DNA of 64,000 nt from Lytechinus variegatus (lineage: Eukaryota; Echinodermata; Echinoidea; Temnopleuroida; Toxopneustidae), in assembly GCF_018143015.1 (NCBI RefSeq), contig NC_054741.1, positions 63,152,697 through 63,216,696 on the forward strand, given 5' to 3'. Every line of letters starts with the position of its first letter. Positions within the stretch are counted from its first letter, which is position 1. Positions 1 to 64,000 of the stretch are shown here, in pieces. Below the pieces are notes generated by a model that was given only the letters and a program-made list of their open reading frames with translations, searched no databases and was not told the origin of the DNA. A program made the translations under genes and the position numbers.

Positions 1-167
1 GACCAGCCTCCACTTAAAAGATGAACCCTTGAGAGGTGTAATCTTGCTGTACTTGGCGGATTATTAGAACTCCATTCACTAGATGCTGTCATACTAGAGT
101 CTGGAATCGCCCTACTTTCAAGACCCAAAGCACGGACATCTGAAGATAAGAAGGATTAAAAACTGAA
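1..167. other. Unassigned left edge
   Basis: No gene, RNA or repeat structure recognised. Confidence 0.5.
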
Positions 168-265
168 ATGATGATGGTGATGATGATGATGATGGTGGTG
201 ATGATGATGGTGATGATGATGATGATGATGATGGTGGTGATGATGATAATGGTGATGATGATGAC

Positions 266-301
<36 letters not shown>

Positions 302-316
302 GATGATGATGATGTT
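168..316. repeat. (GAT)n microsatellite
   Basis: Nearly uninterrupted ATG/GAT triplets with scattered GGT and GAC variants. The serine-rich open frame across it is a by-product of the triplet repeat and not a gene. Confidence 0.95.
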
Positions 317-850
317 ATACTACTCCCAAGAATGTTCCATAATCTGATTGGTCCAAATCGGATCACATGATATTCAGCGAATTGCACTATGGCATCGAAA
401 ATGCACTGTCCTGTCCTCTGACGTCAGATTCATTATCACCATCATCACACTACTATTATCATCATTATTAATATAACAGGAATTACAGTAACAATAATAA
501 TAGTCATGAAAATAATTATGATAATGCTAATTAAATCATCATTATGAAACATCAAAAATCCCAATTAAAATATGAATCAATAGAAAATAAGAACATGGTT
601 AGAGTGTAATACCAACCATGTTAACAATTATCGCATTTTAATGTATCCGAAAGAGCGTCTATAAATTTAATGCATTAATGTTGTGGACAGGCCTAAAAGT
701 AAGATTTTCATGTTTTTGAAAAGGGTACAGGCTGAAAATAATTGTATTTTGAACTGAAAAAGTAAAAAAAAAAACACTACAAGAAAATCATCAACGTTTT
801 ATTTTCATTATTTTGGTGAAAGAATTCTATTCATGTCTTCATGTCGTGTT
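317..850. other. AT-rich spacer without a recognised gene
   Basis: Contains ATC/ATT-rich stretches around 430-545 and a purine run near 760. No splice-bordered exon, tRNA or terminal inverted repeat was found. Confidence 0.5.
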
Positions 851-1202
851 GCGATTTTTTCCTCAGTATTTGTGCCCCCGACGCGAGAGGGCAGTGTGAA
901 TGACGATATAAATAAGGTTTGAATAATCAGATCACGTCTCATGAATATTCATGGAACAAAACAGACCCATCCATCAGTTAATCAGTAAGTCAATCCTGCA
1001 GTCGAGTTCATGGATGCAGGTTCGAGTCTCGCCTAGAACGATTTTCAGTTATATCTTTAAACAAACAAAAAATTGAGGCAAAACTCTAAAACATACAAGT
1101 GCAAGATTGGTTATCTGATTCAAAGCCTCCAATACAGCCTGCTATACCTTCATTTTCACTGCCCTCTCGTGTCGGTTGCACAAGTACTGACAAAAAAATC
1201 GC
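851..1202. mobile_element. MITE with about 50-bp terminal inverted repeats
   Basis: The left end (GCGATTTTTT, then GCGAGAGGGCAGTG near 890) is mirrored at the right end, where the reverse complement of 1140-1202 reads GCGATTTTTTTGTCAGTACT and then ACACGAGAGGGCAGTG. The interior holds a tRNA B-box-like GGTTCGAGTCTC near 1020, so a SINE remnant may lie inside. There is no coding capacity. No clear target duplication was identified. Confidence 0.6.
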
Positions 1203-1873
1203 TGCCGAGGCAGTACTCCAAGTGAACTAGAATCATTAACACTTTTACATTATAATTATCGGAAGACCTATCCAAATTAATTTAAGTCTTATATGCTATT
1301 CATGTACAGGCACGATTAAGTTATCTAAGATTATTTTTCTTATTTTTTAAGTATTATTACTTTATTCATTGATTGAATCCTAATCTTGCTCTCATTACTG
1401 CTGTATCGAGGGGGAGCATGGGGGAACTTGGCCCTCAAAAGACTCGCACCAAAGAATGAAAAAAAAATGACAAAGAGAAACGAAACGAAATCCTTAAAAC
1501 AAAGGAAGTTCCTGCAGCAGAGTCTCGAGAACACCTGCAATCTTACAGGAAATTATTTGGTGTATGTAATCTTACAAATTTTCTTGAATAAAACACCCTT
1601 TTCCCCTTTTCAAACAGAACTGTTCTGTTAAATTGCAGCATGTTTTATGAATTTACAGAATGATTTTGTTATTGCTTTCTGCAAAATCTTCTTTTTTCTG
1701 TAAATCAGGGTTTTTTTTAACAGTGTACAATATAAAAATATTTTGTAGAAATCTACTTTAAAATAATATTTTCATTAAATTTTGACCCATGCACCGGACT
1801 GTGTCCCCTCAATCTTTTGAGGTCATTACCCCATACTGGCGCTGACCAGCCATGTCCGCTCCCCCCCCCCCCC
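1203..1873. other. Spacer ending in a C tract
   Basis: No gene recognised. Open frames at 1340-1631 lack any family resemblance. The stretch ends in a run of 13 C (1861-1873) that directly abuts the foldback-like element. Confidence 0.5.
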
Positions 1874-3958
1874 TGTTACACCCACAAATGTAATAATCGC
1901 CCACAAATGTAATAACGCCCACAAATGTAATAACACTTTACCCACAAATGTAATAACGCCCACAAATGTAATAACACTTTACCCACAAATGTAATAATTT
2001 TTGATCGCCCACAAATGTAATAACACTTTACCCACAAATGTAATAACGCCCACAAATGTAATAACACTTTACCCACAAATGTAATAATGCACTTTACCCA
2101 CAAATGTAATAATGACTTTACCTACAAATGTAATAAATTTGAAGTGATTTTTGGCGAATTCGTTCTAAACTAATATCCTATAGTAATGCGTTCATATAGC
2201 ACAAAAGTTCAAAGTCTTTTTTCCAGACCCGGTTAATGAAATATTACAGTACAAGTCCAAGTCTTTTTTCCAGACCCGGTTAATTCAAAAATTATAATGC
2301 AAGTCCAAAGTCTTTTTTTCAGACCCGGTCGTTTCAAAAGTTATAATATACGTCGGTGAGGGGTAAAGACAACACTCTAAGCCCAAGCATTTTAAGTGGG
2401 TTTAATTTTGAAGATTGGTCTCACCTGTCATTTTTTTCAATATTTCTTTATCTTTTAAATAACCGGGTCCAGACGAAAGACTAAGCATAATACTCGTGTT
2501 ATTCCACAAGAATAAGAATATGAGTCTTTTGTTTTTAGGATTGTTTAAATCATTTTTAAATCATCGGGTCTGGAATAAAGACAACGCTCTAAACATGTGC
2601 TTTTCTACATGCATGGTCTTAATTTGGAGGATTGTTGGTTCTTAGATTCGTTGTTGGGGGTTGAGTTTTATTGATTTTTTATTCCTGAAATAATTGTGTC
2701 TGGAGGAAAGTCGATCTTCGACAATCGGTCTTCATGTTGTTCCACAGTAATTAGATTATTGGGTATTCGTTTTAGAATATTTGTAAAAACTATTTTATTT
2801 TTCAAATAGTTACCAAGTCTGGAGAAAGGATGTCTGCTTTACCCACGTGTTATTACAATGTTTTGTAGGGGTAGTAGTATTATTTAAAAAAAGACATATT
2901 TTTACTGGGTGAAACTTTGGAAATTTGGTCTTAGATTCGAAGTTTTTCAGTTACTTTTTTTTAATAGCCGGGTCTGGAGGAAAGAGTACGTTTTAAAACT
3001 CGTGTTATTCCACGAGAATAAGAATATAAGGTCTTATGTTAGAAGATTTTTTTTCGTAACTGTTTTAGGTCTGGAATAAAGACAACACTCTAAACCTCTT
3101 TTAAAACAGGTTCTTAGGTTGAAGGTTTGTTTGGTCTTAGATTTGATTTTTTTTTAATTCTTACTATTAGCGTTTTTTTTTTAAGAAAAAAATGGTCGGG
3201 CTGAAAGACTACGCTATATCCAGCATTAATAAGATTATGGGGTCTTTATACTGTTTTTAAACTGTTATTCATAATGTTTAAATAACAGGTAACCGGGTCT
3301 GGAGAAAAAACTAGCTTGATTCTCAATTTACTCTTAGTGCATATATTCACAATATACACCGTATAAGTTGAAACAACAACAAAGACATTAATTCCACCAG
3401 TTTTAATTAACTGGGTCTGGAGAAAAGACTAAGCTCGATTCCCATTTTTTCCACAGGAATATCATTATCGTATCTTAGTTTGGACTTATATTATAAATTT
3501 TGAAATAACTGGGTCAGGAAAAAGACTTTGGACTTATTAAAATTCTTGAAACAACCGGGTCTGGAAAAAAGACTTTGGACTTATATCACAAATTTTTAAA
3601 CAACCGGGTCTGGAAAAAAAGACTTTGGACTTTTATTATATTTTTTTAAACAACCGGGTCTGGAAAAAAGACTTTGGATTTATATTTGTACTTTGATGTT
3701 TTATTAACCCGGTCTGAAAAAAAGACTTTGCACTTTTGTGCTATATGAACGCATTACTATAGGATTTTAGTTTAGAACGGATTCGCCAAAAATCCCTTCA
3801 AATTTATTACATTTGTGGGTAAAGTCATTATTACATTTGTGGGCGATCAAAAATTATTACATTTGTGGGTAAAGTGTTATTACATTTGTGGGCGTTATTA
3901 CATTTGTGGGTAAAGTGTTATTACATTTGTGGGCGTTATTACATTTGTGGGTGCAACA
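1874..3958. mobile_element. Foldback-like non-autonomous element, copy A
   Basis: The ends are TGTTACACCC and GGGTGCAACA. Just inside both ends lie clusters of a 16-bp unit, CCCACAAATGTAATAA, in opposite orientation and separated by CG or CACTTTA spacers. Further in, a degenerate motif (CCGGGTCTGGAAAAAAGACT) recurs every 50-200 bp. It runs in one orientation up to about 2340 and in the other from about 2460 to the right end, so the palindrome has a short left and a long right arm. No open frame of interest exists. A second copy lies at 33849-36339 in opposite orientation. Superfamily is not recognised; the call rests on mirrored ends and two copies. Confidence 0.8.
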
Positions 3959-4495
3959 CCCCCCCCCCCCTTCCCTCTCTCTCTCTCTCCCTTTCTCTTT
4001 CTCCCTCTTTATCTCCCGCGTCTCTTCCGCGTTAACTTCATTGTAAACGACATCTAATGAATTAATTGAATTGAGCTAGTATAGGCTTAATTATCTACGG
4101 TGGTCTCTATTGTCATTGCATGCCATGATGGTACCGATGTAGAGTGGTCTAATTAATTTGTGGGTAAAGTCATTATTACATTTGTGGGCGATCAAAAATT
4201 ATTACATTTGTGGGTAAAGTGTTATTACATTTGTGGGCGTTATTACATTTGTGGGTAAAGTGTTATTACATTTGTGGGCGTTATTACATTTGTGGGTGCA
4301 ACACCCCCCCCCTTTCCCCTCTCTCTCTCTCCCTTTCTCTTTCTCCCTCTTTATCTCCCGCGTCTCTTCCGCGTTAACTTCATTGTAAACGACATCTAAT
4401 GAATTTATTGAATTGAGCTAGTATAGGCTTAATTATCTACGGTGGTCTCTATTGTCATTGCCATGATGGTACCGATGTAGAGTGGTCTAATTAAT
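3811..4495. repeat. Tandem duplication of about 340 bp
   Basis: The segment 3811-4155 is repeated at 4156-about 4495 with small indels, mainly in the C and CT runs. Each unit begins inside the terminal repeats of the foldback-like element, crosses its right end and continues into flanking DNA to AATTAAT. The duplication therefore happened after the element inserted. Close identity between the units suggests it is recent. Confidence 0.9.
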
Positions 4496-5955
4496 AATAA
4501 GGTATTATAGTGTTTTGATAATGATAAGAAGGTCGTGATGAAAGACTACCCTGAAATAAAAGCATGAGGAAGGTCGGGGAGAAAATAAACTGATTAGACA
4601 AAGTTGAAAAAGGGTGTATCAAATCCTGAGTGAACGGGATGGAAAGTGATCATTAACAACCCCAGTGGTAGAATAAGCGAAGATGATATGGAAGAGGGGC
4701 CCAACTCAAAGGGATCGAATCATATTTTTATGACGAATAAATCTTTCTGAAGTCTTGTCAATTTCTTTGCATGCATAAGAAGGATATGAAATTGAGTTTA
4801 ATTCCTTCAATGCATTTCGGCGAATCTAGTGTTTTATTGAATAAGAAAGCAATATTTATGTACAACAGTCAAATTAGGCAATGATAAGCTCAGATGCTCT
4901 CTAGCTGATAATTATACTCGGCCCAAAACACTTGCGTATATATAGATGAGGGGGTGCGTTGTGGCTATGCCCTTCCTCCTCCATAAAAAGTTACTTTATC
5001 AAGACGGAAGAGGGGGAAAACGGGAGTTAAAAAGATAAACAGAAAGGAAAAGCGTAAAATATAAAATATTTTTTACATTATGTACAAATATATCACAGAA
5101 ATATATTTAATAATGATAATGATATGCAATACCTATATAGCGCTTAATACACATGTTTCTATTAAAGCGCTGCATACTATTGATATGTTTTATTCTACTC
5201 CTCTGTAGAGTAAAATGACATGCTGTGTATAATTATTTACATGAGTAACTGGAATTTCAATTGTGTTTACCATGCATGATGTTAATTGAACTCAACTCAA
5301 ATTGATGACGTCGTCGTCAGGAGAGACGTTATTTCAGTAATTTCTGGTTCAAATTTACCAAATAAACGCTGAATATATTTGTATCATAGCTCTTCAAGAT
5401 TGCTTTAAGAAATCATCTTATTTCAGCCGACAAGGAATTCATTTATAAGCGCCATGCTGTTCCCAAGTTAAAAACACAATTTTTAAATCCATTTTGGACA
5501 ACTGCCCTTGACCAACGTAAATTGCCAGAATTTTGAAGAATAGGGATCAGTCAGGCATGTCAGGCATGTCAGGAGCGTAGGAGGGGGCAAAATGCTCCGA
5601 TAAATAAGTGATTCTTACCTCCACCGTATATCGTCTCTTCAGTCAAAGAAGGTATCAGTTGACTAAATAGTATAAGTGCATAAAGTATAGATTCACCCAT
5701 CTGGAAAAGATACGATGTAACAAAATAATGATTTTGATGATGACAATTATCATAATAATTATCATGATCGTAATTATATTGTAATCATAATAATTAATTG
5801 TTATATTAATCAATATTGATATTACAGTAAAAAAGAATATAATGATGACGATGATGATGATTGATAATGATTATAATGATGACAATACGAATGAGAACAA
5901 ACTGGAAGAAGGAAAAGAGGTAGAAGAAGTTGAAGAAGAAAAAGAAGACGACGAC

Positions 5956-5986
<31 letters not shown>

Positions 5987-6889
5987 GAGAAGTGAAGTGC
6001 TTAAAGCAATACAAAACACTCTACTTCCATTTAATTCCATAAGCTATAGGTCTACACAATCTATCCAGGACAAAAAAAGCATTACAATGCAGAATTCAAT
6101 TGTGAACATTGTTGCAACACATTTTAAAAGTAGGTAAAATTTTGGGGGTTTTCATAAAGGATATTGCATACCTCAGTGATAAAACGCACTTTACAGAACA
6201 AAATGTCAAAAATGACTTTGCAACGTTTAAAACATTTATTAACATTATCGAACATCTGCAATCTTAGTGGAAAATATTCAACCTTGTATATTTTGTTTTT
6301 TTATTCTGTAGTATTATGAGTCTAGCTTCTGTATGAGCTGCCAAAGGGATCACTACGTCAAGTATCAAGAAATATAGGAAAGGAAATATTCTCACCACGT
6401 TGGTCATGTGAGTTGTGCCTCCCAGTATAAATTATGATGTACATGTCGTGCTCTTCAATTTTCAGTCAAGGCATTGAAGGAAAATATCTATCTAAAGTAC
6501 ACAATACTGACAAATCAAACCTATATATAACCAACACAGAGAAAATTTGATTGGACAGTGAGCAGGTTTATCTGGTTTACCCACTTAGAGTAATTTGATC
6601 GATGTTGTTTTTTTTTAATTAAGTCATGCGCACCGGAACAATTTTGGTTTGGTTGGGAAAATTTTTGAAAGGGGTAGTGTGAGATCCTAATTAAAAAAAA
6701 TAATAATATATGTTTTACCGATCAGTCGATCGAAGAGCTTAAAGCTGTTTTTGTCAGGAAGAGTGGGTTTAAGTGCATTTTAGCTTTATAAACGAGATAC
6801 ATGTAAGTCTCTTAAAGGCATATACATAATGCAAGCGCGAAGCGCGAGCTGAACTTTGTTTCATATTTCATCTATTTAGACCTAAAATC
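4496..6889. other. Gene-poor spacer
   Basis: No supported gene. A fragment around 5095-5170 (TATATAGCGCTTAATACAC) resembles the 3' tails of tRNA-type SINEs. A GAA/GAG/GAC-rich microsatellite at 5905-5992 produces a Glu-rich open frame of 66 codons, which I regard as artefact. Confidence 0.55.
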
Positions 6890-7012
6890 CCAGGCGAGGT
6901 GAATGGGTACCTGTTAGGAAAAAATTCTTCGGATACTTCAGCGCAGCACAACTAAAGCCGGTGTAATAATATCAACGCTTTGTATTCCCAGGCAAAAAAG
7001 CGCTATGTAAAT
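6890..7012 (+). mobile_element. SINE 3' part
   Basis: Shares the SINE body sequence GGTGAATGGGTACCTG with the fuller copy at 24382-24690 and ends in AAAAGCGCTATGTAAAT, a common SINE tail. The tRNA-derived head is missing, so this is a 5'-truncated copy. Confidence 0.7.
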
Positions 7013-8454
7013 CCAGGTACAGTGTCAGGAAAGAAATTTAATTAATTATAGGAATGTAATTCAACATGTGATTCAAATATTTACTTGGTCCCGTTTAGGA
7101 CATGTACATATCTTTGGATTAATTTTAATTCTAGATTAGATATGCACTAGGTTTGGAAACGTTTATTCACCCCCCCCCCCTTGGTAAAAACAAGTGTTAG
7201 AAATATTTTTATTAGGTGAAGCATTTTTATGCAGGTGTCATCAATAGCATGGAGCGAACACAGTAGTAGCCCCATGCTATTCCAGTGCTTTAGCATTGAT
7301 GAATGTAGGTGTACAGATGCAGAGGAAGTCTCGCTTATAATAGGTATGTGTTTATTTATGCACTCATTTGGCATTGGAATTCTTTGAATTGCTTCATAGA
7401 AGTATATTAGGAGGTTAATTTCAGTAATTCAGGGAGAACTACCTAAAGCTAGAATAGACCACAGATGCTAGTGTAGGCAGTCGAAGTTAAAAATATGGGA
7501 CTACGTCGGTGACGAGATAACGACCCCAGCTGCCGCCGGTTATCCACCGACATATCATGATTGGTCAAGATTCATGTCATCATTGGGGGCTCGATCTCGT
7601 CCACTAATTCCTCGAAGCCACATCTCTCTGATCTAGGGGCTACTCATCAAGAGGCAACACTGTCTGCGGAGGCCGAGTGGAAGAGACATCGAAAGCTGCG
7701 GAGGCCAGGAATTGGACCGACCACCATGGCCGAGTGGGGCATGTCAGGCCAGAAGAGATGATGGGGGCTCGAGTCAACTTTTATTGTTATATTTTATTTG
7801 TTAATAATATTCCTGTATATTTTCATATACAATTGTAACAAACCAAGATATTAGAACAGAAGGAATGAAGAGATTTGATTAAATATTTTAATAACTGTAT
7901 TAGTTTTAAGAATCAATTATTTGGTGTCACTCCCACGTGACATCATTATCATTCTTTTAAAAAAGATTATTCTAAGCACTATTCTACAATCATGAACAAC
8001 ATAAAGTCCTTAACACTTCTTTTTCACTTGAGACTAATATTAGGAACTTCATTGAAATAGTTGATATACATTTAGTATTTTGCAAATCATAGTCATTAGA
8101 ATCATGTATTAAAATTGAATTCAGAAACAAAGAAACTCACACAAACATTTTGTTGGCTGCTATTACTCAAGCATTTATTTTGCTTATAGTTTGCCACTGC
8201 ATTTGTTTTTCATTACTTTGTCTTATCCCTAAATTGTATTCATGTCTAATTCTTTTATGACTCTGTTATAAATCTGTCACATTGCCATGTACTTTCATGT
8301 CATATTATTATGTTTATGTTATTTTATTTGCTTTACAAAAAATGCAAAAACTCCTGCACAAAAATATTAGAAAAGGAAAAACTTTAAAGGCATTTATCTC
8401 GGAATGCCCAAAACGACTAAGGTCCTTTTGGCATAAGGCTGACGATATACTGAC
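7013..8454. other. Spacer without recognised gene
   Basis: A run of 11 C lies near 7170. A GC-richer patch at 7495-7765 contains a 66-codon open frame with no family resemblance. Nothing else was recognised. Confidence 0.5.
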
Positions 8455-8736
8455 CTGGGGCCCGTCTTTACAAAGAGTTGCGATTGATCCGGATCCGATC
8501 AATCGCAACTATGGAAAGCCAGCTAAGTCAACATATAAAATGCATGTTTGTAAGAAAAATTCTAGATATGAATTCATATCCATAAATTCATTAATGTCTT
8601 GATTATTTGGTATGTTCTTCTTTATTTACAAATGGCATTTTACAAATTTCTTGTAGAAAAAAGTTATGACACTGATGGATTTCCATATTGTTATGATTGA
8701 CTGGATCAATCGTAACTCTTTGTAAGACGGGACCCT
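8455..8736. mobile_element. MITE, CCCGTCTTACAAAGAG family
   Basis: The left end CCCGTCTTTACAAAGAGTTG followed by CGATTGATCC is mirrored by GGATCAATCGTAACTCTTTG and TAAGACGGGACC at the right. The interior is AT-rich and non-coding. Relatives sit at 11488-11641 and, as a fragment, at 19300-19372. Confidence 0.8.
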
Positions 8737-9566
8737 GAAAATGGGAAATTCGTAAGGATTGTTTTGCAGGGACTCATGAAGAGGATATGTTCACTAATCA
8801 AATAATGCGAGCGAAAAATTAACGCGTTTATGAACAAAAATTTTATTCAGGCTTGAAAACGCGACCTTTGATCACTTTTTCTAATAAAAATGAAGACATA
8901 TCAGACAATTCGGCCTTTGTGGGAAAAAAGCGCAGTACATAAATTTTAATAATAATGATAATATCAATAACAAGTTTTGTTGACAGAAATTTAAATCTAT
9001 TATTGATTTATTTTTTTCTACCATATTATTTTAAATCACAACCTTACATATGTCTAAGGTAAATCATAAAGTTAAACAAAATGTTTGGAGTTAAAAATTC
9101 ATTTTTTTTATTCTGGCATCAAACAATATTTACATTTCTGTCTTCGGTCTGGTTCAAACCTTACTGCTTGTTACAGTATGTGTGCGTGAGCGTGAGCGTG
9201 CGTGTGTTTGTGTGTGTGTGCGAGTACGTTGGAGTGAGAGTATATAGGTGAGGATTTTGAGAGAGAGGGTGGAAAATGATGTGAAATTGTTCGATTTCTG
9301 CCCTTGTCTCTAAAATTATCATCATGATCTTCCTCTTTCTTCTTTCGAACAATGTTTCATTTGTCTCTCTTTCTCTCTTCTCTTGTCCCCTTCCACATTT
9401 GTCTGGTTTCTCCCTCATCACTTCACGGAATGCTCCAAATAAACATCTCTAAGAGTTGGTTATTTATCTTTCCATCTTTAATATTCCATCAATAGTTTCA
9501 AATATAGTTGTATGTGTGTGTCTATCACATTTGCTCTCTCGGCTATTCACGCTTACCCTGCTTCTG
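8737..9566. other. Spacer with simple repeats
   Basis: A SINE-tail-like patch (AAAAAGCGCAGTACATAAAT) lies around 8925-8960, and a TG/CG-rich microsatellite at about 9178-9225 precedes a purine/pyrimidine-biased stretch. No gene recognised. Confidence 0.5.
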
Positions 9567-9713
9567 CAGTCACATTCTCCTGCGGTGCCCGCATGGCGAG
9601 TCGAAACCAGTCGTTTTTATTTATTTTTTTATTCAAAGCACCTATTATGTAACTGGTACATAAGTGTTAAAACGGCTGTTTTCGACTCACCGTATAGGAA
9701 AATAATGTGACTG
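9567..9713. mobile_element. Short MITE, CAGTCACATT family
   Basis: The left end CAGTCACATTCTCCTG with GCGAGTCGAAACCAG further in is mirrored at the right, whose reverse complement reads CAGTCACATTATTTTC and then GGTGAGTCGAAAACAG. A very short relative lies at 12351-12418. Confidence 0.75.
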
Positions 9714-10125
9714 TACCATTACTCTCTACATATTGTTTCATCATTTCCCCTCATCTCATTATCTATCTAATCGCCAAACAATAAGTGGGTTTACATAACA
9801 CAAAATGTGAGAAACAAGTTAACATTAATTGATTTTATTTACATACATGTACATATATATTTTTTTCCAATTACTGTTGTTTTCTTCGTCTCGGCGTTTG
9901 CCTCATATCAACTAAAATATGAAGATGGTTTCATAATGATGACAGTTTGACTGATCATCATCCATCAAGTTTAAAAAGAAATGTAGAGAGAAAAAGAAAT
10001 GAATGTCAATTTGGCCACAAAGGTGATGTCATTCTGATATAGGGTAATAAGGACTCCTCCATTTCATCCAATAATTGAGGGAATGATATCTTTAGCCAAT
10101 AAGGAGCACTAAGAATATAGAAGAA
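9714..10125. other. Spacer, nothing recognised
   Basis: AT-rich. I see no exon, tRNA or terminal repeat. Confidence 0.5.
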
Positions 10126-10600
10126 AGTTGAAAGACCACTGAAAATTTGCAAGGTCTATCAGCAATCTCCAAGAGAACTCAAATTCTGATCTCTGGGGAA
10201 TCCTTCCAATAAAAACCTAGGACTTGTCTTTCAGTTATCTTTCAATGGTCACACAACAGTTTTTATCGGTCGTTCGAAGATCTTTTATGAAACGAATGCT
10301 TTTCGAAAATCTTTCACTGATCTTTTCATGGACTTTCACTGATCTTTCAAAGATCTCTCATGAATCTTTCAGTGATCGCGGCAAAGATTTTCAAAGACTG
10401 TCACAAGTTCACGGAAAGACTAAGCGAGACCTTTGAAAGTTCATCAAGAGATCGCTTAAAGACTGTTTGAACCATTTCAAAGAGCTATGGTGCCAATGCG
10501 CACCACGACTATTAAAAGACGGGTTCAAAATTCTGTAAGTCCTCGGATACCCATGAAAGTCCATTGAAAGACCACTGAAATACCGAGAACGTTCCATGGT
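10126..10600. repeat. Degenerate GAAAGACCACTGAAA repeat cluster
   Basis: GAAAGACCACTGAAA occurs at both ends (about 10129 and 10567), and variants such as TTTCACTGATCTTTC fill the middle in both orientations. It may be a non-autonomous element made of small repeats, but no clean terminus is visible. Confidence 0.5.
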
Positions 10601-11088
10601 CTCTCAGGGGGTTGATGAATGAGGGTTTCATACGAAAGGTAATTCAAATAAAAACTCAAATGCATAAAAACCAAGCACAAAATAAAAAGGTAGGTTGTTC
10701 ATTACCAACATGACCAATCGGCACGAACTATTCACTAAATTGCTAATTAGAGAATTACCTTGTCTTGGTAATCAAAGTTACGGAAAAAATCTTATTCCTA
10801 GTCCAATTCCAGTCTTGATTTCCCCCAATATTTTTTTGTCTTGTTGTTTCATCCATTCATTTCCAAGATTGAATTCCTTTTTAAAGAATAGTCATGCCGT
10901 TAAAGTTTTACCTGGCAGTCGCATCATCGTCAAGAATGATATGCTGACAGTGAATTTATATATATTGACGTAATGTGTTCCCTATTTTGTCTTTATATTC
11001 TGTTTAGAAACAGCACCAATTCCATTTTCGCCCCACGTATCATCCAGCACCACTGAAGCCAAAATGGATTTGTTCAGTTGAAAGACTT
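10601..11088. other. 3' flank of the first paralogue
   Basis: Would hold the 3'UTR of the 14473-11089 gene. I found no canonical AATAAA on the minus strand close to the stop codon. Otherwise nothing recognised. Confidence 0.5.
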
Positions 11089-14000
11089 TTACATGCCCCA
11101 AACACCACGGCCGGGGGAGTTTCGTCGAGGAGCTTCGGGGCCCTGAGGAGGTTGGGGAGACTGAGGCATGTCCCAACCACCACGGCCAGGTGGATTTGGT
11201 AGAGGAGTTTGGGGAAGTTGAGGCATACCCCAACCTGGACGGCCAGGAGGGCTTGTTCGAGGACCTTGCGGACCCTGAGGAGCTTGGGGATCCTGAGCCA
11301 TACCCCAACCTGCACGGCCAGGGGGATTTGGTCGAGGAGCTTGCGGACCCTGAGGCCTCTGGGGACCGTGAGGCCTTTGGGGGCGATTCTCAACCATGAG
11401 TGATGCGACGATTCCTGAACAAAAAAAGTAATGAAAAGGAAAGGAAAGAGCAATCAATAATTAAGACTTTGCATGCTTATGACAATTCCTGGGCGCGTTT
11501 TACAAATGAGTTGCGATATATTCAAATCAAACTAAAAGTGTAACGTATATGTAGATCTACTGTTTGTATCTCTCAGCGACATAGATCTATATTTCAGTTC
11601 GATTTGAATTTATCGCGTCTTTTTGTAAGACGGGGTCCGGGAGATTATGAAAAATCTTGCGCATATTCAGGATATAGTTCTAATGTATGTTTCGAACATG
11701 TTTTGTTGCTCCCTACTCTTGAATAATGCATTTTCGTTTTCTTGAATATTGTTTCGGCGAGCTTCTGTCTTCGAAAGTCTTATTGTAATTGGCTAAAATG
11801 CATCAACATCAGTCTATTTTACAAGCAATACAATGGCTTTGCCATGCACCGTTTTAGCGATAGGCATTCTGTTTGCCCTCGTCTAGCAAAATAGGTACTT
11901 ACGGTAAAAGAGGGGAACGTTCAGTCGAGCATGCACCTACAGGCAATTAATAAATTGAACGATTTGATTTGTGCATCTGTTTTGTCTGAACGCCATGAAA
12001 ATGCAAAATACGGAGAGAGAAAAGTACCGTTGGTTCAAGTGTAAAAAAGGAAGTTCGTTTAGTTGACCACTTATCTGTCAATGACATGAATTAAATCATA
12101 TTCTCGTATTGAGCTTTCCAAAGAGATTCAACTCTGTGTCGCATACATGGCATACACGTTAATATCTTTTAGACAGTGTTATAGACAACGAAAAATTAAA
12201 TGAGTACATCACCTTAGTTCCAAACTATTGACCAGTTAAATAAATAATGGAGAAAAAAAATCACGACACCCCCCCCCCCCAAAAAAAAAGTTTACAAGGG
12301 AGTTTCTTTTCGTCTGTTTTTCACGTTCACTACTTGTCTGCGTTATGCTGCAGTAACACTTCCCCTTCGATGGCTGCTTTCGACTTGCCGTACGACCGCC
12401 GTAGGGGAAATGTGACTGTAGCACTATTAAGGGGACTCATAATAATCACATTATGATCTTTTGGGCATTGAGCACGTGCAAGCTTCTACATTGCAGGCAT
12501 ACACAATCTGCATCCATAAATAAAGAATCTTATTTGGGGGAATCCGAATTCGACTCCACGAACAGATGATATGACAGGCAATGTGAGTCAGTTTTAAGCA
12601 TGTGCAGTGTCTCGTGTTGCATGACTCCACCTTAATGGGATAACTTTGAAAAGAGAGCCGACTATAATTGCGCACTTAGGCTACATAGCAGTCCATTAGT
12701 GAACCGAGGAAATTGAAAACTTTCTTTTGATAATTAAACTTTGTACCGGAAATCTATTACAAAAATCAAATGTCTTAAATATATATAAAGGACTACTTAC
12801 TCCAACAGAAGTCCACCCTTTGAGGGTTACCTTTACTGCAAGCTAGGTCAAGAGCCTCACACGGATGTGCGATCTCTACCGCTTGGCCATTCTGTGCGTA
12901 ACACAAATGCCCGTCCGTTCCCAATTTGTAAAGTCGTTTCATAAAATGGCGCGGGTACATATTCACCTCCTCGTCCATTGCAGCAAGTTTATCCAAACAA
13001 TTCCAATTGCACCTGACAATGTTCTCGCGTAACTTCACGCTTGCGTACATCGGACATGCTTCTGTAAGGCGGTCGTAAGGTTTAGGTCTTGGTCCTGTTA
13101 AGCAATGATAAAAAAGAGATCAACGTATGTTGCTTTCTTTCTTGTTATTTAAAGTTAATTTACACATATACCACCTTTTGCATATTTTTTAAAAAATATA
13201 ACTTCAATAACAGAATTCACAATGCTGTATCAATATCATTTTTTTACATGATAAATTTGAATAAGTGTTATTTATTATCAGATTTGATCCGGGTGGGACT
13301 TAAAAGAACTTTTTGAGTACATTTTGGAAATTCGGAAATTTTTTTCATATAAATATCAGTCATTTGTGTCCTGATTTTAAAATTGAAAGTTAAAAAAAAT
13401 ATTTTTATGGGAGCAATCTCATGTTTACATAAGTTTGAATAAGTGTTATTTATTATCAGATTTGATCCGGGTGGGTCTTAAAAGAACTTTTTGAGTATAT
13501 TTTGGAAATTCGGAAATTTTTTCATATAAATATCAGTCATTTGAGTCCTGATTTTAAAATTGAAAGTTTAAAATATTTTGTTTGGGAGCAATCTCATGTT
13601 TACATAAGTTTGAATAAGTGTTATTTATTATCAGATTTGATCGGGGGGGGGGTCTTAAAAGAACTTTTTGAGTATATTTTGGAAATTAATTATATTCGGA
13701 ATTATTTTCATATAATTATCAGTCGCTTGCTTCCTAATTTTAAAATTGGGAGTTTCAAAAATATTTTGTTTGGATAAGAAAGTGAGACCAAAACGCATTT
13801 CCTAAATTTCCTTATGGAAATTAATGATCACTCTCATCAATATAGATTCTCCTTATCATCTCCACTACAGTTATTAGTCTTGAGTGTTAAATGGAAATAT
13901 ATATGAAAAGCGTCTCTTACCTAACCATCTTTGGGCAATGCAAGCACAGATCATATAAAATAGACAAAACGACGTCAACATCATCTTCTGAAATGAAAGA

Positions 14001-14473
14001 CGAAAATTGTAACATGTTTTGATTTTACAGATACATATAAATTCGCCTACTCTTAGTTAATGAAAATCAATCGCTTCCAACCTACCTTTATTAGTCATGC
14101 ATGAGATATGAAATATTTTTCTCCTTTTTTATCGTTTTATAGGAATATTAGTCCTCTTGTACGTTGCAGGAATTACTGCGTTTACACAGCAAAAGGAGTA
14201 CTGAAACTGCAGAAAATTAGAAATAAGAGAATTTTCTGGTAATGGAAACAAGCAAAAGAGAGGGCGTACGGACGCAACAATAAACAAACAGTTATAGACA
14301 GAAACAACGTAAATAATCAATAATTCATTCCTCATACCATCAACAAAACATTTTTGTCGGTATGCATGATCATGTATCAAGCTAAAGCAAACAAACAAAC
14401 AAACAAATCACATAGTCATGTGTATGTATAACAACTTAAGAAAGGAAGGCTTGAAACTTACTGTTGTCGTCAT
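11089..14473 (-). CDS. Secreted six-Cys-domain protein with PGRxGWGM repeat tail (paralogue 1)
   Basis: Four exons by eye: 14473-14462 (MTTT), 13987-13921, 13094-12801, 11414-11089; 232 residues. All introns are GT-AG, phases 0, 1, 1. Exon 2 gives a hydrophobic signal segment (MMLTSFCLFYMICACIAQ), implying secretion. Exon 3 carries the domain: EACPMY, VRCNWNC, HLCYA, HPCEALDLAC, VDFC; it has one cysteine more than its paralogues. Exon 4 is a Pro/Gln/Gly-rich tail with four copies of a motif: NPPGRAGWGM, SPPGRPGWGM, NPPGRGGWDM, NSPGRGVWGM, spaced about 25 residues. The tail recalls Pro/Gly repeats of spicule matrix proteins in composition only; no C-type lectin domain is present. Function unknown. 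It is the most divergent of the four. Intron 2 holds a 177-bp tandem repeat; intron 3 holds two MITEs. The exon-1 start is preferred because all four genes share it. Confidence 0.8.
11488..11641. mobile_element. MITE in intron 3 of paralogue 1
   Basis: The left end TTTTACAAATGAGTTGCGAT is mirrored by a right end whose reverse complement reads CCCGTCTTACAAAAAGACGC, with ATTCAAATC inside both arms. Related to the element at 8455-8736. Confidence 0.7.
12351..12418. mobile_element. 68-bp palindromic MITE in intron 3 of paralogue 1
   Basis: CAGTAACACTTCCCCTTCG at the left pairs with CCGTAGGGGAAATGTGACTG at the right. It is almost all arm, with little loop. Same family as 9567-9713. Confidence 0.65.
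13250..13775. repeat. 177-bp tandem repeat, three units, in intron 2 of paralogue 1
   Basis: AATAAGTGTTATTTATTATC recurs at about 13260, 13437 and 13614, each followed by the same AT-rich unit. Units 1 and 2 are close; unit 3 is more changed near its end. Weak open frames across it are artefacts. Confidence 0.9.
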
Positions 14474-14567
14474 TTTGAAGTGATTTTAAAGCCAAAGCAT
14501 GAATCTTCAAGATGTTGATGGTGATTTTGCTTCAGTTCAAATGATGACTCCACCGTCTCATATCGTA

Positions 14568-14574
14568 ATTTATA
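14568..14574 (-). promoter_or_regulatory. TATA box of paralogue 1
   Basis: TATAAAT on the minus strand, about 100 nt upstream of the ATG at 14473. The position matches the TATA boxes of the three paralogues, giving an expected 5'UTR of roughly 70 nt. Confidence 0.65.
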
Positions 14575-14809
14575 TCACGCACAACAGGCCAGAAATGCAA
14601 TCCGTTGCAAAATATGAAATCGAGAAATATGTAACTGATAGACTACTGTATCTTCTTACTCTCATTCGACATGTTTCTATGCCAACATTATCAATTACTC
14701 ATTACTGTTTTGGTCAAACTATGATTCATTCGAAATTGCATGACTCAAATATTGTGAGAATCCTGGTAATTAAGCATGAAATAATAGCCATATTGTAATG
14801 GCGATGATG

Positions 14810-14962
14810 TTGGTGATGGTGGTGATGATGATGATGATGAAGACGATGATGGTAATGATGATGATGATGATGGTGATGGTGATGACGATGATGATGATGA
14901 TGATAATGATGATGATGATGATGATGAAGATGATGGAGATGATGATGGTGATGATGATGATG
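14810..14962. repeat. (GAT)n microsatellite
   Basis: ATG/GAT triplet array. The poly-His open frame on the minus strand comes from it. Confidence 0.95.
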
Positions 14963-15191
14963 CACTCTTAAAAACGTTGGGTGAAAAAGGCCCAATTATT
15001 AACGATCACTGGTCAACATACTGTCCTCACAACTATTGTTTAAAATCTGTCCATATTGGATAATATAAAGTAATAATTGGGTAAAATTTTTGCTCAATTG
15101 GATAATAATTGCCCAGAAATAGATATATGTTTTTAACCAGCATACATTACCTAACAAAGTAGACAGTGTGTTGCCCAACATTTTAAGTGTG
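14963..15191. mobile_element. MITE abutting the microsatellite
   Basis: The ends are CACTCTTAAAAACGTTGGG and, as reverse complement of the right end, CACACTTAAAATGTTGGGC. The interior repeats CCCAATTATT/TAATTGGGT motifs. It lies immediately after the (GAT)n tract. Confidence 0.75.
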
Positions 15192-16500
15192 TGATAGTGA
15201 TTGGAGAAACATAATTTTACTCTTTAGTTATACCAATATATTAAAATGACATCCTGCCTTATAGCTAGCAAAGATTGGAGAAATGTTAGATAGTATAAAA
15301 CATTGATGATTTACCAGGTCTGCTCATAGAGCACTTGCATACATGAAAGTTTAAACACTGAGATCATAATTCATTAGTATTAATGTTATAATTATTACCA
15401 TTATTATGATTATTATTATCATCATTATTGTTATTGTTATTATTATTATTATCATAATCATCATAATAATAATGATCATCTTTATTATTATTATTTGTTG
15501 ATAATCATCATCATCTAGTATAACAATTTATGTAGGTTCGGATAAAGATCAATATTAATGATATTTATTCAATTTACTTATACTTATCTTATCTACTTAT
15601 ACATGAAGTTCTAGGTTCGTTTTTTTTTCGCCAAACCAAACCACAAAATCCATAATTATGCTTTAAATGACATTAGTTCATGAAGGCTTGTGCAGCTTTT
15701 GTAAAAATCAATGATAACTGCAGGTCCAACTTAATACACTATTTATCTATAATGAAGAAAAATGTATGGCAATGATTCAACGAAGAGAAAACTATTCTTT
15801 TGTCATCAATATTTTTCTTTACTGGTTATCAAAACGAAAATAATGTTTATAAAAGAAATGAGAATAGAAAGATTTACACACTGGGAACGCCATTTCCTCT
15901 GAATGTGCCACTCTGCCCGAGAAAAGCCCATTACAAAACGAATTTGCATCAATTGGCACACTAAATCTGATAACAACTTCCGACTCCGACATATTTGATT
16001 ACAGATAACATTTTATTCAATTCATAGTTTTGCGCGGGAAAAGTTAAAAGTGTGTGTCATGAAAATTATAGCTTCATATCGCAGAGTAAAATCACATATC
16101 GCCTTTTATCATAGCACTATCTCATGATTAGAAGTCTTTAACTCAATAGAAGATGAATTGTTGTTTCTTATCACGTCGGAAGGAATAAAAGAATGGATGG
16201 ATGACAAAGTGAAATTTAATAAGATGGGCAAACTGGTTCTGTATCATATGTCACGTCATGGATGATATTGAGAAGATTTTAAATTAATTTCAATTGAAAT
16301 GCATGTTTATGTATACATATTGCCAAGTTCTGAAATATACAGCTTAAGTGTTTCGTAATATTGGAAAACTGGCTAAAATTATTTTTAGTTTTACATCATT
16401 GTGGTTGGTTTATTTATTTACTTTTTGCTTGTCAGTTTTTTCGTAGACGAAATGACTTTCAATTTTGGGTGAAAACCTTTTTTTTTGCTTGCTTGCTTGT
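15192..16500. other. Spacer with ATT/ATC microsatellite
   Basis: (ATT)n/(ATC)n at about 15375-15510. No gene or element termini recognised elsewhere. Confidence 0.5.
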
Positions 16501-16559
16501 CAAACTTCCCACGGGAAAATGTGCCCCCCCCCCTTTGGAAATTCCTGGATCCGCCCCTG
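16501..16559 (-). mobile_element. hAT-like MITE terminus
   Basis: The minus strand starting at 16559 reads CAGGGGCGGATCCAGG followed by a G run, a familiar hAT-type end. I could not locate the opposite terminus, so the extent is unknown. Confidence 0.45.
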
Positions 16560-17168
16560 CATGTAATTATATGATTGAATAAGATAGATTTGTATATAGG
16601 CATGTAACCGATATCCTGTCCAGTGTATCATTCTTCGGTCGTAATAGCTGGACAAACATTGCCCTTCCCAATCATTCGAGATGTAAAGATTAACATTCGA
16701 GACATGACACAAATAACATTTCGTGTCAAAAAGGATTTCGTATCAATTAATATGTATGCCAGGAGGAATTAGTGTTCGAAATTCAAAGCAACGTGTCCGA
16801 TATCAGGCGAGATTATAGGTTGGCATTTACTATCTTCTTAAAATGGTTAAAGAAACCTATCCAAACTTTACCCGGAGTTCATTATCAAGCTGGAAAGGGA
16901 AAGGGCGGGTCTCCGATCCGAGCGAGAATAGGTAAATTGTATTTCAACCGTATTAATTCATTCCTTGAAATTCATTTTAGGTCTAGCAAAGATCATTCGA
17001 GGCCCAAAGCACAAAAGACACACGAACAAGTTCAATTAACAAGCATGAAGCATGTACTCGGTTCTCCCACGGGTAGTATCGTATTCCCCGTGCCACATTT
17101 TCCTGAATAAACACGATTTCTTAAAAATCAAAAATAATAGAATAAAATGAGTGAGAAAGGTAGGGAGG

Positions 17169-17251
<83 letters not shown>

Positions 17252-17869
17252 ATATTCTGGTTTATTCCAGTACTTTTTTTTAAATGACTTATTAAAATGA
17301 AATAAATATATTTCATAGAATAACGAGTAGCCCTATTGAATTCATCAGAAATGAACGTAGATCAATGTTATCGGTAGATGCATTCCTTTTAACTTTTCTA
17401 ATATTTTGAGAAGCACTACAAACTGCGAGGGACAACTGAAGGTGGCAGACCAGTTTCAGGTCCTGGTTGTTGAACAATTCAATTGCCAGAATTAAAAGAA
17501 AATCCATTATATTATCAAATAATCAGCAAGCTTGACAAAATAATCATTAATACAGTCCAAATATCTTTCTTTTTGTCAGATCTCCTCTTCACTCTGCCGG
17601 GGTGGCGAAATATTTTCAAATCCCAAAGGCAGAGAGTCTGAGGTAGATCTATTATGATTACAACTACGCTACAAAACAACAACAAGCTGAACAGGATGGA
17701 ACGGCGTCACTTTGCAGAGACTTGAATTTATTAAACATGAACAGTAACCTTGGACTTAAAACTCAAAAGAGTTACTGATCCTATCAATCTCAAGTATAAT
17801 GGAAATCCATCAATGTCATAACATTTTCAGCATAATATTTGCACAAGGTCCGTTGTAAACAAATGGAAA
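16560..17869. other. Spacer with (TA)n
   Basis: (TA)n occupies about 17171-17245. An open frame of 112 codons at 16772-17110 has no family resemblance and I do not call it a gene. Confidence 0.5.
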
Positions 17870-19300
17870 GCGCACTAAATTTCTAAGAAAACCATGAATG
17901 AAAATACATCGTATTTATATAATATTTTTAGCAAACTTAGGAGATCAAGATATATTTTGGATGAAGGAACAGAAATGACGACGCTTTGTTCGACGATTTA
18001 AATCGCGTTTAAGTGAACGGTGTCTTCTTTTTAATGTAACATAATTATATTTCATCATTATTATTTTTTCTGTGTTTTTAAGCGACATCAAAGCACCGTT
18101 AGTGTGAACAGAGTCTCACAGATCAGAAGTAGATGTGTTTCAATAAAAAGAAAACTGTGAGGAAAGATAAAAAAATGAATGTCAGATCTATCATCTAGAA
18201 AAGTTTTGAAGTTAGTCTGCTTTGCAAACCCTTCACTCGAGTTAACCCTATCTAGGCCCCCCCCCCAAGATCTCGGCCGTCGATCGCGCAATCGCGCCGA
18301 AAATTGGAACGCGGGTTGCCTAGGACATAATCTACAAGATTGTATAGTAATTTATTTCGTGCGAATCGTTATTAAGTGATTATGCTAATGTATGCGTAAT
18401 TAGTACGCGAAATCATACCTTTTCCTCTAACTCCCTAAATAGAGCTCCAAACGTACTAATTTTTGGTATAGAAACTCTTTGTGGTGTCCTCGCAAGTGTA
18501 CATGAAAAAATTGTGATATCAAATCATTTTCTTATGTATTATATTGTTTTTTGCAATTTCTTATGTATTGGCTTTGGTTTTTTTACCTTTTGTTTTTCAG
18601 TGTTTTTTCAATGAAATTTGTTGGGGACTCTTCTGTGATCATAAAAAACATAAAATGAATACATTTAGACAAGCAAAACTAAAATTAATCATACATTTAT
18701 GAATTTTGGTTGAAAACACAATTTGCATTGACTTTGTACACGAAATCACGTTTTTGAGCAATTTTCGGTCTGACATGCACTTACATAATGTTGCGTAATT
18801 TCGGAACCACGTACCCGGGTGACGCAAAATTGGTCTCAAAAGTTGCACAAGACTTGAAAGTAAAAAGTCAGCGAGCGGCGCGGTCAAAAATTTCGCACGG
18901 CGAAAATATCGCGTGATTCCTTGTGGGGGGGGGGGGGGGCTCCGAGCCCCCCCACGGCCTAGATAGGGTTAAGGGTCTGAATGTGCAGCCTACTCATGCA
19001 TTGTGTACTGCAGGCCTGAATTAAAACAACAAATTTGCTGTTTTAATTCCATGTCCATGCGTGGAGCACGGAAATTCTAAGGAAACCATGATTGTATGAA
19101 AATACATCGTATTTATATAATATTTTGAACAAACAAAAGATCGTGATATTTTTGGAAAGTAAGCAAAAATGACAGCGCTCTGCTCATCAATTTAAAGCGG
19201 GGTATTTGTTGTTAGTATGAACGGTGTATGAAGCATTTTAACCATGAATGTATGAACACGCAGCGTACATCGTACCTGTATAATATTTTGAACAAACGTG
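17870..19300. repeat. Diverged direct repeats flanking the piggyBac-like MITE
   Basis: The 17870-18010 sequence (AATACATCGTATTTATATAA and surroundings) recurs at about 19070-19215, with a shorter third trace at about 19240-19300. The repeats lie on both sides of the 18246-18968 element. Confidence 0.65.
18246..18968. mobile_element. piggyBac-like MITE with TTAA target duplication
   Basis: The element starts CCCTATCTAGGCC and ends GGCCTAGATAGGG, flanked on both sides by TTAA (18242-18245 and 18969-18972). C and G tracts lie inside each end. TTAA duplication with CCC..GGG ends is characteristic of piggyBac. No transposase frame; 723 bp, non-autonomous. Confidence 0.85.
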
Positions 19301-20141
19301 TATGATGTTGACATTGCTGGCTTTCCATACTTGTAATTGATTGAATCAAACTGTTTGTAAGACAGGACCGTAACGAACTGGGTATGGATGGACCTTCCAT
19401 CCAAGAAAAAATGGAATGGAATAAATTGAGGAGATTCAAACAACACTGGAAATTTCGTCAAAAATCCGAGGTAAAACGACAATTTTCAATTTTTCTCTCA
19501 TTTTAAGTAAAATATTTCATTGATTGATTGAATGGTTTATTTATTTCAATATTCACTGAAAATAGCAGGCAAAGGCTGAATTACATTCAGTTTACATATG
19601 GTTTATTATACAGACATTTTAAAAATATACAAATCGGAACAAAATAGGCAAATATCAAAATTGTTCTACAAAATAATTATACATATATGAAATAACTGAA
19701 ATACTCAGCATATGAGAAGAAAGCCACAGAGAAAGAATAAAGTACATGTGAAAACATGTCGGAATGAAAGACGGAATGAAAAAAAGGAAGACAGGGAGAC
19801 AAGAACAAAGTTAAAAAGGTTGGGTATTTAAAAAACATGGAAAAAACATCGGTAATAGCAATTATAATGCAACAAATGGAAAACTGAGGAAGAAACAAAT
19901 TATATTGGGATACGTGTTTTTAAGCCAGTGCAACTAACGTAATTCAGAACATTTCAACGATGACGAAAAATAACATCTTGAAGTATGAAATTATCCAGGT
20001 AGGTATGATTTGTCATAATGAAATGATGTTTTTTCCATAAAGGGGTATTTGGATTAAAAAAGAGGTGCCAGAGTAGTTTAATTAAAAAACATGTAGAGAA
20101 CAGAGTTCTTTAAAATAAGTGTTTGTATTAATGCCCGGTTG
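19301..20141. other. Spacer with MITE fragment
   Basis: Around 19310-19372, CTTTCCATACTTGTAATTGA and TGTTTGTAAGACAGGACC match the right end of the 8455-8736 element, as a fragment. The rest is AT-rich with nothing recognised. Confidence 0.5.
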
Positions 20142-20810
20142 TTGTGGTGCCCGCATTGCCCCGCATTGATGCGTGCCAATGCGGGACACTTTATGGCACG
20201 ACTTGGCTATATCAGTTCACGCAATGTCCCGACAAGTTCACGACATGTTTGGACATTGTTTGCGCATAGTTCGCGCATAGTTCACCCAGTGTTCGCGTAT
20301 AGTTCACGCAGTGTTCACGCACTGTCCCGACGTGCTTTCATCAAATATTCTCGACACCTTATTCTGTGACGTATCTAGCGCAAATTTAAATATTCAACGT
20401 TCTTGTGTTAACACCCTCTACGTTCGTTGATCAGGGCGACTCATACTGATCACGTGGTCTGCACTCACAATTTTACGCATATCATTCGTGAACTATGCGT
20501 GAAGTATGCTTGACCTATGCGCAAAGTATGCGCGACCCTGTCGTGAACTGCGTGCCACTACCCGGGGGTGTGCCTACTATTCTTTGCGCCACGAAATTTC
20601 TATTTCGATGCCACGAAGTGGTACGCAGTGGCACGACTAGGTTGCGCATAGTTCACGAACAGTTCACGAATTTGTAATGCGTGCCACAATTTTCAACATG
20701 TTGAAAATTTTGGCACGCATTTCACGCACCTATCCGCAAGCTGGCACGCATAGCTCGCGCATTGGCCCGCATGAGTGCGTGCCCATGCGCAAACTATGCG
20801 GGAACCACAA
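20142..20810. mobile_element. GC-richer palindromic element made of GTTCACGCATA-like repeats
   Basis: The ends TTGTGGTGCCCGCAT and, as reverse complement of the right end, TTGTGGTTCCCGCAT are inverted repeats. The body is filled with short units such as GCGCATAGTTCACG in both orientations and with GCACGCAT palindromes. A 46-bp near-perfect palindrome sits at 20676-20721. Composition contrasts with the AT-rich surroundings. No coding role is supported. Confidence 0.7.
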
Positions 20811-21229
20811 TGCGTGCAAGTGTCAATAGACAAAATATGACTATCAAATGTACGTTGCAATAGACAAATTCGGGAACATCCAGTGGACATAGTGGAAACA
20901 TTAAGTTGGGTGTGTAAAATGATTATAGATTATTCAATAGATTAACAAGATATGGGATTGCACTGTCTCTTAATCTGTTTGTCCTGAATCTGGGTTGCAT
21001 TGCATGCATTATATAATTATTGTCCTCGTATCACGGTGATAAGCAAATTAATTAGCTGATGTGAACATTTACAGAATACATGACATGTTAGAATTGGAAC
21101 AATTCCACGTATTGAGGGGAAATAAAAAAAAACTTTTTGTTTTCATATTATTATGGAATGTATCTAAAAGAACGATCTTTACAGGCGCAAATCACTGAAT
21201 TCATTCTTTCCCCCTAAATTGTCAAACAC
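20811..21229. other. Spacer, nothing recognised
   Basis: AT-rich. A motif near 21170 (ACGATCTTTACAGGCGCAAA) partly recurs near 21245 and 25056, suggesting old dispersed repeats. Confidence 0.45.
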
Positions 21230-21673
21230 CGAATTAAATCATGTGAATGATCTTGCTAGGCGCAAATGATGATGATGATTTGCGTAGCGCCATATATCTG
21301 TCAAATAAATTCAAAGGCGCATTGGAGGAGCCAGTCAATCTGGATGGCGCGCACACAGAACTGACCCGCGTGTCTCTCCTCCCGATATAACTGATTGGAG
21401 GGAATGCAGGTGGACCACTACACCGGGGTTTCCCCCTACTCTTAATCGAATAGTGCTGTGGGTTCTTAAAGGTGGTGACTCTCTTCTACACGGGGCCTCC
21501 ATTTAACGTCCTGTCCGAGGGACGGAGTGTTTTGTAACATTGCCTGCATCTATGAAACAGGGGAGAGACGTTTACACACATCGCACTGGTTTCAGTCAAC
21601 CGCCCGGGGTGGACTCGAATCCACGATCTTTGGTTCGACAGGCAGACGCGTTACCGACTGAGACAACGTCGCT
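21230..21673 (-). mobile_element. tRNA-derived SINE
   Basis: On the minus strand from 21673 the head reads GCGACGTTGTCTCAGTCGGT, with an A box, and then GTGGATTCGAGTCCACCCC, with a B box. The acceptor ends do not pair, so this is not a tRNA gene. The body extends to lower coordinates with no sharp end visible. Confidence 0.55.
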
Positions 21674-22380
21674 CTTATTATTGATTTCAAAATGTATTTT
21701 TTCCTAAATAGATTGTCCAATATTAAAAGGGAATTAGGAAACTGGAGTATATGAAGTCGAACGTTAGATCTCAAAAAAGTCTCCATTATATATTTTTTTT
21801 CTTTCAATAATTTTATTCATCAAAATATCAACATATATATAATATTTACATATACTCAGTACATGTAATATACATACCATGCATTCAGTAAAACACTACA
21901 CTAAAAACGCTTATACATAACAGAAAAGTTTAACTTAGAATATTAACAAAAGTAAACGGTAAAGTGTTAACTACCACGGTAGCAGTCACACCGCAGGTCC
22001 CTATGCTAATGAGCAAAAAGGCCAGATTCATCCAAATAATCTCGTGGCGGAATCCTCCTCCTTGCAAAATCTCGTGATTCGTGAGATTTTCTTTCTCTAA
22101 GAATTATCTTGTTTTAACCTCAAGTTAAATTAAATATTATTGCACCATCAGATAGAGTAAAAGTTACTCTTTTATATTGGTCATTTATTTTGTTTACAAT
22201 ATTTTGTTAAATAAGTAAATTTCTGGCCTGAAAATGTGCCTCAAAACTGAATTTTCTTTCTGTTTTCTTTTGCAAATTGTGCAAAACTTTTTTGTTTTGA
22301 GCCTCAATGATATCTTTATCACCTTAAAGCTGAACTTCTGTACTTTCTCACAATGCCACTCTTGATATGCGGCACCTTTT
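21674..22380. other. Spacer, nothing recognised
   Basis: AT-rich and non-coding as far as I can see. Confidence 0.45.
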
Positions 22381-22670
22381 AATCGGGTCAAGATCACACT
22401 TTTCCCACCGAGGTACAAGACGAGATTTCTGAAATTTTGTACTTGCATGAAATCCAGAGTTCTGATTGGCTGGATAAGGTTCACAGAACAACAGGCGCGG
22501 GGTATTTGAGGAGATTACCACATGGGAAGTGTGACATTCCCGCGAACCAAGGCACTGGGACCGTTGGATTTTGCCATTGTGTGGTCTCATTGACCAATCA
22601 GAGTGCAGTATTCTTGTTTTCATACTGTTTTATGTACTTGGCAAATGAAAAGTGTGATCTTGATCTGATT
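22381..22670. mobile_element. 290-bp MITE
   Basis: AATCGGGTCAAGATCACACT at the left pairs with the right end, whose reverse complement reads AATCAGATCAAGATCACACT. Homology between arms continues for about 90 bp, including CTGATTGG near the inner edges. Confidence 0.75.
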
Positions 22671-23816
22671 CTTTTTCTTTACAATGGAACCAAATTCATG
22701 AAATTCGATACACAATTAGAGCAGCAATGACCGAATGAAAAGAGGTGTTTTGGTCTGCATCAAGCTCATTAAATATGCAAAACATCTCACGTCATGAATA
22801 TCACTTGGATGAAAGAAGCCACTTCCTTGGAACCTGCAGTCTGACTGGTAGCAAGTTGGCACCTTTGTTCGAAGCCTTATTCGACGAAAAGGCCCCCCCA
22901 CACCATTAGATCTTAAACGGAACAGACAACGTTAGCAGATTTAAGTCTAGAATTGATAGAGGAAACATTATATTTTTTCTCAAAAATAGTATGGCAGTGG
23001 ACCGAGCACTTTTCATGAATTCAATCATATCAAACAAAGTATTCTCATAAAATTCACCAAACTGTAACCATAAATACACAATTACCTACAAAATATAAAT
23101 ATGTAAAAATTTTGCCGAAATCGTTTTTCCTTTCGGACCCCTCTTGGCATGTGAAATATTTTGGTCACTTGTTCGTTTGTTTTCTATCGGAAAAGTTGAG
23201 AAAACAACAAAATCATTAATAAGCTATTTTGAGCTTATTTTATTATTTTGAAAATACAAAGAGTTTGAAAATGTTTTTTTTTACAAATTTATATCACCTT
23301 TCTATCTCGCGTTCGGTTAAAAAAAGCCGGTCGGTAATACAATCACTCACTATAACGTCACTCGTAGTAGGAACAGACACTAATCTAAAAATAAAACTTG
23401 AAATGTTAACGAAAATATCCATAATCGATTCCAAAGATAACTGAAAGGAAAGGGATCGAGAATTATTGTATCACTTAGAGGAGAAAAATCAGACCAGATT
23501 ATTTCTAATTCTATCAAAAACAAAAAAAAATATTAAAAGTTTGAATAATAACCTAAGAATATTATGTTTAAATAAATAAATAAGTATTTTATAATGCTTA
23601 TAATACTATAATGTTTGATATTAATCTCTACCTGTTAATCATATGTTTTTAAATTCAATATATAACGTTTCATTCCAAGGTGGGGAGCTGAAAACATATG
23701 CACTTTTTACACGATCTGTAACTTTACTTGTGCTGGAGTGGCGAAAAAATTTCAAAGCTCATAAGCATTGAGTTTAGTAGCAGATCTAACAAATTTTTGA
23801 AAGGTAGTTCGAATTA
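22671..23816. other. Spacer, nothing recognised
   Basis: AT-rich. At 23730-23795, TGGCGAAAAAATTTCAAAGC and GCAGATCTAAC resemble 17595-17650 and, inverted, 26165-26230, so an old dispersed repeat runs through it. Confidence 0.45.
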
Positions 23817-24271
23817 TTACTTCCACTCTTCCTGGAATCCAGGAAATTTTGCTATTTCCCAGGATCATTCCAGGAAGTGAGAAATTCAAGGAAGTTTTCC
23901 GGGAAGTGAGAAATACCAGGAAGTTTTCCAGGAAGTATATCATTTTCGAGAATGAAATTACATTATCTGAATGTATGTCAAAATATATTATAAAATTGGA
24001 TCTTTTTGATTAAAATGTCAAAATTTTTGCTCGCTCGGAACTATTTATAAACTTTGCCCGTTACGTCATGTTTTGCCCCCTCAAAATGTTTGGCTAAATT
24101 ACGGCACTTGGCCCTATATTTCATTTTTTGTGTGTGTATAGAAGATAATTATAACTTATGGAAGACTGAAGATCCGTTCAGAAAATTCCAGGATATTTTG
24201 TAAAATTCCAAGAACTTTCAGAATAGATTTCAGGAAGTTCCGTTTTGAAAAGTGGAAGCACTGGTTCGAAC
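23817..24271. mobile_element. MITE rich in CCAGGAAGT motifs
   Basis: The left end GTTCGAATTATTACTTCCAC and the right end, reverse complement GTTCGAACCAGTGCTTCCAC, are inverted repeats. Inside, CCAGGAAGTTTTCC-like motifs recur several times. Confidence 0.65.
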
Positions 24272-24289
24272 ACTGAAAGTAATCCGTGT

Positions 24290-24365
24290 ATTACCGGCTA
24301 CGGGTGGTTTTATGCGCCGGACTACGCCAGGAAAGTCCGGGGTTCGAATCCCGGGACGACCCTTG
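24290..24365 (+). repeat. tRNA-like fragment
   Basis: GGGGTTCGAATCCCGGGACG carries a clear B box behind a poor A-box region. No acceptor stem can be formed, so it is probably a SINE head fragment. Confidence 0.4.
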
Positions 24366-24381
24366 ACCATGGCATTTTGTG

Positions 24382-24690
24382 CAGCGTTGTGGCTGAGTGA
24401 ATTAGTCTATGGAGTTTGAAACAGAGTCATGGGTTCGAATCCCAGCCATGGCGTGATTTTCTTCGGCAAGAATTTTTTCCACATTGTGCTGCACTCAACC
24501 CAGTTGAGGTGAATGGGTACCTGACAGGAATTTATTCCTTGTAATGCGTGTGCGCTGTAATCTTAGTAATTACGGCTGCCAAGCTATACAGCTGGGGTAG
24601 TAATATCCAAGTCCTTTGGAAGCGCATAAAGACATTATTCATAATTGATATATGCGCTATACATGAACTGTGTATTATTATTATTTTTTA
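24382..24690 (+). mobile_element. tRNA-derived SINE, nearly full length
   Basis: Head with A box TGGCTGAGTGAATTAG and B box GGGTTCGAATCCCAGCC; body with GAGGTGAATGGGTACCTGAC; tail with ATATGCGCTATACATG and a final (ATT)n/T run at about 24673-24690. I recall this body type from sea urchin SINEs, which is part of the organism guess. Pol III promoter boxes appear intact. Confidence 0.8.
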
Positions 24691-25261
24691 AATAAACATT
24701 GCTATTTTACCTTGCATCAAATAAAATAATGGAAATGCTTCATGCATTATCAATACCAAAGTTTGCACGTGTAAAAAAAAGGGGGAAAAGTAAGCTGTGG
24801 TCACAGCTACTGTTCTTATGAATGATGCGTATGTACGAATCTTGGCGAATTCGGAAGTTCGTAGAATTTTTATTTCGTAGACGCGCCATAGGTTCTTACC
24901 GCCTTCTTACGAATTCCGTACGAACGCCGCTTAATTCCCAAGAACATATTTAGACCTTCTTGAGAAACGAAATGATTTTCGGTAATTTTATGCCCTAGAA
25001 TTCGTACGTTTTTCGTAAAAATGCCTTGTCGACGGCGAAATGACGTCGAAAAGAACGATCTTGCTAGGCATAAATCATTGATCTAACACCGATCTTCTGT
25101 TATGACAAGGTAATTAGGAAAGTGGAATATATTACACAGTAATAAAAATAGCACGCTGTTTAATCCTGTCACTCTAACAACTAGTTGGTTTAAACTGTTT
25201 ATGTAACGAAATTGCATTGCGTATTAATTGCGCTTTTCAAATTATTAAGCAGACGACGCGC
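24691..25261. other. Spacer, nothing recognised
   Basis: Contains short inverted motifs such as GAATTCGTACG variants (24830-25020), possibly an eroded MITE. No gene. Confidence 0.45.
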
Positions 25262-25450
25262 GTGTGTGTGTATTTGAGTTTTATTCAGACGTGTATCAAT
25301 CAAATATGATTATTTACGTCTGGGACCGACCTTTAACGTCACCATCCGAAAGACGTGACCAGGGTTCGAACCTCGAACTTCTGCATCAATTTGTAACCCC
25401 CCCCCCCCCCACGTAGCTTGGATTACAGGCGCACGCCACAACGCCCAGCG
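25262..25450 (-). mobile_element. SINE with 7SL-RNA-like 5' part, copy 1
   Basis: Read on the minus strand from 25450: CGCTGGGCGTT, then GTGGCGTGCGCCTGTAATCC, then AAGCTACGTGGG. This follows the 5' domain of 7SL RNA and Alu (GGGCG..GTGGCG.G.GCCTGTA.TCC.AGCTAC). Next come a G run, a tRNA B-box-like GAGGTTCGAACCCTGG and a distinctive tail containing GACGTTAAAGGTCGGTCCC. Copy 2 lies at 62410-62584 in the same orientation. The 7SL match is by memory and needs alignment. Confidence 0.6.
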
Positions 25451-25539
25451 CGCTACAGCTACATGTAATTTACGTGAGAATTATGCAGAAGTGCACCAAT
25501 GTTGTGATACTACATCCCGCGGGGTGATTGAAGAAACAG

Positions 25540-26131
25540 AGGAGAATGAAACCTTTGGAACAAGATAGCTTGTGTGAAAACAGAAAAAACAAAGAAATGG
25601 ATCAACACAAATTTAAGAAAAGTCACACAAGTAATGAGAAAGTTGTGACCATTTGAATATTGCGATCACTAATGCTATGGAGATCCTCAAATTGGTAATG
25701 CGACAAAGATGTTTGATGTCACTTGTGAACAAGTCTCCCCATTACTTTAGTATACTAGTATATTTCACTTAAACTACCTCTTTTATCACATCTATCAGTG
25801 GATCATGTGTTCTTTATATAGGAGGGCGTGTAATACACATTTTAAAGAATACATCATGGATAAAGAGTTTGTATCACCAGAAGAAAAAGCAAAAAGAGAC
25901 ATTTTGGGGGTATTTTATAGTCATCAAAGGTAAAGTTGTTCACATGTGACATCACACATCCTTGTCGCATTGCCAAAGGGAGGATCTCCGTGGGCATAAG
26001 TGATTGTAATATTCAAATGCTCATAACTTTCTCATTGTTCGTCTGATTTTTCTCAAACTTTCTTTGTTCCTATTCTTTGATTTTTCTGTTTTGACACAGG
26101 CCTACTTGTTCCTAAGGTTTCACTCTCCCTC
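25540..26131. mobile_element. MITE with long inverted arms, copy 1
   Basis: GAATGAAACCTTTGGAACAA at the left is mirrored by TTGTTCCTAAGGTTTCACTC at the right, and the arms continue with GTGTGAAAAC and GTTTTGACAC. Central motifs such as TCTTTATATAGGAGG are shared with copy 2 at 55082-55672, which is in the same orientation. Confidence 0.85.
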
Positions 26132-26524
26132 AACATTGATTTGTGAATTGTAGATCTGCCTGCTAACTACTGCCTTTGAGTTTTGAAATAATTTCGCCGC
26201 CCCAGCAGCAGAAAGTAGCAGATCCATCAAAAAGATTTTCTATTTAAGATGCAACAAACATTCTTGGAATGAATGAGGAGATATATATTTTGTAATTTTC
26301 TTTTTAATCTAGTGTATTTTAATTGAAATTCATGTGAGGTGTTATGATGTAGAAAAACTGAAATTGAATTTAAATATAACTAATATGAATAAGTAACAAA
26401 AAATTGAAACATATTGTATGCAGTGTTTTCTTATTTTAATTGAACCATGTCCATGATTGAACATGTGTATTATTTTCAAAACAAAACGATTCTTTGCAAA
26501 CTTATAATCGATTATACAATTATG
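26132..26524. other. Spacer, nothing recognised
   Basis: AT-rich; no exon or element end recognised apart from the old repeat trace near 26165-26230. Confidence 0.5.
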
Positions 26525-29500
26525 TTTTTTTTTTAAAGGATGTTTTATTATATTCTCTCAAATCAACATACATAATCAGATTCTATAAACAATTTGTACA
26601 AACTATTTGAAACATAATTATAAATTATACAATAAATCCATTACAATATAATTATACAAATTATACATCAAACTTCAAAAATACTAGAAATTAATATAAT
26701 AATGCGTTTCAGCAATTACAAAATGAAATATTAACAAAATATATGACATGATCAGAGAGAAAAAAAGATAAAAATGTTGTTCCACCCCACCCCCCCTCCC
26801 CTCCGTCCCCAGGTTAGGAGCATTCTCCCCTTTATGCCTATACTCTACATGGAAGGGACTGCAATTCTCCGTATTGGTTTTTTCTGTGTTTTTATTTATT
26901 TTGTTTTGTGGCTTTGTCTCTCGTTTGTATACCTTTGCCTCACTCTCCCTATTTATTCTTTTAATTAAGATTTTCCCATTTCCTTAAATGAAGAGACATC
27001 TTGCCTCTACCTAGCGCCAGCCTTCTTTCTTCCCATTCTTCTTCTTTAAATTTCCTTTTAATTTCATCCATGGTTATATGTGCACCCTTTTCCCTCCCTT
27101 TGAAGATTAAAAATTTAACAAAGATTAAAAAGTGATTGATTAAGCGTTCTTTTCCTTCGTCCTTTAATTCTACCCCTACAAGAATTTCCTCCCAGCTTAA
27201 ATTACCCGTAGAAATAAAACCAAACATCTCCTTACAATTATCCCAAACCAGACAAGCATATTCACATTCCAAAAAAAGATGGCGATATGTTTCCTCCTCT
27301 TTTTTACAATAACAACAAAGGTTATTTTGTGAGATTTTAAAACGGAACAAGTGATGATTTGTGTAAGCAATGCCGTGTAACATTTTAAACTGAAATTCTC
27401 TTAATCTACTGTTCAGAGTACATTGTCTTGGTCTCATAAAAATGTGTTCAATCTTTTCATAAGAGAAACTATATTTGTTTTTTAACCTTTCGAAAACATC
27501 AGGTATTGAGAAATTGCATTTCATAAAATTTGCATAAACGTTTTTAGATACTAACTCCTCCATTGACAAAATTCTTTTTCCAGATATAAATGATATTTCT
27601 TCCCTAAGAGAAGCCTCTTTGCTATCTATTTTCATATTTCGTTTCCAGCTGACTGGAAAAGTTTTATAAATTGACTCTATCAGATGAAAATCATTTATGT
27701 TTAAACCCTGTCTTTGGAAGTACGAAAATGGCCTTAAGTTTCCATCATAATCCATAATATGTTTCAATCTGTAAATATTTTTTTCATATATTTTTTGGTT
27801 AAATATGCATTTCCCTTCAATTCGTACAAATTTATTGTTAAAAAATATCTCATTTCCTTTAAATGTTTCAGATTTTAAACGAAAATCCTTCGTCTCTATC
27901 CATACTTCTAACAAATCTATATAAAATTGCGGCAATGCTATCTCCAACAATCCAAGCAAGTAATCACATGAAAATATAAAATTTCCTCCCAGATGTTTTG
28001 TGGCATAATTGAAATATTGTTTCCATTTCATTGTATTATTTTCTTTTAGTCTTTTAATCCACATAACTCTCTGTGCCTTTATTAACCATTGAAAATTCAT
28101 CATTTTTAAGCCACCTTGATGGTAATCTAAGTACATCGTTTTTTTGTTAATCTTATTTCTGCCACCCCACAAAAAAGTAAAAGTCAACTGATCAAGCTCA
28201 ACATAAACCCATTCTGGAATTGGTGTAAGAGATGCCACATATATGAATTTTGAAAAGATAAACTGCTTTAATAGTTGTATTTTGCCCATCAAAGTTAAAT
28301 CTCTTTGCTTCCACCAGTTTAACAACTTCTTTATTTTACTTAATATTTCTTTATAATTCAATCTTTCTTTTACTTCTACATCTAAAGAAAAAAATACACC
28401 GAGAATCTTTATAAAATCCACCTTTTGGCCAAAAGATAAATCATATGATTTTCCTTGGGAGGAACCTAATAATAGAACCTTCGTCTTATCGTTATTAACT
28501 TTGAGTCCTGACACTTTTCTGAATTTTTCTAAAATTTCTATTACTTTTCTTACTGAATCTAGATCTCGGACAAATATAGACATATCATCTGCATACATAA
28601 CCTGTTTTACTTCTTCCTTTCCAAAGGAAATTCCTTTAACATCATTATTATATCTTATATTATGCGCTAATACTTCAATACATAAAATGAAAAGATATGG
28701 TGAAAGCGGATCTCCCTGCCTTACCCCTCTTTCAACATGAAAATAGCTTTGGCTATTTGTATATAATATTTTGACCCATTTGCGAAATTGCTGGCCAAGA
28801 CCGAATGAACCTAATGTTTGATGTAAAAATTTGTGGGATATCGAATCAAAGGCTTTTTCTAAATCAATTGCTATCATATACCCAGGGATATTATTATATA
28901 ACGTATGAAAAAGCATATCATCAATTAATCTAATAGCTTCTCCTATATTCCTGTTTTTAATAAATCCTATTTGATCTGCTAACACCACGCTCTCCAAAAC
29001 CTCTTTAATTCGTTTTGCTAAAACTTTGGATATGATCTTATAATCTGTATTCAATAACGAAATGGGTCTATAATTCTTTACGTAATGTGGGTCTTTCCCT
29101 TCTTTAGCTAATAAAATAATAATTGCTTGTTTTTGTGATGCCGAAAGTTCTCCAAGAACAAAAGCTTCATTGAATGCCCCAATCAATACATCCTTTATTT
29201 CAGCCCAAAATGTACAATAAAATTCAACTGTTAACCCATCGTTACCAGGGGATTTATTTTGCTTCATTTCTTTCAGTACCGAAATACACTCCTCTTCTAG
29301 TATATCCCCTTCACAGCTTTCAGAATCTTCAGATGATAACGTTGGTACATTTTTAAATAAATCCCTAAAATCTTCCGTGTGTTCCCTTGCATAAAGGTGG
29401 GTATAAAATGATTTAATTTCATTTAAAACTTCCTTCTCATTTTCAGTAATTTAACTAATTTTGTTATAGTACTTTTCTTTTTGTTAGATTGTAATAGTTG

Positions 29501-29850
29501 ACTAAAGTACCTTGTATCCCTTTCTCCACTTTCGTACCATGTCGCACGAGACCGAATTTTAATACCTTCATTAATGTAATCGTAACTGTCTGCAAGTTCT
29601 TTCCTTTTCTTTTCTATCTTTTTAATTAATTCTTCATCTACTGAATTTACGCAACTACTTTCTAAACATTCCAATTCCTTTTCGAGAGATTCTTTTTTAT
29701 TCTTTTTTTCCTTGGCCAGTTTTTTCGAAAAAGTTCTTGTGAAAGACATTATTTTCATTTTCAAATAATCCCATACAACTCTTCTATCTTTAACTTCTGT
29801 TTTTATTTTCTCCTTTAAAATTGTCTGGGTTTGATTACTGAATCGCAATT
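26525..29850 (-). mobile_element. 5'-truncated L1/Tx1-like LINE
   Basis: Reads on the minus strand from about 29850 to an A10 tail at 26534-26525 that follows AATAAAAC. It holds the linker upstream of the reverse transcriptase, the whole reverse transcriptase and the C-terminal Cys/His region, then a 3'UTR of about 430 bp. The endonuclease domain and ORF1 are absent, as expected of 5' truncation during target-primed reverse transcription. No clear target duplication was found. Confidence 0.9.
26961..29848 (-). pseudogene. LINE ORF2 remnant: linker, reverse transcriptase, C-terminal Cys/His motif
   Basis: Copies LINE RNA into DNA in intact relatives. The long frame (29267-26961 from its first Met, open upstream to about 29450) shows reverse transcriptase motifs in order: SPGNDGLTVEFY, NYRPISLLNTDYKIISKVLA, DQIGFIKNRNIGEAIRLIDD, AIDLEKAFDSI, RGVRQGDPLSPYLF, VMYADDMSIFV, GLKVNNDKTKV and ILGVFFS. 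The YADD catalytic pair and the KAFD aspartate are present. Near the C terminus CCYCKKEEETYRHLFLEC is the CCHC-like motif typical of L1 ORF2. A separate 141-codon frame (29848-29423) encodes the upstream linker with IRSRATWYESGERDTRYFSQ. The two frames meet at about 29450 by a single frameshift. The 5' end, with the endonuclease, is lost, so it cannot be an active copy. Confidence 0.9.
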
Positions 29851-30304
29851 TTTAGTAGTCCAAACATGGAAAAGCGTATGTGCTGCGCATTTTAACCGAA
29901 AGGATATTAGGTGATTATTGGATTGGACTAGATGAAGCATGAGAAAAGATCCTTATAAACACATTAAGAAATAAACAGCGAAAACAGATTTTCTGACGTC
30001 ATTTGCTTTCCATAATTCGGTCATTGACTTAGATCAAGGCTTAATTAGCGCCACATTAAGCTTATCTATGGTGGAAATAAGCTGTTTCAGTGTACGTCTG
30101 TACATTGTTTATATTGCATATAATGCAAGGCTAATACTGTCGGTTCTTAACATTATTCAAAATTATAGGAGGTTTTAATTGGCTTTGATCTATAGAAATA
30201 TGTGTAATGATTGTTGAGAGTTTTGTCCCCCTTTCCCTCTTCAAAGTTTCAATCTGGGTCTGTGCCTGCAGACTAGTGAAGGTAAGGGTGTGGGAGAGGG
30301 AGTA
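29851..30304. other. Spacer, nothing recognised
   Basis: No gene. Ends in a purine-rich stretch containing GGGAGTAGAG just before the tandem-repeat arm. Confidence 0.5.
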
Positions 30305-32020
30305 GAGCAGGAGCCACGAGGGGTCAGCATAGCTGAAAAGGTAGACAATTTTCATGATAATGACATGATTTCCTGTATCACACAATGCAATGAATGGGGC
30401 GTCTGCCGTGTCCTAAGTGGTGGGTGTTGCCGTGGGGGCCCTTAAAAGAGGGCCAAAAAATGAGCTAGCTCAGCTGGAAAGGTAACCACCTGAAACCAAC
30501 AGGAAAATATTCGGCATAGTTCACTTGTACATGAATGACACTTAACTGACACTTTAAGTGGTGGGGCACCCCCGGCAGACGCCCCCAATTGGGGGCCCCA
30601 AATTGAGCTAGATCAGCTGGAAAGGTAACCACTTGAAACCAACAGGGAAATGTTCGGCATAGTTCACTTGTACATGAATGACACTTAACTGACACTTTAA
30701 GTGGTGGGGTGCCCCCGGCAGACGCCCCCAAAACCCCGCCCCTCCCAAATTTAGCTAGATCAGCTGGCAAGGTAACCACCTGAAACCAACAGGAAAATGT
30801 TCGGAACAGTTCACTTGTACATGAATGACTTTTAACTGACACTTTAAGTGGTGGGGCACCCCCGGCAGACGCCCCCAATTGGGGGCCCCAAAATGGGCTA
30901 GATCAGCTGGAAAGGTAACCAATTGAAACCAACAGGAAAATGTTCGGCATAGTTCACTTGTACATGAATGACACTTAACTGACACTTTAAGTGGTGGGGC
31001 GCCCCCGGCAGACGCCCCTAAAACCCCGCCCCCTCCCAAATTTAGCTAGATCAGCTGGAAAGGTCACCACTTGAAACCAACTGGAAACTGTTTGGCATAG
31101 TTCACTTGTACATGAATGACACTATAACTGATACTTTAAGTGGTGATGCACCCCCGGCAGATGCCCCCCCCCCCATGTTGAGCTAGATTAGCTGGAAAGG
31201 TAACCACATGGAACCAACAGGAAAATGTTTGGCATGATTCAGAGTTACATGAATGACATGCTCCAGGCTGAAAATAATATGATTTATTGATAAAGAAAAA
31301 TCAAGCAAACAAAACACTGAAAATTTGATAAAAATCTGACAAGGAATAACAACGAATGGCATATTAAAGATTAGCATTCCGGTGAAACAGTTTCAGGCAT
31401 GTGTTCATGAATATTGAATTAATAAAATCGATGATTTAATATCCCCCTTGTTCTATTATATGTTATTATATGAAATTAGGTTTATTTAATTTTTTCTACC
31501 AAGAACTGAGAAAAAGTTGGATTGACGACTGATTTAAGGCATCTTATATTCATTTCTGCAACTCATTTCATAATAAAGGAGATATACACATATATCATGT
31601 CAGAAGACGCCATGAGCGTCTTCTGACGGTGTGTGCGCTCTACTTAATATACACTATTATTATTATGTAATAACATAAGAAAAAGGAAAGTGGGGACGTG
31701 ACATCATCAGCCCACCTAATGAATATTCATGATGGTGTGCATATAACTTTTTTTTACAAAATATTGCTAAACTTTAAAATTCTATAACTTAGTTATTTGT
31801 TATCTGATTTTGTTGAAATTTTCAGCACTGTACTCTGTGAATTATTTTTATTCATGTAAATATTTTCAACACGGAGCATCCCTTCAACTGACATTTTGAG
31901 TGGTGGGGAGCCTGGGAGATGCCCCCAAATCCCGACACCCCCCCCCCACCACCACTGAGATTGAGCTAGATCAGCTGGAAAGTTTATTAACAACATGAAA
32001 CCAATTAGGAAATGTTCTAC
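30305..32020 (-). repeat. Left arm: 145-bp tandem repeats with unique outer segment
   Basis: The outer segment 30308-30460 (GAGGGGTCAGCATAGCTGAA, GGGGCGTCTGCCGTGTCC) is followed by about six units of roughly 145 bp starting near 30462, 30604, 30750, 30895, 31042 and 31181. Each contains AGCTGGAAAGGTAACCAC, CACTTGTACATGAATGACA and CACTTTAAGTGGTGGGG. A seventh, eroded unit lies at 31865-32020. The same array occurs inverted at 38190-38905. Open frames of 94-137 codons across the units are repeat artefacts. Confidence 0.9.
31598..31626. repeat. 12-bp perfect hairpin
   Basis: GTCAGAAGACGC, a five-base loop, then GCGTCTTCTGAC. Isolated between eroded repeat units. Confidence 0.7.
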
Positions 32021-33787
32021 ATCAGCTGTAGAGGAGCTGGGGGTAGTAGATTAAGATGAATTTGATGTTTTACTTTTTTTCAATTTCGTTTTATCCATGC
32101 CATGTTTCCCATCGTGTACTCATCTCCACTATCAAATACGAGGATACTTATGCTACTTGCTCAAATGTTTTATGAAAAATGAATGAATACGTATTCATTG
32201 TATCATAACTTAATAATTCAATGAATGAGTATGAATTAGAATTTTTATAAAATATGATAGTTAAAAGAGGACTAGGAAAAGGAAGGGAATGGGAAAATGA
32301 GAAAGAGATTACGAATGGAAAAGGAGAAACGGAACATAAGAGAAAACCAGAATATAATAGAAAATAACCTTCACACCTCCAAAGTCATGTGTTGATTGCT
32401 TCAATGCAAACAAAAATGAATGGGAATAAAGCAGAAATTTAACATTACCTTGAAGAAGTAGGAAGTCAAACATTTAATTTTTTTTGATAAAACATATTGC
32501 CTTGCATTAGAAAACAGTAGGAACATATCTAATTTTCTGAGCTACGAAAATACAATTTATAAGGACGTTCCCCAGTTATGTTTGTGCGCATCTTGATTTG
32601 CGCATATTTTACACTCTGCGCACTGATGTCACAATGGATGGACAGGTGATTAATCAGCTGCAGGTATGAGCCGATTTATTTTCTATGCACTCTAACTAAC
32701 AAATCCAATGTTTTATTTTATACAGCTAATAAATAATATAAACTGGAATTACTCCATAGACCAATTCCTAAAAATACTTCTACAAATTCAGAAAACTTTA
32801 CTTTGTAGTGCTGGAAAGAATAATGAATATTACCACAAGTTTGAATAAATGGTAGAGTGGTTTCAAATTTTTACTCACACAGATACAAAGCATTTGGCCT
32901 ATTTTTATAGTTTTAAATTTTGCTCTGATAAAAGCGCTGACAGTTTGAAAACAAGCACATGAATCCCTATCTTTTAATGTGCACCTCTTAGGTATATGAT
33001 TTCCTCTATAAATTCAAAGTTTGGTGAAAATGACATGGTTTTGAATAAAGTGCAGCATTTATTGTATTTCTCAAGTTTGTTATTGAAATCTCAGTCTCAC
33101 AGACTGGGTTTTGGTATCTTTCATCTAATTTTAAAGAACTGACAGTGCTGTTTAGATTTCAAAGAGCAAACAAATACCAATATTAATAGATTCTACATCT
33201 TGAGCATACAATTATTAACTATGTTTCAAAATTTGATGAAATTTTCATAGATTTTGACTGAGTAATAGAGGTTTAAACTGATTGTATTTATTGCGTGAAG
33301 TCGAAAAAGGCCATTTTTTTAAATGCGCAATTTTTAGAAACATCCATTTGGGTGAAGTTTGAAGTTTAGAACATCCAGGTGTTACATTATCTCTGTGTAA
33401 AGTTAGGTAAAAATGACATGGATTTTACTTTAATTGTGGAACATCCTGACAATGTAAATTCAACAAAAACAAAACTAATAATTTTAGTTAGCCTCATATG
33501 GTAGACAAAGAATTCAATTCCAACAATACTTTGCCTGAGAATGTTGAAGTAATGTGATAAATCTGCAACATTAGGGTTAATAAAAATTATTTACAGATAA
33601 CTTGTGAATACCGTGGCAGTTTGAATCATCATATTACCACGATTACAAATTTTTCAGGTGTATACTCGCTATCATTAATAGTTATTATTGGCACCAGTGG
33701 GGTTTTTTCTCTCTCTGTTAAATGCCCCGAACATATTGGTGATCAAAACCAAAATTGTATGGTACATGTTTGTTGTAGATGAGCCTG
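32021..33787. other. Gene-poor stretch inside the inverted-repeat pair
   Basis: AT-rich. A block near 32575-32650 (AGGACGTTCCCCAGTTATG) may start another repeat. No coding frame of note. Confidence 0.5.
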
Positions 33788-36428
33788 CAGGGGCCGCGGA
33801 ACGGTTTTCAAAGTGGGGGCTGAGCCAAAAGTGTGGGGGGGGGGGGGCTGTTGCACCCACAAATGTAATAACGCCCACAAATGTAATAACGCCCACAAAT
33901 GTAATAACACTTTACCCACAAATGTAATAACGCCCACAAATGTAATAACACTTTACCCACAAATGTAATAATTTTTGATCGCCCACAAATGTAATAATGA
34001 CTTTACCCACAAATGTAATAAATTTGAAGGGATTTGTGGCGAATCCGTTCTAAACTAAAATCCTTTAGTAATGCGTTCATATAGCACAAAAGTGGAGTCT
34101 TTTTTCAGACCGGGTTAATAAAACATCAAAGTACAAGTCCAAAGTTTTTCTTCCAGTCCCAGATGTTTCAAAAATTATAATATAGATCCAAAGTCTTTTT
34201 TCCAGACCCGGTTGTTTAAAAAATATAATAAAAGTCCAAAGTCTTTTTTTCCAGACCCGGTTGTTTAAAAAAAATGTTATGTAAGTCCAAAGTCTTTTTT
34301 TCCAGACCGGGTTAATAAAACATCAAAGTACAAGTCCAAAGTCTTTCTTCCAGACCCGGTTGTTTCAAAAATTATAATATAGATCCAAAGTCTTTTTTCC
34401 AGACCCGGTTGTTTAAAAAATATAATAAAAGTCCAAAGTCTTTTTTTCCAGACCCGGTTGTTTAAAAAATTATAATATAAATCCAAAGTCTTTTTTCCAG
34501 ACCCGGTTGTTTAAAAAATTATAATATAAATCCATAGTCTTTTTTCCAGACCCGGTTGTTTCAAGAATTTTAATAAGTCCAAAGTCTTTTTCCTGACCCA
34601 GTTATTTCAAAATTTATAATATAAGTCCAAACTAAGATACGATAATGATATTCCTGTGGAAAAAAATGGGAATCGAGCTTAGTCTTTTCTCCAGACCCAG
34701 TTAATTAAAACTGGTGGAATTAATGTCTTTGTTGTTGTTTCAACTTATACGGTGGATATTGTGAATATATGCACTAAGAGTAAATTGAGAATCAAGCGTA
34801 GTCTTTTCTCCAGACCCAGTTACCTGATATTTAAACATTATGAATAGCAGTTTAAAAACAGTATAAAGACCCCATAATCTTATCAATGCTGGATATATAG
34901 CGTAATCTTTCAGCCCGACCATTTTTTTCTTTAAAAAAACGCTAATAGTAAGAATTAAAAAAATCAAAGTTTAAGACCAAACAAACCTTCAACCTAAGAA
35001 CCTGTTTTAAAAGAGGTTTAGAGTGTTGTCTTTATTCCAGACCTAAACAGTTACGAAAAAAAATCTTCTAACATAAGACCTTATATTTTTATTCTCTTGG
35101 AATAACACGAGTTTTTAAACGTACTCTTTCCTCCAGACCCGGCTATTTAAAAAAAAAGTAACTGAAAAAAGTTCGAATCTAAGACCAAATTTCCAAAGCC
35201 TTTTCACCCAGTAAAAATATGTCTTTTTTTAAATAATACTACTACCCCTACAAAACATTGTAATAACGCGTGGGTAAAGCAGACATCCTTTCTGCAGACT
35301 TGGTTACTATTTGAAACATAAAGTAGTTTTTACAAATATTCTAAAACGAATACCCAATAATCTAATTACTGTGGAACAACATGAAGACCGATTGTCGAAG
35401 ATCGACTTTCCTCCAGACACAGTTATTTTAGGAATAAAAAATCAATAAACTCAACCCCAAACAACGAATCTAAGAACCAACAATCTTCCAAATTAAGACC
35501 ATGCATGTAGAAAAGCACACGTTTAGAGCGTTGTCTTTATTCCAGACCCAGTGATTTAAAAATGATTTAAACAATCCTAAAAACAAAAGACTCATATTCT
35601 TATTCTTGTGGAATAACACGAGTATTATGCTTAGTCTTTCGTCTGGACCCGGTTATTTAAAAGATAAAGAAATATTGAAAAAAAAATGACAGCTGAGACC
35701 AATCTTCAAAATTAAACCCACTTAAAATGCTTGGGCTTAGAGTGTTGTCTTTACCCCTCACCGACGTATATTATAACTTTTGAAACGACCGGGTCTGAAA
35801 AAAAAAGACTTTGGACTTGCATTATAATTTTTGAATTAACCGGGTCTGGAAAAAAGACTTTGGACGTATATTATAATTTTGAAACAACCGGGTCTGGTAA
35901 AAAGACTTTGGATGTATATTATAATTTTGAAAAACCGGGTCTGGAAAAAGACTTGGACTTGTACTGTAATATTTCATTAACCGGGTCTGGAAAAAAGACT
36001 TTGAACTTTTGTGCTATATGAACGCATTACTATAGGATATTAGTTTAGAACGAATTCGCCAAAAATCACTTCAAATTTATTACATTTGTAGGTAAAGTCA
36101 TTATTACATTTGTGGGTAAAGTGCATTATTACATTTGTGGGTAAAGTGTTATTACATTTGTGGGCGTTATTACATTTGTGGGTAAAGTGTTATTACATTT
36201 GTGGGCGATCAAAAATTATTACATTTGTGGGTAAAGTGTTATTACATTTGTGGGCGTTATTACATTTGTGGGTAAAGTGTTATTACATTTGTGGGCGTTA
36301 TTACATTTGTGGGCGATTATTACATTTGTGGGTGTAACAGGGGCTGACCATGCTAAAAATCACAATTATATGGTCATTTTTACGTTTTTTGCTGAAGCCC
36401 CCCCCCCCCCCCGTTTCCGTGGCCCCTG
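33788..36428. mobile_element. hAT-like MITE split by foldback-like copy B
   Basis: The outer ends CAGGGGCCGCGGAACGG (left) and, as reverse complement of the right end, CAGGGGCCACGGAAACGG are hAT-type inverted repeats. Only about 60 bp of it lies left and about 90 bp right of the inserted copy B. The flanking octamers TGAGCCTG and TGAGGTTC match only in part. Confidence 0.7.
33849..36339. mobile_element. Foldback-like non-autonomous element, copy B
   Basis: Same family as 1874-3958 but in opposite orientation: ends TGTTGCACCC and GGGTGTAACA, terminal CCCACAAATGTAATAA clusters, and internal CCAGACCCGG motifs that switch orientation between about 35640 and 35790. It is longer than copy A (2.5 against 2.1 kb), mainly through extra GTCTTTTTTCCAGACCCGG units at 34140-34600. 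Left neighbour is a G run, right neighbour GGGG. Confidence 0.85.
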
Positions 36429-37301
36429 TGAGGTTCAGCTCTTTTTTATGTCCTACTGTACATTCAGTATCAACATCAGATAAGAGAATTGGCTGAAAAC
36501 AGAAAAAAAAGAAAAAAATGACTTACATAAAATCGTAAGTAATGTAATGAAGAAAATGATACAATTATGAAACGATTATATGAACTAAAAAAATAGTCCA
36601 GTCGATTTCAGAATGAAAATGCATGAAGATAAAGAACCAACAGCAATCCATGAACCTTCTTGTGTTATTGCATTACACACCATTAAAAATGTTACTGTTG
36701 ACACATTCACACCCTCACACACACACACATCCTAATTTGTTTGTAGTTAGCAAGGCAATTTCTCCAGTCTCGTAACCGGGCAGATGGGAGCAGGTTGCCC
36801 CCCCCCCCGGCGGATTTCACTGGGAGAAAAAAAAGGAGGAAGAGAAAAGGGAAAAGAAAAGAAACGGAAGAAAAAAGGGAGGGAAAGTGAAAGAAAAGGG
36901 GAATAGAGGAAGGGGAGAAAAGGGAAAGAAGAACATAAAACAGGGAAAACAAAATGAAATTTGGGAAAAGGAAAGAAAAACTCATGAGAAAAAATAAATC
37001 ATCGTGAAATACTACTAGGCTGACCATGTTTGGTAAAAAAGTCAAATAAATGACAAATTGAACATGAAAGAAAAAGAAAGAGGCAAAAAAAAGCGGAAAC
37101 GAAGGTTAAATGGAATGAGCCAAAAGCTAAATTTGAAAATGAAGAAAAGGGACAAGAAAAAAAAAACAGACTTAAAAACAAGACCGGTCTGCGGAGGATT
37201 AAAAACAAAGAACGGGAAGAAAAATGTATGCCATATAAGTGATATTATTGTGTATGAAGTCTATTATAAACTTCATCAATTTAATGCAGTAATGGTCGAA
37301 A
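36429..37301. other. Spacer with purine-rich tract
   Basis: GAAA/GGAA-rich stretch at about 36825-37180 gives Phe/Ser- or Lys-rich open frames on the two strands. I do not call any of them a gene. Confidence 0.55.
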
Positions 37302-37464
37302 CCAGGGCCTTGTAACACAAAGGCTAGCGATTAATCGCTAAATGAAATGGCCTATCAAGATCATCGTTGCATGCGCATTTTGCTCACTAGACTGATAGGA
37401 ACCAATCAGAATTAATCTTTCAAATTAGCGATTAATCGCTAATCTTTGTGTTACAGAGCCCTGG
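37302..37464. mobile_element. MITE, CCAGGGCC..TAACACAAAG family
   Basis: CCAGGGCCTTGTAACACAAA at the left is mirrored by TTTGTGTTACAGAGCCCTGG at the right, and AGCGATTAATCGCTA occurs in both arms. A relative lies at 62203-62339. Confidence 0.85.
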
Positions 37465-37611
37465 ACAAATAAAGTCCTAGGCTAAGGTCTAGACACATCC
37501 TCCTATATATGTAATATATCCTTACCTATTAAGTAAAGCCTTACGCAGGCAAGAGTTACCGTAAAAAGTTTCTTAATGTCTTCAATCTCAAAACCTACCA
37601 GGGACTTTGCC

Positions 37612-37695
37612 CCAGACCTCATGCAGCAGAGGCTGCATGAGGTCTGGACGTTACCCTTTGGAGGTTACAGATGGAGATCTGTAACCTCCAAAGGG
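37612..37695. repeat. Two adjacent perfect hairpins
   Basis: Hairpin 1 (37612-37647): CCAGACCTCATGCAGC, loop AGAG, GCTGCATGAGGTCTGG. Hairpin 2 (37654-37695): CCCTTTGGAGGTTACAGAT, loop GGAG, ATCTGTAACCTCCAAAGGG. Stems are 16 and 19 bp without mismatch. Confidence 0.9.
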
Positions 37696-38189
37696 CCCTA
37701 TAACGGGGCCCCTGTATGGACCTTCCTGCATTGAGCTTTATGTTGAACCACTGACGTATATGGGGTGCGGGGCTTGGTTCCACAGCCAAGGTTGGAAGAA
37801 AATAAAGATGACAAGGACAGGAAATTAATCGGGGAAAAATGAAATAATTATGATATATAATAAATAATTTTGATATATAATGTAAAAAAAACTATCGCAT
37901 AATTAGAATTTCATTTCAATTGGCCATTGGCAACAATTTCCCATATTTGCTATATGTGCCACCTCAAAATATTTGGTTTATTACGCCACTGCGTTGAAGT
38001 AATGTGTTGCGTTAATGGTATACCTGGGATTTTTTCTATAAGGTTTAAAATGGCTTTATATAAAGAGGTATAAAGGGGTCCGGCCCCGGATCCCACCCTC
38101 ATATCACTAGCACACAGATTGAAGGGTTCTACAACTAAGAACAGCGTTCTAGTCCAATTTGGACGCCCCACATTGGGGGAGTCTGCCGA
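37696..38189. other. Spacer, nothing recognised
   Basis: No gene or clear element end; a G run at about 38190 borders the next array. Confidence 0.45.
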
Positions 38190-38905
38190 GGGGGGGGGGT
38201 GCCCGACTACTTAAAGTGTCAGTTAAGTGTCATTTATGCACAAGTTAACTATTCAAAATATTTTCCTGTTGATTTCAGTTGGTTACCTTGCCACCTGATC
38301 TAGCTAAATTTGGGAGGGGGCGGGGTTTTGGGGGCGTCTGCCGGGGCGCCCCACCACTTAAAGTGTCAGTTAAGTGTCATTCATGTACAAGTGAACTATG
38401 CCGAACATTTTCCTGTTGGTTTCAGGTGGTTACCTTGCCAGCTGATCTAGCTAAATTTGGGAGGGGGCAGGGTTTTGGGGGCGTCTGCCGGGGGCACCCC
38501 ACCACTTAAAGTGTCAGTTAAGTGTCATTCATGTACAAGTGAACTATGCCGAACATTTTCCTGTTGGTTTCAAGTGGTTACCTTTCCAGCTGATCTAGCT
38601 CAATTTGGGGCCCCCAATTGGGGGCGTCTGCCGGGGGTGCCCCACCACTTAAAGTGTCAGTTAAGTGTCATTCATGTACAAGTGAACTATGCCGAATATT
38701 TTCCTGTTGGTTTCAGGTGGTTACCTTTCCAGCTGAGCTAGCTCATTTTTTGGCCCTCTTTTAAGGGCCCCCACGGCCACACCCACCACTTAGGACACGG
38801 CAGACGCCCCATTCATTGCATTGTGTGATATGGGGAATAGCTTCATTAACATGAAAATTGTCTACCTTTTCAGCTATGCTGACCCCTCCTGGCTCCCGTA
38901 GTAGA
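38190..38905 (+). repeat. Right arm: 145-bp tandem repeats, inverted relative to 30305-32020
   Basis: About four units with the same motifs in reverse complement (CCACCACTTAAAGTGTCAG, CCAGCTGATCTAGCT), closed on the outer side by the segment 38755-38905 that mirrors 30308-30460. Both arms therefore have unique sequence outside and tandem units inside. Confidence 0.9.
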
Positions 38906-39049
38906 GAGAGAGAGCGCTGGTCACTGTTTGCTTGAAATAATATTTTAGAGGATTTCGAACTATAAAACATGGATCATTATCATTACAATTATTGTTGTAA
39001 TTATCGTTAATATATATATATGTAATGCACCAGTTTGTTCTCATACAGA
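38906..39049. other. Short spacer
   Basis: AT-rich, nothing recognised. Confidence 0.4.
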
Positions 39050-40258
39050 TCAATTGTTTCTGGAACATAAAATCATGAAAATAAAAAAATTATATTTATT
39101 TCAATTAGGTCAATTCATGTATAGATACAAACATAATTCGTTGCCACGCATATTTGACTCTATGTTTCACCAAAACCAATCCCTCCATAACTATCCCACC
39201 AGGCAGTCAAATGAATATCACTTGTCCCTCCTCAGAACGCATCTAGCACAAAATACTTATTTATATACAGGTCCAAGATTTTGGAACTCCCTTAGCGATG
39301 AGATTAAAGATGCCCGTTTTTTACTGTCCTTAAAAACAAATTTAAATTTATGCTCCTTATTTCCTAATGAATTATATTCACTATTTAAACTAAAATTTTG
39401 TATCATATTTTTGCTAATCTATTATCTATATCTATACAGAACATAAAGCCTTATTATTATTTTTTATTTTATTTTTTTTCCAGTTAGACATAAAATTTGA
39501 AATATAAAAGTTATAGCTTGTCTATACATTATATTGTACCTTTTATATTGTATGCGTGTATGTCCGAGTGTGTGTGGGTGTGTGTATTGATGTGTATGTA
39601 CACTCTAAAAAATGAAGTGCTAATTTAGCTCTTAAAGAGCGTGTATAGTGACTGCACTTCGGAGTGCTGATTTGTCTAGTTCAAATTTGAACGAGAAAAA
39701 TCAGCACTCCGAAGTGCAGTCACTATACACTTCATTTTTTAGAGTGTATGTGTAGACATAATATTATATGCAGCAAATTAGCTTTGCATCCCTCTCCCTA
39801 TCTCTATTTTCTTTCTATATTCTAGGCAGTTGTTATCGTACTATTGTCCACCTCATGTCCCTGTGTTGTGTTGTTTCGTGTTATTTACTATTATTACTTG
39901 CCTTTTCGTTATCTTCATGTATTACTTTACGTATATTTCTATATTCCTTGTATCTATTTTTTGAGGGGTCCACATTATACAAGCTTTGCTTTTCAGTGGA
40001 CCCCTCCATTCTTCTTATGATATATTCTTCTTATGATATATAATTGCATTGATTCAGTTATATTTAATGATATTGATTATATTGATTTAACTTGACATGT
40101 ATGTTAATTTATATTCAAATTACTTTCAAATATGTATTTTTTTTCCAATATTGAATTTTGTTCATGCTATTGTTTATTTAAATAGAATCAATCTATCTTG
40201 TACTTATTTGTATCATTTTGAAGAATGAAAATAAATTTGAATTGAAAAATTGAATTGA
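39050..40258 (+). mobile_element. 5'-truncated CR1-like non-LTR retrotransposon
   Basis: The frame at 39054-39446 reads like the C-terminal end of CR1-type reverse transcriptases: LGQFMYRYKHNSLP, NYPTRQSNEYHL and YTGPRFWNSLSDEIK. A long 3'UTR follows with a stem-loop (GGGGTCCACATTATAC..CAGTGGACCCCTC, 39964-40006), and the element ends in AATAAATTTGAATTG repeats. The catalytic domain is absent. A MITE (39601-39746) has inserted in the 3'UTR. Confidence 0.8.
39601..39746. mobile_element. Palindromic MITE, CACTCTAAAAAATGAAG ends, TA duplication
   Basis: CACTCTAAAAAATGAAGTGC pairs with the right end CACTTCATTTTTTAGAGTG; the inner arms share ACTGCACTTCGGAGTGCTGA. TA flanks both ends (39599-39600 and 39747-39748), the duplication expected of Tc1/mariner-type elements. 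Confidence 0.85.
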
Positions 40259-40259
40259 A

Positions 40260-40289
40260 TAGTAGTAGTAGTAGTAGAAGAAGAAGAAA

Positions 40290-40356
<67 letters not shown>

Positions 40357-40605
40357 CGTAGTAGTCGTAGTAGTAGTAATAGTAGTAGTACACACTAAGG
40401 AATCAAGGTTTAAAATTGAACCCCGAATGGTTGATGCAAAATCAGCACCCTATGGGTTCAAAAATTGAACCCCTAGGGGTGCAGTTTTGAACCCGCAGGG
40501 TGCAAAAATGAACCCCAACCGCAGGGTTCAATTTTTGAACCCATAGGGTGCTGATTTTGCATCAACCTTTCAGGGTTCAATTTTGAACCTTTATTTCTTA
40601 GTGTA

Positions 40606-40651
<46 letters not shown>

Positions 40652-40655
40652 TTAT
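40260..40655. repeat. (TAG)n microsatellite interrupted by a MITE
   Basis: TAG triplets at 40260-40390 resume at 40605-40650; the interruption is the MITE described next. Tyr- or Thr-rich frames on the minus strand are artefacts. Confidence 0.95.
40391..40604. mobile_element. Palindromic MITE inside (TAG)n
   Basis: CACTAAGGAATCAAGG at the left pairs with CCTTTATTTCTTAGTG at the right; the arms continue with AAAATTGAACCC and GATGCAAAATCAGCACCC. TA lies at both ends, consistent with insertion at a TA of the TAG array. Confidence 0.85.
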
Positions 40656-41540
40656 ATCAATGTTTCTCTTAAAAATATTTTCAATCAACGGAGATCATGC
40701 TGAGATAACTTTACATACAATATTTATTGCATATTCGAGTAAATAACTAAACTATAGACTTCTCAGTTCTGCTACCACATGTATATAGTATGCATTATAA
40801 TTGAACATACAAGTCTTGTTTCAAAACAAATAAATTATCAAAACGGGAAAAGGAAACATCGGAAAAGCAGTTTAAGGAAGTTTGAACATCGGACGTGCAA
40901 AATTCCTTTGTTACTAAATGAATATCTCTAATGATATTATAAACCTTTATAGCAGAAGGGGAGTAAAACTTCACTCATTACTTATTTGCGATCTGCAATT
41001 AATAAGTCGAAACTGAATTGATGATGGGATTTCAGATAGCTAGTCCACGAGACGGCGCTGTGCTATTTCACCATGAACAGAATGCATGATTGAGTTACAC
41101 GCGATTAACATGGATTATTTTTGGTTTATGAAGATTTCCGTTTCCATGGTGCTATAATCTTGATGAAGGACAGGTAGTGGGACCAAATGGGTTAGGCAGT
41201 TGTCTCTTAATCGTTGCATTTAGACAAGTGGGCGTGTCAGTCTACACATTAGTAAGTACAGCTGATAGCTGAGAGTCATATTCATATTTGTTCTTAATTT
41301 CCATACGAACATTTTATTAAATGAATAAGGATGTTTGGCATTCAGTCTATCATTTTTTTGTCCCATTGTATTTGACATATATTCATTTTTCGTTAAAACA
41401 TAACGAGAAAATACAAGGTACTAATACATGTCGTAGTCAAGTGGGACCAAAGGGGATAGATATGGTGGTTAGGGCAAAATTAACTAGCAGCGAGCAAACA
41501 TTTTGACATTTTTATTAAAAAAAATCAAATTTTGGGATAA
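40656..41540. other. Spacer, nothing recognised
   Basis: AT-rich, no gene seen. Confidence 0.5.
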
Positions 41541-41557
41541 TTGTTATATATATATTG

Positions 41558-41740
41558 TAAAGAAATGGATGAAGAGAACAATGGTAGACGTAGCTTAAAT
41601 CAAGGTTCCCCAGAGCTATCTACCCTTTGGAAAAATTGGTTATGCCGAAAAATGTCTCTGCCGGGAATCGAACCCGGGCCCCCAGCTTTGAACGCCGGTG
41701 CCTTAACCACTAGACCACAGAGACGGGCTAGTGGCTAGGC
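41558..41740 (-). mobile_element. tRNA-headed repeat (SINE-like)
   Basis: On the minus strand the tRNA-like head (41724-41653) is followed by a unique body, GGCATAACCAATTTTTCC through CCATTGTTCTCTTCATCC. The body and tRNA 3' half recur at 41975-42111. That two copies share tRNA plus body suggests a small SINE family or a local duplication. Confidence 0.6.
41653..41724 (-). tRNA. tRNA-like gene, anticodon UCA, Glu-type body
   Basis: A 72-nt sequence folds as a perfect cloverleaf. Acceptor GTCTCTG pairs with CAGAGAC, D stem GTC with GGC, anticodon stem CCGGC with GCTGG (one G-T), T stem CCGGG with CCCGG, T loop TTCGATT. The anticodon loop GTTCAAA gives UCA. TGGTCTAGTGGTTAAGG and GGGTTCGATTCCCGG match tRNA-Glu. 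It is too short for a selenocysteine tRNA. A TTTTT terminator follows directly. It may be an opal-reading tRNA, but since a partial copy sits nearby it is more likely a SINE head or pseudogene. Confidence 0.5.
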
Positions 41741-41900
41741 CGACCGAGATCCGATTGACCGTCAGAAAGACAGATTTTCGACACTATACGAATTGCCTTT
41801 GTCGGGTGAAGGTAGGTTTTGAACAATGACAAGCCGTCATGCCTCAGCTGGATCAAAGCTATTGCTTCGATACAGTACACGTATGTGAGAAATTATACAA

Positions 41901-42153
41901 ATGTGTGAAGCTATACATGTACAACAGCTTTGGCAACTCTTTTATTTAAATATTGTAAAGAAATGGATGAAGAGAACAATGGTTCGATTCCCGGCAGAGA
42001 CATTTTTTCGGCATAACCAATTTTTCCAAAGGGTAGATAGCTCTGGGGAACCTTGATTTAAGCTACGTCTACCATTGTTCTCTTCATCCATTTCTTTACA
42101 ATATTTAAATAAAAGAGTTGCCAAAGCTGTTGTACATGTATAGCTTCACACAC
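41901..42153. repeat. Inverted repeat, 82-bp arms, with tRNA fragment in the spacer
   Basis: The left arm 41901-41982 (GAAGCTATACATGTACAACA and on) is mirrored almost perfectly at 42072-42153. The 89-bp spacer starts with the tRNA 3' end (TTCGATTCCCGGCAGAGACA) and continues with the repeat body in the forward direction. Confidence 0.9.
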
Positions 42154-42154
42154 A

Positions 42155-43984
42155 TATATATTCGCTTTTTCTTTCCTATTCTCTTTTTTCCCTTTTCAAT
42201 GATGATTTGTTTTTGTTTGGTTTATTTGGGAAAGCCCCCAGACCCCCCCCCCCCCCCCCTCTGTACGTACACCACAGCTTTTAAAGAAATCTCTCTTCTA
42301 ATTTTCACCGCTGCGACCTGCAGGAATAGCTGCTGTTTCTAAACCTGTTGGTAAACTGACGCAAGTGGCAGCAAACAGACACAATGAAACGGCGAGATTG
42401 AACTTGGTAAAAGAGAACTACAATATTTGTTCAAGGTAAATATTATTTCAACATTTCTATATCTTCCGTTTGGTAGTGATCACTTTTTATCATTACATTT
42501 CATGGATAACATTGGCGAAGGTCCAACAAATAGGAAAAGTGTTTTCAATTCATTTTCAAATTCATTTTAGAATTTTCATATTCATGATTAATGACACAAA
42601 TGGGAATATACTCTAAACATTATTCATGATTACTAACAGTGATATAAATAAGATATATTGAGAATGTATAATGATAAATCCATTGCCAAAATTCATTACG
42701 CCTAGCTTTGATGCATCTTAGCTCAGGAAATGCACAAGAGAGATGATTTAGAAATGAAAAATAGATCATACTAAGCCAAACTGCCAACTTATTCCACATT
42801 AGTCAACGGCTTGTTCTATTTTCATAAGTGGAAAGAGGAAACAAAGAGGTTTCATGAAGAGGGGCCCACACTACATATAATCGTGTTAGCAATCACACAT
42901 GTTTTTGATGCTTTTAACATCACGTTTCAAAATAATTTATGAATCATTTACCCCTCTTTCTATTTCTCATTTTGACCTGATTAGTTTATCCATCCCGAAT
43001 TAATTTAGCCATTTTCGCCCTCACTTTCTTCCTATCTCTCACCCTTCTCTCTTTCTAGAAAAGGAAATACATTTATTTTCACTATTCTATCTTAACCCAT
43101 TTGCGGTTTCCTTGTTATCTTTATTTTCTTGCGTTTCATTTCGCATTTCTTTGTTTCAATAAAAGCATTGAGAAATGATGCAACTACTTATGCCTATGAT
43201 TGGTTTGTGTGTAGGTGGGGGGGGGGGGGGTACGCTGCCATTACTTGGGGGCACCATGCTCATCCTTTCTCTGTCAAGTAGCTCCATGCTCATATAACAA
43301 AATTCCACTCATGGGGTAGGCCTAAGCAAGGAAGGTTATCAAAATCAAGGAAAGTTGTATATTTTTTCAACCCTACCTTCTTTTGGGCTATCGGCGCATT
43401 CTTTTTTCCTTCTCTCTGTGCTCTCTCTCTATCTCTCTCTCTCTCTATTTCTTGCTTCCCTTCTCTCTTTCCCTCTCCTAGACACCCCCATATGCACTGA
43501 TCCTAACCTGCTTCTTTTCACTTCAGTTTGTTCTTCCCTTAGCTCTGCATAAAATATCTGTATTGCTTGTTAATTCTCCTTTTGTAAGTCTCTTTCTTCC
43601 ACCCGAGTTTCCTGCATGCCCCATGATTCAACGACTACCAGTGCGGCGTCTTTCACATTCTTTTGTAACAAGCGAAATAATCATACAAATATAAAACGTA
43701 CACTTTTCTATGTTTTAAACTAGGTAACCTTTTAATGCCGATGTCGTGTAACGATCAATACCAAAATATACAAACATACATCATTTTCAAACATTAATTA
43801 TCCATATTGCGAATAAGAGTATCCAATCAGAATAATACTCTACTGCAATATCTTATAAAAACCAAAAATATAAACAATATTGTTAAATTGCACTCAAACG
43901 CAAGACAGTTGTCAATCAGGATCTTGCTATTCAAAGACGATTCATCCAAGGACCCAGGACTGATTGATGAAGGAATAAGTGTCT
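42155..43984. other. Spacer upstream of the second paralogue's stop
   Basis: C run at 42243-42260, G run at 43216-43230, CT-rich tract at 43410-43480. The part next to 43985 would carry the 3'UTR of the 46489-43985 gene. No canonical AATAAA noticed close to the stop. Confidence 0.5.
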
Positions 43985-46489
43985 TTACTGGAAGGCTTTA
44001 GCCCGTCCGGCTGGGGTGGGGAACTCGATCTCTGGTCCCTCTGCCCCCTCAGTGGTAGGCTCCGTTGTAGTGGTGGGTGCTGTCGTTGCCTTTGATTGTT
44101 TTCTGAGTTCTGCAACATTATAAGGGAGAACAAATAAAGCATTGGAAACTCAGTGGTGATGTAATTAAGTGATAGCTTATTTCTTCGTTATTGGAAGATG
44201 TTTATAGAATCCTCATTGATATTAAGCTCCCTTTGTATTTTTTATGGACTGATCGATTTATTTTTTTACTGAAAATTCGTGCCTTTGTTTTGTCAAACTC
44301 AATGTTCATTTTGCTGAAACACAATTCAAACTTTAGAATCTTGAATGAGACGTATATGTTATTCTGTGTTTTATCATCATCATTAATACTATTGCTATTA
44401 TTATTATTATTATGATCATTGTCATCATCAATGTCGAAGCGCCGTGGTGTAGCTGTTCTGACTCTCGCCCTGTAATCAGATGGTCGTGCGTTTGAATCCC
44501 ACCATGGCCTAGTGTCTTTTGGCGAGGCGTCAATCCACACGGTAGGAAACAACCGTTGGTTTAGCAAGTGTGTGCCTACATGGCCTTACAGATTGCTTGA
44601 AATGCTATGATCCAGTGACCGGGTAATGATAATTGTGAAGCGCTTGGAACGGTCGTAGATTGATAAAGCGCTATATAAATGCCAATTATCATTATTATCA
44701 TCAGCAACAGCATCATCAATATTACTAGCATTATTTATACTTAGAATTTCCATCATTATTTTATTGTTGTTATCATTGTTAGGATTAGTTATATAATCTC
44801 GCATTATTGTTTCAATTTCAAGAGTTCATTAATATTATTATGACCATGGTTTATATATTTTTTTTTTCATTTTTGTTCCGGATTTAAAAATAATAGAATA
44901 TGAAACGAAAAAATAGGACACTCACTGGAGCAGAAGTCGACGACCTGAGGTTCATATTCACTGCAAACCAGCTCCATGGCCGCACAGTCACCCTTAACAA
45001 TCTCTGGTTTGGAATCTTTCATGTAGCAAATGCCGCCATTATTGGCCATGTCGAGGTAGTCTTCAACGATGTCACCGTCGTAGCCTGCCATTTCGAACTG
45101 TTCGGCGTAGTCGTGGACGTGATCGATGACCTCGGAGTCGCAGCGGTAACCTTCGCCTCGTTTCTTCTCCATGTATCCAGGACAAGACTTGATAAGATGC
45201 TCGTTGACACTCAATTCTAAAAAGGAAAGATATGGTTCGTGATGTTCGTTGTGTTATTGTCGGAGAATATAAAGACATGAATAGGGGGGCAATTGCCAGA
45301 AAATGAATACAAAAATAAAAGGAGTGGTTGGAGTAGGCTAAGTTATAGTAGTAGTAATGTAAGCAGTAATAAAATCAGATTTTTGTTATTTATTAATTAA
45401 TTGTTAATAGATCTCGTGCATCGAACGTACGATCGTATGAATGTAAGATCTGGCACTCATATCATCAACATACATAAAAGAAACCAATTATGATTGTATT
45501 ATGAGTGAATTACAGTAATGTGGATCATAAATATTATCTTTTCAAGCTTCTTAACCTATTTTAACGTCTTTTTTTGCACAAACACTATTTGTTAGATTCT
45601 CATCGACTGAATTCAGAAAAAAAAACGTTCGATTAATATTTTTTTAAACAAATGTTTAATACTTTTTAGCATGTCTTATGTAATTATATTTTCTGTCTTT
45701 TTTCAATGGTGTTTTTTTCTTGAAATATAATTTGACATGAAAAGAATTATTCATGAATCATCTCTGCAACATTTTCGCACGTGATCATGAAAATTTATTG
45801 CACGAAAAGTGGGGGCAGGGGGATTTCGCCCCTTGTTGATGTACTTACTGAAGGCTTCTGAGAGGCAAATACATGATACTGACAGAAGACACAGTGAGAT
45901 GACCAGCTTCATCTGAAAAGGGTAAAGAAATGAAAAATACCATGTATATACTAAGGTAGATTAAACGCATGCTTTGAACATGAAAAATCCTAAAGCCCCA
46001 ACCCCCCCCCTTCCCCTTCCCGTGTATGACGAATGTATAATTCACGGTTGAATATATTCCAGTAAAGGTTGTGTATTATAATATTTTAACGCTGTCACCA
46101 TGGGTGGGTGGACAGAATATTCAAGTATTATGAATCTATTGAATTATTATCACTGCCCCTAAAAAACTATTAAGTCTCATGATTGATGTAAGCTGCCAGG
46201 GGCTAAAGAATTATATTCATTTCCACAACAACAGCAAAGTAAATACATTTTGTACATCAAAAACGTTATGAAACATAAAATTAAAGAAATGCAACAATTC
46301 AAACAAGATTGACCATCGTGTAAACGATTTGAAATTACCACCAAAAAAATGTGGAACCGTCCAAAGTGCGAGTGAAGCATAATCTTTCTTGAAAAAATAT
46401 AAATAATTAATATGCCATGATTAAAGGAAATAAAAAAAGAAAATAGAGAAATGATTATATAATTTTCTTATATTTACCGTTGTTGCCAT
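43985..46489 (-). CDS. Secreted six-Cys-domain protein with Thr/Pro-rich tail (paralogue 2)
   Basis: Exons 46489-46478 (MATT), 45912-45849, 45216-44926 and 44109-43985; 163 residues. Introns are GT-AG, phases 0, 1, 1. Exon 2 encodes MKLVISLCLLSVSCICLSEA, a typical signal peptide, so the product should enter the secretory pathway. Exon 3 carries the six cysteines: KSCPGY, YRCDSE, GICYM, GDCAAMELVC and DFC. Its middle is acidic and probably helical (DHVHDYAE, EDYLDMANN). Exon 4 encodes a tail with ATTAPTTTTEPTTEGAEG, a likely site of O-glycosylation, and ends GRAKAFQ. It is closest to paralogue 3, sharing EHLIKSCPGY, EKKRGEG and DHVHDYAE. An in-frame ATG also opens exon 2, so initiation there cannot be excluded. 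Intron 3 contains a SINE. Family and function not recognised. Confidence 0.85.
44436..44715 (+). mobile_element. tRNA-derived SINE in intron 3 of paralogue 2
   Basis: A box GTGGTGTAGCTGTTCTGAC, B box GTGCGTTTGAATCCC, tail TGATAAAGCGCTATATAAAT followed by (ATT/ATC)n. It is antisense to the gene. A decayed relative is at 61670-61800. Confidence 0.8.
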
Positions 46490-46600
46490 TTTGACGATTT
46501 TCTCTATGATAATTTGACGCAGATCCTCACTTTCTTGTTTTAAGGTTCCTTGATATTTTATCGTCTTCAGTAGAATGATGAAGAGTGGAGAGCGATCTTA

Positions 46601-46608
46601 TATTTATA
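46601..46608 (-). promoter_or_regulatory. TATA box of paralogue 2
   Basis: TATAAATA on the minus strand, 119 nt upstream of the ATG at 46489, the same octamer as in paralogues 3 and 4. Confidence 0.7.
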
Positions 46609-48472
46609 CAATTTAAACCGGAACTAGCTAAACAAAAATTCGAAGTTAATTCATTCACTGAAAACAAACATTCTTGAAAAATGGCTACACGTGTTTGATT
46701 TAAAATAATAAAGCTCTGAGCAAGGATGTTTTGTTGATGCATAGCTGCAGACAAAGAGTACTATGTCCACGTCTTATGTTGACCGCCTCTGTTGAGCTTT
46801 GCGAATAATCCACTAGCCTTGATTCAGTTTCCCCCAAATCATTAGTTCTCTGTATAATACGAATATTAATCTCCTCTTGACCTTTGAGCTTAAACTTCGA
46901 GTGCGTGGATGCATTTTGTCAAATAGGAATATAATGGCATAACTTTGATGTTGTATTTCAACAAATGCATTCCTGGTCAATATATAGGCGTGGTCAAAAA
47001 TTAAAAAAAGCTGAAAACAATATTTCACTTAAGTAAGAACAATCACCGGCTTTGATTTTGTCATTACATCTGTTACGTATATTCATGTGACTAATGTTTG
47101 TTCGGTCGATGATCGCTCCTAGCCTCACGAATGCCTATGCATTATTTGACGGATATTTGAAATTAATGACCAAACCTTCACGGATGGTAATTTCCGCCAA
47201 AAATTATGTGTTTATTAAGTAATTTTTGTTGCCGTCGTTTGAATCATCATTATCACTGTTGGTTGTTGTTGTTGTTTATAGTATATGTATGTTTGCTTGT
47301 TTGTTCATTTCTCTTTCAGTTTATGTCTGCCTTCATAGGGATTGGCGTGATTCCCGGATACGCTTCGTTGTATGAAGGACATGAATATGCACGTTTACCT
47401 TCTGCATATGAAGGGAGAGTCTGTACACACCCAAGTAACTCTGACAGGTGGTGTAGAACGAAGGATTATGGGGGCAGCTTTCTCACTAGCAAACGTGAAA
47501 CACGAAGGATAAAAAGTGCTTCAACTTGAATTATATATACGTTTTGATGAAAATTAATAACTTTATAGAAGCATTGATTTATTTCACAGATACATGCATC
47601 CATTCTAGGGCTTTACGAACAGCTATTCCTAAGGCGTTCAGAAGCCATCTGCACGGAGTTCCTATGAGTTCGTAAGCCATATGTATAATTAGGGGAAATG
47701 ATTGACTAATCCGTCATTATCTTGACACATTGCAGATGATTTTTTTCTGAAACCCCATATTTCAAACTAACACGTATACAAGTATTCAGATGAAAAGATT
47801 AATTTAATGATTACCATAGTCAAGTGTTTATGGTAGTAAAGTAGGCATATAGCGTATTTCTAAAGATCTTCACCCTGACGAAAAATTTGTTGTAAAATTA
47901 CCAAAAAAAATATTGGTGAAGGTGAATCCTTTAAAGATTAAGTCAAGGTGATTTCTTGAATATTTGATTTATGACTTCATATGCGATATGCTGCTTATGT
48001 TATGTAATATATAATGAATACATTAATGTTCTTCAGTCATTGTTTCATGATGACTGGGTTTACAGGAGCGGGTGTGAAATAATTTTCTGTGTATATATGT
48101 ACTGAAGCTACAATGAAAACTATTTATTTCAATGTCTTGGATGTCTCAATAGATGAGAATCTCAGTGTGATTGTACACATAAAAGTTCCAAAACTCTCAA
48201 AGTATTATTCAACAGTCTTTACCCTTGTTTAGTATGGGGGATACTGTGCCAATAACCAATTAGATCGTGTAAACTACAAGAGAATGTGCCGTCCATATCA
48301 TTAGCAATGAAAATTTAGATTCCCACTGTGCAAATCTTTTTTAAAGACATACAGATCTTTCCTGATTTCTTTGAAATATAGGTTGCTTCATTTATGTCCT
48401 CGTATTTCAAAAACATCTTGCCTTCGAATTCCAATGTACTGTATCTTTCAGGGCTAATATTTATTACAATGC

Positions 48473-48527
<55 letters not shown>

Positions 48528-48534
48528 GAAAACA
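46609..48534. other. Spacer between paralogues 2 and 3
   Basis: No supported gene. A 107-codon frame at 47206-47529 is discussed under rejected items. (AT)n occupies 48478-48524. Confidence 0.5.
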
Positions 48535-48925
48535 ACTACACCTATTGTTGGAACAAAATGTTGGAATGACATTCCAAATGTTATCAGAATTATGCCCAGT
48601 CTATTGTCTTTCAAACATAAGTATAAATTGCATCTATTCGCTCTATCTCACAAAATGCATTGAGATGACCTTTTCCTACTCAAATATTGTTAGTTTTGTT
48701 TTATTTTACTTGTTTATTCTGATTAACAACTCAATGATATTATTTCCGGGACTAGCCTTAGATATAGGCCCTTGGCCTTTGCTAGTTCCCCCCTTAGTCT
48801 CAATTGTAATATGTTCTCATTAATGTTTAACTTTTGATTTTTATTTAAATAATTATTTTGCGAATTTCGATTGCATTGGTGTTTTCTATTAAAGCTATGT
48901 AAAATAAATGAATTGAATTTGAATA
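48535..48925 (+). mobile_element. CR1-like retrotransposon 3' fragment
   Basis: The frame after the (AT)n reads TTPIVGTKCWNDIPNVIRIM and LLSFKHKYKLHLFALSH, like the last residues of CR1-type reverse transcriptases. A hairpin GGGACTAGCC..GGCCTTTGCTAGTTCCC follows at 48748-48790, then the terminal AAATGAATTGAATTTGAAT. Only the far 3' end is left. Confidence 0.7.
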
Positions 48926-48950
48926 GTACATTAGAGAGGACAAACATGTA

Positions 48951-49761
48951 GAGTGCGTATCAATAAATAGTTTACACTTTAGAAAAAGTCCCAGGAATTG
49001 AAAAATATAATTTGTTTACATATATTCTTCGGTTTGGGTCTCATCTTTCATTCTTTCATATGAAAGTTAAAATTTTGACAAAATGTTACACTTGACCTGC
49101 GTGAGTGAGCACTGCCTATTTTTGTAAAGCTCGCAGAAACTGGTTTGCGCAGAAATGCTTATTTTCACGCTGTGTGAGAAAAAATAGGTGAAAACAAAAT
49201 GTGGTACATTTTTCATACATTTATTTTACCTTTTTAGATAGGTTAAATAAAACAGATACATTGAAAAATTTATAACAACATTTGAAAATTGGTTTACATG
49301 TCTTGTTTATCCACACTTTCCCAAGCTTGACAATTATTAACAGAAGGAAAATCTAGCCATAAGCCATTTCAGGATAAGTACAAAGCAGATATAATTATGA
49401 TGGCCTCAGCATTTGGGGAGGTGGTGCAATGACTCTCTGTGAAGTGTTTTGGGCAAGAAGAACAAGTTAAAGAGGTAAAAATATCTTTAAATCAATCTTC
49501 TTAGCTAAAATCCGTGTGTTCCTCATGATCAACGTCTAATCTTATTCATATAACTATTTCCGAGTTCTATGCAAATCATTTTTCACGAACGTTTCAAAAG
49601 TGGTGCTCTCTCAAGCGGAAAGATTATTCGACAGCTACATCGCCCCTTGCTTAAAGAGATCTGTACCAATATTTAAATGTGGAAAAGGCTTCAGAGTATT
49701 ACACATATGTAATTCTCGAGGATTATTTCCAAGTAAAGTGTAAATTTTTTTGTTCGCACTG
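48951..49761. mobile_element. Mariner-like non-autonomous element, copy 1
   Basis: The left end GAGTGCGTATCAATAAATAG and the right end, reverse complement CAGTGCGAACAAAAAAATTT, are followed in both by TTACACTT and flanked by TA. Interior blocks (TTTGGGTCTCATCTTTC, CAAGCGGAAAGATTATTCG, GATCTGTACCAATATTTAAA) recur in reverse at 60265-61197. No transposase frame is left. Confidence 0.8.
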
Positions 49762-51333
49762 TATATTATATCGTATGATAAAATACATGAATTATTAAGT
49801 CCTTCATTCACTGCATGTAACTGAGAATATTACAATATTTCCTTTTATAATGAAAATCACGTGTTTATTCCTCCTGGATTATGCATATCATTCTTATTAC
49901 CAAATACGTAAACAAGAGTAATTGATATTAAAGATAATTAAAAAACACTATTGGAGAGTGAGGATCTAATACATTTGGATACAACAAACAGGTAGACATT
50001 AACAGAACTTTTGAGTTTCGATAAAATATCTATAAAATACCTATTTCGCCAATGTTTTGGATGCAACAAACCACGAGCCAGAATTCTACTGGAGTTTTGC
50101 ATATCAATTCCAAAACTCATCTTTCAATAAAATATTTAATAAAAAATATTTTGTCAATGTATTTATGTCCTAAGCCACTCTGATTCTTTGTGAGGATCGA
50201 ATTTGGTGAAGAAGGGGGAAAAATCTGGTTCGATTCTGCCCAGGTTTCATTATTACAATGAGGGAAAAAATACTTGTTTGATTAACAATTTTCTTAACAA
50301 AATTGCTACAATTACATAATATTGGTCTAGTTTCATATTCCATGATGGAATTCTTTTTTAATCAGTTGAATTCGCTCATTTTGTTAAAGATTTAGATATT
50401 GCTCAAACAAGATGCTCTGTGATAATTCACGCATAATCCGATGCATATAGACTCTTTTTCAATACTCAAACCTCTGTTTCACCTTCTCCTTCTCCCATTT
50501 GCTTCCTCAGACACACACATATGACTTTTCTCTCCCTTTTCCTCCCTTCCTTATTTATTGCCTTCTTACCGGATTCGCATTGCTCCCTGTCTACATGGTC
50601 TATACCTCTTTCTCACTCACTCGGCATGCCTCTCTTTCACGTTTTCCCTCTCACATTCGCTTTCACACACACACACACACCCTCACCCACCCTAGAATAC
50701 ACTCACTCATCTGTGCATAAACAATGTATAACTTTTTCTTTCTTTCTTTCTTATCTTCGTCTCGGACTCATATTGCTTCATTGCTCAATCTAAAAGTTTT
50801 TTTTATCCGTCACTCCGCACCATTCTCTCCTCCCCCCTCCCTCCCTCTCTCTTCAGGAAATGTTCACTGTATGTTACTTGACATACTTCACATTTTCATT
50901 GCTGGACAACATTATACAATCTTAAGAGACTCAAGATAATATATTAATAATTTATTAGTATTCAAACTTCGATTTTAGTATGAAAACAAAATATACAAAC
51001 AAATTTCAATCTGGTATGTCATTCTTCAGATATGATGCAGGTCCTGCACAAGGTACTTCAGTCATCAGCTCATATTATGACAACGGGATTAAAGCTGCAT
51101 ATTGTATTAGTCTCTAATTAAGTGATGAGAATATTATTCTTCGGGACCAAACATGTCTTCCTGGTGTAGATGACATAGGATGTACAGTTAGCAATTGTTG
51201 TTCCAGTTGACTTTTTGAAAGTGTCGTTGGAACCTGCTGGACTCTTTGAATTTTGTGTGTCCTTATAACCGGCTACCTTTGTGATAGTGACCTTCTGGAT
51301 GTGTTAGTTTCTTATGTTTAAATTGCGTTCAGT
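49762..51333. other. Spacer downstream of paralogue 3
   Basis: Holds CT-rich and (CA)n stretches at 50480-50700 and 50830-50860. On the minus strand an AATAAA occurs near 50951-50956, about 380 nt past the stop at 51334, and could be a polyadenylation signal. Confidence 0.5.
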
Positions 51334-53086
51334 TCAGACAGTCGTTGCCGGTACAGCGGTCGTTGGCCCTGGGGTAGGTGGCGGGGTCGTATTTCTCCGT
51401 TGGCTTGGCATGGTAGGAGGATGGAAAGCCCTCCTTGCTTTCAGGGCTGTTTAGTTAAAAAGACAAATGTTTTGATTCCATTACAGATCGGATGATTAAG
51501 ATGATGCGAAGAAGTGGCATTGAAACACGATTCTGGTTTCATGATAATCACTTTTCTTCAATACAATCAATTTTGAGTTTAGAGTTCTTAAAGAAATCTA
51601 GGAAGTTGTAATTAGATTGTGGAAGTTGTCTTGACCCCATCATTGTCAGAGACGTATAGGGAAGGGGAAATAAATTAATGGAAAGAAATGGAGAGTGAGG
51701 AAAAGAAATGAAAAAGTTGGGAAAAAAGTAATGGGAATGATTGAAAAGGTACAATAAAAGAAATAACAGTGACAAGAAAGAACAATAAAGAAAAATAATA
51801 ATAACAATGATGAGAAATGTGTGGAAGATTTATCAAGAACTAATTATATTTATATCATTTCTGTCCGTTATTGCTGCCTTGCCTCTCATGGTCTCACTCT
51901 TCGACTGGCCGATACATGCATGGACCAATACATGCACCGTCATTTCCCCCAGTTATTTATCACTGTTTTTCCTTTAAACGATAATTAACAAAGTACTCAC
52001 TGGTACAACGATCGACGACTGTTGAGGGTGTTGCACACACGATCTCCATAGCGGCACAACCATCGAAGACCATCTGGACATCGGAATTTTCATCGAGGTA
52101 GCAGAGTTGTTTATTGTTCGCCTGGTCGAGGTAGCTCTCGACTCTGTCGCCATTGTAACCCGGAGTTTCTCTCACCCCCTCGGCGTAGTCGTGCACGTGA
52201 TCGAGGACCTCAGAGTTACAGCCACCCTCCCCTCGCTTCTTCTCCTCGTAGCCGGGGCAAGACTTGATAAGATGTTCGTAGATACTTTGTTGACCATTTC
52301 CATGAGCTGTATAACACAAAGAGATGGGTATCGGCGGTAGTAAATTTGTTAAATTAATCAAAGAATTTTAATATTAGTAACAAAATGAATTGCTATAAAA
52401 ATTGAAATAACCGTCATGATGATAATCATACTAATATCAACATCTAGGTTTATAATGAGACTAATAATCACAAGAGCAACAATAAAACATCTCTGATGTG
52501 ACCCCCTCGTCCCACTCCTCTGAAGATGTGTACTTCTACTACTTAATTTACTACATATTCTACTACTACTACTACTACCACTACGACTACCACTACGGCT
52601 ACCACTACGACGACTACTACGACTACTACTACTACTTCTTCTACTACTACTATACTGTTTCTACTGCTGCTACTATTTCTGCTTATACTTCTAAAAATAA
52701 TGCTGGCAAATTCGCAATTGCACCTGTGTCTCCCATTTACTTACGGAATGCTTCAGATATCGCGATGTATGATAAAACAACCAGGCACATTACAGCAGTT
52801 GGTTTCAACTATAAAAAAAAGAGAAATATATATTTACAATCACAATCAGATGAAGCAATGTGAAAATCAGTTTGTCTAAAACCTTTTTAAAAATAGTACA
52901 GGTAGTACGACTTTTTAATTCAAACAGTCCTTCAATTTACTGTAACGTGGAATATAAGGCACGGATAAATTGATATATTACAAAGAATATCCAGAATGAT
53001 GAATAAACTAAATTTCCAGATGAAGTTAAAGCAAAAAAATGAAATGTTTGAAGAAAATTATACAATTCACTTACAGTTGTGGCCAT
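51334..53086 (-). CDS. Secreted six-Cys-domain protein with Thr/Pro-rich tail (paralogue 3)
   Basis: Exons 53086-53075 (MATT), 52808-52745, 52306-52001 and 51446-51334; 164 residues; GT-AG introns of phase 0, 1, 1. Exon 2 has no leading ATG (it reads LKPTAVMCLVVLSYIAISEA), so the exon-1 start is required for a full signal peptide; this fixes the start for the whole family. Exon 3 has KSCPGY, GGCNSE, QLCYL, DGCAAMEIVC and DRC in the paralogue spacing. Exon 4 encodes RRNTTPPPTPGPTTAVPATT plus one Val, again Thr/Pro-rich. It is the nearest relative of paralogue 2, and they are adjacent, consistent with tandem duplication. Intron 2 carries a (TAC)n tract. Predicted secreted; function unknown. Confidence 0.87.
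52536..52665. repeat. (TAC)n microsatellite in intron 2 of paralogue 3
   Basis: CTA/TAC triplets with CAC and GAC variants, producing a Tyr-rich frame on the plus strand that is not a gene. Confidence 0.9.
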
Positions 53087-53178
53087 GTTGGATATTCAAA
53101 GATACTACGATGACTTCTTAAAGTTGCCTGAAATCTTAGCTTCTCTGCTCGAATGATCCCTGGAGACCGACCTGCTCA

Positions 53179-53186
53179 TATTTATA
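53179..53186 (-). promoter_or_regulatory. TATA box of paralogue 3
   Basis: TATAAATA on the minus strand, 100 nt upstream of the ATG at 53086. Confidence 0.7.
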
Positions 53187-54439
53187 CTTTTCTCACTCTA
53201 CAGGCAGTCAAACTAAAATCCCTTCTTGAAGAAGAAATAAAAGAAATATGTTGCCAGCAACTGTTTATTGAGATTAAGACAATGTTCACATTAAGGACAG
53301 CGAAATAATAGTAGCCTAGAGTCAGTGGATTTGTCAATTGTCCATTCATTACAGAGAGACTATCAGGGAGGCCTCAAGTTTGCCACAATCCTTCTCAGTC
53401 ACGTCAGTTGAACCTGCGCTTTGTTTCTTTGTAAGATGGATTTCAATTGATTTGAGGCTAAGTGTTATGAGGCGAGGCATTTGGATTATTGCTTGTTTCG
53501 TCATAATGAAGAATGTAAAAGTGACCGAATTATGAGGTTAAGTGACTTACGATACTCCCACATTGAGGAAAATTATGATTTTTTTATACTTAATACTTCA
53601 CTTGAAACAACTCTAAATGTCTCTGTTTTAAAGATAAATTCCCGTTCTGGTAACGATCTTGAAATGACTTTTTACAGAATCTAATATTATGACCCCCCAA
53701 GTGTCTGTTTGTAAGAATAAAAAATATGTGCCAAAGGATTCTGGAAGAAATTGTGTAATTGCTGAGAAATAAGCGCGGATTCGGTCACTTCCGTCGGGTC
53801 TTTATTCCAGCAATAATAATACACTGTCCCACGTGTGCCTATCTGTGTTGGTGATCTTCAGTGTGAACATTTTTCAGCGTAGATTTTCAAGATTTCACAA
53901 AGTTCAGTTTATGTAACTGCATGGATCCTCGATGATATACTGACAATTAAGCCTGGTTTTACAGACTTTCTCATGAAATCAGTGTTTACTGCAACTTCTG
54001 GCATTTCTCTTTAACTTTGTAACCTTCAGATTGTCCTGTACTTCAGCTAGGTCGTTTCATTCCCATTCGCTTTGAATTATAGCAGCTTTAAATGCAGCAG
54101 AATTAGTATTTTGTTTCATCATAGGAACAACTAATGTCATATTTTGGGATCAAAGATATTTTCCGTTACAGCTTGAATTCATCCTCTACCATGATTATTA
54201 CATGTATAGCCTCATTTGTATTGCTTCAAAGTACAACTTCTCCCTTCTTATTCCTTTTGATCAATCTTGCCTATATTTTTTAGTAACTCATTAAAAAAAA
54301 ATCAAGAGAGATAAATATCCGACTCTCTTTATATGTTAAACTACCTTTTCTTACCTCTCATTCTCTCTCTCTCTCGGTAATTTCTCTATCACACACTCAT
54401 ATGCACACATCCAATCGAGTAAGAATATTAACAGTCATA
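53187..54439. other. Spacer upstream of paralogue 3
   Basis: No gene recognised; short open frames at 53338-53684 lack any resemblance. Confidence 0.5.
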
Positions 54440-54840
54440 TTCGACTAAAATGGGGTAAAGGGAATAAGGGAGTCATAATCAAAGAAGAGAGTCGCTCGTC
54501 ACAATAAAAAAGGGTCGCAAGTCGCAATCAGATGAGTAGGTCATAATCAAAGAAGAAGGTCGGTAGTCATAATCAAATTACATGAAAGAGGCTAGTCACA
54601 ATTAAAAAAGGGTCGTTAGTCCTAATCAGATGAGACGGTCGCTCGTCATAGCAGAAGGGTCGCTATCCTGTACATCTATAATAAAAGAAAGGTTCGTTAG
54701 TCACAATCACGTAAGCGGGTAAGAGCGTAGCCAGTCGGCATGGTCGGAATGAGATTAGGGAGTCACTATTCATAATCACGTGTAGAGAGTCGCTAGTTAT
54801 AATCACACAGTTATAGTTATAATTACACATCTAAGTCTAC
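54440..54840. repeat. Degenerate 18-25-bp minisatellite
   Basis: Variants of GGGTCGCTAGTCATAATCA recur about fifteen times with irregular spacing. Confidence 0.8.
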
Positions 54841-55081
54841 ATGCTATACAAACAAACTCCCATCTTTCTCCCCAAGCTCACTAGTCTGCAATACGAGTTG
54901 CGTAGCATGGATCTGTAATGAAATTTGCAAACGGGTTTTAGAAAAGAGTAGGCCTAAGTGGACCTAATGAAGTACATGTCTCGAGTGTATTATACTGCAT
55001 GCTCGAAGTGGTGTTTTATAACTTAAGTTGGGTGTTCTGGTGTCCTGGGAATTTCCCAGTGGTGAACATGGTTGGGCTTAT

Positions 55082-55672
55082 TAAACAAATGAAACCTTTG
55101 AAACAAGATAGCCTGTGTTAAAACAAAAAAGATCAAAGAAACAGATGAACAAAAGTTTGAGAAAATTTGAATAAAAAATAAGAAAGTAATGAACTTTTGA
55201 AGTTTAGATCATTATCATTATGTAGATCCTCTAGTTGGCAATGCGAAGATGTGTGATGTCACTTGTGACTAACTTTCCCATTACTTTTCTATATATATTT
55301 CACTTAAACTGCCTCTTTTATCACATCTATCAGTAGCTCATGTATTCTTTCTATAAGAAGGTATGTAATATGGATTTTTAAAGCATATACTATATATAGA
55401 TAAAGAGTTTGTATCATCATGAGAAAAAGCAAAAAAAGGGACATTTTAGGAGTATTTTAGTCCCTCACAGGGAAAGTTGTTCACATGTGACATCACACAT
55501 CTTTGTCGCATTGCCAATGCGATGATCTCCATATCATTAGTGATCACAATATTCAAATGCTCATAACTTTCTCATTATTCGTCCGATTTTTCTCAAACTT
55601 CTTTGATCTTATTCTTTGATTTTCTCTTACCACACAAGCCTACTTGTTCCAAAGATTTCATTTCTCTTTAAC
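55082..55672. mobile_element. MITE with long inverted arms, copy 2
   Basis: AATGAAACCTTTGAAACAAG at the left and CTTGTTCCAAAGATTTCATT at the right mirror each other. The whole length matches 25540-26131, including TGTGACATCACACAT and TTCAAATGCTCATAACTTTC. Confidence 0.85.
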
Positions 55673-55708
55673 AAAATAAGGAAAGCATTTAATAGATCTA
55701 GTGTTGAG

Positions 55709-55736
55709 GTTGGTTGAGGTTGGTTGAGGTTGGTTT
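55709..55736. repeat. 10-bp tandem repeat
   Basis: GTTGAGGTTG repeated about three times. Confidence 0.8.
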
Positions 55737-55996
55737 GTCGAAAAGATTGGTGTTGATTCTCCTGTTGGTCTGAGGACTGCCTCGTTTGAATATTTGATGT
55801 TGTGTATTGAATCCTTATTGTTGATCAATTCCTGCTAAATGTAAATTAGATTATTCCTATAGAGTAAGGTATATTCAATTAAAAAAATATAAACAACTAA
55901 CCCCCCTCTTTAATTAGTCTCTCTCTCATCGTGTTCAATATCAGGTTAAAATGTGTAAATAGCAAGAGTAAAACAGACGGAATGCAAGTGAAGTAT

Positions 55997-56227
55997 AGTT
56001 TATATTATTAATAATACACATGGTAGCCACTTCAGTCATAAGACTGCTGTTCCAGCTGGCCCTGCATAACATAATATATTATTATGACCCTTCTCCAGTC
56101 TAAATGATAAGCGCCAAGCAAGAAGGCAGAAGGTCCCATAAAAGTCTTTGGTATGACTAGGCCGGGGATCGAACCCACGACCTCCCGTTCATGAGGAGGA
56201 CGCTCTACCACTGAGCCACCATGCCTG
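55997..56227 (-). mobile_element. tRNA-derived SINE
   Basis: Minus-strand head: GGTGGCTCAGTGGTAGAGCG (A box), CTCATGAACGGGAGGTCG, GGGTTCGATCCCCGGCC (B box); then TACCAAAGACTTTTATGGG and the body, ending in ATTAATAAT. The head is tRNA-like, but its acceptor ends do not pair well. Confidence 0.8.
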
Positions 56228-57617
56228 GTTAATTTATATTAATTTGAGATTGTATTTGAAGTTACTTTAAGAGATAATGCAAAATCACTGTAAATCAATT
56301 CTGCATAGTTTTATTTTAAACAGAATCTTCACCGGACTGAATAACGGATTTTGATAAGTCATGGCAATCTGAGAAACTAGAGAAATCGAATCTATCAAGC
56401 ATATCATTATGAAGTTTATAAATAGGTAGTGGGGTACACATGGTGTGGGGGCCTTTGTGGTGCTTTTCCACTCTCCCTAAAATATTATCATGACCAAGAA
56501 AAAAAAAGAAGGGTTAAATAAGATATTATTTTCTGAACATCATGTCGAAATCTATCACAATATTTGATTCTTATTTTAAACGAATGTTTGCTCGCTCGCT
56601 TTGATATATTTTGCCTGATACACCATATCTCGCCCTCTCAAAATATTCGGCTCATTACGCCACTGAACATGAGTAAAAAATTAAAAATAAAACAAATTAG
56701 ATTATACGCAGTCAAAACAAAGTTTCACCTATGAACAATCAACAATGATGGTTTCTTTTTAACCGAGGGTCATAGAGCCTAATTTCCTTTTTCTTTAGAT
56801 TTTACTTTTACTATAAAGTAGCCATCTCAATCTCTAATTTCTCTGCTATTTCTTTCATTTCTCTATCTTACCGTTTCCCCCTTTTCTGCCCCACCCCCCC
56901 CCTCTCTCTCTTTCCCTCTCCTTCCCCCTTTCTATCTTTTCCTCTCTCCAGTACTGTTTCCTCTTTCTTCTCATTCCTTAATATACACATTGTATTTATA
57001 CACATACACCATCCGAGCATTAATACACAAATATTTATTTTTCATTTATTTTATTTATAGTTATCAGTAAAAATAATCAACGAGCAATTTATACATATAC
57101 AAACATATTATGTAACAATTAGAGTCGCTAAGAATGCTTATTTAGAACAACGGAGTTTAGTCATAAAAATATTTCAGGCTTGCTTATAATTACATTCATT
57201 TCATTAAAAAAAGCGTTACCTGGTGTAGCTAACACAAGAAACAACATGTGGGATCACACTACGAACGGACGGGTATTTTTAGTAATTTTCTTTTCTCTTC
57301 ATTTGCTCATTTTTACTCTGTTATTATACAGTTTCCCGAAAAACAATCTTTTGAAAGACATCATCTATTTATAGTTTTTACAAAAAAAGTTTCGTTATAT
57401 TCTGTTAATTTTTTTTATTTTCTGTTATTTAAAGTTCAAAAATTATTTTTTAACTACAACAATTGATTGCAAAAGTACAAAATAATAAAAGCTTCCAAAT
57501 GTGAACTCAAATGGAGAGAATACGCTATTCGCGAATACTATTGACATCAGTTCTGTCTGTTCCATCTAACTTTCAGTGGTTAATGTAATGTCGATGTTCG
57601 GTGATCGAAAAATAGCT
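56228..57617. other. Spacer downstream of paralogue 4
   Basis: CT-rich tract with a C run at 56875-56945; otherwise AT-rich. On the minus strand AATAAA occurs at 57419-57414, about 200 nt after the stop at 57618, a plausible polyadenylation signal. Confidence 0.5.
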
Positions 57618-59711
57618 TTAGGCGGTAATGGTAGGTTGATTGGTTGGAAAATTATTTGTAGTAGGAGATACGGAGTTGGTTGTAGTTGGCGCCTGGGTGA
57701 CGTCTATAATGTGAAAAAAAGAAGAGTTAAAGGGAAGTTGGTTATATCTGCTAACATGTAACTGATTTTTTTTTAATATCATTGTGATCAATTGTAAACT
57801 TTGTTTCTATTGTAAACGTATGCATTTGGTAACATGCACTATGAGAAACTTCCAATTACCTGTATGAGAATAATAAAACTTTCAATTAAAAACAACAACA
57901 ACAGCAATACATTAATTTGCTTAAGGAATTGTTATAACACGATGTTTAACTATCTTACGAAATGAAATTGGCCTTATACACTCTAAGAATGAGAAATCAG
58001 CCGAACAGCTTAATCACATTTTTGTAATAAAAAAGTTTCAATCACACTTTCGGAAATGAATATCATGTTATGAGAGGTACAAAAAATAATACTTGCAAAT
58101 AATTTGATAAATCCGAGTTTGAAATAAGTATATTAACATGTGAAGGAAAAATCGATATTAATACACGTTTTGCTTTGATCGACGGTCTAGTTTATTAACT
58201 AAAGATTAAATCAGATAATATCATTTCGCCTCAACACTCACCTTGGCATCTAATGAGATTGACTTTTGAAGGGCCACAAACTGCTTCCATAGCTGCGCAT
58301 GCGCTGAGGATGGCGCCTCCCTTGGCGTTGCAGAAAACATTTCCTCCTTGAGCCAAGTCAAGGATTTCCTCAACCTTGTTACCATCCCAATTCTGAAAGG
58401 GACCTCGAGGTGTTTCCAGATTTTCTCCGTGTTCTTTCACGTCTTCGATCACGTTTTCAAAGTCGCAGCCGCTAGCACTTTCTTTGTTGTAGAATTCACA
58501 CATCTCCAGGAGGTATCGCGTTTCCAGTGAAGTGGTAGTAGTTGCTGAAAGAAAACAGTGAAAAGAGTAATTGGTCACATATATTTTTTAACCCATGCAC
58601 AGTAAGTCACGTCGGTATCAATAATGCATGTATTAATTTTCAATTATTTGCCTGTTTGCCGTAGGTTACAGGGTAGTGTGAGTGCATTTAAACGCTGTTG
58701 ATCAAGGGCAGAAGTGCCGTGCCGGGAATCGAACATCGGACTTAGTAAGGTCTCTCAGACCAGACAGCTGCTGAAAATCTACAACTCCCTCTGAATGATT
58801 CAAAATCCAATGTATGACGTCTATTATAAAGGGATTGCCAAAGCCTTTCATATAATTCCTAACCATCAACATGATCAGAGAACAAAGAACTGTAGCCAAA
58901 AAATGAATTAGTAAAAAAAGAGCGGGGAAAAGTTTCAGAATCGAGATTAATCTTGGAGCCTAATAAAAGCAATTTGTTAACTATTTGCAAGATAACAAAC
59001 TTTAATTTTCTGTACCGTCTACTTTTCAGTAGCGTAAAACACTTATTTTTAAACTATCGGGCATGTCAAGAAAGCATGCATTCTTGAAAGGTAATTTCAA
59101 CAAAAATAAACTTGAATGGCTTTCAGCGTTCTGGGAGTGCGGGTGGAGTTCACTTAAAGAACATAAGTAAATGTCCAAGTAATGTAAGGTTGTAATACAT
59201 CGTTTAATAAAAAAAATTGATATTCTTTCCTTAGAGATCAAAGCCAAATGAAGAGGGTGGTAAAACATTCAACATTGTAAACAGCTCCGACATAATGTTA
59301 TACTTACGTTGCCCTTTCACAAACGCCAAGGCTACCAAGCATAGACAACCAACAATGGTGATTTTCATCTGTGAAGGGGAAAATAAAGGTAAATAAGTAA
59401 TAGTATGGTAATGAAACTGATGTAGGCTATTTGTATAGCCCGTATTTCATCCTTGTTAGGTGCATGTCTATATTACCCCGACTGAGCTCGTCTACCGAAT
59501 CCGGTCCTCACAGCCTTTTTAGGGGAATTCTTTCTTGTCGAGACTCATACTATGAAACTTTTATATTCCATATATAAAAAAGGATGAACAATTTGAATAT
59601 AATATGAGATCAACATAATGAAAGGACATAACGAAACATTCCAGGGGCAGAATGGAATGATTCATGCCACCAATAATCTTAATAAAAAAGTATACTTACA
59701 CTACTTGCCAT
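57618..59711 (-). CDS. Secreted six-Cys-domain protein with Thr/Pro-rich tail (paralogue 4)
   Basis: Exons 59711-59700 (MASS), 59368-59308, 58544-58242 and 57703-57618; 153 residues; GT-AG introns of phase 0, 1, 1. Exon 2 encodes MKITIVGCLCLVALAFVKGQ, a signal peptide. Exon 3 opens with a Thr run (PTTTTSLETR) and then shows EMCEFY, SGCDFE, VFCNA, SACAAMEAVC and IRC, so the six cysteines and the CAAME block are kept although the rest has drifted from paralogues 2 and 3. WDGNKVEEILDLAQ matches the GYDGDIVEDYLDMA position. Exon 4 encodes the tail QAPTTTNSVSPTTNNFPTNQ followed by PTITA. The product is probably secreted and O-glycosylated on the tail. Family and function not recognised. Confidence 0.85.
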
Positions 59712-59800
59712 GATAGTGGATGATCGAGAAGCTGTGTAAAAAAATCTTTCAGTAAACGCTTACTGTAATCAAATGTTATAGGGAGCTAATTCTGCTTCAG

Positions 59801-59808
59801 TATTTATA
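59801..59808 (-). promoter_or_regulatory. TATA box of paralogue 4
   Basis: TATAAATA on the minus strand, 97 nt upstream of the ATG at 59711. Confidence 0.7.
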
Positions 59809-60264
59809 TGAAATTCTGCTCCCGGAAAGTGAGCTGCTACAGTTTACTTGATGCTATTGCCATAATCATCATTGTTTTCACTAATGTTTATGAAAACATC
59901 CATTTTAAACCATCTTGGGCGTTTAATCTTATTGAAACAAACTAATCCACTTGAAATTTCAAATGTCATTGATTGTTTCATTATGTTTTAAGGCCTTGAG
60001 TTATCCACGCCAAGTGACCTAAGAACATCGCATTGCCAACATTCGACTTAACAGATGTTCATGGGCTTTATATCACTTTCTTGAAATTAAGATGATTGAG
60101 CTGTTAGCAAATGTGTTGCTGAATGACTAGAATGGGAGGTGCCTATCCGCTGTCGAAGGAGTCTAGATTCCTATCTCATTATTAGCTCTCTTAAACACAC
60201 AAATCATGTTCATTTTCGTGATATGGAATGGCTCATTCAATCACGATAATTCGAAAAGAATATA
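59809..60264. other. Spacer upstream of paralogue 4
   Basis: Would include distal promoter sequence; nothing specific recognised. Confidence 0.45.
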
Positions 60265-61197
60265 CAGTACGTATAAGAAAGTTGACACTTAAAAAAAAAT
60301 CCTATAAAACTATACATTTGTAATATCCTGAAGATTTTTCCACATTTTAACATTGGTACAGATCCATTTAAGCAAATGACGATATAACTGTCAAAAAATA
60401 TTTCCGCTTGAGTCAGCACCACTTACTTTTGAAAAGTTATTGAAAAATGATTTGCGCAAAACTTTGAAATAGTTATGCAAGCAAAAGTAGACCTTAATCA
60501 TGAACACGTGGAATTTAGCTAGTAAAATTGATTTAAAGATATCTTTTACCTTTTATAACTTGTTTCCTTGCCCAGAACACTCCGAAGAGTGCATTACGCC
60601 CCATCCCAATCCCAAACACACCGAGGCCATCGTGACGATATTTGCTTTACACTGAGCTGTAATTTTTAGGCTTGATTTTTATTATGTTAATCATTGTCAA
60701 GCATGGGGAAAGTGTGGAGAAACAAGACAAATATTAAATGAAAAATAAAATGTAAACCCACTTTAAATGATGAAAACTTAGTGAAAAAATGTTGGAGATG
60801 TCTGATATAATCCAGCTGACACAAAAAGGGTAAAGGTTGTGCTTGAAAGTGTTGAAATTTCAATGTGGTTGGCGAATTGTTACAAAATGCTTGAATGTAT
60901 CCGTTTTATTTCAATTGACTAAAAGTTTATAGGAAATGGATGAGAAATGTTTCACAGGTGAGTTTGATTTCTCCCTTTCCCCTTGACACAGTGTGAAAAC
61001 GAGAATTTCTGCGCAAACAGATTTCTTTACAAATTGGACAGTGCTCACTTAAGTGTAACATTCTGTCAAAACTTTTACTTCCATTAGATAGATGAGACCC
61101 AAACCCAAGATTATATGTGAAAACATTACCCACATGTTGTATACTTTTTAATTCCCAGGGCTTTTTTAAAAGTTAACACCTACTTTTGTACGTACTG
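60265..61197. mobile_element. Mariner-like non-autonomous element, copy 2
   Basis: The ends CAGTACGTATAAGAAAGTTG and, as reverse complement of the right end, CAGTACGTACAAAAGTAGGT are flanked by TA on both sides (60263-60264, 61198-61199). It is collinear with 48951-49761 in reverse and about 120 bp longer. TIR plus TA duplication fits Tc1/mariner; no transposase frame. Confidence 0.85.
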
Positions 61198-61669
61198 TAT
61201 ATTTGACGTGGTTTATGGGAGAATGACTGAATGAATTGAGATTATTTACAGTTCATTGAATAAACCTGGAAAGTATAATATTCCTTATTCAAAATTATTT
61301 TATTGGTCAATATATGCATACAAAGAAATTTGGTTTTCCAATTGCTTAAACAATAAGTATACACAAAGATGAAAATACATTATATCATAACAATATTGAA
61401 AACTGAACATAAACAAAAAAACAAAATAAATCATTAAGAACTTTATGAACTTTATGAAAATTCATAGTGCAATGGGATGGTGATAAAAGTAGGTATGCTG
61501 CTATAACATTCCCAGGCCTCCATTATTATCATCAGTGGTTTCACGTCATTCCAGTATACTAATTTAGTATTCAAATTGATATTAACGAAAGCAATGATAT
61601 CGTATAATAACATGTCTATCCCACATGATTTATAAGTTTCATTAAGGATATTGTTCCCATGAGTATCTT
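61198..61669. other. Spacer, nothing recognised
   Basis: AT-rich, no gene. Confidence 0.45.
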
Positions 61670-61800
61670 TGCAAAGCCTTGTAATCAGAAGATCATGTGT
61701 TCTAATCCACACTAGCGTCTTCATATTAGGTCATTTGTATTAGCCATTTCCCTACTCAGTATTGCATGGTTACTTGGGGAGCGCTTAATGAAAGGATTTG
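61670..61800 (+). mobile_element. Decayed SINE fragment
   Basis: TTGTAATCAGAAGATCATGT and CTAATCCACACTAGCGTCTT parallel the 44436-44715 SINE around its B box, with many changes. Confidence 0.5.
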
Positions 61801-61964
61801 ACAGATGTTTTAGCCAGCAAGTCCAGTTTTTATCCGACAATTTCCGTAGTAACAGTGCTTCTCAGCCAATCAACATCAAGTTGTCAGATTAGACAGGTTG
61901 ATGAAATCCTCCCCTGCTAAAATGAGACAGCAAAGTTTGCATATCGATTTAGGAGCACTTGCTA

Positions 61965-62095
61965 GATTATTATTATTATCATTACTATTATTGTTATTGT
62001 TATCATTATTATTATTATTATTATTGTTGTTGTTATTATTATTATCATTATTATTACCACCACTGCTAATACTTCTACGACAACAACTACTACTA
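61965..62095. repeat. (ATT)n microsatellite
   Basis: ATT/GTT/ATC triplets; source of Leu-rich and Asn-rich artefact frames. Confidence 0.95.
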
Positions 62096-62202
62096 TTCAT
62101 TATTACTATTGTCATGGTCATGATACTTATCTTTGTCACTATTTTTGCAATTGTTATTTCCAAAGCGTATTATGTCATGTCAGCCAATCAGGCCTTTTAA
62201 GA

Positions 62203-62339
62203 CCTGGGACCCGTAACACAAAGGTTAGCGATTGATCGTACTCTTGATATTCACGATGGATTGTACATTGTAGTATTATGGAATCAATCGTAAAATATGT
62301 TCTGCTATCATTGCTCAGCTTTGTGTTACGGGCCCCTGG
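62203..62339. mobile_element. MITE, CCAGGGCC..TAACACAAAG family
   Basis: CCTGGGACCCGTAACACAAA at the left pairs with TTTGTGTTACGGGCCCCTGG at the right. Relative of 37302-37464. Confidence 0.85.
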
Positions 62340-62409
62340 AGATCCTATCCTATCGAAGACCATTGATTTTGAGGAGTGAAAAGGGAAGTGTGTGTGTATG
62401 AGAGAGGGT

Positions 62410-62584
62410 GGTTGTGTGTTTGTGTGTAAGTTTTTTGTCGGACGTGTACCAATCAAATATGATTAATTGCGTCTGGGACCGACCTTTAACGTCACCATCC
62501 GAAAGACGTGACCAGGGCTCGAACCTTGAACCTCTGCATCAATTTGTAACTTCCCCCACATAGCTTGAATTACAACGCCCAGTT
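62410..62584 (-). mobile_element. SINE with 7SL-RNA-like 5' part, copy 2
   Basis: Shares the tail CGTCTGGGACCGACCTTTAA and the B-box region with 25262-25450. At its 5' end GGGCGTTGT joins directly to AATTCAAGCTATGTGGG, so the central part of the 7SL-like segment is deleted here. Confidence 0.6.
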
Positions 62585-64000
62585 GTGTGTTAGTTCATAA
62601 AGATGAATATTGTTTAACATGTGTTTTTTTTTCTTCAGTTAATTGTTCCAAATTTAAATGATATGCCATGTCATGTCATGCATATATTAATATATATATC
62701 TTACTTGATCATGAGGGTAACGTCGAAGATAAAATGCGCGCCCTTGCAAATTCTCTCCTCATAGGCCTAGCTGGCTTGATAGGATAAGGAGAAGCACACG
62801 TAGAAGTAGCAACATAAAAAATTGAGGTAACAAAGCTTCGTTTTTAACTTACCAGATGTGAAGAAGGTAATAGAAAAGATAGGATGGTAGTGGAGTTTAA
62901 AAGGGCTGGCCTACATTGTCATGATAGCCGAAATCGGATAGAAGAAATAGTGTGGTAGACTGTGAATATTGAAACTAGATGAGAGGCAAGCATGCAGACA
63001 TTGTCCAACTCCCTCCCCCTCTCCATCTCTCTCTCTCTCTCTCTGATATGCTGTATACTGTATCATGCCGAAGTTGGAAGATAAAGAGTCAAAACGTTTC
63101 ATGATCTAATCTACTCAATTAACATTCATCTCTTCGCGATGATAATAATATTCATATTTGAATATGAAGTGAGAATTACCCACATAAATTTACAACTAAC
63201 CAAGAGAGCAGAATGTAGACTAAGATGTCTTTAGAAATATAAAATGTTAAAACTAGCTTCTTGTATGTTCCATACTTTCATCCTATTTATGTTCCCTGTG
63301 TGTGAGCATGAGTGTGGGTGTGTAAATGAGGATTGCACCGTGTAAGTATACAAAAAAGACTTGACACCTCAGAAAGCCCCGTTTTCAGGAAAAAATATGT
63401 CATGAACGCATAATCATTATATATGGCTGGAACGAGTATTTTCTCCCAATTAATTTTATGCCATATTTATGGGGTATGTCTTCACGCTTGGATGATAGGT
63501 AGGTATTCTTTGCAGTGATGTAAATTTTGGTTCGCGCCATGCTATGAATGAATCGAGATGTCAATGATTTCATAATCCTACATGAGTTAGTAAACACTAT
63601 TATTCGCAAATACATTTTCAATGGAATTAACTTCAGAATTGATACTAAAAAGTGTTAATTAAACAATTATAATGCAATTTATTGAAAATGTGTTTAGAAA
63701 TGGGTTTAACACAACCCTTGTAAGATTATGACATCATTGATATTTCGATTCCTTAATTGCAATCATGCCTTACTTTGGCGCAAATCAGAATTTACATCAT
63801 TACATTTAATACCGCCTGATCTTCCATGCGTTCACACATACCACATAAATATGGTATCAACAAATTTGGGAGAACATATTCTTTTAGAACAAATATAATA
63901 AGTATGTGTTCATGCCATATCATTTCCTCTCTGTTTTCATTCTTTCTTTTTGTCATCTTGTTCCTCTCATATGATGATTGTTTTCGCATAATTCCCATTA
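62585..64000. other. Right edge, no gene recognised
   Basis: CT microsatellite at about 63008-63042 and TG-rich patch near 63300. Short open frames only. Confidence 0.5.

Follow-up and report, generated by a model that had tools for sequence, protein, structure and literature searches.

A cluster of four related sea-urchin genes for probably secreted, cysteine-rich proteins with a domain unmatched in Pfam and PDB sequences

Introduction

A 64,000-nucleotide stretch of Lytechinus variegatus DNA (the window) raises the question of whether four minus-strand genes within it, here called A to D, form one family of secreted proteins, and whether the domain that they share belongs to a described family. 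We propose that they are clustered paralogues that would have arisen by tandem duplication, each with an N-terminal leader, recognised by eye, that would route its product into the secretory pathway. We place the joint probability that the genes form one family, encode secreted products and stem from duplication at about 0.75.

Results

Architecture of the four genes

Exon ends were set by motif and the four genes then assembled. All four have one layout: a 12-nt exon 1 encoding M(A/T)(T/S)(T/S), an exon 2 of 61-67 nt encoding a hydrophobic leader (judged by eye), a domain exon of 294, 291, 306 and 303 nt in A, B, C and D, and a tail exon of 326, 125, 113 and 86 nt, respectively, that of A being a candidate. 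Introns are bounded by GT-AG in 12 of 12 cases and have phases 0, 1 and 1 in every gene, so that exon sizes, splice sites and phases bear out the preliminary description of four minus-strand genes with a common architecture. The domain always lies on a single phase 1-1 exon, a symmetrical form that is usual for extracellular modules that duplicate or shuffle. Position 11089 falls exactly at the stop of the tail proposed for gene A, and position 59711 at the start codon of gene D. The exons, all on the minus strand, are as follows.

14462..14473, minus: gene A exon 1 (MTTT); start identical in L. pictus P0004
13921..13987, minus: gene A exon 2, signal-peptide-like leader; from gene assembly
12801..13094, minus: gene A exon 3, domain, seven Cys, phase 1-1; reading on beyond the donor yields WSK-stop, like the L. 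pictus model
11089..11414, minus: gene A candidate tail exon, Pro-rich, with 75/57/18-bp tandem repeats; not part of the L. pictus model
46478..46489, minus: gene B exon 1 (MATT); identical in P0001 and P0002
45849..45912, minus: gene B exon 2, leader; from gene assembly
44926..45216, minus: gene B exon 3, domain, six Cys, phase 1-1; from assembly, profile match and structure model
43985..44109, minus: gene B exon 4, Thr/Pro-rich tail; from assembly and relatives
53075..53086, minus: gene C exon 1 (MATT); identical in P0003 and P0005
52745..52808, minus: gene C exon 2, leader; from gene assembly
52001..52306, minus: gene C exon 3, domain, six Cys, phase 1-1; from assembly and profile match
51334..51446, minus: gene C exon 4, Thr/Pro-rich tail; from assembly and relatives
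59700..59711, minus: gene D exon 1 (MASS); identical in P0006 and P0007
59308..59368, minus: gene D exon 2, leader; from gene assembly
58242..58544, minus: gene D exon 3, domain, six Cys, phase 1-1; from assembly and profile match
57618..57703, minus: gene D exon 4, Thr/Pro-rich tail; from assembly and relatives

The window holds several other features. Intron 2 of gene A contains a 177-bp tandem repeat (13251-13773; 2.9 copies, 89% matches). A LINE-type retrotransposon, probably broken, lies on the minus strand at 26961-29851, with an 829-codon reverse-transcriptase frame (RVT_1, E 2.5e-40; zf-RVT, 2.5e-08) and an overlapping upstream frame (29423-29851) that had no Pfam match of note. Seven open reading frames (ORFs) of the window outside the four genes gave no such match. 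A repeat-rich element, probably young and mobile, occurs in two copies of opposite orientation (1870-4296 and 33874-36343) with short internal tandem repeats, its collinear blocks being mostly 96-100% alike (one 87%). A second inverted pair, at 30310-31123 and 38373-38896, comprises tandem units of about 145 bp, the longest blocks 94-96% alike. Lastly, two minus-strand tRNA-like sequences, called tRNA-SeC (41653-41724) and tRNA-Met (56154-56225) by ARAGORN, are perhaps tRNA-derived short interspersed elements.

A conserved cysteine-rich domain

A six-frame profile search of the 64-kb window (segments of at least 15 residues) recovered the four domain copies and no further one, the next best hit having E 0.9. 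Scored against a profile of the other three window domains, the left-out domain reached 35.1 (A), 98.0 (B), 87.5 (C) and 29.2 bits (D), compared with 6.4, 12.3, 10.7 and 10.0 bits for the best of 2000 shuffles of each. These scores, together with the existence of relatives, rule out chance ORFs.

Across all 14 aligned rows, six cysteines and one glutamate are invariant, and a leucine and a tyrosine nearly so. The cysteine signature of the preliminary description therefore stands in its six cysteines, while its flanking residue classes loosen as relatives are added (GECAAMELAC in S. purpuratus B). The count of six domain cysteines and the acidic stretch of that description hold for B, C and D, with domain charges (K+R minus D+E) of -12, -10 and -8, and fail for A, whose domain carries a seventh cysteine, found also in its L. 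pictus relative, and a charge of +1.

Relatives in other sea urchins

Relatives were sought among 5.77 billion proteins by a search that required shared five-residue words and limited candidate length; 29, 976 and 534 candidates were scored. Ten different relatives emerged: seven named proteins and three unnamed D-like ORFs (P0008-P0010), the ends of which suggest read-through into unspliced introns. The L. pictus counterparts are LOC129280630 (A), LOC129280623 (B), LOC129280793 (C) and LOC135153298 (D); those in S. purpuratus are LOC115926544 (B), LOC115926809 (C) and LOC105442049 (D). No S. purpuratus relative of gene A was among the hits of this word-based search. All seven named relatives are sea-urchin proteins, with no named relative from elsewhere among the hits of a search that could miss divergent ones; as far as it reaches, this agrees with the restriction to one clade that a lineage-specific family would display.

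After splicing, gene B encodes a product with 95% identity to L. pictus LOC129280623 over the whole query and 68% to S. purpuratus LOC115926544. Window B has 74.0% identity to P0002 versus 58.2% to P0005, and window C 66.7% to P0005 versus 55.1% to P0002; because these best identities are reciprocal, B and C pair with their S. purpuratus counterparts. From the pairing identities, B, C and D therefore seem older than the split between the Lytechinus and Strongylocentrotus lineages. For all three S. purpuratus relatives the listed contig has 42,589,791 bases, which probably puts them on one chromosome. The trees leave the deep branching of A to D unsettled: in a tree of the 14 domains, two of 11 inner branches are starred and eight are open, and FastTree places A, at the end of a very long branch, beside P0002 (S. 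purpuratus B) with support 0.621.

The database models of B, C and D from L. pictus and S. purpuratus follow the predicted exon joins collinearly, beginning with MATT or MASS and continuing into leader, domain and tail. In six of six comparisons between a window B, C or D protein and a relative, the domain is more conserved than the tail (domain/tail identities of 97/90, 72/60, 95/89, 64/43, 98/89 and 68/57%, gaps counted as differences), and leader conservation sometimes equals or exceeds that of the domain.

The 3' end of gene A

A low-complexity tail exon had been claimed for all four genes; relatives share the tail in B, C and D, and for A the claim is unsupported. The L. pictus protein P0004 (126 aa) matches exons 1-3 of gene A (leader 25/25, domain 96/98) and ends in CWSK by reading through the donor, without a tail; just past its own donor, the window DNA likewise spells WSK and a stop. 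The candidate tail is a Pro/Gly/Arg/Trp/Met repeat of 75/57/18-bp tandem units, preceded by a pyrimidine-rich acceptor; position 11414 ties with 11142 for the top pyrimidine fraction among eight in-phase candidates. The scan that listed these candidates failed to recover the established tails of B and C and hence excludes nothing. Differences between repeat units show no clear third-position excess (codon positions 1, 2, 3: 3,3,4; 3,4,8; 5,5,6), with counts against the short unit of 0,3,3; 2,4,4; and 1,4,3. Within 900 nt downstream of the candidate tail AATAAA and ATTAAA are absent and AATATA alone is present; over the same distance from the read-through stop none of the three was found. Gene A thus departs from B, C and D in its seven cysteines, its non-acidic domain, its unsupported tail and the lack of an S. 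purpuratus counterpart among the hits.

Core promoter candidates

In the 200 nt upstream of each gene we looked for the pattern TATAAA(A/T), 14-30 nt, TCA(T/G/C)(T/C)(T/C), which was framed after viewing the upstream stretches, so that its matches are descriptive and constitute no test. A TATA-initiator pair lies upstream of A, B and C, the initiator A always standing 32 nt from the start of the TATA box and 68-87 nt before the ATG. Gene D has a TATA box, with no initiator matching this pattern within 200 nt upstream.

14539..14574, minus: gene A core promoter candidate, TATAAAT + TCATTT; pattern match
46573..46608, minus: gene B core promoter candidate, TATAAAT + TCATTC; pattern match
53151..53186, minus: gene C core promoter candidate, TATAAAT + TCATTC; pattern match
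59802..59808, minus: gene D TATAAAT without initiator match; upstream sequence, position counted by hand

At any allowed spacing the pattern has ten matches in the window, both strands included, and is present in 255 of 20,000 random 200-nt stretches. Judged from sequence, promoters of this type would suit strong expression in a secretory cell type.

Predicted structure and library searches

The B domain is predicted with high confidence to be a single module in which four helices are followed by a beta hairpin and a fifth helix; the models of B and A, from two structure runs that mostly used a common alignment, have the same order of elements. A Pfam scan of 13 family members (P0010 left out) gave no match better than E 0.006, the value reached by CagY_I in two D-type members. 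We judged CagY_I and the other weak matches (TehB, BtpA, CBM9_1, Phasin, Chordopox_G2 and DUF6684) to be due to chance; cut-offs were shown for five of these seven families, and all five matches fall below them. Neither the B domain alone nor a 13-row profile matched a PDB chain by sequence. The domain had earlier been called unrecognised, with a clear profile match to a described family as the check on that claim, and it keeps that standing with respect to Pfam and PDB sequences.

The seven LOC names, and six family sequence words of 8-12 residues, are absent from the main texts of 5.39 million open-licence PMC papers. Because of this absence and the lack of a library match, the domain seems undescribed. 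In titles and the opening parts of abstracts, a wider literature search found nothing on this family. A paper on sea-urchin adhesion names at least two uncharacterised LOC proteins that do not belong to this family, and its supplement lists more (PMC10057474).

Discussion

Possible roles of the proteins

We infer that the domain exon folds as one disulfide-locked module, with three disulfides, and that the Thr/Pro-rich tails of B, C and D are likely O-glycosylated. Strong, regulated expression would be driven by the TATA and initiator elements common to A, B and C, and the products would be abundant small epithelial or glandular secretions, mucus-associated or luminal, whose paralogues diverged and specialised in charge and tail. 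We hold this epithelial role tentatively, at somewhat less than even odds.

Secreted host-defence effectors, antimicrobial or microbe-binding, encoded by a diverging tandem array would likewise be small and cysteine-rich, and the charge spread from -12 to +1 and the confinement of named relatives to sea urchins fit such a role. Typical antimicrobial peptides are cationic, however, whereas B, C and D are acidic, and domain identities of 95-98% to the L. pictus and 64-72% to the S. purpuratus counterparts look kept rather than racing, which makes a defence role somewhat unlikely. The acidity of these three domains would also suit extracellular or biomineral matrix proteins, in which an acidic module and a Pro-rich tail organise mineral or mucus. 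Sea-urchin spicule matrix proteins are of the C-type lectin type and have Pro/Gly-rich repeats, which the candidate tail of gene A may resemble. Yet no C-type lectin profile is among the Pfam matches up to E 1 of the 13 members, the L. pictus model lacks that tail and the repeat units have no clear excess of third-position differences; we regard a matrix role as quite unlikely.

Soluble signals acting through a receptor, such as pheromones, gamete factors or peptide-hormone-like molecules, could share the small single-domain cysteine-rich build, and the one invariant residue other than cysteine, a glutamate, could serve binding or fold. The Pfam and PDB sequence searches returned no signal family, though, and the TATA and initiator elements suggest abundant products, so that we consider signalling improbable. 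Epithelial or glandular secretion remains the role that we favour.

Comparison with known families

A known helical or six-cysteine family, for instance saposin-like, phospholipase A2, attractin-like or winged-helix, may include the domain as a far-diverged member that sequence profiles have missed, though this is unlikely. SapB domains are small helical modules with six cysteines and an N-terminal CxxC. The sea-urchin domain is similarly small and helical with six cysteines; unlike a saposin, its model has a beta hairpin, and its first two conserved cysteines are 14 residues apart (positions 11 and 25 in the B domain), without a CxxC. No saposin profile appeared among the Pfam matches up to E 1 of the 13 members. 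Likeness to the winged-helix domains of SAMD1 (6lui), KAT6A (7y43) and linker histone H1 is too slight for a claim of kinship. These domains bind DNA in the nucleus and lack the conserved cysteines, whereas the sea-urchin proteins carry a leader and six cysteines that are invariant in the alignment, and three of the paralogues are acidic; the leader and the cysteines, as read from sequence, argue against nuclear DNA binding. A bolder thought, which we consider possible though doubtful, is that the sea-urchin lineage invented this fold: a secreted, disulfide-locked module, winged-helix-like in outline and without ancestry in a known family, whose phase 1-1 exon was duplicated within a tandem array.

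The proteins are already in databases as uncharacterised, and lineage-restricted tandem families of cysteine-rich secreted proteins are of a familiar kind. The family would group and name at least seven such proteins, and its clear counterparts in the laboratory species S. purpuratus make tissue, partner and fold testable at once. The nearest known proteins are the seven LOC relatives of L. pictus and S. purpuratus, named just uncharacterised (one also 'Secreted protein' in UniRef) with no function given, which have the leader and domain in common with the window genes and, for B, C and D, the tail as well.
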